Part shown: in pieces, positions 1-64,000 of the stretch
Layout: the number at the start of each line of letters is the position of its first letter
Position numbering within the stretch: position 1 is the first letter of the stretch
NCBI RefSeq assembly: GCF_000374165.1
Contig: NZ_KB893719.1
Span: forward strand, 193-64,192
DNA length: 64,000 nucleotides
Source: Parafrankia elaeagni
GTDB lineage: Bacteria > Actinomycetota > Actinomycetes > Frankiales > Frankiaceae
Reading direction: 5' to 3'
The notes under the pieces: generated by a model
What the model was told of the DNA's origin: nothing
The model's database searches: none
The model's input: the letters and a program-made list of their open reading frames with translations, nothing else
Translations under genes and position numbers: made by a program

Positions 1-564
1 CACGTAGTGGAACGGATCCCCCGGATAGTCCGGGCTCAACGCACCCACCACCAGCGACGGCATGTTCATCGACGCCATGAAATCCGCCGGACCAAAGATG
101 ATCGTCTCGATCCGCGGGCTCGCGAACGCGATCTCCTTCACGTTCGACAACCCCAACGCGTTCTCGATCTGCGCCTCGATACCGATCCGCCCCACCTCGA
201 GACCCATCACCTCCTCGATCTGCGTCAACAACAGATCCAGCCACTGCACCTGCGCCGCCGTCTGCACCTTCGGCAACATCACACAGTCCAGATTCGCCCC
301 CGCACCCTCCACCACCGTCACAACATCCCGATACGTCCACTTCGTCGTCAGGTCATTCACCCGCACCACCCGCGTCTTACCCGCCCAGTCACCCTCGTTC
401 AACACCGACACCACGTTCCCCCGCGCCGACTCCTTCGCCCCCGGCGCCACCGAGTCCTCAAGATCACAGAAGATCTGGTCAGCGGGAAGGCCCTGCGCCT
501 TACCCAGCATCTTCAGGTTGGAAGCCGGAACCGCCAGACACGACCGGCGAGCACGCAGAGGCAT
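1..564 (-). CDS. HpcH/HpaI-type CoA-ester lyase (citrate lyase beta family), 3' end cut by window
   Basis: The first 188 codons are visible; the rest lies beyond the left edge. The protein begins MPLRARRSCLAVPASN and carries the family signatures DLEDSV near residue 37, MLPKVQ, the metal-ligand Glu in IEAQIENA and Asp in FGPADF. Relatives cleave or form malyl-CoA, citramalyl-CoA or citryl-CoA type thioesters with Mg2+ in a TIM barrel; which substrate is used here cannot be told. An in-frame ATG 21 bases upstream (585) would add MKEFSRR; I prefer 564 because family members start close to the RRSCLAVP motif and an AAGGAG lies upstream of it, though its 12-base spacing is long. Sense-strand codons often end in G or T (gtg, ttg, ggt), unlike the C-ending codons of neighbours. 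Confidence 0.85.
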   Translation of the reverse strand, partial: MPLRARRSCLAVPASNLKMLGKAQGLPADQIFCDLEDSVAPGAKESARGNVVSVLNEGDWAGKTRVVRVNDLTTKWTYRDVVTVVEGAGANLDCVMLPKVQTAAQVQWLDLLLTQIEEVMGLEVGRIGIEAQIENALGLSNVKEIAFASPRIETIIFGPADFMASMNMPSLVVGALSPDYPGDPFHYV

Positions 565-585
565 TCTTCTCGAAAACTCCTTCAT

Positions 586-1146
586 CGAGCCGGACGCCGG
601 GGCGCCGACGGGGCCGGCGAGCGCCCCGGCGGCCGGCGAGGCCGGCAGTCACTGCAGGTCAGAGATGCTGGTCACAGGTGCTGGTCACAGATGCTGGTCA
701 GGTCGGTGTTACAGGTCTGGTCATCGCGCGGTGGCGACGGCCGGGGAGCCGTCAGGCCAGTCGCACGCTCCACACGAAATCAGGACGTTCCCGCGGCGTC
801 CTGCCGGTGTGCCTGTCGTCACACTGGCACCCGTCACACTGGCACACCAGAGCGCTCCCGACGACCCGACGACCACCGGACCGGAGCCGGGAAAGAGCCT
901 GGCCGTGTTGCGCCACCGCTCCGGACAATGCATTCCCGGCTGTCCGGTAGGCGTGATTCCAGGTCGGCGGACATACCGCCCCCGAATCGCCCACCCGGGT
1001 CACCGCCAACCGGACCGGCGGTCCGCAAAAGGAAACCGGCGCCGCCTGTCGACAAACGGCGCCGGTTCCCCGAACCGGGTGAGCGGATGCGCGGATGCGC
1101 GGTCAGCCGACCGACCGACCGACCGGCAGACCGGTTCGGAGCCGGG
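586..1146. other. 561-bp gap with short tandem repeats, no gene seen
   Basis: I find no convincing gene here. The stretch holds three imperfect 13-bp copies of agatgctggtcac (663-700), two copies of gtcacactggcac (818-830 and 833-845), a run of ccga tetranucleotides (about 1110-1130) and a strong hairpin described separately. It separates the start of the CoA-ester lyase from the 3' end of the acyl-CoA ligase, both on the minus strand, so it should contain the promoter of the lyase. Confidence 0.6.
1034..1067 (-). terminator. hairpin downstream of the tailoring operon
   Basis: An 11-bp perfect stem (aaccggcgccg at 1034-1044, cggcgccggtt at 1057-1067) with a 12-base loop lies 80 bases past the stop codon of the acyl-CoA ligase. 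There is no T-run, as is common for actinobacterial terminators. Its function is inferred from position. Confidence 0.55.
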
Positions 1147-2616
1147 TCAGCCGCCGCGGGTCGCGACGAGTGCCCCCCGGTTCACCTTGGTGGCCTCACT
1201 GCGCGGGATGGCGTCCACGATCTCGACCGTCTTCGGCACCTTGTACGGGGCGAGCCGGCTCTTGGCGTAGGCGATGACCTCGCCGGCCGTCGGCGGGCGG
1301 GACGGATCCGCGGGCTGGATGACAGCGTGCACGCGGCGGCCCCACTCCGGGTCGCGCAGGCCGATGACGACGACGTCGGAGATCTCCGGGTGGTCGATGA
1401 GGGCGATCTCGACCTCGGCCGGGAACACGTTCGCCCCACCGGTGACGATCAGGTCCACGCGGCGGTCGACGAGGAACAGATAGCCGTCCGCGTCGAGGTA
1501 GCCGAGGTCGCCCACGGTCTCGTAGCCCTCATCGGTCCGGCGCAGCTGCGGTGCCTGGCCCAGGTAGGTGTAACCGCCGTAGCCGGTGCCGGGGGTGCGC
1601 AGGAAGATCTCGCCGATCTCGCCGGGCGGCAGCGGCTGGCCGTCGTCGTCCAGGATCAGGACCTCGGTGCCGCGCATGCCACGCCCGACGCTGCCCTGGT
1701 GGCGCATCCACTCGTCCCCGCGCAGCGCGGTGATGCCGATCGCCTCGGTCATGCCGTAGGCCATCAGGATGCGCTCCGGGCCGATCAGCTTCGCCCAGCG
1801 GTGGACCAGCGACGGCGGCATCGGCGCGGCGCCCTGCAGGATCCACACGAGGCTCGACAGGTCGCGGCCCTCGATGTCGGGCAGGTCGGCGATGCGCCGG
1901 AGCATGGTCGGTGTCGCCGTGAAGGTGCTCACCCGGTGCCGCTCGACCACGTCGACGACCCGGGCGGCGTCGAACTTCTCCATCACCACCAGCTGGTCCC
2001 CGCCGAGCAGGCTGTAGAGGGTGGAGAACCCGTTCGCGTGGTACATCGGCGCGAGCACCAGGATGACCTGCGGTCGTGGCACCGGTTCGGTGCCCCACAG
2101 GTCGATGAACGGCGTGGTGAACCGCGGGTCGTAGACCGCCGGGCGGGTGTTGAGAATGACCTTGGGCGTGCCGGTCGAGCCGCTGCTGCAGATCCCGTTC
2201 ATCTGCGGGGACGTCGCGTCGGGCAGCTCCGGGACGGCGAGGTCGACGGTCGCGTCGATCCAGCCGAGGTCCGCGGCCCCGAGGTGGACGGGGGCCCCGA
2301 CCGTCTCGCGTAGCCGGGAGAGCTCCCAGTCCGGCAGGTCCCAGCGCACCGGGACGGGGACGGCCCCGAGCTTCCAGGCGGCGAGCACGCTGAGGACGAA
2401 CTGCGGCGAGTTGCGCAGGCCGAGGCCGAGCAGGTCCCCGGCGCCCAGCCCGCGGGCGGCGAGTGCCCCGGCGAGCTGCCCGGAGCGGCGGTCCAGCTCC
2501 GCGCGGGTCAGGACGGCGGTGGAGCCATCCAGCGCGATATGGCGTAAGGCAGGTTCGTCCGGACGTTCGGTGGCGAGCTGCTGAATGCGGTGAGCGTAGC
2601 TGACCTGATCGTCCAC
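1147..2616 (-). CDS. Acyl-CoA/acid-thiol ligase (AMP-binding, ANL superfamily)
   Basis: A 489-residue adenylate-forming enzyme predicted to activate a carboxylic acid with ATP and pass it to CoA. The P-loop-like motif is SSGSTGTPKVI (about residue 160), followed by YGMTEA near 285, the TVGDLGYLD hinge region and the catalytic lysine motif SEATKVNRG near the C terminus, so both subdomains look intact. The start is a GTG with GGAGGG eight bases upstream. It is the last gene of the minus-strand tailoring operon, 63 bases after the FAD oxidoreductase, which suggests activation or recycling of the lipid acid. Substrate is unknown. Length is typical of medium-chain or aryl-CoA ligases rather than long-chain FadD15-type enzymes. 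Confidence 0.88.
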   Translation of the reverse strand: MDDQVSYAHRIQQLATERPDEPALRHIALDGSTAVLTRAELDRRSGQLAGALAARGLGAGDLLGLGLRNSPQFVLSVLAAWKLGAVPVPVRWDLPDWELSRLRETVGAPVHLGAADLGWIDATVDLAVPELPDATSPQMNGICSSGSTGTPKVILNTRPAVYDPRFTTPFIDLWGTEPVPRPQVILVLAPMYHANGFSTLYSLLGGDQLVVMEKFDAARVVDVVERHRVSTFTATPTMLRRIADLPDIEGRDLSSLVWILQGAAPMPPSLVHRWAKLIGPERILMAYGMTEAIGITALRGDEWMRHQGSVGRGMRGTEVLILDDDGQPLPPGEIGEIFLRTPGTGYGGYTYLGQAPQLRRTDEGYETVGDLGYLDADGYLFLVDRRVDLIVTGGANVFPAEVEIALIDHPEISDVVVIGLRDPEWGRRVHAVIQPADPSRPPTAGEVIAYAKSRLAPYKVPKTVEIVDAIPRSEATKVNRGALVATRGG

Positions 2617-2679
2617 GGCGCGTCCCTCCGTCAGTCCCGCCGGCCCCCGCGGAGGGACGAATCGAAACCAGCGTAAAAA

Positions 2680-4191
2680 TTAGCCGTTTTCGGTGTTCGG
2701 AGGAAGTGTCCGGATCCGTCGCAGGCCGAAACGCGCGGTACGCGCCAGCACCGCCGGCGTCAGCAGCGTGGACGACGGCTCGACCAGGTTCACCACCCGC
2801 AGCAGCGCCCGGGCCAGCACCGGGTCGGCCCGCGTCGCGGCCTGCACGCGCGGGACGTACGCGTTGATCACCCGGGTACGCAGACCGCGCCGCCCGGGGA
2901 TCTCCCGGTAGCGCAGATCGGAGTCGGTGGCGATCGACCACGCCCGGGACGTCGGCCCCGCCGCCGCGGCGAAGTACCGGCGCGCCAGCCCGTCCAGCCT
3001 GGCCGTCCCGGACGCCCCGGCCGGCCCGGCCGGCCCGGCCGGCCCGGTCGTGGCTGACTGCAGGCAGTCGCGCAGCGCGAGGGCCTGCTGGGCCGCCACC
3101 GTCATCCCCTGGGCGTAGAGCGGGTTGAACGCGCAGAGGGCGTCGCCGATCGCGAGGAAGCCGTCCGTGCCCGGGCGCAGCCGGTCGTACCGCAGCCAGC
3201 GCGACGTCCGGAACCGGTAGCGCACCGGGTCGTCAAGCGGCTGCGCGCCCTGGATGAGCCGGTGGATGTCCCCGGCGGGCAGGGAGGCCGCGAACCGGTC
3301 GTAGCCGTCCGGGTCGACCGGCGGGTGGTCGCCCAGCATCCCGGCCAGCGTGACGATCCAGCGGTCGCCCTCCTGCGCCACCGCGCCGCCGCCGCGCCGC
3401 CCCGGCAGGGTCGAGATGATGACGCCGAAGTCGCCGCCCAGCTCCCCGGGCCGGCGCCGGTAGGTGCGGGACGCGTACGCGAGGTCCACGTCGACGCTGT
3501 CCGCGCGCGGCCGGGCGAGGCCCAGCTCCTCGAGCCACTCGGGCCCGCGGGTGCCCCGCCCGGTCGCGTCGACCACGAGGTCCGCGGCGAGGACACGGGC
3601 CGGCGCGTCCCCCGCGAGCGGCCGGATCCGCACGCCGGCGACCCCGGTGGCCCCGGTGGCCCCGGTGGCCCCGGTGGCCCCGGCGGGGGCGAGACCGACA
3701 GCCCGCACCCCGGGCAGCAGGCGCACCCCGGGCCGGGCCAGGGTGCGGGCCCGCAGCGCCGCCTCGAGCACCGGGCGGCTGGCCAGCACCGAGGTCAGCC
3801 CGGTCGACGCCGGGGCGACCCGGGCGCCGTCGAAGTACCAGCGGGTGCCGACCAGGGTCTCGGCCGCCGGGACCCCGCCGGCGGCGAGCTCGGTGGTCAG
3901 GCCGGGGAACAGTTCCTCCAGGATCTGCCGGCCCCGTTCCATCAGGGCGTGCAGGTGCCGGCCCTGCGCCGCCCCGCCGCGGTGCCGGCCGTGGGCCGAA
4001 CCGGTGACGTCGTCACCCTCGACGATGATCACCTCGTTGACGTGGTCGGCCAGCACGCGGGCGGCGAGCAGGCCCGCGACGCTGGCCCCGAGCACCACCG
4101 CGCGTGCCCCGACCGGGCCGCCGTTCACCGGGCCGGCGCCCTTGGCCGGGCCGCTCACCGGGCCGCCGCCGTTCACGCCCGGCTGCGTCAT
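2680..4191 (-). CDS. FAD-dependent oxidoreductase/monooxygenase with collagen-like inserts
   Basis: A 503-residue flavoprotein. An N-terminal dinucleotide fold with GASVAGLLAARVL (about residues 34-46), QGRHLHAL and the C-terminal FAD motif IGDALCAFNPLYAQGM place it with FAD-binding monooxygenases and geranylgeranyl-reductase/halogenase-like flavoproteins. It probably oxidises or reduces the lipid made by the operon; the reaction cannot be assigned. ATG at 4191 overlaps the stop of the desaturase gene in an ATGA, so I chose it over an in-frame ATG nine codons upstream. Two low-complexity stretches, GATGATGATGATG and GPAGPAGPAG, are encoded by 9-bp tandem repeats and probably form surface loops. 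A Gly/Pro-rich leader of about 30 residues precedes the FAD fold. Confidence 0.85.
   Translation of the reverse strand: MTQPGVNGGGPVSGPAKGAGPVNGGPVGARAVVLGASVAGLLAARVLADHVNEVIIVEGDDVTGSAHGRHRGGAAQGRHLHALMERGRQILEELFPGLTTELAAGGVPAAETLVGTRWYFDGARVAPASTGLTSVLASRPVLEAALRARTLARPGVRLLPGVRAVGLAPAGATGATGATGATGVAGVRIRPLAGDAPARVLAADLVVDATGRGTRGPEWLEELGLARPRADSVDVDLAYASRTYRRRPGELGGDFGVIISTLPGRRGGGAVAQEGDRWIVTLAGMLGDHPPVDPDGYDRFAASLPAGDIHRLIQGAQPLDDPVRYRFRTSRWLRYDRLRPGTDGFLAIGDALCAFNPLYAQGMTVAAQQALALRDCLQSATTGPAGPAGPAGASGTARLDGLARRYFAAAAGPTSRAWSIATDSDLRYREIPGRRGLRTRVINAYVPRVQAATRADPVLARALLRVVNLVEPSSTLLTPAVLARTARFGLRRIRTLPPNTENG
3020..3047. repeat. 9-bp GC tandem repeat inside FAD oxidoreductase gene
   Basis: About three copies of ggcccggcc encode the GPAGPAGPAG run. 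Being in a multiple of three, copy-number change would keep the reading frame. Confidence 0.8.
3642..3677. repeat. 9-bp tandem repeat, four exact copies, inside FAD oxidoreductase gene
   Basis: Four adjacent exact copies of ccccggtgg encode the GATGATGATGATG segment between the FAD-binding fold and the substrate domain. Confidence 0.9.
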
Positions 4192-5129
4192 GCCGGTGCC
4201 GCGGCGCCGGAGCGGCACTCGGCGATGAAGCGGGTGAGCTCGTCGACCCGGTCCGTCCGGGCGTCCACCGCGCGGTTGACGATGCGGATCAGGTGGTCGT
4301 AGGCATCGGTGTGGTCGTAGCGGGCCGTGTCCGCGATCCGCAGCGCCCAGCGCCAGTAGCCGCGCATCGTGTCCGCGAGCGGCATCCGGAACCGGGCGAT
4401 CACGTCGCGGATCGGCTCCACCACCGCGTCGCCGTGCGTCCGCAGGTAGCGCTCGACGACGTCGGCCATGAAGGTGAAGTGGCGCGCCTCGTCCCGGCTG
4501 AGCCGGCCGAGCAGCTCGGCCAGCACCGGGTCGCCGACGACGGCACGCAGCTGCTGGTAGTAGATCTGCGTCGCCTTCTCCTGCACGAGCGCGTAGGCGA
4601 ACAGCGCCACCGCGTCGTCGTGCGGGAGCTCGAAGGGCTTGCGGCCCTCCACCGCCAGCTCCCGGCGCAGGGTGTCGGCGTCGACGATGCCGGACTCGGT
4701 CTGGTAGCGGAACAGCGCCCGGGCGTGGCTGTCCTCCTCCACCGCCCAGCGGACGGTGAAGTGGTACAGCTCCCGGTGGTGGGCGAAGTCGGCCAGGTCG
4801 ACCTCCGCCGTCAGCGGGAAGCGGCGGGTGTAGACGGCGAAGTAGCCCGGCAGATGGTCCTCGATCAGGGTCACGAACCGCACGGCGGAGCGCTGCCCCT
4901 CGGTGAGCCGGCCGGCGTCCGCGGCGGACCAGTCGACGGCGGACTCGACGTCCCAGCGCCGCGCGGGAGAGGTCGCCAGGTGGTACGCGGTGACGGCCTC
5001 CTCCATGTCCCGGGGAGGCAGGAACGGCCCCCGCACCGGGCCACGCAGCACCGGGTCCGACGTCCGGGACGGCGCCTGGGACGGCGCGGGCGGCGACAGC
5101 GGCGGGGGCGGGGCACTCGTGTTCGTCAT
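4188..5129 (-). CDS. Soluble diiron acyl-ACP desaturase
   Basis: A 313-residue ferritin-like protein of the stearoyl-ACP desaturase family, which inserts a double bond into an ACP-bound acyl chain using O2 and reduced ferredoxin. The two diiron signatures are visible: EEDSH near residue 132 and DEARH near 213, with additional ligand glutamates in VTLIEDHLPGY and YALVQEKA. The first 30 residues are Pro/Ser-rich and probably disordered. It sits 20 bases after the methyltransferase and overlaps the FAD oxidoreductase by four bases. With the free-standing ACP two genes upstream, the likely substrate is an acyl chain on that ACP. Position of the double bond is unknown. Confidence 0.87.
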   Translation of the reverse strand: MTNTSAPPPPLSPPAPSQAPSRTSDPVLRGPVRGPFLPPRDMEEAVTAYHLATSPARRWDVESAVDWSAADAGRLTEGQRSAVRFVTLIEDHLPGYFAVYTRRFPLTAEVDLADFAHHRELYHFTVRWAVEEDSHARALFRYQTESGIVDADTLRRELAVEGRKPFELPHDDAVALFAYALVQEKATQIYYQQLRAVVGDPVLAELLGRLSRDEARHFTFMADVVERYLRTHGDAVVEPIRDVIARFRMPLADTMRGYWRWALRIADTARYDHTDAYDHLIRIVNRAVDARTDRVDELTRFIAECRSGAAAPA

Positions 5130-5149
5130 GGCGTCGTCTCTCCGGCTCG

Positions 5150-6052
5150 TCAGCGCGACTTCTGGCAGACCAGCGCGTAGTGCTTGGTGGTGTAGCCCCA
5201 GCCGGCGTTGGCGACCTGCAGGTAGTGGCTCAGGGTCTGCGCCGTGCCGGGCCGGATCGCGTCGATCTGGTCCGCGTGCGCCGCGACGTTGCCCAGCCAG
5301 TGCTCGATGGTGCGGCGGTAGTCCTCGGTCAGGTCGTCGACGGAGCGGACCGAGAAGCCGGCGTCCTCCGCCGCCCGGACCAGCTCCGACAGCGGGCGCA
5401 TGTCACCCCAGCCGAAGATCGAGTTCCGGACGAACTCGGTGCCGCCGCGGCGGTCGAACTCGGCGTGCGCGGCCGCGTTGCGGAAGCAGGACTCGGACAC
5501 GTACAGCCGCCCGCCGCGACGCAGGAGCGCCCGGGCCCGGCGGAACACCAGGTCCAGATCGGGCATGTGGACGATCGAGCCGAGCAACGACACCGCGTCG
5601 AAGGACGCCGGCGGCAGGTCGAGGGTCTCGAAGTGGCCCTGGTGGGTCCGGACCAGTTCGGCGACGCCCAGCTCGGCGGCGCGGGCGGCGATGTACGCGT
5701 GCTGCCGCCCGGCCGGGCTGACCCCGACCGCGTGGCAGCCCAGCTCCGCGGCCAGGAACAGGACCACCGACCCCCAGCCGCAGCCGACGTCGAGCGTCTG
5801 CTCGCCGCCGCGCAGTCCGAGCCGCTCGGCGACGAAGCGCAGCTTGGCGAGCTGCGCGGACTCCAGGGTCGCGTCGTCCGTGCGGTACAGGCCGCTGGAG
5901 TACTTGCGGCGCGAGTCGAGGAACAGGCCGAAGATCTCCGGGTCGAGGTCGTAGTGCTGGTTGGTGTCCGCGACGCCGGCGCCGGCAGCGGCGCCGGCTC
6001 GCGCCGGGGCCGCGGCGCGGGTGGCCGGTGCGGCCGAGGGGGCGGCGGTCAT
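5150..6052 (-). CDS. SAM-dependent methyltransferase, cyclopropane-fatty-acid/mycolate synthase type
   Basis: A 300-residue methyltransferase. NQHYDLDPEIFGLFLD and KYSSGLY near residues 30-55 resemble the N terminus of CFA and CmaA/MmaA enzymes, followed by the SAM-binding LDVGCGWGSVVLFLA near 88 and a Rossmann core. Such enzymes add a methyl or methylene group across a double bond of a lipid-bound acyl chain. Directly between an ACP gene and a desaturase gene, it plausibly methylates or cyclopropanates the desaturated ACP-bound chain. Its start overlaps the ACP stop in an ATGA. The first 28 residues are an Ala-rich extension. Alternative: a more general class I methyltransferase for another substrate, since the tail after the SAM fold is more divergent. 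Confidence 0.85.
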   Translation of the reverse strand: MTAAPSAAPATRAAAPARAGAAAGAGVADTNQHYDLDPEIFGLFLDSRRKYSSGLYRTDDATLESAQLAKLRFVAERLGLRGGEQTLDVGCGWGSVVLFLAAELGCHAVGVSPAGRQHAYIAARAAELGVAELVRTHQGHFETLDLPPASFDAVSLLGSIVHMPDLDLVFRRARALLRRGGRLYVSESCFRNAAAHAEFDRRGGTEFVRNSIFGWGDMRPLSELVRAAEDAGFSVRSVDDLTEDYRRTIEHWLGNVAAHADQIDAIRPGTAQTLSHYLQVANAGWGYTTKHYALVCQKSR

Positions 6053-6312
6053 GCCGCCGCGCCGCCGGCGAGGGCGCGCTCGACGACCGCGGTCACCTCG
6101 CGGACCGTCGTCACGGTGAAGACGTCCTCGTCGTCGAGCTCGATGTCGTAGGCCCGCTCGATGCGCGCGATCATGCGCAGCACCTTCACGGAGTCGGCGC
6201 CGGCGACGGTGCGCAGGTCGAGATCGGGGTCGACGGTGTCCGGGCTGGTCGCCAGCTCGGTGGCGACAATGCCGGTGACGGTCGTGAGAACCGGCTCCGT
6301 GGTGGTGGGCAT
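6049..6312 (-). CDS. Free-standing acyl carrier protein
   Basis: An 87-residue acidic protein with the phosphopantetheine site GADSVKVLRM (Ser41) and the usual four-helix pattern ending TTVREVTAVVERAL. It is the carrier on which the neighbouring ligase, desaturases and methyltransferase are expected to act after 4'-phosphopantetheinylation. The start ATG shares one base with the thioesterase stop (TGATG), and the stop overlaps the methyltransferase start. The preceding reading frame is open but has no ACP-like sequence, so the ATG at 6312 is chosen. No phosphopantetheinyl transferase gene is present in the window. Confidence 0.92.
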   Translation of the reverse strand: MPTTTEPVLTTVTGIVATELATSPDTVDPDLDLRTVAGADSVKVLRMIARIERAYDIELDDEDVFTVTTVREVTAVVERALAGGAAA

Positions 6313-7031
6313 CAGGACTCCTCGGCTGCGGGAACGGCGGCTGCGGCTGCGGGTACGGGTGCGGGTGCGGTGGCAGGGACGGCGGGGACGGCGGGGGCGG
6401 CGAGGGCGTCTGCCAGACGGCCGGCGGCGCGGTCGCTGAGCTGGATGCGGTCGCGGGCCGCGTCCAGGTCCACCGGCCGGTAGGTCGCGCGCGCCGTGGC
6501 GACGAGGTCGCCGGCGGCGTTCAGGATCTCCGCCTCGGCGCTGATCAGCCCGTTGGCGGGCAGACCGCTGGTCGGAGGGCCACCGGTCGGAGGACCGCTG
6601 GCCACCACGTCGGTGCCGGGCGGGTCGGTGCCGGGCGGGTCGGCCGCGGGCAGCTCGGTGGTGATCCGGGCCCGGCACTCGTGCGGGACGTCCACCGGCA
6701 TCGGCGCCAGGTAGCGCACCCGCATCGCCGTGGTGAAGGCCGGCCGGCCGGTGCGCAGGACGAGGAGGTTGCCCATCGTCTCGTCGCAGATCACGCCGAC
6801 GAGCCCGCCGTGGACCACGCCGGGATACGACTCGTGGGCCCGGCCGAGCCGGAAGGAGGCGGCGAGCCCGTCGGGCCGCTCCCGGAAACGCAGCCGCAGG
6901 CCATGCGGGTTGTGCGGCGAGCAGCCGAAGCACTGGTAGTCGTCCAGGACGGCCCAGGGCGTCAGCAGCTCACCCCCGTCGGTGGGCAGGTCCTCGTCGG
7001 TGGGCAGGTCCTCGCCGGCCGGCCCGGTCAC
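6312..7031 (-). CDS. PaaI-type hotdog thioesterase
   Basis: A 239-residue protein with DDYQCFGCSPHNPHGL followed by YPGVVHGGLVGVICDE, the pattern of PaaI-family thioesterases where the Asp/Glu after HGG is catalytic. It likely hydrolyses acyl-ACP or acyl-CoA and may release the operon's product. The GTG start at 7031 overlaps the upstream stop codon in GTGA. Between the two halves of the fold lies a repetitive Pro/Gly/Thr linker (DPPGTDPPGTD), and the C terminus is Ala/Pro-rich, so the protein is longer than the roughly 140-residue family norm. Confidence 0.85.
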   Translation of the reverse strand: MTGPAGEDLPTDEDLPTDGGELLTPWAVLDDYQCFGCSPHNPHGLRLRFRERPDGLAASFRLGRAHESYPGVVHGGLVGVICDETMGNLLVLRTGRPAFTTAMRVRYLAPMPVDVPHECRARITTELPAADPPGTDPPGTDVVASGPPTGGPPTSGLPANGLISAEAEILNAAGDLVATARATYRPVDLDAARDRIQLSDRAAGRLADALAAPAVPAVPATAPAPVPAAAAAVPAAEES

Positions 7032-7816
7032 GCGATCGCCTCGGCGAGACTGCGGCGGACCCGCGCGTTCGTGGTCAGGTCGAGGCCCGTCATCCCACCG
7101 AAGGCCCGGCGGATCTTGTCCTGGAGGTGGGCCAGCTCCCCCTCGGTCGCGACCTGGGAGAGGAAGAAGTCGAACCCGGTGTCGATGGTGTCGTGGTCGC
7201 GCAGTGCGTCCAGCTCGCCCTTGAAGACGCCCACCGGGTGCTTGATGCGCTGCTCGGACGTGTAGAAGAACAGCGTTTCCAGGACCGAGGCCAGCTCGTC
7301 GGGATGCGCGGCGAGGCGGCGGCGGGTGTAGTGGATGAACTCGCGGGCGTGCGCGGCCTCGTCCAGGCTCGCGTTGGTCATGATCCGGCGCAGCACCGGC
7401 TCCTGCACCCAGGCGGCGACCGCACGGTAGACGTGGTTCACCGTCAGCTCGGAGATGATGTTCGTGGCGAGGGTCGCCGCGGGCGTGGTGCCCGGCGCGT
7501 AGGGCTCCCGCATCGCCTCGACCGGGCCGGCCTCCACCGGCTCGCCGACCACCTCCAGCCAGGCGCGGAAGGCGAAGTGGTGCTGCAGCTCCTGGTAGCC
7601 CCACAGGGCGACGAACGCGGAGAAGTCGTAGTCGCGGACGAACTCGTCGAAGAACCCGTGCTGGGCCGCGATCGAGTTCGCCTCGCCCATCACCGCGCCG
7701 CGCGCGATCCGGATGTACTCGGGGCGGACGGCCTCCGGCCGCACCTCGTCGAACGGGATGTCGGCGAGCCGCCACACCTGGCGCTCGTAGTGACGGAACA
7801 CGTCGTAGCTGTGCAT
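7028..7816 (-). CDS. Second ferritin-like diiron oxidase/desaturase-like protein
   Basis: A 262-residue helical protein with two EXXH motifs in the right order, ELQHH near residue 76 and DEAAH near 150, plus an upstream Glu in VMGEANS and another in IISELTVNH, so a diiron site is very likely. It is related to soluble acyl-ACP desaturases but clearly divergent from the one at 4188. Possible activities are a second desaturation, hydroxylation or triple-bond formation on the ACP-bound chain; none can be chosen from sequence. It overlaps the thioesterase start by four bases and lies 98 bases after the fatty-acyl-AMP ligase. Confidence 0.75.
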   Translation of the reverse strand: MHSYDVFRHYERQVWRLADIPFDEVRPEAVRPEYIRIARGAVMGEANSIAAQHGFFDEFVRDYDFSAFVALWGYQELQHHFAFRAWLEVVGEPVEAGPVEAMREPYAPGTTPAATLATNIISELTVNHVYRAVAAWVQEPVLRRIMTNASLDEAAHAREFIHYTRRRLAAHPDELASVLETLFFYTSEQRIKHPVGVFKGELDALRDHDTIDTGFDFFLSQVATEGELAHLQDKIRRAFGGMTGLDLTTNARVRRSLAEAIA

Positions 7817-7914
7817 CTGCCAGCACCTGCCTGATCAGACCGCAGGAGCACGGTCGGTGGACGAGGTCGGGACGGACGGGCGGGCGGGCGCCACGTTCTC
7901 CGCCCCGCCGGGGC

Positions 7915-9714
7915 TCAGCCCGCCGGGGCGGTCTCGCGGGCGGCGAGGCGACGGAACTTCCCGCTCGACGTCCGCGGCAGCGCGTCGGGGCCGACGAGGT
8001 GCACGGCCACCTCGCTCAGGCCGAGCGTGGCGCCGACCGCGGACCGGATCCGGGCGGCCAGCGCCGACCGCTCGCCGTCGTCGTCGTCGGCCAGAGCGGT
8101 CTCGGCGATCACCGCCATGGTCTCCGTCCCGTCGGGTGCGACGTCGGCGCAGGCGACGCACCGGCGGCGGTGGACGCCGGGCACCTCACGGACGGCGTCC
8201 TCGGCGTCGTGCGGGTAGTAGTTCACCCCGCGGACGATCACCATCTCCTTGACCCGGCCGGTGACGTAGAGCTCGCCGTCGCGCAGGAAGCCCAGGTCGC
8301 CGGTGCGCAGCCAGCCGTCGGCGGTGAACGCCCCGGCCGGCGCGGCACCGGACTCGGTCAGATACCCGCCGGTGACGGAGTCGCCGCGGATCTGGATCTC
8401 CCCGACCATGTCGTCGGGCAGCACCTCCGCCCGCGCGGCGGCGTCCGCTCCCGGCTCGGGGTCGCCGACGGGAGTCGCGATGCGGACCCGCATCGCGCGC
8501 ACCGGCCGTCCCACGCCGACCAGCCCGCGCGCACTCGGCTCGTCCGCCGGGACGTCCCGTACGACGCCGGCGCGGGCGAGCAGGTCACGGTCCACCCAGC
8601 GGAACACCGGCCGCGCCCGTCCGGGCGGCGGGAAGGTGACCGCCAGCGTCGCCTCGGCCATGCCGTAGACGGGCAGCATCGCCGCCGGGGAGAACCCGGC
8701 CGGGACGAACGTGGTGAGGAAGCGGTCCAGGGAGACCGGTGACACCGGTTCCGCGCCGTTGAAGGCGACCCGCCAGCCGCTCAGGTCCAGACCGGCCGCC
8801 AGCGGGTCGGGCACGGCGTCCACCAGGTAGTCGTAGGCGAAGTTCGGCATCGGCGCGATGCTGGCGCCGCGGCGCAGGAAGTCCGCCAGCCAGCCGGCCG
8901 GATCCTTCACGAAGGCGGCCGGTGACCACACCGTCATCGGCATCCCGGCGAAGATGCCGGCGAGCGTGCCGAACAGCCCCATGTCATGGAACAGCGGCAG
9001 CCAGATGCCGCCGCCGCCGTCGTTCTCGGTGAGCCCGGCGCCACCGATGATCGCTGCCAGCCCGGCCAGGATGTTGCGGTGGGTCAGGACGACGCCCTTC
9101 GGCGCGGCGGTGCTGCCGGAGGTGAACTGGACCAGTGCCTCGTCCTCCGGCGACACCTCGAGCGGTGGGGTGGGGGCCGGCCCCGTGCGGGCTGCCGCGG
9201 CACCGCCGGCGAGGAATTCGGCCACCGGGGCGATCCGCACGCCGCGGCCCACGTCGAACGCCCCGGCGAAGCGGCTCGCCAGCCGGGCCGTGCGCCCGCC
9301 CACCAGGACGAGGCTGATGTCGGCGACGGCCGCCGCGCGGGCCAGTCGTGCCGAGTAGCCGGCGAGGTCCCGGGTGGAGGCGGGCAGCGGCAGCGGGCAC
9401 GCGGCGCCACCGGCCCGGTTCACACCGGCCAGTGCCACCAGGAAGTCGGGCCCGTTGTCGCTGAGCACACCGACCCGGGCCCCGGGGTGGACCCCACCCG
9501 CGGCGAGGGCGACGGCCAGCGCCTCCACCCGGTCGGTGAGCTCGCGCATCGTCAGCGTCTCCCCGGACGACGGGAAATCGATGCGGACGTCGGGCCGCAG
9601 GGCCGCGACGACCGCGAGCGCGGCGGGCACGCTGCCGGCGGCGAGCGCCGCGGCGGCCGTCGCTCCCGCTACCGCGGCCCTCGAGCCGCGTACCGCACCG
9701 TCCGTTCCTCCCAT
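7915..9714 (-). CDS. Fatty-acyl-AMP ligase (FAAL, FadD32-like)
   Basis: A 599-residue ANL enzyme. FTSGSTAAPKGVVLTH (about residue 205) binds ATP, LPLFHDMGL is the characteristic FAAL/FACL motif, YGMAEATLAV and RTGDLGFL follow, and SSGKFRR near the end supplies the catalytic Lys. FAALs make acyl-adenylates and hand them to carrier proteins instead of CoA, which fits the ACP gene downstream. It is the first gene of the minus-strand tailoring operon, preceded by a clear GGAGGAAAGG about ten bases before the ATG. The N terminus has about 35 extra Ala-rich residues. Confidence 0.88.
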   Translation of the reverse strand: MGGTDGAVRGSRAAVAGATAAAALAAGSVPAALAVVAALRPDVRIDFPSSGETLTMRELTDRVEALAVALAAGGVHPGARVGVLSDNGPDFLVALAGVNRAGGAACPLPLPASTRDLAGYSARLARAAAVADISLVLVGGRTARLASRFAGAFDVGRGVRIAPVAEFLAGGAAAARTGPAPTPPLEVSPEDEALVQFTSGSTAAPKGVVLTHRNILAGLAAIIGGAGLTENDGGGGIWLPLFHDMGLFGTLAGIFAGMPMTVWSPAAFVKDPAGWLADFLRRGASIAPMPNFAYDYLVDAVPDPLAAGLDLSGWRVAFNGAEPVSPVSLDRFLTTFVPAGFSPAAMLPVYGMAEATLAVTFPPPGRARPVFRWVDRDLLARAGVVRDVPADEPSARGLVGVGRPVRAMRVRIATPVGDPEPGADAAARAEVLPDDMVGEIQIRGDSVTGGYLTESGAAPAGAFTADGWLRTGDLGFLRDGELYVTGRVKEMVIVRGVNYYPHDAEDAVREVPGVHRRRCVACADVAPDGTETMAVIAETALADDDDGERSALAARIRSAVGATLGLSEVAVHLVGPDALPRTSSGKFRRLAARETAPAG

Positions 9715-9963
9715 TGCACCGGTGTCCTTTCCTCCACACGCAGCCGGAACGCATTTGTGATGCCACCACCGGGAAGAAATGTTTACCTACCGCGCGGTGC
9801 GCGTCAAACATTTGTTGGCTCCGACTATGGGCCCATAAGCGTCTCTAATCGGCCTGCGCGGGGCCGCGCGAAGAACGGACGATACGGCCGACACAATCGC
9901 GGAGCCGGCCACGCACCGCGGCGACGGGAGACGTTAAGAAATCGACAGGACGGATATCATCTG
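9715..9963. promoter_or_regulatory. Divergent promoter region between FAAL operon and P450
   Basis: The 249 bases between two divergent genes hold an inverted repeat aaatgttt (9777-9784) / aaacattt (9806-9813) with a 21-base spacer, and the element tctctaatcg (9842-9851), which recurs exactly in the other divergent P450 promoter at 62001. These look like regulator sites, possibly for the nearby LysR proteins. No experimental evidence is available. Confidence 0.5.
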
Positions 9964-11214
9964 ATGTTCACCACGGAGAACCCGACCTCCCTGCTAGCCG
10001 AGCTCTTCGACCCCGCCACCAGGCCTGATCCCTATCCCGTCTACCGGCGGCTGCGCGAGGCGGGAGCGCTGCACTCGACGCCGTTCGGGCTGCCGGTCGC
10101 GACCCGGCACGCCGACTGCGTCGCCATCCTCGCGAACCAGGACTGGGGGCACGACCTCGAAGCCCACCAGATGCACCCGACCCTGCCGGCGGAAAGCTTC
10201 CCCACCACGTTCCTGTGGATGGAGCCGCCGGACCACACCAGGCTGCGCGGCCTGGTCAGCAGGGGTTTCACCCCGCGCAGCGTCCAGCTGCTGCGGCCCC
10301 GTATCGAGGCACTCGTCGACGAGCTGCTCGACAACGCCCTCGCCGCCGGTGACTTCGACCTCATCGAGACGCTCGCCTACCCACTGCCGCTCACCGTCAT
10401 CTGCGAGATCCTGGGAGTGCCGGCGGCCGACCATCCGGCGGTGCAGGTCTGGTCGCAGGCACTGGCGCGGGCCTTCGACCCCGACGCCCTGATGAGCCCG
10501 CAGGCGCTGGCCGAGCGCAACCGGGCGATCCCGGAGTTCCTCGGGTACTTCAGCGAGCTGGTGGAGCACCACCGCAACGAGCCCGGCGACAACCTGATCT
10601 CCGTTCTCGCCCAGGTCGAGGACGGCGGCGACCGGCTGACCGCCGACGAGCTCCTCGGCACCTGCGTGACACTGATCATCGCCGGCCACGAGACCACGGT
10701 GAACCTGGTCGGCAACGGCATGCTCGCGCTGCTGCGCAATCCGGACCAGCTCGCGCTGCTGCGCGCCGAGCCCGACCTGATCGGCCCGGCCGTGGAGGAG
10801 CTGCTCCGCTACGACTCGCCGATCCACCTCAACACCCGCGCCGCGAAGCGTGAGCTGACCGTCGGCGGGCGGGTGTTCGCGCCCGGCGAGGGTGTCGTCG
10901 CTCTGATCGCCTGCGCCAACCGGGACCCGGCGGCCTACCCCGACCCGGAACGGCTCGACCTGCGCCGGTTCGCCGGCGGGCCGGGCAGCTCGGGCGGGCC
11001 CGTCGGCGGTGCCGGGGCACCCCGGCACCTGTCGTTCAGCCTCGGGCACCACTACTGCCTCGGCGCACCGCTGGCGCTGCTCGAGATGGAGCTGCTGCTG
11101 GCCGGGTTCACCCGGCGGGTGGCAGCCGCGGAGCTGCTCGACGACGCACCCGCGTACAAGCCGAACCTGCTCATCCGGGGCCTGGCCGAACTTCCCGTCC
11201 GGTTCCGCGCCTGA
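9964..11214 (+). CDS. Cytochrome P450
   Basis: A 416-residue soluble bacterial P450. The I-helix is IIAGHETTVNL, the K-helix EELLR, and the haem-binding loop FSLGHHYCLGAPLA puts the thiolate at Cys365. MEPPDHTRLRGLVSRGFTPR is the usual region near the C helix. The reading frame is open far upstream, but the P450 fold begins at MFTTENPTSLLAELFDP, so ATG 9964 is chosen. It is very similar to the P450 at 60065 throughout, including the stretch AYPLPLT and DPDAL. Electron partners are not adjacent; the reductase at 57543 is the only candidate in the window. Substrate unknown, probably the lipid or polyketide product of the cluster. Confidence 0.92.
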   Translation: MFTTENPTSLLAELFDPATRPDPYPVYRRLREAGALHSTPFGLPVATRHADCVAILANQDWGHDLEAHQMHPTLPAESFPTTFLWMEPPDHTRLRGLVSRGFTPRSVQLLRPRIEALVDELLDNALAAGDFDLIETLAYPLPLTVICEILGVPAADHPAVQVWSQALARAFDPDALMSPQALAERNRAIPEFLGYFSELVEHHRNEPGDNLISVLAQVEDGGDRLTADELLGTCVTLIIAGHETTVNLVGNGMLALLRNPDQLALLRAEPDLIGPAVEELLRYDSPIHLNTRAAKRELTVGGRVFAPGEGVVALIACANRDPAAYPDPERLDLRRFAGGPGSSGGPVGGAGAPRHLSFSLGHHYCLGAPLALLEMELLLAGFTRRVAAAELLDDAPAYKPNLLIRGLAELPVRFRA

Positions 11215-11388
11215 CCCTCCCCGCCGGCGCCGCGCCGACGTGGCCGCTGGTCGCCCTGACAGCCCGCCGACCACCCGCCGACCACCCGCCGACTATCCGC
11301 CATTTTCCCGTTCCCCCGTCCACACGTGCGCGTCACCGGCGGTTAGCGCCCACCGGTAGCGTGGTGGCCGCCCAGTGGGAGGATGGCC

Positions 11389-12324
11389 ATGGAACTGCGA
11401 TACCTCACGTCCTTCCTGGCCATCGCGGAGGAGCTTCACTTCGGCCGGGCGGCGGCCCGGCTCCACCTGGCCCAGCCGTCCCTGAGCCAGCAGCTGCAGC
11501 GGCTGGAGCGCGACATCGGCGTCGAGCTGGTCGCCCGCACCTCCCACGAGGTGCGGCTCACCGCCGCCGGCCGCGCCTTCGAGGTGGAGGCGCGGCGGCT
11601 GCTGGACGCGACGCAGCGGGCCGTCACGGTCGCCCGCGAGGCGGCGTCCGGACGTACCGGCATGATCAGCATCGGGTTCAACTACCCGGCCGGGCAGCGG
11701 GTGCTGCAGCCGACGCTGCTGAGGCTGGCCGCCGACTACCCCGGGGTGTCGACCACGCTGTGGGAGGCGCGCAGCGGCCCGCAGCTGTCCGCCCTCGCCG
11801 AGGGCCGCCTCGACGTCGCGCTGGTCTTCGCCGGCCCGCCCTCCGCGCAGCTGCGCTCCCAGCGGGTGGCGACCATCCCGCTGGTCGCGGTGGTCAGCCG
11901 CCGCCATCCCTGGTCGGCGCGGGCCGAGGTCCCGTTCCGGGAGCTGGCCGACCAGCCGTGTGTGCTGTTCCGCCGGGAGCAGAGCCCCGCGATGCATGAC
12001 GCGATCCTCGCGGCGGCCGACCGCTGCGGCATCGCCCTGACGGTCTCCGACGAGGTGGACGACTCCGGGGCGACCGGCATCGTCGTCACCACCAAGCCGG
12101 TGGTCGGGTTCGCCTCGGCCGCCCGCGGCGCGCACCCCCCGGGGCACGGGCTGTCCGCCGTGCGCCTGGTCGACCCGGTCCCGACCGTGGGGATGTACGC
12201 CGTGTGGCGGCCGGATCCGCAGCCGGTGGTGAGCGCCTTCCTCGACTGTCTGGAGGCCGCCGGCCCCTTCGTCGACCGGCCGCCGGCCGGCGCCGCGCCC
12301 CGCCCCGACCCGGCCGGCGCCTGA
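11389..12324 (+). CDS. LysR-family transcriptional regulator (copy 1)
   Basis: A 311-residue regulator. The N-terminal winged helix shows FGRAAARLHLAQPSLSQQL, and the rest is the effector-binding domain ending in VDPVPTVGMYAVWRPD. ATG 11389 is preferred over the ATG two codons upstream because GGGAGG lies six bases before it. It follows the P450 by 174 bases and is closely similar to the regulator at 58641, which also neighbours a P450. Likely targets are the divergent promoters next to the P450s or the long lipid operon. The gap before it contains three copies of an 11-bp unit cccgccgacca. Confidence 0.9.
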   Translation: MELRYLTSFLAIAEELHFGRAAARLHLAQPSLSQQLQRLERDIGVELVARTSHEVRLTAAGRAFEVEARRLLDATQRAVTVAREAASGRTGMISIGFNYPAGQRVLQPTLLRLAADYPGVSTTLWEARSGPQLSALAEGRLDVALVFAGPPSAQLRSQRVATIPLVAVVSRRHPWSARAEVPFRELADQPCVLFRREQSPAMHDAILAAADRCGIALTVSDEVDDSGATGIVVTTKPVVGFASAARGAHPPGHGLSAVRLVDPVPTVGMYAVWRPDPQPVVSAFLDCLEAAGPFVDRPPAGAAPRPDPAGA

Positions 12325-12607
12325 CTCCTTCCGGGTGACGCCCCGGGCTCCTGCCGGGTGACGCCCCGGCGCCTGGCTTGCGCTGGGTCCTGCCCACGGC
12401 GCGGGCGATTGGCATCCTGAATTGTCCGTTCGGGATTTCTGCGTTGCCGACGAACTGCGGGGCGCAGAACATCGCTCAAACGGGCGGTGCCGGCTGGTCG
12501 CCGTACCGGGCCCTGCTGTTGTCCCAGGTCCGCGGCGCTTATGACGGCGGCACCGGGGTGGCGGCGTTCCTGACGGCGTCGCCGGAGTCCCGACGCTGTC
12601 CGACAGA
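12325..12607. other. Intergenic stretch with repeated hairpins
   Basis: Two copies of ccgggtgacgccccgg (12331-12346 and 12354-12369), each self-complementary at its ends, directly follow the LysR stop and could end transcription. Further on, ttctgcg (12437-12443) and cgcagaa (12463-12469) form an inverted repeat upstream of the MBL hydrolase. No gene is seen. Confidence 0.45.
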
Positions 12608-13489
12608 ATGGACACGGACATGCAGTTGACGGTCCTCGGGTGCCGGTCGGGGATGCCCGCCGCCGGCCAGTGCAGCTCCAGCTACCTGGTGGAGACCGGT
12701 GCGGCCCGCCTGCTGCTGGACTGCGGCCCCGGGGCCGCCACCGCGCTCAGCACGATCATGCACCCGGATCGGCTGGACGCGGTCGTCATCAGCCACCTGC
12801 ACCTGGACCACTGCTACGACCTGCTGCCCGTCGGCAAGACGCTGCTGGCCGGGCACGGCCAGTTCGCGAAGCTGTTCCCGTCCCTGCCGGAGCTGGCCGC
12901 CCGGGTCCAGCGCGCCCCGGTGCCGCTGTACGTGCCGGTGGGGGGCCGGGAGCGGCTGCGGGCACTGGCCGCGCTGTTCCCGGTCACCACGATCCCGCTG
13001 CTGGACCGGGCCTTCGAGGTGGCGTTCGACGTCCGCGAGTACACGCCGGGTGACACCTTCGACGTCGGCGACGCCACGGTCAGCCTGCACGAGCTGCGGC
13101 ACGCCGTCCCGAACTGCGGTACCCGGATCGACAGCGCGTCGGGCAGCCTGGCCTACACCGGCGACACCGGGGTGACCGCCGAGTTGGTGCCGTTCGCGCA
13201 GGACGTCGACCTGCTGCTCGCCGAGTCGACCCTGGAGCTGACCGACACCACGGACCACGGCCACCTCAGTGCCACCGACGCCGGGGCCGTCGCCTCGGCT
13301 GCCGGGGTGGGGCAGCTCGTCCTCACCCACTTCGTGACCGCCGAGCCGGCGTGGCTGCAGGCGCGCAAGGCCGACGCCGAGCGCGCGTTCGACGGGCCGG
13401 TGCACCTGGCCGCCCCCGCCGGCCGTTTCGCCGCCCGCGAGACCGGGCCACTGCCCCGGGTCGCCCCCGAGCTGACCCCACGTGCCTGA
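12608..13489 (+). CDS. MBL-fold metallohydrolase (RNase Z-like)
   Basis: A 293-residue metallo-beta-lactamase fold protein. LGCRSGMP at the start, the zinc motif HLHLDH (His63-His68), SLAYTGDTG and a C-terminal LTHFV are typical of the arylsulfatase/RNase Z-like branch. It hydrolyses an unknown ester or phosphodiester. MQLTVLG at 12620 is an equally possible start, four codons downstream. The next gene begins inside its last codons, so the two are probably co-expressed. Confidence 0.82.
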   Translation: MDTDMQLTVLGCRSGMPAAGQCSSSYLVETGAARLLLDCGPGAATALSTIMHPDRLDAVVISHLHLDHCYDLLPVGKTLLAGHGQFAKLFPSLPELAARVQRAPVPLYVPVGGRERLRALAALFPVTTIPLLDRAFEVAFDVREYTPGDTFDVGDATVSLHELRHAVPNCGTRIDSASGSLAYTGDTGVTAELVPFAQDVDLLLAESTLELTDTTDHGHLSATDAGAVASAAGVGQLVLTHFVTAEPAWLQARKADAERAFDGPVHLAAPAGRFAARETGPLPRVAPELTPRA

Positions 13490-14255
13490 CAATTCACCCA
13501 TGACCGATCCGACCGTGGCAGCGAACGAGGCAGCGAACGAGGCACCCCCCGCGGCAGCCGACGAGGCCCCCGGGGAGCCGGTGGTACAGGCGGTGCAGGC
13601 GGTCTGGTGTGACTACGGCGGGGTTCTCACCTCGCCGTTGCACGGCCTGTTCGGCCAGGTCGCGGCCGCCGCGGGCATCCCCGCGGACGAGTTCCTCGCC
13701 GCGATCCGGCGGGTCGCCGCCCCCTACGGGGGCGCCCTGATCGAGCCGCTCGAGCTGGGCCGGCTCACCCAGCGGGAGTGGGGCCTGCGGGTCACCGCGG
13801 AGCTGGCGCCGGGCTGGACGCCGCAGCTCGACCTGACCCGTTTCGGTGACCACTGGTACGCCGGACGGACCGCCAACACCGCGCTGTTCGAGCTGCTCGC
13901 CCAGGTGCGCGCCCGGGGCCTGCGGGTGGGGATGCTGACGAACAGCATCCGCGAGTGGGAGCCGCACCGCCGGGCGCTGGCACCGGACGTGCGCCCGTGG
14001 CCGTTCGAGGTGACGATCAACTCCTTCGAGGTGGCGCTGCGCAAGCCCGACCCGGAGATCTTCGCGCTGGCCGAGTCGACGTTCGGGGTGCCGCCGGCGG
14101 CGTGCCTGCTGATCGACGACGTGGCGGCGAACTGCGCCGCGGCCCGGGCCCGGGGCTGGCAGGTCATCGAGCACGCGGACCCGTCCCGCACCCTGCGGCT
14201 CGTCGAGCAGTGGACCGCCGCCGGCCACGGCCCAGGAATTCCCGCTGAAGAATAA
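13482..14255 (+). CDS. HAD-superfamily hydrolase
   Basis: A 257-residue protein with haloacid-dehalogenase motifs: WCDYGGVL (the nucleophile Asp in motif I), MLTNSI (motif II), RKPDPEIF (motif III Lys) and LLIDDVAANC (motif IV), close to phosphatases of subfamily IA. The family usually dephosphorylates small metabolites. GTG 13482 overlaps the upstream stop by eight bases; ATG 13500 is an alternative that would lose six residues. The first 35 residues repeat AANEAANEA and are probably disordered. Confidence 0.82.
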   Translation: MPDNSPMTDPTVAANEAANEAPPAAADEAPGEPVVQAVQAVWCDYGGVLTSPLHGLFGQVAAAAGIPADEFLAAIRRVAAPYGGALIEPLELGRLTQREWGLRVTAELAPGWTPQLDLTRFGDHWYAGRTANTALFELLAQVRARGLRVGMLTNSIREWEPHRRALAPDVRPWPFEVTINSFEVALRKPDPEIFALAESTFGVPPAACLLIDDVAANCAAARARGWQVIEHADPSRTLRLVEQWTAAGHGPGIPAEE

Positions 14256-14407
14256 ATAGTTTCCATCGATCCATCGAAACGGCCAGCGGCAGCGATTGAC
14301 GCCGTTTACGGATCGTTAGCGACAAAGACATTGCCAACCACACCGTGCCGCACGGAGACTTGGTTCGGAAATTCACCCAGGAATTCCCCGAACCTCGTCA
14401 CGAATAG
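14256..14407 (+). promoter_or_regulatory. Probable promoter/operator of the long lipid operon
   Basis: This gap precedes the first gene of the 22-kb plus-strand operon and is less GC-rich than its flanks. It contains gtttc/gaaac arms (14259-14263, 14276-14280), a ttgacg that could serve as a -35 element (14296-14301, with no good -10), and an imperfect palindrome from ttcgg (14364) to ccgaa (14392) about 16 bases before the start codon, which could be an operator. Confidence 0.4.
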
Positions 14408-16321
14408 GTGGTCGGTGTGTCGCAGTACACCCTGGGCGCGGGTCTCGTCCTGCCTGATGACCGTGGCCTGTACTCCCTTGTTCACGACCGGGCGCGGACC
14501 ACCCCGGAGCTGGTGGCCCTCAGCCGGCCGGTGGCGGCGGGCTGGGCGGACGTCACCTACCGCGATCTCGACGCCCATGTCCGCCAGGCGGCCGGTGGCC
14601 TGCTGCGGGCCGGCGTCGAGGCCGGTGACCGGGTCGGCCTGCTGGGCCGGACCAGCTACGAGTGGGTGGTGGCCGACCTCGCGGTGCTCGCGGTCGGCGC
14701 GGTCACCGTCCCGATCTTCCCGACCGCGTCGTCGACGCAGATCGCCCACATCGTCACCGACTCGGGGATGCGGTGGTGCTTCGCCGAGACGCCGGAGCAC
14801 CTGGAGCTGGTGACCGCCGCCGCGGGCGGCGCCCTGCACACGGCCCCCTGGCCGCTGGCGGATCTCGACGGATGGGGCGCGGCGACCGGCGGCGACCCGG
14901 CCGGCACAGCGGAGTTCACCCGGCGGCGCGACGCCGTCCGCGCCGGTTCGCTGGCGACGATCGTCTACACCAGTGGGACGACCGGCATGCCGAAGGGCTG
15001 CATGCTCACCCACGGCAACCTGTTCGCCTCCAGCGCCAACACCGTCGAGCACACCGGCGACCTGTTCCGCCTGGCGGGTGACGGCGGCGGGCAGGCGTCG
15101 ACGCTGCTGTGCCTGCCGCTGGCGCACGTCTTCGGGCGGACGATCCTGGTCGCCTGCCTCTATGCCGGCACGCGGACCGGGCTGCTGCCCGCCGTGACCG
15201 AACTGCTGCCCGCCATGGCGACCTTCCGGCCGTCGGCGCTGGCGCTGGTCCCCTACGGCCTGGAGAAGATCCGCAAGGGGCTGCGCCGGGCGATCGACAC
15301 CGACACCGAGCTGGCGGCGGTGGCCACCGGCCTGGCCGCGGCGACGGCGACGGCCGCGGCGGCCGGTGACGACACCGGCGGCGGCGCCGAGGGGAACGGC
15401 GACGGCTCTCCGGGACGCCCCACCAGCCGGCCGGACCCGGCGGCCCTGGCTCGGGCCAGCACGGTCTTCGGCGGGCGGCTCACCCATGTGATCAGCGGCG
15501 GCGCGTCGCTGGACACCACCACCGCGGCCTACTACCGCGGGCTCGGCGTGGAGATCCTCAACTGCTACGGGCTGACCGAGGCGGCGACCGCCGTGACGGT
15601 CAACCAGCCCGCGACGAACCGCCCGGGCACCGTCGGCCAGCCCATCCCGGGAACGACGGTCGCGATCGCCGACGACGGCGAGGTGCTGGTCGCCGGGCCC
15701 AACGTCTCCCCCGGCTACTGGCGTGCCGGCCAGGACCCGTCCGAGGTCGCCGCCGCCGGCGATCCGGGCTGGCTGCACACCGGTGACCTGGGCCGGCTCG
15801 ACGCCGACGGCTTCCTGGTCATCACCGGCCGGCGCAAGGAGATCCTGGTGACCAGCGGCGGCAAGAACGTCACGCCGACGCTGCTGGAGGACCGGCTGCG
15901 GCTGCATCCCCTGGTCGCCGACGCCATGGTCATCGGCGAGGCCCGCCCGTACGTCGCCGCGCTCTTCACCCTCGAGCCGGCCGTGCTGCGCACTCTGGCC
16001 GACACCGCTGGCATCGATCTGGACGCCGACGGCTGGTGGGAACACCCCGGCCTGCTGGACCGGCTGCGCGAAGCGGTGGACGACGCCAACGGCCTCGTCT
16101 CCCGCGCCGAGTCGATCCGGCGGATCCGGGTGCTGCCCGGCCAGTTCACCATCGACGCCGGCCATCTCACGCCCTCGATGAAGCTGCGCCGCGCGCAGAT
16201 CGAGGCCGCCTTCGCCGCCGAGATCGAGGAACTCTACGCGGCGGCTCCCCCGGCCCCGCCGGCGGCGGCGTCCGTGCCGGCCACCGTGCCCGCGGCCGCG
16301 GCCGCCTCGACACCCGCCTGA
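14408..16321 (+). CDS. Long-chain fatty-acid-CoA ligase (FadD15-like)
   Basis: A 637-residue AMP-binding enzyme of the long-chain acyl-CoA synthetase type. The ATP motif is YTSGTTGMPKGCMLTH (about residue 190), with LPLAHVFGR, YGLTEA, HTGDLGRLD and GRRKEILVTSGGKNV later. It would activate a free fatty acid with CoA at the inner membrane side and could provide starter or recycled acyl chains to the downstream synthase. A low-complexity stretch around residues 310-345 (Ala, Gly, Asp rich) interrupts the fold and the C terminus is Ala/Pro-rich. GTG 14408 and GTG 14417 are both possible starts. Confidence 0.88.
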   Translation: MVGVSQYTLGAGLVLPDDRGLYSLVHDRARTTPELVALSRPVAAGWADVTYRDLDAHVRQAAGGLLRAGVEAGDRVGLLGRTSYEWVVADLAVLAVGAVTVPIFPTASSTQIAHIVTDSGMRWCFAETPEHLELVTAAAGGALHTAPWPLADLDGWGAATGGDPAGTAEFTRRRDAVRAGSLATIVYTSGTTGMPKGCMLTHGNLFASSANTVEHTGDLFRLAGDGGGQASTLLCLPLAHVFGRTILVACLYAGTRTGLLPAVTELLPAMATFRPSALALVPYGLEKIRKGLRRAIDTDTELAAVATGLAAATATAAAAGDDTGGGAEGNGDGSPGRPTSRPDPAALARASTVFGGRLTHVISGGASLDTTTAAYYRGLGVEILNCYGLTEAATAVTVNQPATNRPGTVGQPIPGTTVAIADDGEVLVAGPNVSPGYWRAGQDPSEVAAAGDPGWLHTGDLGRLDADGFLVITGRRKEILVTSGGKNVTPTLLEDRLRLHPLVADAMVIGEARPYVAALFTLEPAVLRTLADTAGIDLDADGWWEHPGLLDRLREAVDDANGLVSRAESIRRIRVLPGQFTIDAGHLTPSMKLRRAQIEAAFAAEIEELYAAAPPAPPAAASVPATVPAAAAASTPA

Positions 16322-16382
16322 CCCCCTCACCCGCTCCGCCCGAACTCTCCTCCACCCGCCTGTCCGACGGGAGCTCCCAAAG

Positions 16383-17618
16383 ATGTACGACGTCATCGTG
16401 GTCGGTGCGCGCTGCGCCGGATCGCCCCTCGCCATGCTGCTGGCCCGCCAGGGCCACCGGGTCCTGGTCGTGGACCGCGCCACCTTCCCCAGCGACACCG
16501 TCTCGACCCACTACATGCACCAGACCGGGCTGGCCCGGCTGCGGGACTGGGGGCTGCTGGACCGCCTGGTCGCCACCGGCGTCCCGCCGATCCGCCACCT
16601 GACGTTCTCCTACACCGGCATCTTCCTGGAGGGCTTCGCCGACCCGATCGAGGGTATCGACGCCGTCTACTGCCCGCGGCGGACCGTGCTGGACAACCTG
16701 CTCGTCGACGCGGCCCGCGAGGCCGGCGCCGAGGTCGTCGAGGGCTTCACCGTCACCGACCTGCTGTTCGACGACGGCCGGGTGGCCGGGATCCGCGGCC
16801 GCGTCGGCGAGGGCCCCGAGCAGGAGTTCCGCGCCGGGTTCGTGGTCGGCGCGGACGGGCGGACGTCCACCGTGGCGGACAAGGTCGGCGCGGACTTCTA
16901 CAAGGTGGTGCCCGCCGCCGGCTTCATCTACTACTCGTACTACGACGGCCTGGACTGGCCGATGCACCACCGGACGGGCTTCGGCGAGCAGCAGTTCGGC
17001 ACCTGGCCGACGAACGGCGGGCAGCACATGCTGTCGATCATCCGCCCGCGCTCGGCGTTCAGCGAGTTCCGCGCGGACGTCGAGGGCAGCTTCCACGCCA
17101 TCTTCGACAACGTCCTGCCCGAGCTGGGCGAGGACCTGCGGGCCCGCGGCCGGCGCGCGGAGGAGTTCCGGCCCATGCGGTACCCGGACAACTACTACCG
17201 GCGCTCGAGCGGGCCGGGCTGGGCACTGGTCGGCGACGCCGGCTACCACAAGGACCCCTTCACCGGCTGGGGCATCACCGACGCCTTCAACCAGGCGCAG
17301 CTGCTCGCCGACCGGCTGCTCGCGGCACTGGCCGGCGAGCGGACGCTGGACGACGCGGCGGCCGAGTACGTCAAGGTCCGCGACGAGGAGAGCCACGGCA
17401 CGTTCCAGCTGACCTGCACCCTCGCGCACCTCGTCCTGCCGCCGTTCCTGGACTCGGTCTTCCGGGCCACCGCGGAAAGCCCGCGATACACGAAGAGGTT
17501 CTTCGCCATGATCGCCGGCGGCATCCCCGGCCACGACTTCTTCCACCCCGACAACCTCGCCGAGCTCTACGAGGAGGTCGGCACGCCCGCCGAGAAGCGC
17601 CTGCTGTCGGCCGGCTGA
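16383..17618 (+). CDS. FAD-dependent oxidoreductase, geranylgeranyl-reductase-like
   Basis: A 411-residue flavoprotein with the N-terminal FAD motif DVIVVGARCAGSPLAMLLA, VVGADGRTSTVADKVGA in the middle and the second FAD motif LVGDAGYHKDPFTGWGI. Relatives reduce isoprenoid double bonds or hydroxylate aromatic or lipid substrates. In this operon it could saturate or oxidise an acyl chain. GGGAGC lies about ten bases before the ATG. It is only distantly similar to the flavoprotein at 2680. Confidence 0.83.
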   Translation: MYDVIVVGARCAGSPLAMLLARQGHRVLVVDRATFPSDTVSTHYMHQTGLARLRDWGLLDRLVATGVPPIRHLTFSYTGIFLEGFADPIEGIDAVYCPRRTVLDNLLVDAAREAGAEVVEGFTVTDLLFDDGRVAGIRGRVGEGPEQEFRAGFVVGADGRTSTVADKVGADFYKVVPAAGFIYYSYYDGLDWPMHHRTGFGEQQFGTWPTNGGQHMLSIIRPRSAFSEFRADVEGSFHAIFDNVLPELGEDLRARGRRAEEFRPMRYPDNYYRRSSGPGWALVGDAGYHKDPFTGWGITDAFNQAQLLADRLLAALAGERTLDDAAAEYVKVRDEESHGTFQLTCTLAHLVLPPFLDSVFRATAESPRYTKRFFAMIAGGIPGHDFFHPDNLAELYEEVGTPAEKRLLSAG

Positions 17619-17656
17619 GCCGACGGACCGAGGACAGAGGGATCGGAGGCAGGCTG

Positions 17657-18910
17657 ATGAGTACCGATGTCGGCGAGCTCGCCCGGCGCACCCGGGCCTT
17701 CGTCCAGGAGCAGGTCCTGCCGGTCGAGCGGGAGCTGGTCGTGGCGGGTCGGCACATGGACGACGACGTCCGGGTCGACCTCCAGCGCGCCGCCCGCGAG
17801 GCCGGGGTGTTCGGGCCGCTCACCCCGGTCGAGCTCGGCGGGCTCGGCCTGGACAACGCCGGCCTCGCCGAGGTGCTGGAGGCCGCCGGGACGAGCCTCA
17901 TCGGCCCCACCGCCGTCAACTGCGCGGCGCCCGACGACGGCAACATGCACCTGCTCGCCGCCGCGTGCACCCGGGAGCAGGCCGAGCGCTACCTGCACCC
18001 GCTGCTGCGCGGCGAGACCCGCTCGGCCATCGCGCTCACCGAGCCGGCGCCGGGCGCCGGCTCGGACCCGTCGATGGTCCGCACCGCCGCCGCCCGTGTC
18101 TCCGGCGGCTGGGTGATCGACGGGGCGAAGCACTTCATCACCGGCGCCGAGGGTGCCGCGTTCACGATCTGCATCGCGCGGACCGAGGACGGCGGCATCA
18201 CGATGTTCCTCGTCGACCAGGACAACCCGGGCCTGCGGGTCGGGCGCCGGATGCCCACCCTGGACCACAGCGCGGCCGGCGGGCACTGCGAGGTGGCCTT
18301 CGCCGACTGCTTCGTGCCGGACGAGGCGGTGCTCGGCGACGTCGGCGCCGGTCTGCGGTACGCCCAGGTCCGCCTGGCGCCGTCACGGCTGGCGTTCTGC
18401 ATGAGCTGGCTCGGCCTGGCCGCCCGGGCGCACGAGATGGCCGCCGCCCACATCACCGGCCGGTCCTCGTTCGGCCAGCCGATCTCCGAGCACGGGATGG
18501 CGCAGGCCCACGTCGCCGACAACGAGATCGACATCGCCGCCGCGCGGGCGCTCGTACGGTCGGTCGCGCGGGTGCTCGACACCGACGGCCTGGCGAGCTC
18601 CACCGCCCGCCACGGCGCGGCGATCGCGAAGACGTTCGTCGCCGAGGCGGTGTGGCGGGTGCTCGACCGGGTCGTCCAGCTCTACGGCGGGCTCGGGATC
18701 TGCGAGGACCACCTGGTCGCCCGCTTCCTCGTCGAGGCCCGCGGGTTCCGCATCTACGAGGGCTCGTCCGAGGTCCTGCGCGCCTCGATCGCGCGCCGGG
18801 TGCTGCGGGCGCACACCGCGCCCACCCCCGTGCCTGCCCCCGTGCCTGCCACCCCCGTCGCCGCCGCCCCGGCGCCCGCCGCCCCCACGCCCGTCCTGGA
18901 GAGCAGATGA
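17657..18910 (+). CDS. Acyl-CoA dehydrogenase
   Basis: A 417-residue flavoenzyme with ALTEPAPGAGSDPSM (FAD/substrate loop, about residue 130), WVIDGAKHFITGA, LYGGLGICEDH and RIYEGSSEVLR near the end, where the family catalytic Glu is usually found. It introduces an alpha-beta double bond into an acyl-CoA (or acyl-ACP in some biosynthetic clusters). A clear GGAGG precedes the ATG. The last 35 residues are a Pro/Ala/Val-rich tail absent from typical family members. The stop overlaps the next start in ATGA. Confidence 0.9.
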   Translation: MSTDVGELARRTRAFVQEQVLPVERELVVAGRHMDDDVRVDLQRAAREAGVFGPLTPVELGGLGLDNAGLAEVLEAAGTSLIGPTAVNCAAPDDGNMHLLAAACTREQAERYLHPLLRGETRSAIALTEPAPGAGSDPSMVRTAAARVSGGWVIDGAKHFITGAEGAAFTICIARTEDGGITMFLVDQDNPGLRVGRRMPTLDHSAAGGHCEVAFADCFVPDEAVLGDVGAGLRYAQVRLAPSRLAFCMSWLGLAARAHEMAAAHITGRSSFGQPISEHGMAQAHVADNEIDIAAARALVRSVARVLDTDGLASSTARHGAAIAKTFVAEAVWRVLDRVVQLYGGLGICEDHLVARFLVEARGFRIYEGSSEVLRASIARRVLRAHTAPTPVPAPVPATPVAAAPAPAAPTPVLESR

Positions 18911-19491
18911 CATCGACGTCCGCACCAGCCACGCCGCCGCGCCAGGCCGGCGCCCAGCCGGCCGACCCGGGCGGGACCGGTCGCGGCGCGGCCGGGCCGT
19001 TCGCGATCTTCGACCAGGCGACGGCCGACACGTCCGCACCGGACTTCGACCGGATCCGGGAGATCGCCAACGCGATCGTGCCGTTCCGGCGGTTCGTCGG
19101 CATCGACATCACCGAGATCGACGCCGAGCGTTCCGTCGTGGAGATACCGGACCGGGCCGACCTGACCAACCAGCTCGGCACCGTCCACGCCGGCGCGCTG
19201 TTCCTCGCCGCCGACCTCGCCGGGGCCGCGGCGGTGGCGGGCGCGCTCGCGGCACGGCTGAGCCGGTTCGAGAGCCTCGTCGTCCGCGACGCACGCTCGG
19301 CGTTCCGCCGGCCGGCCCGCGGCCGGATCCGCGCGGTGGGCCTGGTGGACGAGCGGGAGACCCGCCGCGTCCTCGCCGGCACCGGGCCGGAGCGGTTCGA
19401 TCTCGACGTGCGCGCCGTGCTGTACGACGACGCGGACGTCGTGGTGGCCCGGTTCCACTTCGACTACGCCTGCGCGATCGCCGGGGACTGA
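18907..19491 (+). CDS. Hotdog-fold thioesterase (DUF4442-like)
   Basis: A 194-residue protein whose last 140 residues form a hotdog domain: FVGIDITEIDAER, TNQLGTVHAGALFLAADLAG and the final beta strands. The Asn-Gln-Leu-Gly-x-x-His-Ala-Gly pattern is that of DUF4442/YiiD-like thioesterase relatives. The first 30 residues are Pro/Gly-rich. It could remove mis-primed or finished acyl groups from the synthase. The ATG overlaps the dehydrogenase stop. Confidence 0.78.
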   Translation: MTSTSAPATPPRQAGAQPADPGGTGRGAAGPFAIFDQATADTSAPDFDRIREIANAIVPFRRFVGIDITEIDAERSVVEIPDRADLTNQLGTVHAGALFLAADLAGAAAVAGALAARLSRFESLVVRDARSAFRRPARGRIRAVGLVDERETRRVLAGTGPERFDLDVRAVLYDDADVVVARFHFDYACAIAGD

Positions 19492-19493
19492 CC

Positions 19494-20417
19494 ATGGCCA
19501 CGACCGAGTCGACGAAGGCCGCCACGGGCCGTGTGCCCACCGAGAAGGTGCCGGTGCCGGTCGGCGACGGCATCACCCTGATGCTGCGGATCATGGCCCA
19601 GGAGGACCGGACGTCCCCCGTCGTCGCGCTGCTGCCGGCGATGGCGCTGAAGGCGAAGTTCTACTTCCCGCTGGCGACGGCGCTGCACGGCGCCGGGCTG
19701 TCGGTGGTGCTGTGCGACCAGCGCGGCCACGGCGACAGCACCCCCGGTCTGCGGGAGCAGCCGAACTTCGGCTACCGCGAGCTGATCGAGGTGGACGTCC
19801 CGGCCGTGGTCGCCACGATCCGGGCCCGGTTCCCCGACGCGCCGCTGTACCTGTTCGGGCACAGCCTCGGCGGCCAGCTGGCGCTGTTCCACGCGGCGTC
19901 CGAGCCGGGGAGCGTCGCCGGCGTCCTGACCATCGGCACCGGTACGCCCTACTGGCGGGCGTTCGCGCGCCGGGACTGGTTCGAGGCGTTCTGGAAGATC
20001 CAGACGATCGGTCTGGTCGCCCGGGTGCGCGGCTTCTGGCCCGGCGGCATGCTCATCGGCGGGGCGATGTCCGGCCAGGTCATGGTCGACTGGGCCCGCC
20101 AGTCGCGGACGAGTCGGTGCCGGCCGCGCGGCTCCGCCCGCCGGCACGACGACGCGCTGCGCACGCTGGGCCTGCCCGTCCTCGCGATCTCGCTGGACGA
20201 CGACCGGCTCGGCCCGGCCTCGAATGTCGACTTCCTGTGCTCCCGGATGCCCGCCGCACAGCTCACCCGCTGGCATGTCGTGGAGTCCTCCGGCGTCGAG
20301 AACCGGGACCACTTCGCCTGGGTCAAGGACAGCGCGGTGATCGGGCGCGCCGCCGCGACCTGGATCACCAGTGGCCGGCTGCCCGCCGGCACGGACTCCC
20401 ACGGGGGCGGACGATGA
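19494..20417 (+). CDS. Alpha/beta hydrolase
   Basis: A 307-residue hydrolase. VVALLPAMALKAKFYFP holds the oxyanion region, DQRGHGDS follows, and LFGHSLGGQLALF carries the nucleophilic Ser (about residue 124); the catalytic Asp is probably in SLDDDRLG and the His in NRDHFAWV. No signal peptide is seen, so it acts in the cytoplasm, perhaps as an ester or thioester hydrolase. A separate short hydrophilic patch (RQSRTSRCRPRGSARRHDD) sits where the lid would be. Two bases separate it from the gene before and it overlaps the next. Confidence 0.82.
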   Translation: MATTESTKAATGRVPTEKVPVPVGDGITLMLRIMAQEDRTSPVVALLPAMALKAKFYFPLATALHGAGLSVVLCDQRGHGDSTPGLREQPNFGYRELIEVDVPAVVATIRARFPDAPLYLFGHSLGGQLALFHAASEPGSVAGVLTIGTGTPYWRAFARRDWFEAFWKIQTIGLVARVRGFWPGGMLIGGAMSGQVMVDWARQSRTSRCRPRGSARRHDDALRTLGLPVLAISLDDDRLGPASNVDFLCSRMPAAQLTRWHVVESSGVENRDHFAWVKDSAVIGRAAATWITSGRLPAGTDSHGGGR

Positions 20418-21064
20418 CCCGCGCACGGCTGGTCGTCCTCGGCGACAGCTTCGCCGAGGGCCGCGGCGACCCGCGGCCCGACGGCTCGTACGGCGGCTGG
20501 GTGCCGCGTTTCGCCGACCTGTTCGCGATCCCGCCCGGCGGCTACCGCAACCTCGGCACCCACCAGGCCACCACCGGGCACATCCTCGACCGGCAGGTGC
20601 CGGCCGCCCTGGTCAACAAGGCCACCATGATCGGCTTCATCGGCGGTGTGAACGACCTGATCAGCGACTACGACCCGGGCCGCTTCGCGCACAACCTGCG
20701 GGCGATCCTGCGTCGCCTCGCCGGCCCGGACACCGTCCTGTTCACCGCGACCTACCCGGACATCCCCGGGAACCTGGATCTCCCGGCGCCGTTCCGGGCG
20801 CTGCTGCGCGACCGTTTCGCCCGCGCGAACGAGGACCTGACCCGGGCCGCCGCGGCGGCCGGCGCGCTGTGCCTCGACATCGGGGCGGCGACCGAGTGGC
20901 ACGGCCCGACGCTGTGGGACGCCGACGGTCTGCACCCGAACCCGCGGGGCCACCACCACTTCGCCGAGACCATGGCCGACTTCGTGGGCCTGCACACCGG
21001 CATGGTTCCGGTCGGCCGCGAGCCCGCGGGCGTCGGCGCCGGGGTCGGGCTCCTGTCCTACTGA
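20414..21064 (+). CDS. SGNH/GDSL-type hydrolase
   Basis: A 216-residue esterase-type protein with block I VVLGDSFAEG (Ser near residue 12), block III GGVNDLI and block V DGLHPNPRGHHHF containing Asp and His of the triad. No signal peptide, so it probably acts on an intracellular acyl ester or thioester. Start overlaps the preceding stop as ATGA. Between it and the megasynthase lies a 49-base gap with a duplicated ctactgacgtcc. Confidence 0.85.
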   Translation: MTRARLVVLGDSFAEGRGDPRPDGSYGGWVPRFADLFAIPPGGYRNLGTHQATTGHILDRQVPAALVNKATMIGFIGGVNDLISDYDPGRFAHNLRAILRRLAGPDTVLFTATYPDIPGNLDLPAPFRALLRDRFARANEDLTRAAAAAGALCLDIGAATEWHGPTLWDADGLHPNPRGHHHFAETMADFVGLHTGMVPVGREPAGVGAGVGLLSY

Positions 21065-21113
21065 CGTCCCGTCCTACTGACGTCCTGTCCCACCTGTTGA
21101 GGAAAGGGCCATC

Positions 21114-24100
21114 GTGCGCGAGAGCGAACCGCCCCGGCGACTCGCCGACACACCCATAGCCATCGTCGGCATGGCGGGTCTCTTCCCGCATGCCCGTGAC
21201 GCCCGCGAGTTCTGGCAGAACATCGTCGACGCCCGCGACTGCATCACCGACGTCCCGGCCAGCCGCTGGAACATCGACGACTACTACGACGCCGACCCGA
21301 CCAGGCCGGACCACACCTACTCGCGCCGCGGCGGCTTCGTGCCGGACGTCGACTTCGATCCGCTGGAGTTCGGTCTCCCCCCGAACCAACTGGAGGTCAC
21401 CAGCACCCTGCAGACCCTCAGCCTGGTCGTGGCGCGGGACCTGCTGCGCGACGCCGGCGCACCGAGCTCCGCCTGGTACGACGCGGAGTCGACCGGGGTC
21501 GTGCTGGGCGTCACCGGGCCCGTCCCGCTGATGCACCCGCTCGCCGCGCGGCTCACGACGCCGGTGCTGCGCGAGGTGGTGCGCGCCTGCGGGCTGACCG
21601 AGGACGACGCGGCGGCGATCGCCACCCGCTACGCGGAGGCGTTCGCGCCCTGGGAGGAGAACTCCTTCCCCGGCCTGCTGGCGAACGTCACCGCCGGGCG
21701 GGTCGCGAACCGCCTGGGCCTCGGCGGGATGAACAGCACGGTCGACGCGGCCTGCGCGGCGTCGCTGTCCGCGGTGCGGATGGCGATCGCCGAGCTGGTC
21801 GACGGCCGGGCCGACATGATGATCGCCGGTGGCGCCGACACCGAGAACTCGATCTTCGGCTACATGTGCTTCAGCAAGACGCAGGCGCTGTCGAAGTCCG
21901 ACCGCATCAGCCCGTTCGACGAGGGCGCCGACGGCACCCTCATCGGCGAGGGCATCGGCATGCTCGCCCTGCGCCGCCTGGCCGACGCCGAGCGGGACGG
22001 CAACCGGATCTACGCGGTCATCCGCGGGCTCGGCTCGTCCAGCGACGGCCGTTCGAAGAGCATCTACGCGCCGCGGGCGGAGGGTCAGGAACGCGCGCTG
22101 CGCCGCGCCTACGCCGACGCCGACTGCTCCCCGTCGTCCGTCGAGCTGTTCGAGGCGCACGCCACCGGCACCGCGGTCGGCGACCGCACCGAGCTCACCG
22201 CGCTGGACGGTGTCCTGCGCGCCGCGGCCGGCGGACAGGCGCACTTCGCCGCGATCGGCAGCGTCAAGTCACAGATCGGGCACACCAAGGGCGCGGCGGG
22301 CACGGCCAGCCTGATGAAGCTGGCGCTCAGCCTCTACCAGAAGACGCTGCCGCCGACGATCAACGTCGAGCGGCCGGCCGGCCCGCTCGCCGACGACGCG
22401 ACCCCGCTGTACGTGAACACCCGCACCCGGCCGTGGATCCGGGACCCGCGCCGGCCGGTCCGACGCGCGGCGGCGTCCGCGATGGGCTTCGGCGGCACGA
22501 ACTTCCACGTCGTCCTGGAGGAGCACAGCGCGCTGCGCCCGGCCGCCGGAATGGTGCACCGCACCGCCCGCGCGTGGCTCTGGCACGCCGAGGACCCGGC
22601 CGCGCTGCGCGCCGCCCTCGAGGCCGGCGCCCCGCCAGTGGACGGCGCCGGTCCCGCGGACCCGATCCCCGCGGACCACGCCCGGATCGGTTTCGTCACC
22701 GCGCCCGGCGACACCGACGGCGCGGACCTGCGCCGGATCGCGCTCGCGCAGCTCACCGCCGCACCCGACGCCGACGAGTGGACCCACCCGGCCGGGGTGT
22801 ACTACCGCCGCCGGGCCCTGCCCGACGCGCGGGTCGGGGCGCTGTACGCCGGCCAGGGCAGCCAGTACCTCGAGATGGGCCTGGACGCCGTCCTCGGCGT
22901 GCCGACCGTCGCACAGGCCGTCGACGACGCGAACGCCGCGTTCACCGACGACGCGACCCCGCTCGCCGCGGTCATGTACCCGCCGCCCGTATTCGACCCG
23001 GAGCTGCGCCAGGAGCAGGAGTCCCGGCTGCGCGCCACCCGGTACGCCCAGCCGGCGATCGGCGCGCTGTCCGCCGGCCAGTACCGGTACCTGACCGAGC
23101 TCGGCCTGCGCTGCGCCGGCCACCTCGGCCACAGCTTCGGCGAGCTGACCGCGCTGTGGGCCGCCGGGGCGCTGGACGACACCGCCTTCTTCCGCCTCGC
23201 CCGCGCCCGCGGCGCCGCGATGGCACCTCCCGCCGACACGGCCGACACCGGCACCGGCACCGGCACCGGCACCGAGGCTGCCGACCCGGGAACCATGGCG
23301 GCCGTCCAGGCCGGCCGGGAGCAGATCGAGGAGATCCTCGGCGCGTTTCCCGACGTGGTCGTGTGCAACCACAACGCGCCCGACCAGGTCGTCGTCGGCG
23401 GCGGCACGCCGGCCGTCGCCGAGGTGCTCGAGGAGCTGGCGCGGCGCGGCATGACCGGCCGACTGCTGCCGGTCTCGGCCGCGTTCCACACCCGGCACGT
23501 CGGCCACGCGGTCGACCGCTTCGCCCAGGAGCTGGACGCCGTCGGCGTCGGGGTTCCGGCCACGCCGGTGTACGCCAACACCGCCGGCGCTGCCTATGGC
23601 GCGGACCCGGCGGCGAACCGCGCCGTGCTCGCCGGCCAGCTGCTGGCGCCTGTCGACTTCGTCGCCGGTGTCGAGGCGATGCGCGCCGACGGCTGCAACG
23701 TCTTCGTGGAGTTCGGGCCGAAGCAGGTCCTCGCCCAGCTCGCCCGCCGCATCCTCGACGGCCAGCCGGTGGTGGTCGTCTCCACCGACGGCGGCCCGCT
23801 GCGCGACGGTGACGTGGCGCTCAAGCAGGCCGCGGTGCAGCTCGCGGTCCTCGGTCTCCCCCTGGCCGACATCAACCGGTACGACCCCGCGTCCCACTCC
23901 GGTGACGCCGACGAGGCGCCCGCCCGCAAGGGCATGACCATCACGCTGACAGGCGCGGAGTACGTCCCCGACTCCCGACGCGCGCTGTATGCGGCCGGCC
24001 TGACCGACGGCTTCCGGGTCAGTGCGCTGGCGGCCTCCGCATCCACCGAGATCGCATCCTCCGTCACCACGCCCGCGGTGCCCGCCGTCCCGCCTGCCCT

Positions 24101-27100
24101 GGCGCCCGCGGCCGCGCTGGCCGCCCCGACAGCGGCAGCCGCCCTGCCGGCCGTCGCCGCGACGCAGGCCGCGGACGGGCCGTGGGCCGGCAACGGGTCC
24201 CGCGCCGTCGAGCCGATGGAGACGGCCGGTACGCCGCTGCTCGATCCGGCGGCGGTCACCGAGGCGGTGACCCGGCACCTCGACCTGCACGACCGTTACC
24301 TGGACGGACAGCTTCAGATCGCCGGCGAGCTGGTCGCCCTGCTGCGTTCAGATGCGCAGACCGAGCTGCCGGGCTGGGTGCCGACGGCGGTCGAGCATGT
24401 GAAGGAGCAGAGCCTCGCCGCCGGACGCACCCACACCCGTGCCAACGAGGTCCTCGCCGCGCTCGCGGGTCTGCGGCTGCCGGCCGGGCCGGACGCCCTC
24501 GCCGCCGGCGGCGGTACGCCGCCTGGCCGCACCGAGATCGCGCTGCCAGGGCAGGCCGCCGCTCCGTTCGGGCCGCTGGTGCCGGCGCAGACCAACGCCA
24601 ACGGCAACGGGTATCGGCCCGAGGCCACCCCGCCGGTGGTCCCGGCCTACGGCGAGGCCGGCAGCGGTCCCGTCGCCAGGTCAACCGATGCCGGTCCCGC
24701 GGCACCCACCGACGGTGTCACCGGCACAGCCGCCGCGAACGGCACGGCCCAGGCGAACGGCACTGTGAACACGAACGGCACGGCCGGCGTCAACGGCGCG
24801 TCCAGCGTGAACGGGGCGACGGATCCCGCAGGACCTGGGCCGGACGCGGTGCGCACCGCCCTGCTCAGCGTGGTCGCCGACCGGACCGGCTACCCCGCCG
24901 AAATGATCGACACCACCATGGACCTCGAAGCCGACCTCGGCGTCGACTCCATCAAACGAGTCCAGATCCTCGGCGCCCTCCAGGAACACTTCCCCACCCT
25001 CCCCGCCGTCGGCCCCGAACGCCTCGCCGACATGCGCACCCTCGACCACATCACCAACCACGTCCTCACCTCCCTCACCACCGCCGCTCCCAGTACCAAC
25101 GGCGCACCCGTCGCCGCCGCGGCAGCGTCCTCGAGCTCTGTCAGCCCGGACGCGGTGCGTGCGGCGCTGCTCGGCGTCGTCGCCGACCGGACCGGCTACC
25201 CCGCCGAAATGATCGACACCACCATGGACCTCGAAGCCGACCTCGGCGTCGACTCCATCAAACGAGTCCAGATCCTCGGCGCCCTCCAGGAACACTTCCC
25301 CACCCTCCCCGCCGTCGGCCCCGAACGCCTCGCCGACATGCGCACCCTCGACCACATCACCAACCACGTCCTCACCTCCCTCACCACCGCCGCTCCCAGT
25401 ACCAACGGCGCACCCGTCGCCGCCGCCGCCACACCAGCCGCCGGGACCGATCGGCCGGATGAGACCCCGCTGCCCCGTCAGCACGTCGCGCTGGTCGCGA
25501 CCGCGGCCGTCGACGTCCTGGACGCGAGCCCCTACGGCCCGGACCCGGTCGCGGTTCTCGTCGACGCCGGGGGCGCGGCTGCCGACAACGAGAGCCTGAC
25601 AGCCCTGCGTGACGGGCTCACCGAGCGTGGCTTCACCGTCCGCACCCTGCTTCTGCCGGACAGTACGCTCGGTGCCGCCGGCACGGGGCCGGAGGCGACT
25701 GACCCGGCCGACCCGTTCGCGGGCTGGGACGCGGCAGCGGTCGAGCAGGCTCTCGACGACACGCTGGGCGGCGACGGGACCGTCGACCTGTGCCTCCTCC
25801 TGCTCACCGCGCCGCGGGGAGACGCCAGCGCCGCTGCCGAGCCTGATGCGGATGCCTGGGCGCCGGGGATTCGTCGACTCGCCGAGGCCGTCCTGGTCGC
25901 CAAGCACGCCGCCGGCCCGCTCGCCCGCGCCGCGGCCCGCGGTGGCCGGGCCGCGTTCGGCACGATCACCCGGCTCGACGGCGGACTGGGGCTGCGCGGC
26001 ACGGCATCCGCGGCGCAGGGCCTCCTCGGCGGTGTCGCCGGTGTCGTCAAGACACTGGCCCGAGAGGAGACGGCCCTGTTCTGCCGCGCTCTCGACATCG
26101 ATCCCGCCCACACGCCGGCAGCGCTGGCGCAGCTGACACTGACCGAGTTGTGGGACGCGGCAACCGACCTGCTCGAGATCGGTGTCGACGCGGACGGAAC
26201 CCGCTGGACGGTACGACCCGGCCCGTTCGGCGCCGGGGCACACCCCTCGGCCAGCCAGGGCCCGGACGGCACGGACGCCCCGCAGGCTGTGGAGGCAGCC
26301 GAGGGCGACGCCGTTCCCGTGCTCAGCCGGGACGAGACCGTGATCGTCACCGGCGGGGGCCGCGGAGTGACCGCGGACTGCGTCAGGGCACTCGCGGCGC
26401 GGGTCCCGGCGCACTTCGTGCTGCTCGGGCGGACCGCGGCCGACGCCGACCCGGACTGGGCGGACGGGATCCCCGACGCCGGCCTGCTCGCCGCCGCCGC
26501 CGCGGACCTCGCGGCCCGCGCCGGCACGGGCGGCCCGCGGCCGACCCCCCGCCAGGCGGAGGCCGCCCGGCGTGACGTCCTGGCCCGGCGCGAGATCCGC
26601 GACACCCTGGCGGCGCTGGAGGCCGCCGGTGCCAGCGCGACCTACCTCAGCGTCGACATCGCCGACCAGGCTGCGGTCACGGCCGCGCTGGCGCCCTACC
26701 GGGGCGTGGCCAGCGCGCTGGTGCACGGCGCCGGGGCGCTCGCCGACAGCGCGCTCACGGCGAAGACGCCGGATGCCGTCCGCCGCGTCCTCACGCCGAA
26801 GCTGACGGGGCTGCGCAACGTCCTCGACGCACTCGGGGACGGGCTCGGGGACGGGTCCGGCTCGCCGCTGCGCCACCTCGTCCTGTTCACCTCGGTGGCG
26901 GGTCTGATGGGCAACCCGGGCCAGGCCGACTACGCGGCGGCGAACGAGGCCCTCGGCCGCCTCGCCGCGGGGTGGAAGCAGGCCGAGCCCTCCCGGCACG
27001 TCACCGCGATCGACTGGGGCGCCTGGGACGGCGGCATGGTCGACGCCGACCTGCGGGAGCTGTTCCGCTCCCGGGGCGTCGCCCTGATCGACCGGGCGGC

Positions 27101-28112
27101 CGGCGCGCAGGCCTTCGCCGACCAGTTCACCCCGCCGCGCGACGGGGACGTCCGCGTTCTCGTCGGCTCGGCCGAGGCGCTGACCGGCACGGCGGGCAGC
27201 CGCCCCGCGCCGGCGCTGGTGACCCGCCGGGACCTGACGGAGCTGGCCACCGACCCGGTGATCCTGCATCACCAGGTCGGCGGGTTCCCGGTCCTGCCGG
27301 CGACGTTCGCGATCGGCTGGCTCGTCAACGCCGCCGAGCGGACCCACCCGGGACACGTCGTCGTCGAGGTCCGCGACTTCGACGTCCACAAGGGCGTCGT
27401 GTTCGACGGGACCGGGGAGCTGACCCTGCGCCTGCACACGGCGGCGGCCGAGCCGGAGCCGGACCCGTCCGGTGATGGTGACGGTGACCGGCTCGTCGTG
27501 CGGGCGAGTGTGCGCAGCCCGGGGGCGCGCCCGGTCGGGCTCTCCCGGTACGCGGCCACGCTGGTGCTCGCGCCGAGGCTGCCGGCTCCCGCGCAGGTGG
27601 AGGACTGGCCACGGCTCGACGCCGTCTGGTCCGCGCCGGGCGAGGACGGGCTGGAGATCTACACCGGCGGGACGCTCTTCCACGGGCCGCTGCTCCGCGG
27701 GATCCGGCGGATCCTCGACCGCGGCACGGACAGCGTGATCCTCGAGTGCCAGCTGCCCGCCGCGCCGGTCGCGCACGGCGCCTTCGCCGGCTCCGCGCAC
27801 GACCCGGCGCTCGCCGACCTGCTGCTGCACGGCCCGTCCGTGCTCGGCCGCTGGCTGACCGGGCAGGCCTGCCTGCCGCTGGCCGTCGGGCGGATCGACT
27901 ACCGGGCGCCGCTGCCCGCGGGCGAGCCGTTCGCGGTGGTGGTCGACGAGGCGAAGGTCAGCGACACCGGGGTCGTCAGCCGGGTCACCGCCGTCGGCCG
28001 CGACGGGCGGATCCTCGTCCGCCTGCGCGACGTGGCGATGGTCGGCACGCCCGACATGGCCGCGAAGTTCGCCGAGGGCGCCGCCCGCTGGCAGCAGGAG
28101 GTGACGGCATGA
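21114..28112 (+). CDS. pfaA-like: PfaA-like PUFA/secondary-lipid synthase, KS-AT-ACP-ACP-KR-DH
   Basis: A 2332-residue megasynthase. Domains: ketosynthase about 12-475 with Cys214 (AACAAS), His349 (EAHATG) and His390 (GHTKG); acyltransferase about 560-940 with GHSFGEL (Ser674); two tandem ACPs with Ser1279 and Ser1381 in LGVDSIKRV; ketoreductase about 1740-2010 with VTGGGRGV, Ser1927 and Tyr1940 (QADYAAANEA); and a C-terminal dehydratase with HQVGGFPVLP (His2053, matching HxxxGxxxxP). Order and ACP sequence are those of PfaA subunits that extend chains iteratively with malonyl units. Usual PUFA synthases have five or more ACPs; here there are two. The GTG start follows GAGGAAAGG. Overlaps the next gene by four bases. 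Confidence 0.92.
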   Translation: MRESEPPRRLADTPIAIVGMAGLFPHARDAREFWQNIVDARDCITDVPASRWNIDDYYDADPTRPDHTYSRRGGFVPDVDFDPLEFGLPPNQLEVTSTLQTLSLVVARDLLRDAGAPSSAWYDAESTGVVLGVTGPVPLMHPLAARLTTPVLREVVRACGLTEDDAAAIATRYAEAFAPWEENSFPGLLANVTAGRVANRLGLGGMNSTVDAACAASLSAVRMAIAELVDGRADMMIAGGADTENSIFGYMCFSKTQALSKSDRISPFDEGADGTLIGEGIGMLALRRLADAERDGNRIYAVIRGLGSSSDGRSKSIYAPRAEGQERALRRAYADADCSPSSVELFEAHATGTAVGDRTELTALDGVLRAAAGGQAHFAAIGSVKSQIGHTKGAAGTASLMKLALSLYQKTLPPTINVERPAGPLADDATPLYVNTRTRPWIRDPRRPVRRAAASAMGFGGTNFHVVLEEHSALRPAAGMVHRTARAWLWHAEDPAALRAALEAGAPPVDGAGPADPIPADHARIGFVTAPGDTDGADLRRIALAQLTAAPDADEWTHPAGVYYRRRALPDARVGALYAGQGSQYLEMGLDAVLGVPTVAQAVDDANAAFTDDATPLAAVMYPPPVFDPELRQEQESRLRATRYAQPAIGALSAGQYRYLTELGLRCAGHLGHSFGELTALWAAGALDDTAFFRLARARGAAMAPPADTADTGTGTGTGTEAADPGTMAAVQAGREQIEEILGAFPDVVVCNHNAPDQVVVGGGTPAVAEVLEELARRGMTGRLLPVSAAFHTRHVGHAVDRFAQELDAVGVGVPATPVYANTAGAAYGADPAANRAVLAGQLLAPVDFVAGVEAMRADGCNVFVEFGPKQVLAQLARRILDGQPVVVVSTDGGPLRDGDVALKQAAVQLAVLGLPLADINRYDPASHSGDADEAPARKGMTITLTGAEYVPDSRRALYAAGLTDGFRVSALAASASTEIASSVTTPAVPAVPPALAPAAALAAPTAAAALPAVAATQAADGPWAGNGSRAVEPMETAGTPLLDPAAVTEAVTRHLDLHDRYLDGQLQIAGELVALLRSDAQTELPGWVPTAVEHVKEQSLAAGRTHTRANEVLAALAGLRLPAGPDALAAGGGTPPGRTEIALPGQAAAPFGPLVPAQTNANGNGYRPEATPPVVPAYGEAGSGPVARSTDAGPAAPTDGVTGTAAANGTAQANGTVNTNGTAGVNGASSVNGATDPAGPGPDAVRTALLSVVADRTGYPAEMIDTTMDLEADLGVDSIKRVQILGALQEHFPTLPAVGPERLADMRTLDHITNHVLTSLTTAAPSTNGAPVAAAAASSSSVSPDAVRAALLGVVADRTGYPAEMIDTTMDLEADLGVDSIKRVQILGALQEHFPTLPAVGPERLADMRTLDHITNHVLTSLTTAAPSTNGAPVAAAATPAAGTDRPDETPLPRQHVALVATAAVDVLDASPYGPDPVAVLVDAGGAAADNESLTALRDGLTERGFTVRTLLLPDSTLGAAGTGPEATDPADPFAGWDAAAVEQALDDTLGGDGTVDLCLLLLTAPRGDASAAAEPDADAWAPGIRRLAEAVLVAKHAAGPLARAAARGGRAAFGTITRLDGGLGLRGTASAAQGLLGGVAGVVKTLAREETALFCRALDIDPAHTPAALAQLTLTELWDAATDLLEIGVDADGTRWTVRPGPFGAGAHPSASQGPDGTDAPQAVEAAEGDAVPVLSRDETVIVTGGGRGVTADCVRALAARVPAHFVLLGRTAADADPDWADGIPDAGLLAAAAADLAARAGTGGPRPTPRQAEAARRDVLARREIRDTLAALEAAGASATYLSVDIADQAAVTAALAPYRGVASALVHGAGALADSALTAKTPDAVRRVLTPKLTGLRNVLDALGDGLGDGSGSPLRHLVLFTSVAGLMGNPGQADYAAANEALGRLAAGWKQAEPSRHVTAIDWGAWDGGMVDADLRELFRSRGVALIDRAAGAQAFADQFTPPRDGDVRVLVGSAEALTGTAGSRPAPALVTRRDLTELATDPVILHHQVGGFPVLPATFAIGWLVNAAERTHPGHVVVEVRDFDVHKGVVFDGTGELTLRLHTAAAEPEPDPSGDGDGDRLVVRASVRSPGARPVGLSRYAATLVLAPRLPAPAQVEDWPRLDAVWSAPGEDGLEIYTGGTLFHGPLLRGIRRILDRGTDSVILECQLPAAPVAHGAFAGSAHDPALADLLLHGPSVLGRWLTGQACLPLAVGRIDYRAPLPAGEPFAVVVDEAKVSDTGVVSRVTAVGRDGRILVRLRDVAMVGTPDMAAKFAEGAARWQQEVTA
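24873..25120 (+). repeat. ACP repeat unit 1 (248 bp, identical to unit 2)
   Basis: These 248 bases encode most of the first ACP and its linker and are identical, base for base, to 25179-25426 (period 306). Codons here (gaa, aaa, cga, ctc, tcc) differ from the gcg/gag/ctg style of the surrounding gene. Confidence 0.95.
25179..25426 (+). repeat. ACP repeat unit 2 (248 bp, identical to unit 1)
   Basis: Second copy of the ACP-coding repeat. The sequence between the copies (25121-25178) resembles the leader of ACP 1 but has diverged, so identity is limited to the carrier domain and the Ser/Thr-Asn-Gly linker. Confidence 0.95.
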
Positions 28113-30361
28113 CGCTGGCCGACGACACCCTCCGGTTCGACGAGACCTTCCACGCCGACGAGACCCTCGAGTTCGACGGCGAGCCGTTCGACCCCCTCCG
28201 TCTGACGGCGGCGGGCAGCAGCGCGCCGGTGGGCACAGACCTGGTCCCCACCGGCGGGGCGGTGCCGCCGGCGGTCCCGAGCCCTGGCCCGTCCGGCGGA
28301 AGCCGGGCCGACGCGCAGATCGCCGCCGTGGTCAGGGAGGTCAGCGCTGCCGTGGCCGCGGCGCACGACTCCGCGCTGGTCGCGCAGCTCGCGCTGAGCC
28401 GCCTCACCCTCGCCGGTCCGTCCCGTTCCCTCGGGGCTGGGCTTCCGGCGCCTGACCGGCTCCCGGTGCCTGAGCGACGTCCAACGACATCGCCGGCCCT
28501 GGACGCAGGGCCGACGGGGCCCGCGACGGCGGCTCCGCAGGAGACCAGCCCTCGGATCACGGAGGCGTCCTTCAAGCCGCTGGCGCGCACGTCGCGGGAC
28601 GCGCTGGACGCGGCCGGCCTGGCCGCGCTGAGCCGCGGCGAGGTGGCGGCCGTCTTCGGGGCGCCCTACGAGCAGCACGGCGTCAACCCGGACGTCACGC
28701 TGACGGAGCCCGGCGCACCGATGCTCCTCGGCTGGGTCGCGGACCTGCGCCTGCGGGGCGGCGCCCGGAGCGCCGGCTCCCTGCGCGCCGGGCTGCTGCC
28801 CCTGGGTGACGGGCTGGCCCGCGGGCTGCTGGCTGCGGCGGGGCAGGCGGTGCGGGTGTTCGCGCTGTACGCCGGGCTGCACCTGTGCCTGGCGGACGCG
28901 CGCTTCGCCCCCGAGGCCCCCGCCGAGGATCCGGACGGCCGTCCGCGCACCGGCCCGGCCCACCCCGCCGCGGCGGTGCGCCTCACCGACGCGGGGCGGG
29001 GCTGGGACGGCGCGGGCGCCGAGATCCGGCTCGAGGTCGACACGATCGATCTCCTGCCGCGGCCGTGGCTCGCCGCCCGCGTGCTGGTGCACGCGGGCGG
29101 GCGGCTCGTCGCCGAGCTCGACGACGTCGCCGTCACCGTCCGGGAGCGGCCCGGCGCGCCGGTCGGGCCCGAGCAGGGCGGGGCGGTACCGGCCGATCTC
29201 GGCCGTCGCAACGCCGCCGGGGAGCGGGCCCTGCTCAGCGAGTTCCACATGGCGCACTGCGCCCGCGGCGACCAGGGTGTCGGGCTCGGCCCGGAGTTCG
29301 GCGGCTACCGCGGCCGCCGCGCCACCCGGCTGCCCGGCGGCGGGCTGCGGCTCGTCGACCGGATCATGGCGACGGACTCCCGCCGTGGCGACCTGCGCGG
29401 CGGGGCCACGCACGTCACCGAGTACGACGCGGCGGCGGACAGCTGGTACTTCGCCGACACGGCGAACGCCTCCATGCCCAACTGCGTGTACATGGAGACG
29501 TCCCTGCAGTCGGCGCTGCTGCTCGGCTACTACCTCGGGGCCACCGTGGCCGAGCCGGCCGAGGACTACAGCCTGCGCAACCTCGGCGGCAGCGCCACGG
29601 TGCTGCGTGAGGTGGAGCTGCGCGACGCGACCATCCGCCAGCACTCGACACTGCTGTCGACGAACCCGATGCCCGGGACGGCGCTGCAGGACTTCTCCTA
29701 CGAGATGGCGGTCGACGGCGAGCCGTTCTACCGCGGCGAGTCGATGTTCGGGTACTTCAACGCCCCGGCCCTGGCCCGCCAGACCGGACTGGACGGCGGC
29801 CGGCTCGTCCCGACCTGGCTGGACGCCCTCGACGAGCGGGAGCGGCCGGCGATCCGCACGATCGACGTGGCCGCGCGGCGCGCGGACCCGGCCGCGCCGC
29901 TGTGCGCGCGGGGCCAGCTGGCGCTGCTCGACGACGTCGAGGTGGTCGACGGTGGCGGCCGGCACGGGCGCGGCTACCTGCGCGCGCAGCGGCCGATCGA
30001 CCCCGGGGACTGGTTCTTCGCCCGGCACTTCCACCTGGACCCGGTGATCCCCGGCTCGCTCGGGGTGGAGGCCGTGATCCAGGCCCTGCAGGAGTGGGCC
30101 GTCGACGCCGGGCACGCGGACGGGATGGCGCGGCCCGGGTTCGTCCTGCCCGTCGGCGTGACCCTGCACTGGAAGTACCGCGGCCAGCTGCTCCCCACGG
30201 ACGGGACGTTCACCCTGGAGGTGCACATTTCCGATGTCAGCCGCCGGCCCGGCCGGGTCCGTGTCACCGCCGACGCGAGCCTGTGGAAGCCGACGATGCG
30301 CATCTACGAGCTGACCGACATCGCCATCGAGCTGCGCGACGAGGGCGCGCCGTCATGGTGA
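28109..30361 (+). CDS. pfaC-like: PfaC-like FabA-type dehydratase subunit lacking KS-CLF
   Basis: A 750-residue protein matching only the dehydratase half of PfaC. After a disordered Pro/Ala-rich leader (about 40-150) come a hotdog segment beginning VAAVFGAPYEQHG, a dehydratase segment with SWYFADTANASMPNCVYMET, and a C-terminal FabA-like domain with RHFHLDPVIPGSLGVEA (His and Asp region) that looks active; the middle one lacks the corresponding His. It should dehydrate and isomerise beta-hydroxyacyl-ACP, setting the cis double bonds of a polyene chain. Standard PfaC has KS and chain-length-factor domains in front, and these are missing both here and elsewhere in the window. ATGA overlap with the synthase; overlaps the next gene by seven bases. 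Confidence 0.88.
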   Translation: MTLADDTLRFDETFHADETLEFDGEPFDPLRLTAAGSSAPVGTDLVPTGGAVPPAVPSPGPSGGSRADAQIAAVVREVSAAVAAAHDSALVAQLALSRLTLAGPSRSLGAGLPAPDRLPVPERRPTTSPALDAGPTGPATAAPQETSPRITEASFKPLARTSRDALDAAGLAALSRGEVAAVFGAPYEQHGVNPDVTLTEPGAPMLLGWVADLRLRGGARSAGSLRAGLLPLGDGLARGLLAAAGQAVRVFALYAGLHLCLADARFAPEAPAEDPDGRPRTGPAHPAAAVRLTDAGRGWDGAGAEIRLEVDTIDLLPRPWLAARVLVHAGGRLVAELDDVAVTVRERPGAPVGPEQGGAVPADLGRRNAAGERALLSEFHMAHCARGDQGVGLGPEFGGYRGRRATRLPGGGLRLVDRIMATDSRRGDLRGGATHVTEYDAAADSWYFADTANASMPNCVYMETSLQSALLLGYYLGATVAEPAEDYSLRNLGGSATVLREVELRDATIRQHSTLLSTNPMPGTALQDFSYEMAVDGEPFYRGESMFGYFNAPALARQTGLDGGRLVPTWLDALDERERPAIRTIDVAARRADPAAPLCARGQLALLDDVEVVDGGGRHGRGYLRAQRPIDPGDWFFARHFHLDPVIPGSLGVEAVIQALQEWAVDAGHADGMARPGFVLPVGVTLHWKYRGQLLPTDGTFTLEVHISDVSRRPGRVRVTADASLWKPTMRIYELTDIAIELRDEGAPSW

Positions 30362-32055
30362 GCGCGACCGCGCTGCCGGCGCAGGTGCCGGCAGCCCCGT
30401 CGGCACAGGTGCCGGCTCCGGTGCTCGCACGTGCGCCGCGGGACGTCCACGAGGTGCTCGCCGACCTGGACCGGCCCGTCTACGTCGTGCGTGACGCGGC
30501 CGGGATCGCGCTCACCGGCGACGAGCGGGCCGCCGCCGCGGCCGGTCAGGTGCTGGCCGCCGCCGGGCCGCTGCCGCCGCGGCGGCTGGGCTCCCCCGCC
30601 TTCCGCCGCGACCACGGGGTGGACCAGGCGTACATGGCCGGGTCGATGGCGAACGGCATCGCCTCGGCCGACCTGGTCGTCAACCTGGCCCGGGCGGGCT
30701 ACCTCGCCTCCTTCGGCGCGGCCGGGGTCGTCGCCGCGCGGGTGGACGAGGCGCTCGCCGACATCCGGCGGCGGGTCGGCGGACGCCGGTTCGCCTGCAA
30801 CCTGATCCACAGCCCGAACGAGGCCGCGATGGAGCGGGACGTCGTCGACGCCTGCCTGCGCCACCAGGTGCGCTGCATCGAGGCCTCCGCCTTCCTCGAC
30901 CTGACCCCGCAGGTGGTGCGCTACCGGCTCGCCGGCCTGCGCCGGGGCCCGGACGGGCGGGTCGTCGCGGACAACCGCGTCGTCGCCAAGGTGTCGCGGA
31001 CGGAGGTCGCCGACCTGTTCCTGCGGCCGGCGCCGGCCGCGCTGGTCCGTGGGCTGGTCGAGCAGGGGCTGGTCAGCGCCGAGCAGGCCGCGCTCGCCGC
31101 CACGGTGCCGCTCGCGGACGATGTGACCGCCGAGGCGGACTCCGGTGGCCACACCGACCGCCGGCCGCTGCCCGTCCTGCTCCCCGAACTGCTCGCGCTG
31201 CGGGACGCCCGGCGCGCCGAGACCGGCGGCTGGCCCGTCCGGGTCGGGGCCGCCGGCGGACTGGGCACCCCCCGGGCTGTCGCCGCCGCGTTCGCCCTCG
31301 GTGCGGACTACGTCGTGACCGGCTCGGTCAACCAGGCGGCGGTCGAGGCGGCGCAGTCGCCGGCCACCAAGCGCCTGCTGGCCGCCGCCGGCGTCACCGA
31401 CTGCGCCCAGGCCCCGTCCGCGGACATGTTCGAGATCGGCGCGGAGGTGCAGGTCCTGAGCCGGGGCACCATGTTCGCCTCGAAGGCCCGCCGGCTCTAC
31501 GACCTCTACCACCGGCACGACAGCCTGGACGCCATCCCCGCCGAGGAGCGCGCCGCACTCGAACGGCGGATCTTCCACCGGCCGCTCGACGACGTCTGGG
31601 CGGAGACGGTCGCCTACTTCACGACCCGCGACCCCGACCAGATCGAGCGGGCGCGGGATGACCCGAAGCGGCGGATGGCACTGGTGTTCCGCTGGTACCT
31701 CGGCCTGTCGTCGGGGTGGAGCATCACCGGCACGCCGGACCGCGTCGCCGACTACCAGGTCTGGTGCGGGCCGGCGATGGGAGCGTTCAACTCCTGGGTG
31801 CGCTCCAGCGCGCTGGAACCGCTGGAGAACCGGCACGCCGCCGCGATCGCCACCGAGCTGATGCACGGCGCCGCGTTCACGTCCCGGGTGGCGGTGCTGG
31901 CGCAGGCCGGCGTCCGGCTGCCCGCCACGGCCACCACCTACCTGCCGCGCGCCCACCCCCGCCCGGGCCACGCCCCCGGCAACGGCGCCGGCCCCGCCGA
32001 CCCCGCCGACCCCGGCCCCGGCCCCGGCCCCGCAGAACAGGGACAACGGACATGA
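30355..32055 (+). CDS. pfaD-like: PfaD-like enoyl reductase (nitronate-monooxygenase fold)
   Basis: A 566-residue FMN-dependent enoyl reductase. [19 protein letters not shown], the FMN/phosphate motif [34 protein letters not shown] and [13 protein letters not shown] are PfaD signatures. It reduces selected double bonds during chain extension, so together with the dehydratases it sets the degree of unsaturation. ATG 30355 overlaps the preceding gene; GTG 30358 is an alternative. The final 40 residues are a Pro/Gly-rich tail. Its stop overlaps the carboxyltransferase start. Confidence 0.93.
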
Positions 32056-33878
32056 CTGCACCCGTACTCCAGCCCCAGCCCGAGGTGGACGTGGCCGGCG
32101 GGACACCCGCCTGGCTCGTCTGCGACGGCTGCCGACGGATGATCTACGGGCGGCGCTTCGTCCGCGGCGGCCATGTCTGCCCCGAATGCGGCTGGCACGC
32201 CCGGCTGACCGCCGCCCAGCGGGTCGACCTGCTGCTCGACGAGGGCTCCGCCGAGATCGTCGCCACCCCGGTCACCGCGGCCGACCCGCTGGGCTTCGTC
32301 GACACCCGGCCCTACGCCGACCGGCTGCGCGCCGCCCGCGCCTCGACCGGCATGCCCGAGGCGGTCCTGGTCGCCCGCGGCACCATCGAGGGTTGCCCCG
32401 TCGTGACCGCGGTGATGGACTTCCGCTTCCTCGGCGGCAGCCTCGGCGCCGCCGTCGGCGAGGCCATCACCGGCGCGTGCGAGATCGCCCTGCGGGAGCG
32501 CACCCCGCTGCTGCTGGTGACCGCCTCCGGCGGCGCGCGGATGCAGGAGGGGGCGCTGTCCCTGATGCAGATGGCCAAGACCGCGCAGGCCATCGGCCAG
32601 CTCGACGAGGCCGGCATCCTCACCGTCTCGCTGATCACCGACCCGACGTTCGGCGGGGTCGCCGCCTCGTTCGCGACGCTGACCGACGTCATCGTCGCCG
32701 AGCCCGGTGCCCGGCTCGGCTTCGCCGGCGCCCGGGTGATCGAGCAGACCATCCGCGAGACCCTGCCGCCCGGCTTCCAGACCGCCGAGTTCCTGCTGGA
32801 GCACGGTGTCGTCGACCTGATCAGCCCACGGCCGGCGCTGCGCCCGACGCTCGCGCGGCTGCTCGGCGTCGCCACCCGGCGCCCGACGTCCGCACCCGCC
32901 AGCACGGTGCACGACGCCGCGCCCGGCCGGGAGGTCGTGCGGGAGCCTGAGCATCTGGTGCAGCGGCACCCCTGGGAGGCCGTGCGGCTCGCCCGCCGAC
33001 TCGGCCGGCCCAGCGCGCTGGACTACATCGGGGCGCTGGTCGAGGACTGGACCGAGCTGCACGGCGACCGGGCCGCCGCCGACTGCCCGGCCATGGTCGC
33101 CGGCCTCGGCCGTCTCGACGGGACGCCGGTCGTCGTCATCGGAACGCAGAAGGGCCACACGGCGGCCGAGCTGTCCGCCCGCGCCTACGGGATGCCCTCC
33201 CCCGGCGGCTACCGCAAGGCGGCCCGGGTGATGCGGCTGGCCGCGAAGCTGGGCCTGCCGGTCATCACCCTGATCGACACCGCCGGGGCGCACCCCGGCA
33301 TCGAGGCCGAGGAGAACGGCCAGGCCGTCGCCATCGCGCAGAACCTGCGCCTGATGGCCGGGCTGCCGGTACCCGTCGTCGCGGTGGTCACCGGCGAGGG
33401 CGGCAGCGGCGGCGCGCTCGCCCTCGCGGTCGCCGACCGGGTGCTGATGTGCGCGAACGCGATCTACTCGGTGATCAGCCCCGAGGGCTGCGCCGCCATC
33501 CTGTGGAAGGACCCGGCGGCCGGCCCCGACGCGGCCGCCGCGCTGCGGGTCGACGCCCGCGCCCTGCTGACGGCCGGCATCGTCGACGGGGTGATCCCCG
33601 AGCCCGACGGCGGCGCGGACGTCGACCCGCTCGGCGCCGCCGACGCGCTGCGGGCCGCGCTCACCAGCACGCTCGCGGAGCTCGTCCCCCTCGACCCGCC
33701 GACGCTCGTCTCGGGCCGCCGGGCCCGCTTCCGCCGCTTCGGCACCCCCACCACTCCCACCCCCGCTACCCCAATCACCGCGCCACCAGCCACCGCCCCC
33801 AGCGTCCCGGCGGCACGCCCGCCGATGGGTGGACACCGCTCCACCGCCGATCTCGACGAGGCGAGGCGATCCTCTTGA
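32052..33878 (+). CDS. accDA: Acetyl-CoA carboxylase carboxyltransferase, fused beta-alpha subunits (AccD-AccA)
   Basis: A 608-residue protein carrying the whole carboxyltransferase. Residues 24-45 form the AccD zinc ribbon (CDGC ... CPEC), followed by the beta core with [11 protein letters not shown] and [10 protein letters not shown]; from about 300 the alpha half begins, with [34 protein letters not shown] and [14 protein letters not shown]. It transfers CO2 from carboxybiotin to acetyl-CoA, making malonyl-CoA. Co-transcription with accB, accC and the Pfa genes indicates a dedicated malonyl-CoA supply. Bacterial-type heteromeric carboxylases are unusual for actinobacteria, which mostly use acyl-CoA carboxylases with a fused BC-BCCP subunit. 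The C terminus has a Thr/Pro-rich tail. Confidence 0.93.
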
Positions 33879-34570
33879 CCATCACCACCGCCAACGGCAC
33901 CTCCACGACACCGGCCCCCACACCCGCCGCACCCACCACCCCCAAGCCCACACCCGCAGGCCAGAACGGCGAGCACGGGCAGAGCGGACTCGGCGAGGTG
34001 CTGGCCGTCCTGCGCCTCGCCGCGCAGGAGGCGGGCGCCGGCGGGGCACGACCCGTGAGCCGGGTCCGGGTGTCCGCCGGCGACCTCGCCGTGGAGATCG
34101 ACTGGACGACGCCGGACGGATCCGCCGGGCCAGGCGGGTCCGCGCCGGCCGCGGCCGACCGCCGGGACGTCTCCCCGCACGGCGCCGCGCGCCCACCCGC
34201 CGCGTTCCCGTCGGCACCGGCCTCGCTGCCCGCCGTGCCCGGAGCCACGGGACCGACGACGGCAGTAGCAGCAGGGTCGGCGGCGCACGACGGCTCCGAC
34301 GACGCGCTCGCGTTCGTCGTCCCGGCGCACACCGTCGGCGTCTTCTACCACGCCCCCGAGCCGGGCGCGGACCCGTTCGTCCGGGCCGGTGACACCGTCG
34401 TCCCCGGCCAGCAGGTCGGGATCATCGAGGCGATGAAGCTGATGATCCCGGTCGAGGCGGAGCGCGGCGGCCGGGTCCGCGAGATCCTCGTCGCCGACGC
34501 CTCCCCGGTGGAATACGGCCAGCCCCTACTCACCCTGGACGTCGACGTGCCGCACGGCGACAGCCGATGA
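33875..34570 (+). CDS. accB: Biotin carboxyl carrier protein
   Basis: A 231-residue carrier whose last 80 residues form the biotinyl domain with EAMKLMIPV, Lys188 being the biotinylated residue. The N-terminal part has [15 protein letters not shown], a helix seen in bacterial AccB, and a long Ala/Pro-rich flexible arm between them. The most likely start is TTG 33875, overlapping the accDA stop as TTGA; the first later ATG lies deep in the biotin domain and would destroy it. Works with the neighbouring biotin carboxylase and fused carboxyltransferase. Confidence 0.92.
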
Positions 34571-35913
34571 TCAAGAAGGTTCTGATCGCCAACCGCGGCG
34601 AGATCGCGCTGCGGATCGCCCGCAGCTGCCGCGAGCTGGGCATCGCCACCGTGGCCGCGTACTCCACGGCCGACCGTGACAGCGCCGTCGTCGCGTTCGC
34701 CGACGAGTCCGTCCAGATCGGCCCGGGCCCGTCGCGGGAGAGCTATCTGAACATGCCGGCGGTCGTCGAGGCCGCGCGCATCCGCGGGGCCGACGCCATC
34801 CACCCCGGGTACGGGTTCCTGTCCGAGAACCCCGACTTCGCCGAGATCTGCGCGGCCGAGGACCTGACGTTCATCGGCCCGCCACCGGATGTCATGGCCC
34901 GCCTCGGCGACAAGGCCGTCGCCCGCCGGATCATGGCCGAGGCCGGGCTGCCGCTGCTGCCCGGCAGCCGCGGCACCGCCGACCAGCCCGAGGCGGCGGC
35001 CGTGACCGCGGCCGAGATCGGCTACCCGGTCATCATCAAGGCCGCGGCCGGCGGCGGCGGGCGCGGCATGAGCGTCGTGCACGACCCCGACGCCTTCGAC
35101 CGCGCCTACCGGCACACCCGCGCGACCGCCCAGGCGGTGTTCGGCGACGGACGTCTCTACGTCGAGCGCTACCTCGCCTCCGCGCGCCACGTGGAGGTCC
35201 AGGTGCTGGCCGACGCGCACGGCACCGCCGTCCATCTCGGCGCCCGCGACTGCTCCCTGCAGCGGCGCCACCAGAAGCTGGTCGAGGAGACCCCCGCCCC
35301 CGGCCTGCCGCCCGAGATCGTCGAGCCGCTGTGCGCCGCCGCCGTGCGCGGCACCCTCGCCAGCGGGTACGTCGGCGCCGGGACCTTCGAGTTCCTCGTC
35401 GACCCGCAGGGCCGTTTCTACTTCATGGAGGTCAACTGCCGGCTGCAGGTGGAGCACCCCGTCACCGAGATGGTGACCGGCCTCGACCTGGTCGCCGAAC
35501 AGCTCCGGATCGCCGCCGGCGAGCCGCTCGGCTTCACCCAGGCGGACGTCGACGCCCGCGGCGTGTCGATCGAATGCCGCATCAACGCCGAGAACCCGCG
35601 CCGCGACTTCGCGCCCGCACCCGGCACCCTCACCGACTTCGCCGTCCCGGCCGGCCCGTTCGTTCGGGTCGACACCCACGCCGCCCCCGGCTACCGCATT
35701 CCCGCCTACTACGACTCGCTGCTGGCGAAGGTCGTCGTCTGGGCCCCGGACCGCCCCCGCGCCCTGGCCCGGATGCGCCGTGCCCTCGACGAGCTGCGCG
35801 CCGAAGGCCCCGGCGTCGTCACCACCACCGAGTTCCTCCGCGGCCTCCTCGACCACCCCCGCTTCGTCGCCGCCGAACACGACACCGTCCTGATCGAGAA
35901 CCTCATGTCCTGA
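34567..35913 (+). CDS. accC: Acetyl-CoA carboxylase biotin carboxylase subunit
   Basis: A 448-residue ATP-grasp enzyme with KKVLIANRGEIALRI at the start, IHPGYGFLSEN, the Gly-rich loop KAAAGGGGRGM, RDCSLQRRHQKLVEE and EVNCRLQVEHPVTE. It carboxylates the biotin on AccB with bicarbonate and ATP. Length equals that of stand-alone AccC, with no fused BCCP. Start overlaps the accB stop as ATGA. Last enzyme of the malonyl-CoA module. Confidence 0.96.
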   Translation: MIKKVLIANRGEIALRIARSCRELGIATVAAYSTADRDSAVVAFADESVQIGPGPSRESYLNMPAVVEAARIRGADAIHPGYGFLSENPDFAEICAAEDLTFIGPPPDVMARLGDKAVARRIMAEAGLPLLPGSRGTADQPEAAAVTAAEIGYPVIIKAAAGGGGRGMSVVHDPDAFDRAYRHTRATAQAVFGDGRLYVERYLASARHVEVQVLADAHGTAVHLGARDCSLQRRHQKLVEETPAPGLPPEIVEPLCAAAVRGTLASGYVGAGTFEFLVDPQGRFYFMEVNCRLQVEHPVTEMVTGLDLVAEQLRIAAGEPLGFTQADVDARGVSIECRINAENPRRDFAPAPGTLTDFAVPAGPFVRVDTHAAPGYRIPAYYDSLLAKVVVWAPDRPRALARMRRALDELRAEGPGVVTTTEFLRGLLDHPRFVAAEHDTVLIENLMS

Positions 35914-35932
35914 CTCGTGCCAGACTGACGTC

Positions 35933-36292
35933 ATGCGCCAGGCATTCGTGCACGAGGCTCTCGTCGAGATGGCGTATGACAGTGACATCGGGGCGCCTGG
36001 CGCCGCGGTCACCGTGGCGCTGTGCGGGCACTGGGATCATCCCTCGCCGTCCTCGGCCGCCCCCCACCACACCGATGCCGTCCGTACGGAGCAGGGCGTG
36101 CGGCTGCGGATCCTCTTCGCCGCCGACCCCGACAACGAACATCCGGTCCGCCGCCGCGTCGAGGCCGCCCTGGCCGCGGGGCAGCTGCGCGGCGCGGACG
36201 GCACCCTCACCCACTGGCGGCTGTGTGCCAGCCGTTCCGACGCCCTCACCTTCTCCGAGCTCGACCACGGCGAGCGACTCACCCGCAGCTGA
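35933..36292 (+). CDS. Small conserved-looking protein of unknown function
   Basis: A 119-residue protein beginning MRQAFVHEALVEMAYDSD with GAAVTVALCGHWDHP, then a region LRILFAADPDNEHPVRRRVE and a helical end. I recall similar short proteins in actinobacteria but know no function. It follows accC by 19 bases and may be the last gene of the lipid operon. A clearly related but degenerate copy of its second half lies at about 38560-38700. No transmembrane segment or signal peptide. Confidence 0.6.
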   Translation: MRQAFVHEALVEMAYDSDIGAPGAAVTVALCGHWDHPSPSSAAPHHTDAVRTEQGVRLRILFAADPDNEHPVRRRVEAALAAGQLRGADGTLTHWRLCASRSDALTFSELDHGERLTRS

Positions 36293-36333
36293 CCTCGCGC
36301 GCCGGACGCGGCCGGCCGTCATCGAGGAGACCC

Positions 36334-36371
36334 CCGCCCCCGGCTGTCATCAGCGGGACGGCCGGGGGCGG
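36334..36371 (+). terminator. Strong GC hairpin after the lipid operon
   Basis: ccgcccccggc (36334-36344) and gccgggggcgg (36361-36371) form a perfect 11-bp stem with a 16-base loop, 42 bases past the stop of the 119-residue gene. It is well placed to end the 22-kb operon. No T-run. Confidence 0.6.
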
Positions 36372-36411
36372 CGGGATAGCCGGTGACCGGCGAACGCTTA
36401 CGGCGAAGTTC

Positions 36412-36594
36412 ATGACGGAACGCGCCGACCGTCGTGGTTGCCTGGTCCGCGACCGGCAGGTCCTCGCCTCCCCGCGGCCGGACTTCCGGTTCCAGGCCGA
36501 GGACGTCGTGGTCGTCGTCGGGACGCCGGAGAACACCGCCGCCGTCGGCGAACTGCTGCGGTCCGGCTGGAGGGCGCCGCGACCATATGCATGA
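36412..36594 (+). pseudogene. Truncated TrkA-C regulatory subunit of a KefB-type antiporter
   Basis: Only about 60 codons remain. SPRPDFRFQAEDVVVVVGTPENTAAVGELL is the end of an RCK_C (TrkA-C) domain of the small cytosolic subunits that gate CPA2 antiporters. Relatives are around 160 residues, so the N-terminal domain and start of the TrkA-C domain are missing. The frame upstream is open but shows no related sequence. The stop overlaps the start of the antiporter remnant, as in intact operons of this type. Confidence 0.6.
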
Positions 36595-37742
36595 CCTCGG
36601 GTCAATCATGGTGGAACTGGGCGGGGTTCTCTTTCTGCTCGGCCTTGTCGGCCACGCCGCCTCCCGGTTCGGTATCTCCCTATCCCCTTCTATCTGATCT
36701 GCGGCCTCGCCCTCGGGCTGGAATACACCGCGGGCGAGCTGCTGGTGGGCCTGCGCCGCAACGCACCGGCCGGCGTCCTGGACCTGACTCTCAACGCCGC
36801 GCCCGGGGTGGCCCCACGTTCCTGCTCGGCTGGGACTGGCGCGCGGCGGTCGTGCTGGGCGGCGTCACGGCCATCTCGTCCTCCGGCATCATCGCGAAGG
36901 TTCTCGCCGACCTGGGCCGGCTCGGCAACCGGGAGACACCGGTCGTCCTGTCGGTGCTCGTCCTCGAGGACCTCGCGATGGCGGTCTACCTGCCCGTTCT
37001 GACCGCTCTGTTGGCCGGCCAGACGATCGCCCGCGGCGCGCTGTCGCTCGCCATCGCGCTCGGCGCCATGGTCGGCGTCCTGTTTCTCGCGCTGCGGTAC
37101 AGCGCGAAGGTGACGAGACTGGTGTTCAATCCGGCGTCCGACCGCAACGACGAGATCCTGCTGCTGCTGCGGGCGCTCGGCCTTGCGCTGCTCGTCGCGG
37201 GCGTCGCGCAGCAGGTGCAGGTCTCAGCCGCGGTCGGCGCGTTCCTGGTGGGTATCGCGTTGTCCGGCCCGGTCGCCGAGGGTGCGAGGGAGGTGCTGAG
37301 CCCGCTGCGTGACCTGTTCGCCGCGGTCTTCTTCGTGTTCTTCGGCCTGCAGACCGACCCGACGCAGATCCCCTCGGCGCTGCTGGCCGCGGCGCTGCTG
37401 GCCATCGCCGGAGTCGTCACGAAGACGATCACCGGCTGGTGGGCGGCGAAGCGCGCCGGAATCGCCACCCTGGGGCGGTTCCGCGCCGGCACCGCCCTGA
37501 TCGCGCGCGGCGAGTTCTCCATCGTCATCGCCGGCCTCGCGGTCGCCTCCGAGGTCGAACCCCGCCTGGGACCGCTGGCCGCCAGCCATGTCCTGCTGAT
37601 GGCCGTCATCGGCCCCATCGCGGCTCGCTTCGTCGAGCCGGTCACCCGGGCGGTGATGCGCCGCCGCCGGCCGACCGCCACCGGGCAGGAGAAGCAACCG
37701 GCACCACGGCCCGGCACGCAACTGGACGTCGCTGGGGAGTAG
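36587..37742 (+). pseudogene. Frameshifted CPA2 (KefB-type) cation/proton antiporter
   Basis: The N-terminal start MHDLGSIMVELGGVLFLLG is in one frame and stops near 36697; ICGLALGLEYTAGELLVGLRRNAPAGV is in a second frame (about 36690-36810); the remaining two thirds, from FLLGWDWRAAVVLGGVTAI to the end, is in a third. About 30 codons expected between GLALG and LEYTA are also missing. Hydrophobic helices and SSSGIIAKVLADLGRLGNRE identify the family, which exchanges K+ or Na+ for H+ across the inner membrane. The two shifts plus the deletion suggest a dead gene. Confidence 0.75.
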
Positions 37743-37759
37743 CGCGCCGCGGCCCGGCG

Positions 37760-38449
37760 TCAGCCTCGCTGTCGCCCCAGAAGGGGCATCACCTCGACGA
37801 GGGTGCGGACCTCGGCAACGGCTGTGAGCGGGGCCGGCCGAGGTCGTGACGACCGATTGATCCAGACGGCTGGAATGCCCAGGGCGTGCGCGCCGGCGAT
37901 GTCGGCGGACAGTGAGTCGCCGATGTGAAGAACGGCGTCACCGCGTAGTCCGAGCATGCCCAGGGCTGCTTGGAAGATGGCTGGGTGCGGCTTGTAGCAT
38001 CTCGCGTCCTCGCTGGTGACCAGCAAGGTCAGCGGAAGCTGATGATGGTCGAGCGCGGCTTCGAGGTCCGGGCGATCAATGTTGGACACAACACACACAG
38101 GCAGGTCGAGCCCTTCCAGGAAGGACCTGGTGTCCGTGCAGAGCTCCGGCTGACGCCAGAACTCGAACTGTGGTCCGCACAGGGCGGCGGGATCGGCGGT
38201 GGAGCCGAAGTGCCGCAGGGTGCGCGCCAGCGACGACACGGCGATGTCACGCTGGGCGCGGAAGGCATGCTCTCTGCTTCCCGCCGTCTCCTGGAGGAAC
38301 ACACCACGCCAGAAGGCGCCCACCTGGTCGGCGGTGACAGCGTGCGGTGTCGCGCAGGTCTTCCTGGCCTCTTCACAGATACCGACAATGATGTGATCAT
38401 CTTCGGCGACCACGGTGCCGTAGAAGTCGAGAAGAAGTGCCTCCACCAT
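37760..38449 (-). CDS. HAD-superfamily hydrolase (IA type)
   Basis: A 229-residue phosphatase-like protein with LLLDFYGTVVAEDD (motif I; Asp nucleophile), VVSNIDRPDL (motif II), CYKPHPAIFQAAL (motif III) and LHIGDSLSADI (motif IV), all intact. Cytoplasmic; substrate unknown. It converges on the dead antiporter 17 bases away and lies just left of a relic sequence. It is unrelated in detail to the HAD protein at 13482 beyond the common fold. Confidence 0.85.
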   Translation of the reverse strand: MVEALLLDFYGTVVAEDDHIIVGICEEARKTCATPHAVTADQVGAFWRGVFLQETAGSREHAFRAQRDIAVSSLARTLRHFGSTADPAALCGPQFEFWRQPELCTDTRSFLEGLDLPVCVVSNIDRPDLEAALDHHQLPLTLLVTSEDARCYKPHPAIFQAALGMLGLRGDAVLHIGDSLSADIAGAHALGIPAVWINRSSRPRPAPLTAVAEVRTLVEVMPLLGRQRG

Positions 38450-38521
38450 CTGGGTATCGTGGTACGGCGGCGCTGTGACAGGCCAGCGGTCGCGCAGACC
38501 GACCGGGCAGGCATCGCCGCG

Positions 38522-38995
38522 ATGCGCCGGCCTCGCCCCGCGGCATCACACCGAGGCCGTCGGTACGGAGCCCATGTCTGGCTGCGGATCCTGTTCGCCA
38601 CCGACCCTGGCAACGAACACCCGCCCCGCCGCCGCGTCGAGGCCGCGCTGGCCACGGGGCAGCTGCGCGGCCCGGACGGAACGCCCACCCGCTGGGACTG
38701 TGCGACAGCCGCGCTGGCCGACGAGACGCGGCCAGTTCCAGCCCGCCACAACATCGCAGCCTGGGATGTCGTCCCGTTGCTCGACCGCGGCGCCGAGGGA
38801 GCTCCGCACCGAGACCCGGCGGCAGGCCGAGAACGCGCGGAGCCAGGCCGGGACCTGGTCGCCGCGCTGGACGGGGCAGGACTCGGGACTCTGGTGGCCG
38901 CCGTGGCCGAGCCAACCGCGATCCACGAGCTGGTGGGCGCGGGCCGGCGGCTCCAGATCCCTACGTTTCTCCACCGACACGTCCGAAGGACGTGA
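38522..38995 (+). pseudogene. Chimeric relic: 119-aa-protein fragment joined to oligoendopeptidase N-terminal fragment
   Basis: The open frame first reads LRILFATDPGNEHPPRRRVE, nearly the same as LRILFAADPDNEHPVRRRVE in the 35933 gene, then IAAWDVVPLLD and PTAIHELVGAG, matching TAAWDLAPLLD and LTAIYELVGRA at the start of the M3 peptidase at 43994. DNA similarity to the peptidase runs from about 38753 to 38986 with frame changes, and ends in an exact ttctccaccgacacgtccga. Neither parent is complete, so this is a decayed duplicate, not a working gene. Confidence 0.75.
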
Positions 38996-39259
38996 TACCC
39001 GTCGCACGGGCGTCGGCAATATCAACGGATTCACTTCCACCAGCAGACCAGATTGGCATCAGTGGCCTGTTCGGATCAGATCTCACCCGGCCGCCGATGC
39101 CCTCAGAGATCCGACCTCACACACCGAATCTCCATCGGATCTGAGCACTCGACGCAGTCCACCGACCGCCTGCCGGCAGCAGGCCTATGAGATAGGGCGC
39201 GGGACGCGCGACACGACATCGGGTCGCCGGACTCTACCGCTGCAAGTCAGGGGGCACCA
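38996..39259. other. Left edge of the lower-GC island, no gene seen
   Basis: Sequence composition changes here to fewer GC-ending patterns. No coding signal was found in either strand. It lies between the relic and the 3' end of the RraA-like gene. Confidence 0.5.
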
Positions 39260-39763
39260 TCAGTCACTCGAGAGTCGTCGATCGGCGAGCACAACCCCGT
39301 CCTCATCAGCGTACAGCCAGGATCCTGGCCGAAAAACGACGCCACCGAACCTCACGACTTGCCCCTCATCACCCGTGCCACCCCCCCAGGCCCGGGCGGG
39401 AAAAACGCGCCGGGCGCGCACTCCGACCGGGAGGAGGTTCAGGAACGGCGTGTCCCGCACGGCGCCGTTAACAACTATCCCGACCCATTTGTTCTCGACA
39501 GCCAGTTTTCCGAGGTTATCACCGACGAGTGCCGGACTTTCAATTCCTCTACCAGAGATCACCAGAACCCGCCCGTTCCCCGGCCGTTCGAGAATCTCAC
39601 GAACCAGGGAGTTGTCCTCCAGCACGGAAACGGTATGGATCTCACCGGAGAAAATCGGCTTCCCAAAACTCATAAAGGCGGGATCGAGAATCTGCAGATC
39701 ACCTTTGTACTCGTCACACAGGTCGGCCGTGGAGAAACCTGTCACCATTCCCTCAACATTCAC
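39260..39763 (-). CDS. RraA-family protein
   Basis: A 167-residue protein matching the RraA fold: TADLCDEYKGDLQILDP near the start, EDNSLVREIL, ALVGDNLGKLAVEN, VVNGAVRDTPFLNLLPVGV and FRPGSWLYADEDGVVLADR at the end. Family members either bind RNase E as inhibitors or act as Mg2+-dependent 4-hydroxy-4-methyl-2-oxoglutarate/oxaloacetate aldolases; GDNLG and RD are the metal/substrate residues. GTG start with AGGGG five bases upstream, and a gataat box about 35 bases upstream suggests an own promoter. It lies 167 bases after the DUF4062 gene. Confidence 0.87.
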   Translation of the reverse strand: MNVEGMVTGFSTADLCDEYKGDLQILDPAFMSFGKPIFSGEIHTVSVLEDNSLVREILERPGNGRVLVISGRGIESPALVGDNLGKLAVENKWVGIVVNGAVRDTPFLNLLPVGVRARRVFPARAWGGGTGDEGQVVRFGGVVFRPGSWLYADEDGVVLADRRLSSD

Positions 39764-39930
39764 AGTTACCCCTAACTTCGACAGGACGAATTATCGTTGC
39801 GAAAACGTTACACAGGCTAGCATGCCCGGAAACAGGTAGCACATCCCGCCGGACGCATAGATCTGACTGATAAAATCTACTAGACGACTACCTACAGACT
39901 CCGAGACAGGTTCGCACCCCCTCCGTCAAA
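39764..39930 (-). promoter_or_regulatory. AT-richer gap with possible promoter of the RraA-like gene
   Basis: On the minus strand a gataat (-10-like) lies about 35 bases before the GTG start, preceded by aacgttttcgcaacg, in which cgtt and aacg form short inverted arms. The gap is notably richer in A and T than most of the window. Confidence 0.35.
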
Positions 39931-41385
39931 TCACCTGTTGCCAGCAGCACCATGATGGGCCAACGCGCGATACACAAGATCCTGCAGCTCGTCCGGTGTC
40001 TGAAACTGGGCAACTGTCAACCCGGTTTCGGATATAAGGCGCGATCGGAAGTCCTCCTGCCGGTGACCGAAGACGCGATCGGTCATCTGACCAACCGGTA
40101 GCCCTTCCGCCTGATCACTCAGAATAAAGACAAGACGGGCCAGACCGCTGCGCGTAGCCTCTTCGAATTCCAGCTCCGTGTATGACAGATCGGGCGAGTC
40201 GGTCACACAGCTACCGTAACGGAAGCCCACTATCCCGACATAGACCTCGCATTCTGCAACCTTCTCCCGACAAACGTGTGACGGAAGACTGTCGTTGGCT
40301 GTAAATCCATCCATATGCACAGCAATATCACCATGGTTGCGAATAGCGCGTTCGGCGGCCGAAACAAACGATCGCGGCCTGACCGGATACTTTGCCATCT
40401 CGCTGGTGTAGCTGAGGAAGACTCGGCGGGCCACGCTTCTGGTAGCTGGCGGCAACGCTGCCTTTGGCACACCAAGGCTCGCCGTGAACGCCCTGTCGAC
40501 GGTGCCGACAAGGCTCTCCAAAGACGTGGCTAGACGGTTCGACGCCTCCTCAAGATGAGTCGCACGGTGCCCGATCATCTGAATAATCTGATTCTGAGTC
40601 TCCATCTGCAGCCGCGCTATACTAAGCGTCTGCTCCAAACGAAGTCGTTCCCATTCTTGCCCCGAGAAATCAGCCGGCTGGCGATCCCCACGCAAGACAT
40701 CACCATACTCCTCCAGAGTACGCTCTATCTCCTCACGGCCAGCTGAGGACTCAATGATAAGTGTGACCTTCAGGCCGTCCTGAACAATCTTCACCGAGAC
40801 GCCGCTGTCTTTGTATCGCTCCCGCACTAATGAGGCGAAGCCGCTCAGGATGGTCATCCCGGCCTCATAGTACTCGGGGGGAAACTGAATTATCCTGTGT
40901 ACCGTTTCGGGGCTGAAGCGATCCTGGCGATAGTTGAGGACAGCATCGCCCAACAGGGTAAGTTCATAGGAAAGATTGATCCAAAATATACCTCTGAGAC
41001 GAGCAGAGGATCGAGAGAGAATCTCTTCGGCCCGATGAACGAACTCGGCATCTGAAGGCTGGTACTCAGCCGCCATGTCTTTGGCTGCGTCGAGCACCCG
41101 CGCAACCTCGCCATCGGTGGGTACAGCGCTCATGGCATCATTGAGCGCTCGCGAAAGATTCATTTCTAACAGACTGGCTCGTTCTCTCGCATTGGCCAGA
41201 TCATCGTAGCGGCGGTTGACCGCGTCAAGCAGGGAAAGCGATCGTTCTAGATCGTCACAGACCGCCACGGCACGTAACAGAAAACCGTGCGCCGCACCGT
41301 CGATGGAATCAAGCGCAGAACCGACGATTGCTTTGATGATTGAGACAGTGGACAAGTCGAAACGCGGCGTATCCGTGGATTCCAC
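39931..41385 (-). CDS. DUF4062-domain protein with helical N-terminal region
   Basis: A 484-residue protein. Residues about 320-450 start RRVFLSYTSEMAKYP and continue VCREKVAECEVYVGIVGFRYGS, YTELEFEEA and LVFILSD: this is the DUF4062 fold, a TIR-like Rossmann domain found in many prokaryotic signalling and conflict proteins, often with NACHT or other partners. The first 310 residues are mainly helical, with a likely coiled-coil stretch near 240-300 (Gln/Glu-rich LRLEQTLSIARLQMETQNQ), and match nothing I recognise. GTG start six bases after the SHMT-like stop. Its role is unknown; it could be a sensor or effector linked to the metabolic neighbours. Confidence 0.75.
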   Translation of the reverse strand: MESTDTPRFDLSTVSIIKAIVGSALDSIDGAAHGFLLRAVAVCDDLERSLSLLDAVNRRYDDLANARERASLLEMNLSRALNDAMSAVPTDGEVARVLDAAKDMAAEYQPSDAEFVHRAEEILSRSSARLRGIFWINLSYELTLLGDAVLNYRQDRFSPETVHRIIQFPPEYYEAGMTILSGFASLVRERYKDSGVSVKIVQDGLKVTLIIESSAGREEIERTLEEYGDVLRGDRQPADFSGQEWERLRLEQTLSIARLQMETQNQIIQMIGHRATHLEEASNRLATSLESLVGTVDRAFTASLGVPKAALPPATRSVARRVFLSYTSEMAKYPVRPRSFVSAAERAIRNHGDIAVHMDGFTANDSLPSHVCREKVAECEVYVGIVGFRYGSCVTDSPDLSYTELEFEEATRSGLARLVFILSDQAEGLPVGQMTDRVFGHRQEDFRSRLISETGLTVAQFQTPDELQDLVYRALAHHGAAGNR

Positions 41386-41391
41386 GTCTAC

Positions 41392-42660
41392 CTACTCTAC
41401 AGGTTCGAAGTGTTCGTCGAAGGAGAACAGAACCCGGCTGAACCTTCTGCCCATCGAAATGCACTCGCTACGGAGCACCGATGCTGATGTTTTTCCTTTC
41501 AGCGCGGTCCTGAAAATTTCCGCGATATGCTCCATATCGGACTCGATCATTCCAAGCCGAGTAACCTCTTGTACCGCCACGCGTAGGACATCGTGCCCGT
41601 ACAGGCGGCGCGCGTTCACGCTGATCCCACACTGAAGGAGACGCCGGACCCAGCGGATGCTCTCATCCTGACCGTCAGTCCGTACCAGAATCTGGTGAGA
41701 TTCTGACGGGGTGTCTGCACTTTCGACAAGCGAGAACCCGGCGGCTTTCAAGGATGTTGCCAGACTCCGGGAATTGGAAAGCATTTGAACTGCGTACGCC
41801 TGGCCGTACTTTTCCATCTCGAGCAGAGTGACGTATGCAGCAACTGACTGGTGGGTATGCTGGCTGGAGACGAACCCCCGGGACAGATTGTCGACGACGG
41901 ATTCCCCAATAACGCCTTCGCGGGCACAGATAAGCGCCTTCTGTGGCCCGGGAAAGCTCTTGTGCATATTTCCCTGCAGAATATCACAGCCGTCCGCCAG
42001 GGGACGTTGAAATTTTGCACCTGCAATCAGGCCAAGCACGTGAGAGCCGTCGTAGATTAATACGGTCCGCGAAGGGCACGATTCTCGTAGCGCTTGCACT
42101 GGCAGGGGATAAAGGGGAGCGCCGTGGTCGAGCAGTACCGCCTTGGGCTGCGTTCGCAGGAATGCTTCGCCGGAACGAGGAACGTCGATGGTCAACGCTT
42201 CCAGGTCCCATGGCAGGTACTCAGAAACTCGACCCAGGCGTTGCAAGATATGCCTGGTGGCAAAATGACCACCGCATGCCGGGTCTATGGAGTAGACAGT
42301 ATCGCCTGGTTCGGTTACAGCAGACAGCGTCGTGATCATCGCGTGGACGCCTGACAAGGGCCGTAGATCCGCGATGGCGGCGTCGAACATACCCTGCGCC
42401 GCTCCTACCGCCCTTTGCTCGGTCTCCGCGACAGCTTTCAGATATCCGAGCGTCAGACCGTGAACGTCCACCACGCCGTCCAGCGCTCGGCGGCTGGAAA
42501 TGGTTCCGAGGTGGTACCTAAAGCCGATCGGGCTCGAGAGAAAGGACCGCGCCAGTCTGGACAGAACGTTTTCGTTAGGCGTCAGGTGAACAGTGCGAGC
42601 CAGAGTGCCCTCTTCAGCCCGCAGGTCGTCTACCAGCTCTCGCAGAGCGATCTCGATCAT
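41392..42660 (-). CDS. Divergent serine-hydroxymethyltransferase-like PLP enzyme
   Basis: A 422-residue fold type I PLP protein. LTPNENVLSRLARSFL, LRPLSGVHAMITTL, EPGDTVYSIDPACGGHFA, IYDGSHVLGLIAG and GNMHKSFPGPQKALI align with SHMT motifs, with the Schiff-base Lys in MHKSFPGPQ. But the usual tyrosine-rich KYAEGYPG..YYGG loop is FRYHLG here and TTTTHKTLRGPRGG has changed, so it is unlikely to be housekeeping GlyA. SHMT-like enzymes of natural-product pathways use threonine/aldehyde transaldol or alternative aldol reactions; that is one candidate. Sits between RidA (41 bases upstream) and the DUF4062 gene. Confidence 0.8.
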   Translation of the reverse strand: MIEIALRELVDDLRAEEGTLARTVHLTPNENVLSRLARSFLSSPIGFRYHLGTISSRRALDGVVDVHGLTLGYLKAVAETEQRAVGAAQGMFDAAIADLRPLSGVHAMITTLSAVTEPGDTVYSIDPACGGHFATRHILQRLGRVSEYLPWDLEALTIDVPRSGEAFLRTQPKAVLLDHGAPLYPLPVQALRESCPSRTVLIYDGSHVLGLIAGAKFQRPLADGCDILQGNMHKSFPGPQKALICAREGVIGESVVDNLSRGFVSSQHTHQSVAAYVTLLEMEKYGQAYAVQMLSNSRSLATSLKAAGFSLVESADTPSESHQILVRTDGQDESIRWVRRLLQCGISVNARRLYGHDVLRVAVQEVTRLGMIESDMEHIAEIFRTALKGKTSASVLRSECISMGRRFSRVLFSFDEHFEPVE

Positions 42661-42701
42661 CTACTCGTCGTACCTACCACCTTGGATGACCTCGGCTCAC
42701 C

Positions 42702-43115
42702 TCAGACGACCACTGCGGAATGTCGATCACCAGTATCATCCACGAACGCCACTGCATCCATTGCCACAGAGCAGCCGAAATGGAGGCCGGACACTTCCAC
42801 TACCGACCGAGCCGGCTTGTGGTCGCCAAAGAATTTTTTGTATCTGTCATTTACGACAGGCCAGTGAGCAATGTCATTAACATAGACACAGACCCGTAGT
42901 ACGTTCTGGCGACAACTCCCTGCGGCCAGCAATATGGAATTGATATTCTGAAGAACCTGCGCTGTCTGCGAGTCGACGTCACTGGATCCCGCCAGCGGCA
43001 CACCGGAGGGCGTCAACGGAAGCTGGGCCGAAACATAGACCACTGCGCCGTGTTCAACGGCCTGCGAATAGTGCCCAGCGGGCATCGGTGCACCATCGGT
43101 GGCTACATGCCGCAT
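42702..43115 (-). CDS. RidA/YjgF-family protein
   Basis: A 137-residue protein with HYSQAVEHGAVVYVSAQLPL at the N terminus, VDSQTAQVLQNINSILLAAG in the middle and VNDIAHWPVVNDRYKKFF plus PARSVVEVSGL at the end, typical of RidA (trimeric enamine/imine deaminase). RidA proteins remove reactive 2-aminoacrylate released by PLP enzymes, which fits the SHMT-like gene next to it. The conserved Arg in PARS is present. ATG with AAGGAC six bases upstream. First gene of the island operon. Confidence 0.9.
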   Translation of the reverse strand: MRHVATDGAPMPAGHYSQAVEHGAVVYVSAQLPLTPSGVPLAGSSDVDSQTAQVLQNINSILLAAGSCRQNVLRVCVYVNDIAHWPVVNDRYKKFFGDHKPARSVVEVSGLHFGCSVAMDAVAFVDDTGDRHSAVVV

Positions 43116-43128
43116 GTTGGTCCTTGGT

Positions 43129-43153
43129 GAAGTAGTGGCTACTAGAAGACTTC
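43129..43153 (-). promoter_or_regulatory. Inverted-repeat operator candidate before the RidA operon
   Basis: agtag (43131-43135) and ctact (43139-43143) are perfect arms around tgg, nested inside gaagt (43129-43133) / acttc (43149-43153). It lies 14-38 bases upstream of the RidA start codon. Confidence 0.35.
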
Positions 43154-43993
43154 AGGCATACCAGACTCAACTACACCTCAAGCCGGATTAACCTATCATC
43201 TGATCTGGTGCGAGCATTCCCCTACTTCCTCTCCATATCGCGATCCGCCGGGGCGGTACCCGACGGTACGGCACCAGCATAGCGCTCTACATGCGGTTCG
43301 CGAGCCGTCAACCACTCATTCCGATACCGCCATCTGTCCGGGGATGACCGGTGATTGACTGCGACTTATCAAGCGCGAAGCGAGAAAAGCTTCAAATATG
43401 CTGGTAGCGGCGTCGCGCTCACGACCAGCACGTGCCGATGGAAGCCTCATCGGCACAGGGCACAACCAGCGAGGCGGCCAAGAGTGCCGCGACCCGGATT
43501 CGCAGGCGGATCTTGAGAAACTCCCGCGCGAAAGGCCGAACTGCGCCGAGACTAGCTCGGTCGCCCACGGGGCGATGCTGGAGGCGGGAAGCGCGCGAGC
43601 GCGGCTCCGTTCGCTCATGACTGTCACCTCGGCGGTGGGCCGCGGAGAGATCGACCACGGCCCACCGGAGAAGTGCGGCTTCCGCACCGACCAGCATCAT
43701 CGGCGCTGTCGTCACCGGCTCGACATCGGCACGCTTGGCCGGCTTGCTGCCCCCGGCCGGCAGGCGATCGGCCGCCTCATGACGATCCTGGTCTACGCCG
43801 CCGGAGAGCTGGTCGTCAGGAACGCTGTCGACACCGGCTGACCGCTAGCCTGCTGCCGCAGGTGGGTGTGGCTGCTGTCCTGATGCTGATCACAGCTGCG
43901 GCTTCCGACCTTTGCGGGAAGTAGCGCATTCGTCACAGGCGCGGCGGTTCACCGTTGCCGAGGTTAACCGCGGCAGCCGGTAGCGTTGCAGGG
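43154..43993. other. Right edge of island: no recognisable gene, possible decayed DNA
   Basis: AT-rich near 43160-43260, then GC-rich again. Open frames exist on both strands (43316-43687 minus and 43398-43841 plus) but they overlap each other, have no ribosome site and match no family I know. The last 60 bases form the leader of the oligoendopeptidase gene. I take the stretch as degenerated sequence at the island border. Confidence 0.45.
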
Positions 43994-45847
43994 ATGGCGA
44001 CCGAGACGCAGTCCGATCCAGCTCTGGACACCGCGGCCTGGGACCTTGCACCCCTGCTCGACGGCAAGGGCGAAGCCCGTGTTGACGAGCTGCTTACTGA
44101 GGCACGGCAGCGGGCCGAGTCGTTCGCGGGCCGCCATGCCGGTCGGGTCGGGGAGCTGGACGGGCCGGGTTTCGTCGCCGCGACGGGCGAGCTCACGGCC
44201 ATCTACGAGCTGGTGGGCCGGGCCGGCAGCTACGCGTCGCTGCGCTTCTCCACCGACACGTCCGATCCGGAGCGAGGCGCGCTGCTACAGAAGGTGCGGG
44301 AGCGTTCCACCGCGATCCGGACGACGCTGCTGTTCTTCGGCCTGGAGTGGGCGGCGCTGGACGACGCCGTCGCCGAGCGACTGCTGGCGGCGGACGGGCT
44401 CGACCAGGCACGCCACTACCTGCGGCTGGAGCGGCGCTACCGGCCGCATCTGCTCAGCGAGCCGGAGGAGAAGCTGCTGACCGAGAAGTCGGTCACCGGG
44501 GTGGCGGCGTGGAGCCGGCTGTTCTCCGAGCAGGTCTCGGCCATCGAGGTCCGCCGGCCCGCCGCCACCACCACCGCCACCACCGCCGGCAACGGAGCCG
44601 ATGGGCAGGCCGGCGGGGAGGCGCTCGACGTCGCGCTGAGCCGGCTGGCCTCCGGCGACCGGGAGGTGCGGCGCGCGACGGCCGAGGCTGTCACCGCGGC
44701 GCTCGCGCCGGGCCTGCGCACCCGGGCGTACATCTTCAACACGCTGTTGCACGACAAGGCGGTCACCGATCGTCTGCGTGGCTATCCGACCTGGCTGACC
44801 AGCCGCAACCTGGCGAACGAGGTCTCCGACGAGTCGGTGCGTGCGCTCGTCGACGCGGTCCGGGCGCGCTACGACATCCCGCAGCGGTGGTACCGACTCA
44901 AGGCGCGGATCCTCGGCCTGCCGAAGCTCGCCGACTACGACCGGATGGCCGCCGTGACCAGCGCCGACGAGCAGTACGGCTGGGAGGAGTCGCGCGATCT
45001 GGTGCTGTCCTCCTTCGGCGCGTTCTCGCCGGAGATGGAACGTCACGCGCGCCGTTTCTTCGACGAGAAGTGGATCGACGCGCCGGTGCGTCCGGGCAAG
45101 CGGGGCGGTGCGTTCGCCAGCTCCGCCGTCCCGTCGGTGCATCCGTACGTCATGCTCAACTTCACCTCCCAGCGCCGCGACGTGCTGACGCTCGCGCACG
45201 AGCTGGGCCACGGCGTCCACTTCGCCCTGGCAGCGAAGCAGGGCATCCTGCAGCAGCACACGCCGCTGACGGTCGCCGAGACGGCCTCGGTGTTCGGCGA
45301 GACGATCGTCTTCAACCAGCTGCTGGCGCGGACGTCCGAACCCGACTCGCGCCTCGCGCTGCTGGCCGAGGCGGTCGAGGGGGCGATCGCCACCGTCTTC
45401 CGGCAGACCGCGATGAACCAGTTCGAGGACGCCGTCCACACCGCGCGGCGCACCGACGGCGAACTGTCCGTCGAACGCCTCAACGAGGCGTGGGCATCCA
45501 CCCAGCGCGACCTGCTCGGCGACTCGGTCGAGCTGACCGACGGCTACCGGACGTGGTGGAGCTACGTCCCGCACTTCATCGGCACGCCCGGGTACGTGTA
45601 CGCCTACGCCTACGGCCAGCTGCTGGCGCTGTCGGTCTACCAGCGCTACGTGGACGAGGGCGACGCGTTCGTCCCGCACTATCTGGAGATGCTCGCCGCC
45701 GGCGGCTCCCGGTCCCCGGAGGACCTGGGCCGCATCGTCGGCATCGACCTGACCGACCCGGGTTTCTGGTCGGCAGGCCTCGACCTCGTCGAGGACCAGC
45801 TGCGGGCCGCCGAGGCGGCCGCCCGCGACGCCGGCCGCCTCGGATGA
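43994..45847 (+). CDS. pepF: M3-family oligoendopeptidase F
   Basis: A 617-residue zinc metallopeptidase. The active site is LTLAHELGHGVHF (HELGH), with the third ligand Glu in SVFGETIVFNQ downstream, and the fold runs to the C terminus FWSAGLDLVEDQL. It degrades short peptides in the cytoplasm. ATG 43994 begins MATETQSDPALDTAAWDLAPLL, in line with family N termini; in-frame sequence upstream adds only a short leader. A Thr/Ala/Gly-rich insert (about residues 190-210) is present. A damaged copy of its first 80 codons lies at 38753-38986. Confidence 0.92.
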   Translation: MATETQSDPALDTAAWDLAPLLDGKGEARVDELLTEARQRAESFAGRHAGRVGELDGPGFVAATGELTAIYELVGRAGSYASLRFSTDTSDPERGALLQKVRERSTAIRTTLLFFGLEWAALDDAVAERLLAADGLDQARHYLRLERRYRPHLLSEPEEKLLTEKSVTGVAAWSRLFSEQVSAIEVRRPAATTTATTAGNGADGQAGGEALDVALSRLASGDREVRRATAEAVTAALAPGLRTRAYIFNTLLHDKAVTDRLRGYPTWLTSRNLANEVSDESVRALVDAVRARYDIPQRWYRLKARILGLPKLADYDRMAAVTSADEQYGWEESRDLVLSSFGAFSPEMERHARRFFDEKWIDAPVRPGKRGGAFASSAVPSVHPYVMLNFTSQRRDVLTLAHELGHGVHFALAAKQGILQQHTPLTVAETASVFGETIVFNQLLARTSEPDSRLALLAEAVEGAIATVFRQTAMNQFEDAVHTARRTDGELSVERLNEAWASTQRDLLGDSVELTDGYRTWWSYVPHFIGTPGYVYAYAYGQLLALSVYQRYVDEGDAFVPHYLEMLAAGGSRSPEDLGRIVGIDLTDPGFWSAGLDLVEDQLRAAEAAARDAGRLG

Positions 45848-45960
45848 AGCCCGCCCCGCCCCGGACAGGCCCGGCTCGCAGAACGACGGAGGGCGGCCAT
45901 TCCGAGCGGGCCAACTATGTCGATTTCAGCCGAAACTGGCTTCCTTCTGACAGACACGCC

Positions 45961-46596
45961 ATGACCTGGACGCTACAGTCGCTCACCGTGGGTCATCGTA
46001 GAATCTCTGGTCTGTCGGTCCGCCTCAGTCCGCTGGCCGTGGCCGCCGGCATGGTCGTGGCCCTCGCGGCCGCCGCGGGGTGCAGCAGCGACCCGGACAC
46101 CGGCGCCACGCCGGTCGCCCCCCCGATCACCACCACCGCGGTCGCCGTCGGCCCGTCCACGAGCCCGTCCGCGGGTGCCGGTACGAACATTCCACCGCCC
46201 ACGGCAGCACCGGCGCCGATGCCTTCGGCCGCCTACCCGCCGCTGTCCGGGTTCGGTGAGGTGCACGAGCTCGGCAGCGCGGTCGCGATCTCCGATGCCG
46301 CCACCGGCACCGTGCTGAGCCTGGACCGGATCGAGTACATCACCTGCCCGCTGCTGGCCGGCGATCCCGATCCCTGCCTCGACGGCTACCGCACCAGGAC
46401 CATCGAGGGAGAACGGCGGGACTTCGTCGTGACGCCCGAGGTCAGGTTCACGTACTGGGAGCAGCCCGAGGTCTACCTCACCGGCGGGCTCGCGAAGCTG
46501 CGGGAGTTCGTCGCGAGCCGGCCGTCCAACATGGTTCTGCTCCAGCTCGACCCGGCCGGACGGGTGATCGCCGTCGGGCAGCCCTTCCTGCCCTGA
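45961..46596 (+). CDS. Secreted lipoprotein of unknown function
   Basis: Up to 211 residues. A positively charged N terminus, the hydrophobic segment LAVAAGMVVALAAAAGC and the lipobox Cys indicate lipid attachment on the outer side of the membrane. A Thr/Pro/Ala-rich spacer follows, then a small globular part with two cysteines (ITCPLL, DPCLDGY) and VRFTYWEQPEVY. No known domain. GTG 45988 would leave a more ordinary signal peptide and is a serious alternative to ATG 45961. Confidence 0.7.
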   Translation: MTWTLQSLTVGHRRISGLSVRLSPLAVAAGMVVALAAAAGCSSDPDTGATPVAPPITTTAVAVGPSTSPSAGAGTNIPPPTAAPAPMPSAAYPPLSGFGEVHELGSAVAISDAATGTVLSLDRIEYITCPLLAGDPDPCLDGYRTRTIEGERRDFVVTPEVRFTYWEQPEVYLTGGLAKLREFVASRPSNMVLLQLDPAGRVIAVGQPFLP

Positions 46597-46660
46597 CGGT
46601 CCAGGCGGTCCTGACGACCCGGGCAGCTCTGGCGGCCCGGACCGGGGCCGGCAACGAACC

Positions 46661-46701
46661 ATGGGCCGGCCGGAGCCGTCGGAGGCTGCCGGCCAGCCCA
46701 T
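46661..46701. terminator. Bidirectional terminator hairpin
   Basis: atgggccggccgg (46661-46673) pairs with ccggccagcccat (46689-46701), 13 bp with one mismatch and a 15-base loop. It lies between two convergent genes. Confidence 0.6.
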
Positions 46702-46715
46702 GATCGTGAAGCGGA

Positions 46716-49700
46716 CTAGCCCTTGCGGACGATCCCGTTGTTGGTCCAGGCGGTCACCACGCCGGTGGCGGAGGTGACCAGGTAGTCGAAGCGGCGGTCG
46801 CCGTCGATGTCGGCCAGGACGGCCTGGCTGCGGGTCGCGCCGACGCCGGTGGCGATCTCGCCCTGGGCCAGCCAGGTCGAGCCGCCGCCGCCGCGGTTGT
46901 TCAGCCAGGCCCAGATCCGGCCGTGCTCGTTGACCGACAGGTAGTCGTCCCGGCCGTCACCGTCGAGATCCGCGAAGGTGATCATCGAACCGGGGAGACC
47001 GACGCCCGTGGCGACCTCGCCCGCGGACTGCCAGGAAACACCGCTGCTGCCACCGGCGATGTTGAGCCAGCCCTGCACCTGGCCCTGCGCGCCGACGACG
47101 AGATAGTCATCCCGGCCGTCACCGTTGATGTCGGCGAACCGGATCGTGTCCCGCGCCCCCGAGCCCGTGGCGACATCGCCCTTCGCCTGGAAGGAGATAC
47201 CGGCGCTGCCGCCGGCGACGTTGAGCCAGAGCTTCACCTGGCCCTGCGCGCCGACCAGCAGGTAGTCGTCCCGGCCATCCCCGTTCAGGTCGGCGAACCG
47301 CACCTCCTCGCGCGGCCCGGCCCCCGAGGCGACCTGGCCCACGTAGTTCCAGCCACCGGAGACCCGCAGCCAGGCCTTCACCGCGCCCTGTGGGCCGACG
47401 GCCAGGTAGTCCTCCTTGCGGTCACCGTTGAGATCGGCGAACCGCAGCTCCTCCGGCGGCACGCCCGTCCCGGAGGCGACCACACCCTGGCGGTCCCACC
47501 GGTCGTTCTGGGCGAACTGTTCGTTCAGCCAGGCCGAGACCTGCCCGGTGCTGTTCACCGTCAGGTAGTCGCTGCTGCCCCCGCCGTCGATGTCGGCGAA
47601 CTCGACGTTCTCCCGGGGCACCCCGACACCGGCGGCGATCTCGCCCTGGACCAGCCACGACTCCGCGCCGGTCGCACCGATGGCGTTGAGCCAGGCCCGC
47701 ACCTGCCCCTGGGCACCGACCACCAGGTAGTCGTCCCGGCTGTCACCGTCCAGGTCGGTGAACCGCACCTCGTCGCGGGTCGCCCCGACCCCCGAGGCGA
47801 CGACGCCCTGGTAGCTCCACCCCGTACCGCCGGGGCCGCGGACGTTCATCCAGGCCCGCACCTGGCCCTGGGGGTTGACGGCCAAGTAGTCGTCGCGGCC
47901 GTCACCGTCGACGTCGGCGAACCGCACCTCCTCGCGGGTCGTGCCGACACCGCCGGCGATCTCCCCCTGGGACGCCCAGGACACACTGTTGCCGTTGCCG
48001 GCGTTGAACCAGGCCCGCACCTGCCCCTGGGCACCGACGGCCAGGTAATCGTCACGGCCGTCACCGTTGACGTCGGCGAACCGCACCTCCTCGCGCGGCG
48101 CGGAGCCGGCGGCGACTGTCCCCAGAGACGTCCAGGACGTGCTGCCCGAGCTGCGGTTGTTCACCCACGCACGCACCTGGCCCTGCGGGCTGACCACCAG
48201 GTAGTCGTCGCGGCCGTCACCATTGAGGTCGGCGAACCGCACCTCCTCGCGGGTCGCGCCCACCCCGGAGGCGATCGTGCCCTCCCACTTCCAGCCGTCC
48301 TGGCCGGTGCCCGAGGGGTCGACCGCTCCCGTGGTGCCGCCGCCGCCCCCCGTCGGCAGGTCACCGCAGGCGCCGGCGATACCGTTGCGGGCCCGCAGGA
48401 AGACGTCGCGCCTGACGACGCCGTCGATCGTCCGGTGGAAGGCCTCGGCCATCTTCCGGAACCCGTTCGCGTTCGGATGCAGCGAGTCGGTCATGTCCCC
48501 CGGCGTCACAGCTCCCATGTCGACCAGGCGCACGGGCCGGCCCGCCTTCTGGAAGTCCGCGACGATGCCCGGAATGGCCGCGTTGTACTGCTGGATGCGG
48601 TTCATGGTCGCCGGAGTCGTGGAGGGGATGAGCGTGGAGACCAGCACGGTCGTCTCGGGAGCGGCATTGACGATCTGACGGATGAGGCTGCGCAGCCGCT
48701 CGGGGGCGCTCGCGACGGAGATGTTGCGCGCCATGTCGTTGGTACCGATGTGCAGCAGGACGACGTTCGGCCGGTACTCACGCATCGTGCAGGACGCGAT
48801 GGAGTGGATCTGGCTGATCGTCCAGCCCGGGTGCCCCTCGTTGTCCTGGTCCGCCAGCTGGCCGGTCCGCTGGGAGCCGACGAAGTTCACGGGACCGCCC
48901 ACGCCGCCCAGCAGCTGCGCCAGTCGTGCCCGGTAGCTGGAGTTGTCCGGCGTCCCCACCCCGTAGGTGATCGAGTCGCCCAGGGGCAGCACGCGCAGCT
49001 CCGACGCGGTCGCGCTGGCACCGTCCTCCAGCGCGCTGGCGACGCCCTCGCCGATCGCCTCGGCGTTCTCCTCCAGCGCGATTCCGGTGTCGACGGCGGC
49101 GGGAGAGGCCGACGAAGCCCAGCCCGTGAGGCTTCGGCCCCAGTTGGCCAGCGCCTGACCCATCTTTCTCAGGTCGGTGATCAGGCCGCCACGCGCGAAT
49201 CCAGCCGCCCACCCTTCCCAGACGACTCCGAAGAAGGAGGCGACTGCCGCGATACCCACCGCCCAGCCCCAGGCGCCGCCGTCATGCTGGTGTCCCTCGT
49301 CGACGACTCGCACGGCCTGGGGAATGAAGGTGGAGATGAAGTTCCCCAGGGCCGCGCAGAACGCCGCGGCGAGGATGGTGCCCGGCCCTGCCGTGGCGAC
49401 ACCGAAGAAGCCCTCGCAGAGGATGCGCGCCAGCAGGGCCACGGCGAAGGAGCCGATGTATATCAGGAACCACTGCCACCCGGTCAGTTCCGTGATCTGG
49501 ACGGCGCCGGTCGGATCGACGGTGAGAGACAGCGTGGAGCCCGTCACCGCGAAGGCACCGTCGAAGTCATGCTGCACAGTGAACGTATCGACATCGGGCT
49601 CGAGATCGACCGGGGCGAAGCGGTCCTGCTCCTCGTAGAGCGTGTCGCTCAGCAGCGCATGACGGCTGTTGAGCTCCGCCACCACACCCCGCAGCTTGGG

Positions 49701-49937
49701 CAGGTCGACGTTCTCCGGAATCGCGAAGCTCACCGTGAACTCGGTCGGCGCCTGGTCACCGTCGGCGGCCTCGGCCGGCTTCGCCAGGCTCACCACCAGC
49801 GCCACCGCGACCAGGATCGCGACCGCGATGACGCCCCATCCACGGCCTCGCGGCGGCTGCCGGAACCCCACAGCCCCGCCGCCGAAGCCGCCGACCAGCC
49901 TGACGCCAGGATCACCCTGAGCGCTGTCGTTCGCCAC
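46716..49937 (-). CDS. Membrane-anchored SGNH hydrolase with ten FG-GAP/VCBS repeats
   Basis: A 1073-residue protein. One hydrophobic segment near residues 34-53 is followed by an extracytoplasmic region and three further hydrophobic stretches between about 150 and 250 (WFLIYIGSFAVALLA, TILAAAFCAALGNF, GWAVGIAAVASFFGVV). Residues about 313-500 are an SGNH hydrolase: LPLGDSITYG (Ser322), LLHIGTNDMA and DSLHPNANG. From about 535 to the end come ten repeats of 50-55 residues, each with a calcium-loop motif such as DLNGDGRDDYL, forming one or more beta-propellers. Likely an outside-facing esterase acting on cell-surface sugar acetyl groups or a polymer. Repeats 4-6 and 10 have substituted calcium ligands. 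Confidence 0.85.
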   Translation of the reverse strand: MANDSAQGDPGVRLVGGFGGGAVGFRQPPRGRGWGVIAVAILVAVALVVSLAKPAEAADGDQAPTEFTVSFAIPENVDLPKLRGVVAELNSRHALLSDTLYEEQDRFAPVDLEPDVDTFTVQHDFDGAFAVTGSTLSLTVDPTGAVQITELTGWQWFLIYIGSFAVALLARILCEGFFGVATAGPGTILAAAFCAALGNFISTFIPQAVRVVDEGHQHDGGAWGWAVGIAAVASFFGVVWEGWAAGFARGGLITDLRKMGQALANWGRSLTGWASSASPAAVDTGIALEENAEAIGEGVASALEDGASATASELRVLPLGDSITYGVGTPDNSSYRARLAQLLGGVGGPVNFVGSQRTGQLADQDNEGHPGWTISQIHSIASCTMREYRPNVVLLHIGTNDMARNISVASAPERLRSLIRQIVNAAPETTVLVSTLIPSTTPATMNRIQQYNAAIPGIVADFQKAGRPVRLVDMGAVTPGDMTDSLHPNANGFRKMAEAFHRTIDGVVRRDVFLRARNGIAGACGDLPTGGGGGTTGAVDPSGTGQDGWKWEGTIASGVGATREEVRFADLNGDGRDDYLVVSPQGQVRAWVNNRSSGSTSWTSLGTVAAGSAPREEVRFADVNGDGRDDYLAVGAQGQVRAWFNAGNGNSVSWASQGEIAGGVGTTREEVRFADVDGDGRDDYLAVNPQGQVRAWMNVRGPGGTGWSYQGVVASGVGATRDEVRFTDLDGDSRDDYLVVGAQGQVRAWLNAIGATGAESWLVQGEIAAGVGVPRENVEFADIDGGGSSDYLTVNSTGQVSAWLNEQFAQNDRWDRQGVVASGTGVPPEELRFADLNGDRKEDYLAVGPQGAVKAWLRVSGGWNYVGQVASGAGPREEVRFADLNGDGRDDYLLVGAQGQVKLWLNVAGGSAGISFQAKGDVATGSGARDTIRFADINGDGRDDYLVVGAQGQVQGWLNIAGGSSGVSWQSAGEVATGVGLPGSMITFADLDGDGRDDYLSVNEHGRIWAWLNNRGGGGSTWLAQGEIATGVGATRSQAVLADIDGDRRFDYLVTSATGVVTAWTNNGIVRKG

Positions 49938-50219
49938 GCCACCCCCATCGACACGAGCAGGGCCCGTCGACGGACATCGGGGGCGCTACCCATCAAACCG
50001 GTCGACGGATACCGGCTCGTGGCCACCACCCGAACGAACAGCGACAATGCGACGACGCTGAGCACCAGGCCTCAGCGGCTCGATCCACCCGCACCAGTGC
50101 CACGGAGCACGTGGTGGAGCATGTCGTGAGGCAGGCAGTGAGGCGGCGTCGGGGTTGCGGCAGCACCACGGGCAATCAGGGCGACACAGCCCCTCACCGT
50201 GGGTCGGGCGAGGCGCGGG
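49938..50219. other. Intergenic stretch, no gene seen
   Basis: About 280 bases between two minus-strand genes; it should contain the promoter of the SGNH/VCBS gene. No repeat or hairpin stood out. Confidence 0.4.
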
Positions 50220-51185
50220 TCAGAGTTCCGGGCAGAGCCGGGCCAGGAACTCGGTGGTGCGGGCGCGGGATTCGGCGCGGGTGGCGATGTCCGGGCCGAG
50301 CGGGATCACCCGGGCACCCAGGTCGGTGACGCCGGCGTCCCGGTAGCGGCGCAGCCGGTCGAGGATGGCCTCCTCGTCCCCGGCGGCCATCACGTCGCCG
50401 ACGCCCCGGGCGTCGCCGTGTTCCAGCAGCCGCAGGTAGTTCGGCGAGAGCTCGGCGTGCCCGAGGGTCTGCTCGGCGTACTCGCGCGCCGCGTCCACCT
50501 CGCCCGGTGCGCACAGCGCCACCGGCACTCCGGCGACGATCCGCGGCGCCGGACGCCCGGCGTCGGCCGCCGCCTTCGCCAGCCGGGGCGCCACATGCTC
50601 GGCGATCGCACGCTCGTCGGCCATCCACAGGATCGTCCCGGCGCCCTGCCCGCCGGCCAGCCCGAGCATCACCGGCGCGAGCGCGGCCAGCAGGATCGGG
50701 GGCGCCCCGATCGCGGCGAGGTCGGTGACGTCAAGGGGGCTGTGCACCTGATAGGTGTCGTTCTCGACGTCGACCCGCCCCTGCCCGGTGAAGGCCGCGT
50801 TGAGTACCTGCAGGTAGTCGCGCATCAGGCGGGCCGGGCGCTCGTAGGGCAGGCCGAACTGCTCGGTCACGATCCAGTGGTGGGACGCGCCGAGCCCGAG
50901 GGCGAACCGGCCCCCGCAGGCCGCCTGGGTGGAGAGCACCTGCTGCGCCATCGCGAGCGGGTGCCGGGTCTGGACCGGCACGACGGCCGTGCCCAGCTCG
51001 ATGCGGCTGGTCGCCTGCCCCATCAGCGTGGCGGCGGTGAGCGCGTCGAAGTAGCCGGGCACCTGCGGGACCCACATCGAGGTGAAACCGTGCTCCTCGG
51101 CCGCCCGCGCGTCGGCGATCAGGTTGGCCGCCCTGTCCCGGGCGGGCCTGTCCCGGTCCGAGCCGATCATCGTCCCGATGCGCAT
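50220..51185 (-). CDS. LLM-class F420-dependent oxidoreductase
   Basis: A 321-residue TIM-barrel protein starting MRIGTMIGSDR, with AEEHGFTSMWVPQ, ELGTAVVPVQTRHPL, GRFALGLGASHHW and PPILLAAL, the pattern of luciferase-like F420-dependent enzymes common in mycobacteria and related actinobacteria. It transfers hydride between F420 and an unknown alcohol, aldehyde or enone. The ATG at 51185 has GGGGAC nearby; the open frame reaches 14 codons further but that part is not family-like. Confidence 0.87.
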   Translation of the reverse strand: MRIGTMIGSDRDRPARDRAANLIADARAAEEHGFTSMWVPQVPGYFDALTAATLMGQATSRIELGTAVVPVQTRHPLAMAQQVLSTQAACGGRFALGLGASHHWIVTEQFGLPYERPARLMRDYLQVLNAAFTGQGRVDVENDTYQVHSPLDVTDLAAIGAPPILLAALAPVMLGLAGGQGAGTILWMADERAIAEHVAPRLAKAAADAGRPAPRIVAGVPVALCAPGEVDAAREYAEQTLGHAELSPNYLRLLEHGDARGVGDVMAAGDEEAILDRLRRYRDAGVTDLGARVIPLGPDIATRAESRARTTEFLARLCPEL

Positions 51186-51306
51186 CGTGTCCGTCCCCTG
51201 GGATGTCGGTCCGCCGCCCGCGTTCACCCCGGGCAGACCGCACGATATCGAGACAGGCCCGCACGCACGGGTTCCGCGTCCGCGGGCCCGCCCCTCATCG
51301 AGGGTC

Positions 51307-52635
51307 TCAGCCGGCCGCGCCGCCCAGGAACGGAAGCCGTGCCTGGTGGCCGCCGTCCGGCGGAGCCGGGTAGAGAACGTCGCAGGGGACGTCCAGATGC
51401 TCCAGGACCTCCCCGACGAAGCTCATGGTGCCCAGGGCGAGGACATCGCCCTCCACCCGATCGGCCAGGTCGAAGGCCTCGGTGGCGGGCAGCAGCGGGA
51501 TCGGCCAGCGGTCCCCGGAGAAGTGCAGGTACGACTCGCCGGCTCGCACGGCCACGACCGTGTGACCGTCGAGCGCACGCAGGCTCCCCTCGACGTCCTT
51601 GACGTCGGGCATACACAGCAGCACGACCCGCGGCGTTCCCAGGACGCGGCGAAACCACTCCAGCGCGGCCGTGACGCCATGCTCGTTCACCGGGGCGTCG
51701 ACCACCCACGTCCGCGGCCCGTCGTGGTGAACGGACAGTCGCCCCGGAAGGGAGATCGGTAGCGGTACGACGTCCCGCGGGTCCTGGTCCTGGTTCTGCT
51801 CCTGCTCCTGATCCTGATCCGGTCCGGCGGGTGCTCCGCACAGGGTTGCCATGGCGCGGCCCGCGCTGGTTCCCAGCATGGCGTTCATCCGCGAGAGGCC
51901 CGGGGGCGTGGGGAAACCCGGCTCCGCGAAGCCGTCGACCAGGCCGACGTCGGCACCATGATCGCCGGCCCGCGCGAGCAGGGCCGCCCAGACCTCGGGC
52001 TCCTGCGGCACCGACAGGACTGTTCTCGTCTCCGGAGTGATCACGCCGAGGAGGTCGGCCGCGATCTCCAGCAGGTTCTCGCCGATGACCCCGAGATGCT
52101 CCTCGAAGACCGCGGTGACGGCGACCACCTGTGGCGAGAACAGCGAGACCTCGTCGCTGGCTCCCCCGAGCCCCTCCTCCAACACGATCACATCGACCTG
52201 GCTGCGCAGAAGATGACGCACACCGCTGATCGTGAACGATCCGGTCGGGGAGAGATATCCACCGTCGGACTGGACCGGCCCCAGCTCACCGAGGGCCTCG
52301 GCGAGCTCGTCCGCCATCCGCCGGTAGGCCACGTCGTCCACCGCCACCCCGTCGACGCGCACCCGCTCGCGGTTGGTGCGGAACGGCGGGCTCGTGACCA
52401 GCCCGGTGCGCAGGCCCGCCGCGGTCAGGGTCGCCGCCGCGTAGGTGGCGGCCGTGCCCTTCCCCTTGCTTCCGACGACCGTCAGCACGGGCGGCAGCCG
52501 GTCGGCCCGTAGATCCCACAGGTCCCGGAGTCTCGCGGCCCGGCCCAGGCTACGACGCCGCTCTCCCGACCATTCCTTGTACTCCCGAAAGAACGGCTCG
52601 TCGGCATCAAGCCACCTGGCTACCAAAACGGCCAC
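51307..52635 (-). CDS. FolC-like Mur-ligase-family protein
   Basis: A 442-residue protein with the P-loop VVGSKGKGTAATYAA (about residue 53), VTSPPFRTNRERVRVDG, VIVLEEGLGGASDEV and CMPDVKDVEGS, resembling folylpolyglutamate/dihydrofolate synthases, which join glutamate to a carboxylate using ATP. Motifs are weaker than in housekeeping FolC (GSKGKGT instead of GTNGKGS), so the substrate may differ. A Gln/Glu/Asp-rich stretch (DQDQEQEQNQDQD) sits between the central and C-terminal domains. The start appears to be GTG. Confidence 0.75.
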   Translation of the reverse strand: MAVLVARWLDADEPFFREYKEWSGERRRSLGRAARLRDLWDLRADRLPPVLTVVGSKGKGTAATYAAATLTAAGLRTGLVTSPPFRTNRERVRVDGVAVDDVAYRRMADELAEALGELGPVQSDGGYLSPTGSFTISGVRHLLRSQVDVIVLEEGLGGASDEVSLFSPQVVAVTAVFEEHLGVIGENLLEIAADLLGVITPETRTVLSVPQEPEVWAALLARAGDHGADVGLVDGFAEPGFPTPPGLSRMNAMLGTSAGRAMATLCGAPAGPDQDQEQEQNQDQDPRDVVPLPISLPGRLSVHHDGPRTWVVDAPVNEHGVTAALEWFRRVLGTPRVVLLCMPDVKDVEGSLRALDGHTVVAVRAGESYLHFSGDRWPIPLLPATEAFDLADRVEGDVLALGTMSFVGEVLEHLDVPCDVLYPAPPDGGHQARLPFLGGAAG

Positions 52636-52742
52636 TTCCCTTTCGGCGGACTCGGATATCGGAAACTGATCAGCGCCACGCGGAGAATACAGCGATCCGT
52701 CTGGCCGGTCCGTCCGGGTTCCTCAGCCCGGGCCCACGTGGA

Positions 52743-53603
52743 TCACTTGAGTCCGGAGCGGACGAAGGCGTTGACGACGTGGCGCTGGAGGAGCAGGTAG
52801 ATCGCGAAGATGGGCAGGCAGGCCAGGCCCGAGCCGGCCATGAGCCCGCCCCAGTCCGGGCCTTCGACGCCGACGAACAGGCCGCGCAGGCCGAGCTGGA
52901 CGACGGAGTCGGCGCGCTGGAGGACCAGCGCCGGCCAGAAGTAGTCGTTCCAGGCGTTGATGAACAGCACGATCCCGAGCGCGGCGAGCGGGGCGCGCAG
53001 GTTCGGGACGACGACCGTCCACAGGATGGACCAGGCGGAGCGGCCGTCGATACGCGCCGCGTCGATCAGGTCGCGGGGGAAGCTGGCCATGTGCTGGCGC
53101 AGCAGAAGCACGCCGAGCGCGGACACCAGATTCGGGACGATCACCCCGGGCAGCGTGTTCAGCAGGCCGAGGCGGTACAGCAGCGTGTAGTTCGGCAGCA
53201 TCGTGACCTGGAACGGGACGAGCCAGGTGCCGACGAACGCCAGGTACAGCAGGGTCTGGCCACGGAACCGCCAGGCGGTGAAGGCGTAGGCGGCGAGCAG
53301 CCCGACGAGAAGCTGGCCGACGGCGATCACCAGGGCCACGACGAACGTGTTCAGGATCAGCCGGCCGATGGGCAGGACGTCCGCCACATGGGTGTAGTTG
53401 CCGACGGAGAGCGGCCAGGGGAACAGGGAGACGCTGTAGACCTCGTCCGGCCGGCGCAGGGACGTCGCGTACATCCAGTAGATCGGGAAGACGCAGAACA
53501 GGCTCAGCGCGGCGAGCAGCCCGTGCCCGACCCCGCCGCGAACCCGGTCCCGCCAGCCGGTCTCGCCGACGGCGCCGAGGTCGGTCGCCTGGGCCGTTGT
53601 CAT
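52743..53603 (-). CDS. Carbohydrate ABC transporter permease (MalG/UgpE type)
   Basis: A 286-residue inner-membrane permease with six predicted helices (GLLAALSLFCVFPIYWMYATSL first) and the cytoplasmic coupling loop PRDLIDAARIDGRSAWSI that contacts the ATPase. Ends FVRSGLK, typical for the family. Last gene of the importer operon, 100 bases after the other permease and separated from it by a 19-bp tandem repeat. Confidence 0.92.
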   Translation of the reverse strand: MTTAQATDLGAVGETGWRDRVRGGVGHGLLAALSLFCVFPIYWMYATSLRRPDEVYSVSLFPWPLSVGNYTHVADVLPIGRLILNTFVVALVIAVGQLLVGLLAAYAFTAWRFRGQTLLYLAFVGTWLVPFQVTMLPNYTLLYRLGLLNTLPGVIVPNLVSALGVLLLRQHMASFPRDLIDAARIDGRSAWSILWTVVVPNLRAPLAALGIVLFINAWNDYFWPALVLQRADSVVQLGLRGLFVGVEGPDWGGLMAGSGLACLPIFAIYLLLQRHVVNAFVRSGLK

Positions 53604-53624
53604 GACAGGGGCTCCTTCGGAATC

Positions 53625-53711
53625 GGATCAGGAGTCGCGGATCGGATCAGGAGTCGCGGATCGGGTCAGGAGTCGCGGATCGGGTCAGGAGTCGCGGATC
53701 GGGTCAGGAGT
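53625..53711. repeat. 19-bp tandem repeat between the two permease genes
   Basis: Four full copies (53625-53643, 53644-53662, 53663-53681, 53682-53700) and an 11-base partial copy of ggatcaggagtcgcggatc; copies 3 and 4 begin ggg. Read on the coding strand, each unit includes ctcctgaccc, which is the end of the upstream permease gene with its TGA stop, so the array seems to have grown out of that gene's 3' end. Confidence 0.95.
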
Positions 53712-54654
53712 CATGGAAGGTGAGGCGGTCGGAAAGGCGGATCAGGGCGATGGCGACCAGGCCGAAAACGGCGAAGAACAGCAGGCCGGCGGCGGACGCG
53801 AAGCCCGTGTCGAAGTTCTGGAAGCCGTACTCCCAGAGCAGGTAGTAGACGTTGGTGGTCTGCGAGTTCGGCCCGCCCTGGGTGAGGGTGTCGATGAGCG
53901 GGAAGGTCAGCTGGCCGGACATCAGAATGGTCATCAGGGCCAGGAACACCAGTGTCGGGGAAAGCAGCGGCAGGACGATCCAGCGCGTGATCTGCCAGCG
54001 CGACGCCCGGTCGAGCAGCGCCGCGGCCCGGTACTCGTCGTCGATCCCGCTCAGCCCGGCGGCCACGACGAGGACGGCGAAGCCGAGCAGATGCCAGCCG
54101 GTGATGACGACGATGGCGATCTGCGCGGGCCGCACCTCGTGGATCCAGTTGATCGGATGGCCGATCACCCGGTCGACGGCGCCGCTGCGCGGGTCGAGCA
54201 TCCACTGCCACAGCGCCGCGCCCGCCACCGGCGGGACCAGCACCGGGGCGAAGATCAGCGCACTGTAGACCGCCCGGCCACGGCTGCCGATCACGGACGT
54301 CCAGAGGGCGACGACAGTGGGCAGCACGACGGTGAACACCAGTAGCGCTCCGGTCATGGCGACGGTGAGCCACAGCGCGTTCCGCAGGTCGGGCAGGTCC
54401 AGCAGGCGCTGGTAGTTGTCCAGCCCGACGTACTCCCTGGGGGTGGTGGGCAGCAGGTTCCACGAGAAGAACGACAGGTTCAGGGCCGCGCCGAGCGGCC
54501 GGTACGTCCACACCACCAGGGCGCCGACGGCCGGCAGCAGGAACAGGTACGGCGGCAGCGCTCGTGCGGCACGCCGGGCCAGGGACGGCCGTTGCGCCGT
54601 GACGACGGCACGCCGCCGTGGCACCGCCGCCACCTCGACGAAGGTTCCGGTCAT
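53704..54654 (-). CDS. Carbohydrate ABC transporter permease (MalF/UgpA type)
   Basis: A 316-residue membrane protein with PPYLFLLPAVGALVVWTYRP as the first helix, several more hydrophobic spans, and the EAA-type coupling loop EYRAAALLDRASRWQITRW. Partner of the MalG-type permease; together they form the channel of a sugar or polyol importer. It lies 15 bases after the solute-binding-protein gene. The stop codon lies in the first unit of a 19-bp repeat array. Confidence 0.92.
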   Translation of the reverse strand: MTGTFVEVAAVPRRRAVVTAQRPSLARRAARALPPYLFLLPAVGALVVWTYRPLGAALNLSFFSWNLLPTTPREYVGLDNYQRLLDLPDLRNALWLTVAMTGALLVFTVVLPTVVALWTSVIGSRGRAVYSALIFAPVLVPPVAGAALWQWMLDPRSGAVDRVIGHPINWIHEVRPAQIAIVVITGWHLLGFAVLVVAAGLSGIDDEYRAAALLDRASRWQITRWIVLPLLSPTLVFLALMTILMSGQLTFPLIDTLTQGGPNSQTTNVYYLLWEYGFQNFDTGFASAAGLLFFAVFGLVAIALIRLSDRLTFHDS

Positions 54655-54669
54655 CGGTCGCTCACCTGC

Positions 54670-56094
54670 TCAGGACCTCGGCAGCAGCTTGGCCGCCTGC
54701 TCCTGGGCCTCGGACAGCGTCCTCTGCGGATCGGCCCCGTTGTAGACGACGTTCTCGACCGCCTCGAGCATCGTCGTGCGGATCTGGACGTAGTCCTTGC
54801 CCGGGAACGACACCCATGGCTTCAGCCGGGCGAGCTGGTCCAGGTTGGGCTTGACCAGCGGGTTCTCGGCGGCCCAGGTCTTCAGGCCCTTCGGGTCGTC
54901 GAGCAGGCCGGTGCGCAGCGGCAGATAGCCGATGCGGCTGGTGATCTGGGTGTAGGCGGCGTCGCTGGTGAGGTACTCGATGAGTTCCCAGGCGGCGCGC
55001 TGCTTGGCGGCGTCACCGGCGAACATGAACAGGGCGGCGCCGGAGTTCGTCGGGACGGCGGGCTTAGCGTCGAAGCTGGGCATCACGGCGGCCCGCAACG
55101 TCCACGGCGGCTTGGCTCCGGCCGCGCCCTTGAGGAAGATCTCCTGCGCCGCGCTGCTCTCCACGATCATGCCGATCTCGCCGCGGGCGAAGGCGGGGTA
55201 GGCCTGGTCCTGCGAGAGCTTCGGGCTGGCACCGGAGGCGACCAGGTCCTGGGCCATCCTCACGGCGGCGACGGCCGGGGCCTCGGCGAAGGTCAGCCTC
55301 GTCCGGTCCTCGGAGATCACCGAGCCGCCGTTGGAGGCGACCAGCGCCTGGTAGCACCAGTCACCGGAGACCTTGGTGAGACAGTCGATGTAGCTGCCGT
55401 CCTTGCCGGTCCTCTCCGTGATGGCGAGCGCGGCGGTCCTGAACTCCGCCCAGGTCGTCGGCGGCTTCTCCGGGTCGAGGCCGGCCTGGCGGAACAGGTC
55501 GGCGTTGTAGTAGAGCACCGGCGTCGAGAAGACGAACGGCACGCCGTACGTCTTGCCGTCGGCGTCGCCGAGCGTGCGGGCGGGCGGGGCGAACGGGTGT
55601 GTCCCCGCGAAGTTCGCCTGGACGGCGTCGCGCCCGACGACGTCGTCGAGCGGCTTCGCGCCGAGCGCGTCCACGGTGTAGTCGAGGTCACCGAAGGTGA
55701 GCTGGGCGACGTCGGGGGCGTTGCCGGTCGCGAGCTGCGCCTGGATGCTGGCGGTCGCGGCGCTGCCGTAGCCCTTGAGGGTCGAGGTCTGCGGCTTCTG
55801 CGCGGTCACGGTGATGTTCGGGTGGCTCTTCTGGAAGTCGGCGATCAGGCTGTCGAAGGTGTCCGTCCACGGACCGGCCTGGGCGAGGTTGTAGCTCTCG
55901 AAGACGATCGAGACCTTCTGGCCCGGGCCGAGTTCGGGCACCACGTTCGCAGTGGTGGTGGATGTCTGGTCGCCGTCACCGTCGTCGGATCCGCAGGCGG
56001 CGAGACCGAGGGTGAGGGCGAGTGCGGCAGCGCACGCGGCCGCCGTGCCGCGGGCTGAGCGCCGTCGAAACACAGCGTGCTCCTTCAGGTTCAT
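54670..56094 (-). CDS. ABC transporter solute-binding lipoprotein (sugar type)
   Basis: A 474-residue extracellular binding protein. The signal peptide ALALTLGLAACGSDD contains the lipobox, so the mature protein is anchored by its Cys. VSIVFESYNLAQAG, YNADLFRQAGLDPEKPPTTWAEF and EIGMIVESSAA are typical of family 1 carbohydrate-binding proteins. It delivers a sugar, oligosaccharide or glycerol-phosphate-like ligand to the two permeases. Gene order ATPase, binding protein, permease, permease. Confidence 0.9.
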   Translation of the reverse strand: MNLKEHAVFRRRSARGTAAACAAALALTLGLAACGSDDGDGDQTSTTTANVVPELGPGQKVSIVFESYNLAQAGPWTDTFDSLIADFQKSHPNITVTAQKPQTSTLKGYGSAATASIQAQLATGNAPDVAQLTFGDLDYTVDALGAKPLDDVVGRDAVQANFAGTHPFAPPARTLGDADGKTYGVPFVFSTPVLYYNADLFRQAGLDPEKPPTTWAEFRTAALAITERTGKDGSYIDCLTKVSGDWCYQALVASNGGSVISEDRTRLTFAEAPAVAAVRMAQDLVASGASPKLSQDQAYPAFARGEIGMIVESSAAQEIFLKGAAGAKPPWTLRAAVMPSFDAKPAVPTNSGAALFMFAGDAAKQRAAWELIEYLTSDAAYTQITSRIGYLPLRTGLLDDPKGLKTWAAENPLVKPNLDQLARLKPWVSFPGKDYVQIRTTMLEAVENVVYNGADPQRTLSEAQEQAAKLLPRS

Positions 56095-56125
56095 GCATCT
56101 GGGCGTTCTGTCTGTGCTGTCTGTT

Positions 56126-57280
<1,155 letters not shown>

Positions 57281-57542
57281 GGTGCTGGTTCCTCCCCCCG
57301 GGACACGGCGCGCGCAACGTTGCGTGCCCCGCGTGCTTCCCCCGACGCTGCTGGTGCGCCACCGGGGCGGCCCGGCAGCCCCGTTGCCCCCGGGCCTTCC
57401 CCGGTACGCGCAAACGCAGAATACGGAGCCTGGATATTCACGGGGCAGCCGATTGCGGATCCGGATGAACCGATCGCCAGCCCGGATTACCAACCCACGG
57501 TGAATTCACCGGGAATCACACGGATCTACTTTCCGGTGTATT
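57281..57542 (-). promoter_or_regulatory. Promoter region of the ABC importer with a LacI-type palindrome
   Basis: cgcaacgttgcg (57313-57324), a perfect 12-bp palindrome with the CG centre typical of LacI/GalR operators, lies 33 bases upstream of the ATPase start. No LacI-type regulator is encoded in the window. The rest of the gap, about 57410-57540, is less GC-rich and shows no gene. Confidence 0.6.
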
Positions 57543-58562
57543 TCAGATGTCCAGTTCCAGACGTTCACCGTGGCTTCGGGAGACGCAGACCATCATCGTC
57601 CGGCCGCTGGCCCGCTCGGCCGCGCTCAGGACGGTGTCGCGATGCTCCACCTCACCGGCGACGACGGCGGTCTCGCAGCTGCCGCAGGTGCCGTCCCGGC
57701 AGGAGGAGGCGACCGTCGCACCGGCCGCCTCCAGCGCGGCCAGGATGCTCTGCCCGGCCCGCACCGTGAGGATCTGCCCGCTGCGGGCCAACCGCAGCTC
57801 GAAGGCCTGGTCGCTGTCTCGGCTGGCGGGCTGCGCCGGGCGGAACCGCTCGACGTGCAGCGCCTCGGCCGGCCAGTCGGCGCAGGCCTGCTCGACGGCG
57901 GTGAGCAGGGCCTCCGGCCCGCAGCAGTAGACCGCGGTCTGCTCGCCGAGGCCGGAGTGGCGAAGGTCGTCGAGGACGGCGCCGATCGGGAGCAGCCCGT
58001 GGGTGTCCTGCGGGTGCAGGAGGACCCGCTCGCCGTGGCGGTCGGCGAGATCGCCGGCGAACGCCATCGCCTCGCGCCGCCGGCCGCCGTAGAGCAGGCG
58101 CCAGTCGGCGCCGCGTGCGGCCAGTTCCCTGGCCATCGGCAGCAGCGGGGTGATCCCGATGCCACCGGCGATGAGCAGGTAGTTCGGTGCGGCGACCAGC
58201 GGGAAGGCGTTGCGGGGGCGGCCTGCCGTGAGCAGTGTGCCGGCGGCCACCCGGTCGTGCAGGTGCACCGAGCCGCCCCGGCCGGCGGCCTCGCGCAGCA
58301 CCGCGACCTGCCAGCTGCCCCGGTCGGCGGGATCTCCGCACAGCGAGTACTGGCGGATCATCCCCGGGCGGACCGTGATGTCCACGTGGGCGCCCGGCGT
58401 CCAGGCCGGCAGCGGCTCCCCGGCGGGGTCGGCCAGCTCGAGGCAGACCACGTCGTGTGCCACCCGCCGCCGGGCGCGGACCACCACTGTGAGATCCGGC
58501 CCGGCCGGCAGGGCCGGTCCCCCGGCAGAGGGGCCGGGAGACGAGGAGAAGGAGACGGACAC
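57543..58562 (-). CDS. Flavin/2Fe-2S reductase (phthalate dioxygenase reductase/VanB type)
   Basis: A 339-residue electron-transfer protein. The FNR-like N-terminal part has RQYSLCGDP (flavin), the middle LIAGGIGITPLLPMARELA (NAD(P)H), and the C-terminal ferredoxin domain carries SCRDGTCGSCETAVVAGE plus a later Cys in MMVCVSR, the four 2Fe-2S ligands. It passes electrons from NAD(P)H to an oxygenase; the P450s in this window are plausible partners. Located next to LysR copy 2. Confidence 0.9.
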   Translation of the reverse strand: MSVSFSSSPGPSAGGPALPAGPDLTVVVRARRRVAHDVVCLELADPAGEPLPAWTPGAHVDITVRPGMIRQYSLCGDPADRGSWQVAVLREAAGRGGSVHLHDRVAAGTLLTAGRPRNAFPLVAAPNYLLIAGGIGITPLLPMARELAARGADWRLLYGGRRREAMAFAGDLADRHGERVLLHPQDTHGLLPIGAVLDDLRHSGLGEQTAVYCCGPEALLTAVEQACADWPAEALHVERFRPAQPASRDSDQAFELRLARSGQILTVRAGQSILAALEAAGATVASSCRDGTCGSCETAVVAGEVEHRDTVLSAAERASGRTMMVCVSRSHGERLELDI

Positions 58563-58640
58563 GAGCGACCTCCCGCGGAATTCCGCACGGTCACGACATA
58601 TGCCCTGCCACGGTAACGATGAATTCGCCCGGGCGAACCG

Positions 58641-59606
58641 TCAGCACGCGGTCATTGAAACATCTGATCGATGTTTTCCGGAAAAACGATCGATCTTCTC
58701 GCCGGCGGCCACGGCGGGGTCGTGGCACAGGTCCGCCTCAGCGCTTTCCAGGCTGTCGAGCAGCGTTTCCACCAGTCGGGTGCGGGGCGGCCGCCACACG
58801 ACGTGCACGGGTACCGACGGGACCGGGTCGACGAGCGGAACGGCACGCGCCCCGGCGATACCGAGCGCGCGTTCCCGGGAGGCGAACCCGACCACCGGCC
58901 GGGTGGTGACCAACAATGCGCTGGCGCCGGGGTCGTCGACCTCGGCCACCACCCGCAGCCTGATACCGGCACGGTCGGCGGAGCGGGACATCGTGTCGTA
59001 GAAGGCGGGGCACTGCGTGCGGTGAAACAGCAGGCAGGGCTGCCGTTCCAGGTCACCGAACGGCACCTGGGCACGGCCGGCCCATTCGTGGTGCTCCCCC
59101 ACGACGGCGAGGATGCGCACCCGCAGCACCTCCCGTGACTGCAGACTGGAGGTGGGCGGCAGACCGAAGATGAAGCCGACGTCCAGCTCGCCGCTGAGCA
59201 GACTCTTGATCTGGGGTCCGGTCCGCCGTTCCCACAGGCGCGGCTCGACCCCGGGGTGGGAGGCGTGCAGCCGCGCCAGCGTCGGCGGGAGAATGCGGTG
59301 CCCGGCCGGCAGGTTGAATCCGATGTTGATCCGCCCGGCCCGGCCGGCGGCGGTGTCACGGGTGATTTCGAGGGTGCGGCGCTTCAGTTCAAGAATTCTC
59401 TTCGCCTCGCCCCTGAACGCCTGACCGGCAGGAGTGAGACGTACCTCACGCGAGTTTCTCGCGACCAGCTTGACACCGACCTCACGCTCAAGGCGGGCCA
59501 GATGCTGGCTCAGCGAGGGCTGAGTCAGGTTGAGCCGCCGCGCGGCCCGCCCGAAATGGACTTCTTCGGCGATGGCGAGAAAAGAGACCAGATGTCGGAA
59601 CTCCAC
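58641..59606 (-). CDS. LysR-family transcriptional regulator (copy 2)
   Basis: A 321-residue regulator beginning MEFRHLVSFLAIAEEVHFGRA, with the helix-turn-helix RRLNLTQPSLSQHLARLE and an effector domain ending VDPVPSVPVHVVWRPP. GTG start with GGAGG six bases before. It resembles the regulator at 11389 along its whole length and also lies downstream of a similar P450. A 30-residue C-terminal tail is extra. Upstream sequence should bind it (LysR proteins usually autoregulate). Confidence 0.9.
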   Translation of the reverse strand: MEFRHLVSFLAIAEEVHFGRAARRLNLTQPSLSQHLARLEREVGVKLVARNSREVRLTPAGQAFRGEAKRILELKRRTLEITRDTAAGRAGRINIGFNLPAGHRILPPTLARLHASHPGVEPRLWERRTGPQIKSLLSGELDVGFIFGLPPTSSLQSREVLRVRILAVVGEHHEWAGRAQVPFGDLERQPCLLFHRTQCPAFYDTMSRSADRAGIRLRVVAEVDDPGASALLVTTRPVVGFASRERALGIAGARAVPLVDPVPSVPVHVVWRPPRTRLVETLLDSLESAEADLCHDPAVAAGEKIDRFSGKHRSDVSMTAC

Positions 59607-60064
59607 GAGTTTCCTCCCTCATTCCCCCGTCCGCCAGTGTAGTCCGGACGCCTAACGGGCGATGAAGTCGGAGTTAGCCCGAGTAATTCTTCGGATGACC
59701 GTGTGGAGCGTTGCCCCGGCAATCACGCCGACCGCCGCCAGAAAATGTGTTCCACGCCTCTTCCCGGCGGATTCGGCACGGATCCGCCCGCCACGGCGTA
59801 CGGATGCCGCCGACCGTGGCACCCAACACGGCAGAGTACCGCCCGAAAAAAAGTAGGCTATCGGACGAAACGGACAGGGAATGGCGGGGTTCGCACCGGG
59901 GAATTCCGCCGGCTCCGCCGCACGCCCCGGGAACGGGCGTCGTCAGGACGCCGCGCAGGCGACCGGCCCGGCGGCCCGGAGCCCCGGAGCCCCGGGGCCC
60001 CGGGGCCCGCATCGCGATGCCGGTGATGGTCGGGGGCGACGGCTGAGGGGGCGACGGCCGAGGG
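59607..60064. other. 458-bp gap between P450 and LysR copy 2
   Basis: No gene is supported. ctaac (59652) and gttag (about 59673) form arms upstream of LysR. A GC palindrome gccccggggccccggggc (59989-60006) and gcatcgcgatgc (60009-60020) follow the P450 stop at 60065 and could end its transcription. A run of seven A at about 59847 is unusual for the region. Confidence 0.5.
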
Positions 60065-61342
60065 TCAGCCGGTGACCCGCACCGGAAGCTCCGACATCCC
60101 GCGGACCACGATGTTCGGCCGGTAGGGGGGCGGATCCGCCAGCGGGGTGATGCTGCTCAGCCGGGTGGCGATGCCGCGCAGCGCCTCGCCCACCTCGAGA
60201 CGCACCAGCGGTGCGCCGAGGCAGTAGTGCAGGCCCATCCCCAGCGCGAGATGCCGGTTCACCTTCTCCCCACCCGCGTAGCGGTCAATGCGCAGCCGGT
60301 CGGGTTCGGTGAACGCCTGCGGGTCGCGGTTGGCCGAGCCGATCATCACGATGACCGCCTCGCCCGGGGTGAACGTCCGACCCGAGACCGTCACCTCGCC
60401 ACGGGCCGTGCGGGTCGTGACCTGCGCCGGCGGGTCGAGCCGCAGCATCTCCTCGACCGCGGGCAGTGCCAGGTCGGGGTCCTTGCGCAGCGCGTCCAGC
60501 TGCGCGGGATCCCGCATCAGCGCGAGGACACCGTTGCCGATCAGGTTCACGGTGGTCTCGTGCCCGGCGACCACGAGGATGAGCAGCGTGCCGAGGAGCT
60601 CGGTGGTGGTGAGCCGGTCGCCCTCGGCGTACACCTGCCCGAGGGCGGAGATCAGGTCGTCGCGCGGGTCGGCCCGGCGGGCCTCGACGAGTCCGCCGAA
60701 GAACTCCCGGAACTCGTTCACGGCGGCGGTGCGGGCGGCGAGCTCCGCCGGGGAGAGCAGGGCGTCGGGGTCCAGCCCGCGTGCGATGCCGGCGGACATC
60801 CTGCGCACGGCGCCATGCTCGGACGCCGGCACGCCCAGCAGGTCGCAGATCATCGTCAACGGCAGCGGGTAGGCGAAGTCCTCGATCAGGTCGACCTCGC
60901 CGGCGGCCAGAGCGGCGTCGAGCAGGCCGTCGACGACGCGGCGCGCGGTCGGGCGGGTCGCCTCGATCGTGCGCGGGGTGAAGGCCCGGCTCACCAGACC
61001 ACGCAGCCGGGTGTGGTCCGGCGGTTCCATCCACAGGAACGACCCGGGCAGTTCGACGTCGCTGTCCGGGTGCAGCAGGTCGGATTCCTCGGCGTGGCTC
61101 CACACCGGGTCGGCGAGGATCGCGGCGCACTCCGCGTAGCCGGGGACGAGCGACGTCCCGAGCGGGCCGTCGACGAACAGGCCGGCCTCGCGCAGCGTGC
61201 GGTAGGCCTGGTAGGGGTCGTGCCGCCAGGCCGGGTCAAAGGCGTCGATCACAGCCTGGCCGACCTTCGCGTCACCGACGGCGCTGTGGGCTCCGGTGGA
61301 ACTGTGGGCTCCGGTGGAACTGTGGGCTCCGGTGGCGGTCAC
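60065..61342 (-). CDS. Cytochrome P450
   Basis: A 425-residue P450 with I-helix VVAGHETTVNLIGNG, K-helix EEMLR and haem loop GMGLHYCLGAPLVRLE (Cys374). Sequence is closely similar to the P450 at 9964 in all regions. GTG 61342 overlaps the stop of the hotdog gene in GTGA. Its N terminus repeats GAHSSTGAHSSTGAHS, encoded by an 18-bp tandem repeat, which is absent from the 9964 copy. Substrate unknown. Confidence 0.92.
   Translation of the reverse strand: MTATGAHSSTGAHSSTGAHSAVGDAKVGQAVIDAFDPAWRHDPYQAYRTLREAGLFVDGPLGTSLVPGYAECAAILADPVWSHAEESDLLHPDSDVELPGSFLWMEPPDHTRLRGLVSRAFTPRTIEATRPTARRVVDGLLDAALAAGEVDLIEDFAYPLPLTMICDLLGVPASEHGAVRRMSAGIARGLDPDALLSPAELAARTAAVNEFREFFGGLVEARRADPRDDLISALGQVYAEGDRLTTTELLGTLLILVVAGHETTVNLIGNGVLALMRDPAQLDALRKDPDLALPAVEEMLRLDPPAQVTTRTARGEVTVSGRTFTPGEAVIVMIGSANRDPQAFTEPDRLRIDRYAGGEKVNRHLALGMGLHYCLGAPLVRLEVGEALRGIATRLSSITPLADPPPYRPNIVVRGMSELPVRVTG
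61284..61335. repeat. 18-bp tandem repeat at P450 N terminus
   Basis: Two exact units of ctgtgggctccggtggaa (61284-61301, 61302-61319) and 16 bases of a third. In frame with the P450 coding sequence on the minus strand. Confidence 0.95.
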
Positions 61343-61908
61343 GCCGGGCCACCCGCGGCCTCGAACAGCAGGCAGGTGGACGTCCCGTGTGCCACCAGCG
61401 CGCCGGCGTGGTTGGTCACCCGGGCCTCGGCTGTGGCCGTGCGGCGTCCGACGTGGACGGCGGTGGCGACACAGGTCAGCGCCGCGTCGTCGAGGGCGAC
61501 AGCGCGGATGAAGTTCACCTTCAGTTCGAGCGTGGTGTAGAGCATGCCGTCGGGCAGCCGGGTGTAGACGGCGCTGCCCATCGCGGTGTCCATCAGTGTG
61601 CTGATCACTCCGCCGTGCACCGTGTACATCGCGTTGGCGGCGGCCGGGGACGGGGTGAGCGTCCACACCGACAGGCCGTCGCCGAGCTCGCTGAGCAGCA
61701 CGCCGAGCGAGTGGCCGACGCCGATGCCGGCGGTCAGGCCGTGGGAGACCAGGTCGGTGAGCTCGCGCAGCCGCCGCGCCTGCCCCGTCTCGGCGGCCTC
61801 GTCCGCCCGCCCGGGACGTTCCGGGTGTTCGGGTTGCTCAGGTTGCTCGGGTTCCTCGGCGCTGACGACTGGCTCGGCGGCGCGGTCCCGGTCCAGGGTG
61901 CGGTCCAT
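61339..61908 (-). CDS. PaaI-type hotdog thioesterase
   Basis: A 189-residue protein, mostly a hotdog domain with NAMYTVHGGVISTLMDTAMGSA (His-Gly-Gly plus catalytic Asp region), LYTTLELKVNFIR and VGRRTATAEARV. An acidic leader EEPEQPEQPEHPERPG of about 35 residues precedes the fold. ATG 61908 with GGGAGA upstream is preferred; the frame remains open further but reads through the promoter area. It overlaps the P450 GTG by four bases, so the two are co-translated. Confidence 0.83.
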   Translation of the reverse strand: MDRTLDRDRAAEPVVSAEEPEQPEQPEHPERPGRADEAAETGQARRLRELTDLVSHGLTAGIGVGHSLGVLLSELGDGLSVWTLTPSPAAANAMYTVHGGVISTLMDTAMGSAVYTRLPDGMLYTTLELKVNFIRAVALDDAALTCVATAVHVGRRTATAEARVTNHAGALVAHGTSTCLLFEAAGGPA

Positions 61909-62165
61909 GGGCGGCGGTCTCCCGTGCGTCGGTGGCGGCAGGCGATGCGTCGCGCTGCATCGTGACCCCAGCCGCCCGTCCCTGACGACATGCATTCGCA
62001 TCTCTAATCGATCCATGCACCGTGCTCGCCCACGAGGGTTGGCACCGGCCAATCGCGCGATTGGAGTCTGCCGCGCTCGCTGTCGCACCCGGACGCGGTC
62101 CGCCAGAGTGCACCCGAGCCGGGCGGACGGACGCCGTCCGGGCAGCGACCTGACCGGGAGACGCC
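61909..62165. promoter_or_regulatory. Divergent promoter region between hotdog/P450 operon and P450
   Basis: Contains tctctaatcg (62001-62010), also present at 9842-9851, and the perfect 16-bp palindrome ccaatcgcgcgattgg (62049-62064). Both lie between the two divergent start codons. Confidence 0.5.
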
Positions 62166-63431
62166 ATGGCCGCCGCAGAGACCGCCGCGCAGATCTCGAC
62201 CGGACCCGCCGCCGGGCCCGCCCCGGTGGAGTTCACCGCCTTCCACCCGGCGCACAAGGCCAACCCGTACCTCAACTACCAGCAGGTGCGGGAGACCCGG
62301 CCGCTGTGCCCGTTCATGCTCGGCGACGTCCCCGTCACCGTGCTCACCCGGTACGCGGACCTCGAGACCGTGCTGCAGAGCGACGACTGGGTGCACGGCT
62401 ACGACGCGGACATCAGCCCGTTCCGCGAGGGCAACGCCAGCGCGCCCCGTTCCTTCCTGCGGATGGACCCGCCGGATCACACCCGGCTGCGCGGGCTGGT
62501 GAACAAGGCCTTCACGCCGCGCATCGTGAACGCGATGGCGCCGCGCATCCAGGCGCACGCCGAGCGGCTGGTCGCCGAGGCCCGCACCACGGGCACGCTG
62601 GAGGTGATCAACGGCTACGCGGCCCTGCTCGCCAGCGCTTCGCTCGGCAAACTGCTGGGTGTGCCCGACGACGTCGGTGCGTCGCTGCGCGGCTGGGCAC
62701 TCGCGATCGCCCGCGGCACCGACCCGGACAACCTGCTGACCGAGGACGAGCTGGTGGCCCGCCGGACGGCAACCCTCGACTTCCAGCGCTACTTCCAGGA
62801 GCTCATCGCGCAGCGCCGGGCCCAGCCGACCGACGACCTGGTCAGCATGCTCGCGGCCGCCCGGGACCGGGACGACGCGCTCAGCGAGACCGAGCTGCTC
62901 GGTGTCTCGTCGCTGATGGTCGTCGCCGGGATGGAGACGTCCATCAACTACATCGGGTCGTCGGTGCTGACCCTGCTGCGCCACCCCGACCAGCTGGCGC
63001 TGCTGCGCGCCCGGCCGGAGCTGCTGCACTCCGCCGTCGAGGAGGTGCTGCGCTACGACCCGCCGACGCAGTTCACGATGCGCACGGCGTGCCGGCGGAC
63101 GGAGCTGGCCGGGCGGACCTTCGAACGCGGGGACGGTGTGCTGCTGGTCAGCGCGGCGGCCGGCCGGGACCCGGAGGCCTACCCGGATCCGGACCGCTTC
63201 GACATCACCCGTTATCACGGCCCGCGGCCGGCCCGCCGCCACCTGGGTTTCAGCGTCGGTATTCATTTCTGCCTCGGCGCCCCGCTGGCACGCATCGAGG
63301 CGGCGGCGGCGATCGGCGCGCTGGTCCACGGAACGTCAACGCTTGAGCTCGCGGTGGACGACGCCGAGCTGGTCTACCTTCCGAGCCTGATCCACCGAGC
63401 TCTGGCGACACTTCCGATCCGGGTCGGCTGA
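62166..63431 (+). CDS. Cytochrome P450
   Basis: A 421-residue P450 with I-helix VVAGMETSINYIG (the usual His/Asp before Glu is Met), K-helix EEVLR and haem loop FSVGIHFCLGAPLARIE (Cys369). A second subfamily than the 9964/60065 pair. GGGAG lies seven bases before the ATG. It diverges from the hotdog/P450 operon and is followed by another P450 on the same strand. Confidence 0.92.
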   Translation: MAAAETAAQISTGPAAGPAPVEFTAFHPAHKANPYLNYQQVRETRPLCPFMLGDVPVTVLTRYADLETVLQSDDWVHGYDADISPFREGNASAPRSFLRMDPPDHTRLRGLVNKAFTPRIVNAMAPRIQAHAERLVAEARTTGTLEVINGYAALLASASLGKLLGVPDDVGASLRGWALAIARGTDPDNLLTEDELVARRTATLDFQRYFQELIAQRRAQPTDDLVSMLAAARDRDDALSETELLGVSSLMVVAGMETSINYIGSSVLTLLRHPDQLALLRARPELLHSAVEEVLRYDPPTQFTMRTACRRTELAGRTFERGDGVLLVSAAAGRDPEAYPDPDRFDITRYHGPRPARRHLGFSVGIHFCLGAPLARIEAAAAIGALVHGTSTLELAVDDAELVYLPSLIHRALATLPIRVG

Positions 63432-63669
63432 CCTGGGCCGCGCCCGCCCCGCACGGTCGCGGCGCATGCCCTGACCGGCGCCTGCACGCCCTGACCGGCG
63501 CGCGGCGAGGACATCCTGCCGCTGTCTGGCCGTTACCCGGCCGGGCGGCCGGCGTCCAGCCGATCGGCAGGGCACGCTCGGTCACGCCCCCTGCAGGGAC
63601 GCGTCGTTTGTGTCGCCCTGACCCGGATGGGAGACTGGCCGCGAGGCCATGGAAGGAGCAACACAAACT
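63432..63669. other. Gap before the third right-hand P450, short direct repeat
   Basis: A direct repeat of about 16 bases, gccctgaccggcgc, occurs near 63468 and 63488. No gene is seen; it carries the ribosome site AAGGAG at 63653-63658. Confidence 0.45.
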
Positions 63670-64000
63670 GTGAGTGACCTTGAGGTGCCCGACTACTTCC
63701 GGGACGAGAAGCTGGTCGCTGACCCGTACCCGTTCCTCGAGGAGATGCGCGGGCAGTGCCCCGTGCTCCGCGAGAAGCACCACGACGTGGTAATGGTGAC
63801 AGGTTACGAGGAGGCCGTCGAGGTCTTTCACGACTCGGCCACCTTTTCCTCCTGCATCTCGGTGACCGGTCCTTTCCCGGGCTTTCCCGTCCCGCTCGAG
63901 GGCGACGACGTGACCGAGCTGATCGAGCGGCACCGGGACGAGCTGCCGATGAGCGACCAGCTGCCCACGCTGGACCCGCCGACGCACACCGCGCACCGCG
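63670..64000 (+). CDS. Cytochrome P450, N-terminal part (cut by window)
   Basis: About 110 codons before the right edge. GTG start eleven bases after AAGGAG; sequence VSDLEVPDYFRDEKLVADPYP, VVMVTGYEEAVEVFHD and LPTLDPPTHTAHR matches the N-terminal third of bacterial P450s, up to the C-helix region. Haem loop lies outside the window. Probably co-transcribed with the P450 before it. Confidence 0.85.
   Translation, partial: MSDLEVPDYFRDEKLVADPYPFLEEMRGQCPVLREKHHDVVMVTGYEEAVEVFHDSATFSSCISVTGPFPGFPVPLEGDDVTELIERHRDELPMSDQLPTLDPPTHTAHR

Follow-up and report, generated by a model that had tools for sequence, protein, structure and literature searches.

A Pfa-like lipid synthase operon without KS-CLF and with a linked acetyl-CoA carboxylase in Parafrankia elaeagni and related actinobacteria

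A locus of Parafrankia elaeagni in which pfaA- and pfaD-like genes adjoin those of an acetyl-CoA carboxylase (ACC) leads one to ask what kind of lipid synthase it encodes and how it would work. We analysed it within a window of 64,000 nucleotides, the whole stretch studied. The operon extends over 14408-35913, with all genes on one strand, in the order acyl-CoA synthetase, flavoprotein, acyl-CoA dehydrogenase, hotdog protein, alpha/beta hydrolase, SGNH-like hydrolase, PfaA, a dehydratase protein resembling the tail of PfaC, PfaD, and AccDA-AccB-AccC. The reading frames are backed by third-position GC, and stops and starts, the latter partly inferred, overlap at seven junctions (acyl-CoA dehydrogenase/hotdog, alpha/beta hydrolase/SGNH, PfaA/dehydratase, dehydratase/PfaD, PfaD/AccDA, AccDA/AccB, and AccB/AccC). 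The gene set, order, and overlaps described in a first-pass annotation are borne out by Pfam and NCBIfam scans, the frames, and these junctions; its two hydrolases stand in part, one being an alpha/beta hydrolase and the other SGNH-like on a weak match. Its borders, 14408..36292, proved too narrow on both sides, where further genes recur in relatives. We placed the end of the operon at 35913, since neither Pfam nor NCBIfam assigns a family to the last ORF of that range (35933-36292, 119 aa), and homology with P. soli ends at 35898.

The PfaA-like synthase (21114..28112, forward strand, 2332 aa) has the Pfam domain order KS-AT-ACP-ACP-KR-DH and reaches 1595 bits with TIGR02813, whose cut-off is 1010.1. 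Its translation carries Cys214, His349, and His390 in the KS, GHSFGE in the AT, LGVDSIKR at both ACPs, YAAAN in the KR, and HxxxGxxxxP in the DH, which we take to be the characteristic motifs of these domains. The window protein has two tandem ACPs, and two is also the commonest number of ACP motif matches per PfaA ORF (range 0 to 5 in 39 ORFs, broken ones included). The next gene (28109..30361, forward strand) encodes the PfaC-tail-like protein of 750 aa, with hotdog folds and a C-terminal FabA-type dehydratase. PF07977 is its sole Pfam match (scanned in the longer ORF 27746-30361), NCBIfam gives FabA models only, and neither collection yields a KS or CLF match. Its AlphaFold model (pLDDT 92.5) reads as hotdog folds, and the best Foldseek matches in the PDB are FabA-like dehydratases and dehydratase-bearing synthases. 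Of a FabA-type dehydratase pair, one FabA match (PF07977) and a hotdog-rich model were seen; by our reading of the alignment, the first unit seems to lack the FabA-type catalytic His and may be inactive, as it may be in KS-CLF-bearing relatives. Of the PfaC-like gene reported at first pass, then, the dehydratase tail is present and the rest of PfaC is absent. The PfaD-like enoyl reductase (30355..32055, forward strand, start inferred) scores 626.7 bits against TIGR02814 (cut-off 449.25), and the Pfa domain searches suggested earlier place both PfaA and PfaD above the cut-offs of their families.

Pfam and NCBIfam find no KS-CLF, PfaB, or PPTase in the operon, nor is there a separate AT (PfaB) among its genes. 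The absence of these three, claimed from the letters, holds for the operon, and for want of a KS-CLF, PfaB, and linked PPTase this is not a standard PUFA locus. The host genome, a draft of 135 contigs, has 34 KS matches, one of them on the 119-kb contig of the cluster; no second match lies on that contig, where a KS-CLF just beside the window would have been. We inspected the 30 of the 34 matches that have loci and recognised no PfaC-type KS-CLF in the draft genome, leaving unclassified those on C49 (one KS, 456-aa frame) and C123 (a contig-end fragment). Among the candidates rejected, the KS genes of C65 form a type II-like pair, C88 has a Pks2-like synthase next to a weak KS-like gene, and C2 has a single KS in which Gln takes the place of the Cys. 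Elsewhere in the genome there is one PPTase-family gene.

The CLF-less cluster is real and widely shared among actinobacteria. It has 67 related loci in named genomes, 48 of them outside Frankiaceae, which makes it more than a chance assembly and removes an earlier doubt about its conservation in relatives. The end of PfaA is visible in 54 loci; a KS match before the dehydratase protein is absent from 50 of these and present in 4. The 34 sampled CLF-less rows are set apart in the tree by a well-supported branch (100/99). The distribution spans many genera, is patchy, and is partly non-vertical. Where the downstream flank is long enough to judge, in 45 CLF-less loci, PfaD is found in 37 and absent from 8, and ACC is found in 27 and absent from 18, so that neither is needed in every member. 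PfaD-less loci exist in Nocardia and Amycolatopsis, and all four Rhodococcus loci found are without ACC.

In the window, the multi-subunit ACC is complete, as had been claimed. AccDA (32052..33878, start inferred) fuses the carboxyltransferase beta and alpha subunits (PF03255, PF01039), AccB (33875..34570, TTG start inferred) is the biotin carboxyl carrier protein (PF00364), with EAMKLM as its presumed biotin site, and AccC (34567..35913) is the biotin carboxylase (PF00289, PF02786, PF02785). All three are on the forward strand, and these domains score above their cut-offs; the Zn ribbon (PF17848) is slightly below, at 23.5 bits for a cut-off of 24.5. In Frankiaceae genomes, an AccA match above 300 bits occurs in 24 of 25 cluster carriers versus 1 of 11 non-carriers, and five carriers have a second copy. 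This co-occurrence favours a malonyl-CoA supply reserved for the cluster over a housekeeping one, in line with the own supply proposed at first pass; the second copies and the 18 of 45 loci without ACC temper it.

Genome G010, which we take to be F. alni ACN14a, bears on expression. The part of PMC8951365 available to us, on the F. alni proteome, gives acetyl-CoA carboxylases FRAAL3158/3159 and the catalases KatA (FRAAL3167) and KatB (FRAAL3889). Matching the two catalases of G010 to these tags puts tag 3167 at roughly 3.439 Mb, some 20 kb ahead of the first genes of the cluster; no catalase was found in its cluster stretch L130. On this mapping and that part of the proteome report, FRAAL3158/3159 are not the carboxylases of the cluster, which rules them out as a sign of its expression in nodules. 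A partial search of the open-licence literature yielded neither a product nor a transcript or protein belonging to the cluster; term searches gave no hit for Frankia in PMC11804610 and none for PUFA, secondary lipid, or hgl in PMC4383371.

The remaining genes of the operon are all on the forward strand. The long-chain, FadD-like acyl-CoA synthetase (14408..16321; PF00501, PF23562) has counterparts in 21 of the 39 CLF-less loci whose upstream flank reaches 9 kb or more, a count depressed by flank length. The FAD-dependent oxidoreductase (16383..17618; PF01494) belongs to the monooxygenase/geranylgeranyl-reductase superfamily, a call kept at that level by 92.5 bits against TIGR02032 (cut-off 158.8); homologues occur in 35 of the 39 loci. 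The acyl-CoA dehydrogenase (17657..18910; PF00441/PF02770/PF02771) is accessory and sits at a separate place in some relatives. It is followed by a thioesterase-like hotdog-fold protein (DUF4442; 18907..19491; PF14539, scanned in the longer ORF 17965-19491), for which hotdog thioesterase models stay below cut-off, and by the alpha/beta hydrolase (19494..20417; PF12146, PF00561). The SGNH/GDSL-like hydrolase (20414..21064), a candidate acyl-release enzyme with a weak GDSL lipase match, is likewise assigned at superfamily level (25.4 bits against NF045548, cut-off 300) and has homologues in 38 of the 39 loci.

Genes on both sides of the operon appear to belong with it, judging by their recurrence in relatives: on the upstream side a P450, a LysR gene, and two hydrolase genes, and on the downstream side a ugp-like ABC importer. 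The upstream cytochrome P450 (9964..11214, forward strand; start inferred at ATG 9964 in ORF 8986-11214) was assigned by similarity, with 653 bits to a P450 in L130 of G010, and by what we take to be the haem-binding motif. It precedes the LysR-type regulator (11383..12324, forward strand; PF03466, PF00126) in L137, L138, and L140, three of the four other Parafrankia stretches; the fourth, L141, starts 227 bases before the LysR match, so a P450 cannot show there. The LysR gene is syntenic in all four and present in L129 of G010. Genes for a metallo-beta-lactamase-fold hydrolase (12608..13489; PF12706) and a HAD-family hydrolase (13482..14255; PF00702), both on the forward strand, are also syntenic in the four stretches and in Protofrankia (L139); neither was seen in L129. 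In G014, no FadD-like or LysR gene was seen adjoining the cluster (for the FadD-like gene, in stretches L128 and L142).

Downstream, on the reverse strand, lie the UgpE-like permease (52743..53603; PF00528), the UgpA-like permease (53704..54654; PF00528), the UgpB-like solute-binding protein (54670..56094; PF13416), and the UgpC/MalK-like ATPase (56126..57493; PF00005, PF17912). Ugp models are the nearest, yet all four window proteins are below the curated UgpA/B/C/E cut-offs (the ATPase with 416.2 bits, cut-off 432); the UgpC-like protein of G010 alone passes, with 435.5. Homologues of the UgpE-like permease (at least 300 bits) occur in 22 of the 67 related loci, and in 12 of the 25 Frankiaceae carriers a homologue of the UgpB-like protein (at least 590 bits) lies no more than 30 kb from the cluster. 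In many members, a metallophosphoesterase accompanies the ugp-like importer. Further along the same strand are a ferredoxin/NAD(P) reductase (57543..58562; PF00111, PF00175), with homologues of at least 290 bits in 13 of the 67 loci, and a less certain member, a second cytochrome P450 (60065..61666; PF00067), which is 59% identical to the LysR-adjoining P450 in L129. A PHO-box-like direct repeat, searched with a presumed consensus, gave no support for phosphate control: it has 8 matches in the window versus 4.94 expected, and 15 of 100 shuffles had as many.

The cluster is a variant on bacterial lipid synthases already known. With the pfaABCD omega-3 PUFA synthases (Types A and B of Shulse and Allen) it shares PfaA, PfaD, tandem ACPs, the PKS-type DH in PfaA, and a FabA-type dehydratase protein. 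Unlike them, it is without KS-CLF, PfaB, and linked PPTase, has two ACPs instead of four to six, and adds ACC, the flavoprotein, the SGNH-like hydrolase, the FadD-like ligase, and LysR. A CLF or KS-CLF is also missing from pfaBC loci in PKS-NRPS hybrids, described for a clade with Microcystis and for Ottowia in the portion of PMC13291983 at hand, but PKS-NRPS genes are absent among the scanned operon genes.

We lean towards the view that the cluster encodes an iterative Pfa-type lipid synthase running on a single ketosynthase, and hold the whole of the following pathway to be somewhat probable. AccDA-AccB-AccC would make malonyl-CoA locally, the AT of PfaA would load it onto the two near-identical ACPs, and the single KS would condense before the KR reduces. 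Dehydration would fall to the PKS-type DH of PfaA or to the FabA-type DH of the separate protein, and PfaD would act on the enoyl bond, reducing it in every round or in some of them. The chain may be released by the SGNH-like hydrolase and converted to acyl-CoA by the FadD-like enzyme, and the flavoprotein, perhaps with the linked P450 and ferredoxin reductase, may oxidise it; the LysR gene is the probable regulator. The roles of KS-A and KS-CLF are treated in PMC9702510, the accessible part of which associates CLF disruption with less PUFA. Because the KS-CLF, which serves certain long steps in true PUFA synthases, is absent, we expect a fatty acyl product that is oxygenated, less unsaturated, and possibly shorter. 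The specialised polyene lipid proposed at first pass is not supported as stated, given that PfaD is carried by 37 of the 45 CLF-less loci.

Other Pfa-like ketosynthases in the genome, on contigs C92 and C63, could act in trans and count against a single-ketosynthase view. In all 12 Frankiaceae genomes searched, there is at least one more PfaA-like match with 420 bits or above that stays below the TIGR02813 cut-off. In G002, G011, and G014, the second locus consists of two large neighbouring frames, read in G002 as [ER-KS-AT-ACP-KR] and [KS-AT-DH]; in the host genome (G000), the corresponding frames lie at the ends of C92 and C63. This locus is probably the published Type M of Shulse and Allen, reportedly described in 2011 from Frankia, Actinosynnema, Renibacterium, and S. 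avermitilis. The window locus resembles Type M in its Frankia host, Pfa-like genes, and lack of an assigned product, but its PfaA, dehydratase protein, and PfaD are separate, and fused pfaDA and pfaBC were not found. PMC13291983, in the same portion, describes a close resemblance to Renibacterium where pfaDA and pfaBC are fused and a PPTase is present; since the second locus, although it has no PPTase match, fits this better, the window locus is unlikely to be Type M. A true PUFA-type synthase borrowing the KS-AT-DH protein of the second locus as its second ketosynthase is nonetheless improbable: genomes with and without the cluster both have such further loci, the second protein of the G002 locus has no CLF in Pfam, and in R. 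qingshengii (L082, G098) the CLF-less cluster is the only locus over the TIGR02813 cut-off, the next match having 274.8 bits. Through R. qingshengii, the near relative of Rhodococcus erythropolis PR4 that was searched, the window is a possible match to Type Q, said to be that of PR4; the four Rhodococcus loci show no ACC, unlike the window. Decay into a non-functional Pfa remnant adjoining an ordinary ACC would account for the missing KS-CLF, PfaB, and PPTase, but is hardly credible with frames open, motifs present, the CLF-less form common to many genera, and the AccA-type subunit absent from 10 of 11 non-carrier Frankiaceae.

Two alternatives concern the product. The P450s, flavoprotein, metallo-beta-lactamase-fold hydrolase, and LysR, the patchy, partly non-vertical distribution, and the PfaD-less Nocardia and Amycolatopsis loci, which could leave double bonds, would suit a small polyketide or polyene that is released and acts as a signal or antibiotic, instead of a structural lipid; we regard this as unlikely, because PfaA/PfaD family membership points to fatty acyl chains, and the FadD-like ligase and acyl-CoA dehydrogenase suit acyl-CoA metabolism. 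It is very improbable that the cluster makes a lipid for the envelope of the nitrogen-fixing vesicle, along the lines of heterocyst glycolipids. The host family is Frankiaceae, the hgl islands likewise pair a Pfa-like synthase with a nitrogen fixer with differentiated cells, and the cluster's dehydratase gene occurs in 22 of 26 nifH-positive versus 3 of 10 nifH-negative genomes (Fisher p 0.003, which ignores kinship). However, the nifH-positive G006, G013, G016, and G034 are without this gene, 48 of the 67 related loci are outside Frankiaceae, in genera that to our knowledge are not vesicle formers, and there is no glycosyltransferase among the scanned cluster genes, in contrast to the hgl islands and the second locus, which has one. 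The vesicle literature, in the parts available to us, speaks of hopanoids (PMC12501873, PMC7308572, PMC4058466), and a term search of two of these papers gave neither polyketide nor glycolipid.

Beyond the single-ketosynthase synthase that we favour, we tentatively entertain a more specific and rather doubtful reading, in which a separate single-ketosynthase Pfa branch, found across many actinobacterial genera and having its own malonyl-CoA supply, makes a hydroxylated lipid and the ugp-like importer brings a polar head-group precursor. If true, the supercluster would hold everything needed for a single, uncharacterised class of polar lipid. The favoured reading itself points to an uncharacterised lipid class in Frankia, Nocardia, Rhodococcus, and Amycolatopsis. 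A Pfa synthase would then work with one ketosynthase and without a chain-length factor, which would bear on how chain length and double bonds are determined in Pfa enzymes, and the locus would offer a natural gene set coupling malonyl-CoA supply to one synthase.

Twelve genes lie on the plus strand between positions 14408 and 35913 of the window, with reading frames backed by third-position GC and with seven junctions at which stop and start overlap (the starts being partly inferred). Searches against Pfam and NCBIfam identified them, in order, as a FadD-like acyl-CoA synthetase, an FAD-dependent oxidoreductase, an acyl-CoA dehydrogenase, a DUF4442 hotdog protein, an alpha/beta hydrolase, an SGNH-like hydrolase (a weak match), PfaA (KS-AT-ACP-ACP-KR-DH), a FabA-type dehydratase protein, PfaD, AccDA, AccB, and AccC. 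This is the gene set of the 22-kb operon described in the first-pass annotation. Its end at position 36292 had to be given up, because the 119-aa ORF that reaches this position has no family match in Pfam or NCBIfam and homology to P. soli stops at 35898. The closest named record, Parafrankia colletiae Cc1.17, is 94% identical in the best segment, and its dehydratase protein is 97% identical over the aligned part. The window sits on a 119,277-base contig of a 7.59-Mb genome (135 contigs, 98.08% complete, 5.46% contamination). In the translation of PfaA (21114-28112), the KS has Cys214, His349, and His390, the AT has the motif GHSFGE, the KR has YAAAN, the DH has HxxxGxxxxP, and both ACPs have LGVDSIKR; we take these residues and motifs to be the active sites. 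The two ACP repeats (24840-25449) are almost identical. Across 39 PfaA ORFs, counting broken ones and that of the window, motif expressions matched the KS cysteine and the AT serine in 35 ORFs each, and the 36 of 39 ORFs with any ACP match have between 1 and 5 ACP motifs.

The operon was said to lack a KS-CLF, and this was borne out: the 750-aa dehydratase protein (28109-30361) has FabA matches only in Pfam and NCBIfam, and one of the 34 KS matches found genome-wide lies on the contig of the window. An AlphaFold model of the 599 conserved residues of the dehydratase protein, made with 38 sequences (mean pLDDT 92.5, pTM 0.91), reads as three hotdog folds by its secondary structure. The PDB matches listed for this model are, at the level of entries, FabA-like dehydratases, product-template domains, a thioesterase, and large synthases. 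Among the 30 of 34 KS loci that were compared, the KS domains closest to that of PfaA are on contigs C92 (365.5 bits) and C63 (333 bits), where they are part of a second Pfa-like locus. Two other contigs were rejected as sources of a KS-CLF: the KS pair on C65 is type II-like, and on C88 a weak KS-like neighbour accompanies a Pks2-like synthase. Unclassified KS matches lie on C49, where a frame of 456 aa has a single KS, and on C123, where the contig ends within a fragment. One PPTase-family gene was found in the genome, on C103. It also encodes a lone ketosynthase (G000:C2:306370-306720; 7432-8907 of the fetched stretch L132) with Gln at the position of the catalytic Cys and with an MFS exporter and an HpaB-like oxygenase nearby.

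The cluster as observed is right and is common to relatives. Using short conserved peptides in named genomes, a nonexhaustive survey, we gathered 67 related loci: 19 in Frankiaceae, 47 in other Actinomycetota (Nocardia, Rhodococcus, Amycolatopsis, Actinokineospora, Pseudonocardia, Saccharopolyspora, Streptomyces, Thermocatellispora, and Solirubrobacter), and one in a cyanobacterium. Of these, 54 show where PfaA ends, and the other 13 are too short for a KS-CLF call. KS matches lie between PfaA and the dehydratase in four of these 54 loci (L107, L110, L112, and L114), and the remaining 50 have no KS match in that interval. The CLF-less loci with at least 9 kb upstream include the SGNH gene (38/39), the flavoprotein (35/39), and the FadD-like gene (21/39); three of the four counted without flavoprotein (L052, L054, and L081) missed it through the flank cut, and wider stretches of these genomes show it. 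Those with at least 6.5 kb downstream include PfaD (37/45) and ACC (27/45). The loci without PfaD are from Nocardia and Amycolatopsis (L056, L058, L063, L066, L071, L072, L077, and L085), and five of these eight have a metallo-beta-lactamase (MBL)-fold gene in the locus.

We built a tree of 38 dehydratase proteins, those of the window and of 37 of the 67 loci (one further locus was excluded for a stop codon), and rooted it at midpoint only. It splits 34 CLF-less sequences from four others (support 100/99), one of which, L118, carries no KS-CLF call and is a long branch; the tool warns of long branches. The PfaD-less sequences (seven sampled of the eight loci) make up one side of a branch, and the presence of ACC switches several times across the tree. 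The Frankiaceae sequences are split over more than one clade, which suggests that the history of the cluster includes horizontal transfer.

The dehydratase gene is present in 25 of 36 Frankiaceae genomes. A strong AccA (>300 bits) was found in 24 of these 25 carriers versus one of the 11 non-carriers (Fisher p 4.6e-7, kinship ignored), the exceptions being G028 (~1310 contigs) and G016 (87% complete). Two AccA copies are present in five carriers (G004, G007, G019, G022, and G025). The co-occurrence of AccA and dehydratase favours an ACC dedicated to the cluster rather than a housekeeping one; against this stand the second copies in the five carriers and the 18 of 45 loci that have no ACC. The dehydratase gene is also associated with nifH, being present in 22 of 26 nifH-positive versus 3 of 10 nifH-negative Frankiaceae (Fisher p 0.003, kinship again ignored). 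A role in vesicles is unlikely to be the main one, because 48 of the 67 related loci are outside Frankiaceae.

The cluster is larger than the borders of the first-pass annotation, since the LysR-MBL-HAD genes upstream are kept in four other Parafrankia stretches, all in the order LysR-MBL-HAD-FadD-FMO-ACAD-hotdog-ABH-SGNH-PfaA (FMO, flavoprotein; ACAD, acyl-CoA dehydrogenase; ABH, alpha/beta hydrolase). A P450 precedes LysR in three of the four, and the fourth starts just before LysR. A Protofrankia stretch (L139) that starts near the MBL gene has most of the wider set, with ABH absent. G010, which we take to be F. alni ACN14a, has the order P450-LysR-FadD-FMO-SGNH-PfaA-DH-PfaD-ACC, then a ugp-like ABC set that includes a metallophosphoesterase, ABH-hotdog-ACAD, a ferredoxin reductase, and a P450. 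The fetched stretches of G014, another Frankiaceae genome, have neither a FadD-like nor a LysR match.

The ABC set of the window lies at 52743-57493. A UgpE homologue (at least 300 bits) occurs in 22 of the 67 loci, spread over seven genera; 16 loci have a metallophosphoesterase and 13 the ferredoxin reductase (at least 290 bits). These are raw counts, which short contigs lower. Within Frankiaceae, a UgpB homologue (at least 590 bits) occurs in 20 of 25 carriers versus 1 of 11 non-carriers, and in 12 of the 25 it is on the same contig within 30 kb of the cluster. Against a link with the importer, the best UgpB of G014 is more than 110 kb from the cluster, G024 and G027 have only a weaker paralogue nearby, G021 has no UgpB, and several other carriers have it on separate contigs. 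The Ugp proteins of the window reach none of the curated Ugp cut-offs, and we therefore left the substrate of the importer unassigned. The operon is separated from the first gene of the LLM/Ugp block by 14.3 kb (35914-50217), where P. soli (L054) has 313 bases; this interval contains an Na+/H+ exchanger, an M3 peptidase, and an FG-GAP/GDSL protein. Within it, a ~5-kb segment of lower GC (38986-43976; GC 0.56-0.64 in 2-kb windows) that encodes a DUF4062 protein (39931-41385) is missing from P. colletiae (L052); at both junctions, ~264 bases of L052 can be aligned (73% and 87%). The segment looks like an insertion. A FolC-like ligase (51307-52635), without a Pfam match at 1e-5, sits between an F420-type LLM oxidoreductase and the ugp-like block.

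According to a review (PMC9702510), KS-A elongates short and long chains, KS-CLF elongates a medium chain and C20, and disruption of CLF results in fewer PUFA. Given these roles and this drop, the chain made by the cluster would be less unsaturated and perhaps shorter. PfaD (30355-32055) and two kinds of dehydratase would permit saturated as well as unsaturated rounds. The genes behind the earlier proposal of a specialised polyene lipid are as described; the polyene itself is unproven.

The second locus (199-18339 of stretch L125; the ends of C92 and C63 in the genome of the window) is a candidate glycolipid cluster of Frankiaceae. Its family annotation, which covers G002 alone, comprises ER-KS-AT-ACP-KR and KS-AT-DH proteins, then a hydrolase, a macrolide-type glycosyltransferase, and a methyltransferase. 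Two large adjacent frames like these occur in G011 and G014, such frames lie at the two contig ends in the genome of the window, and the matches of G013 fall in two frames (1371 and 1733 aa) that fail the GC filter. Each of the 12 Frankiaceae searched has one or more further PfaA-like matches, several in some genomes, that reach at least 420 bits but stay under the TIGR02813 cut-off. The cluster of the window itself may correspond to Type Q of Shulse and Allen (PMC3098273). Fused pfaDA and pfaBC are likened to Renibacterium in one study (PMC13291983), and Shulse and Allen place Renibacterium in Type M together with Frankia; Type M is therefore probably the second locus.
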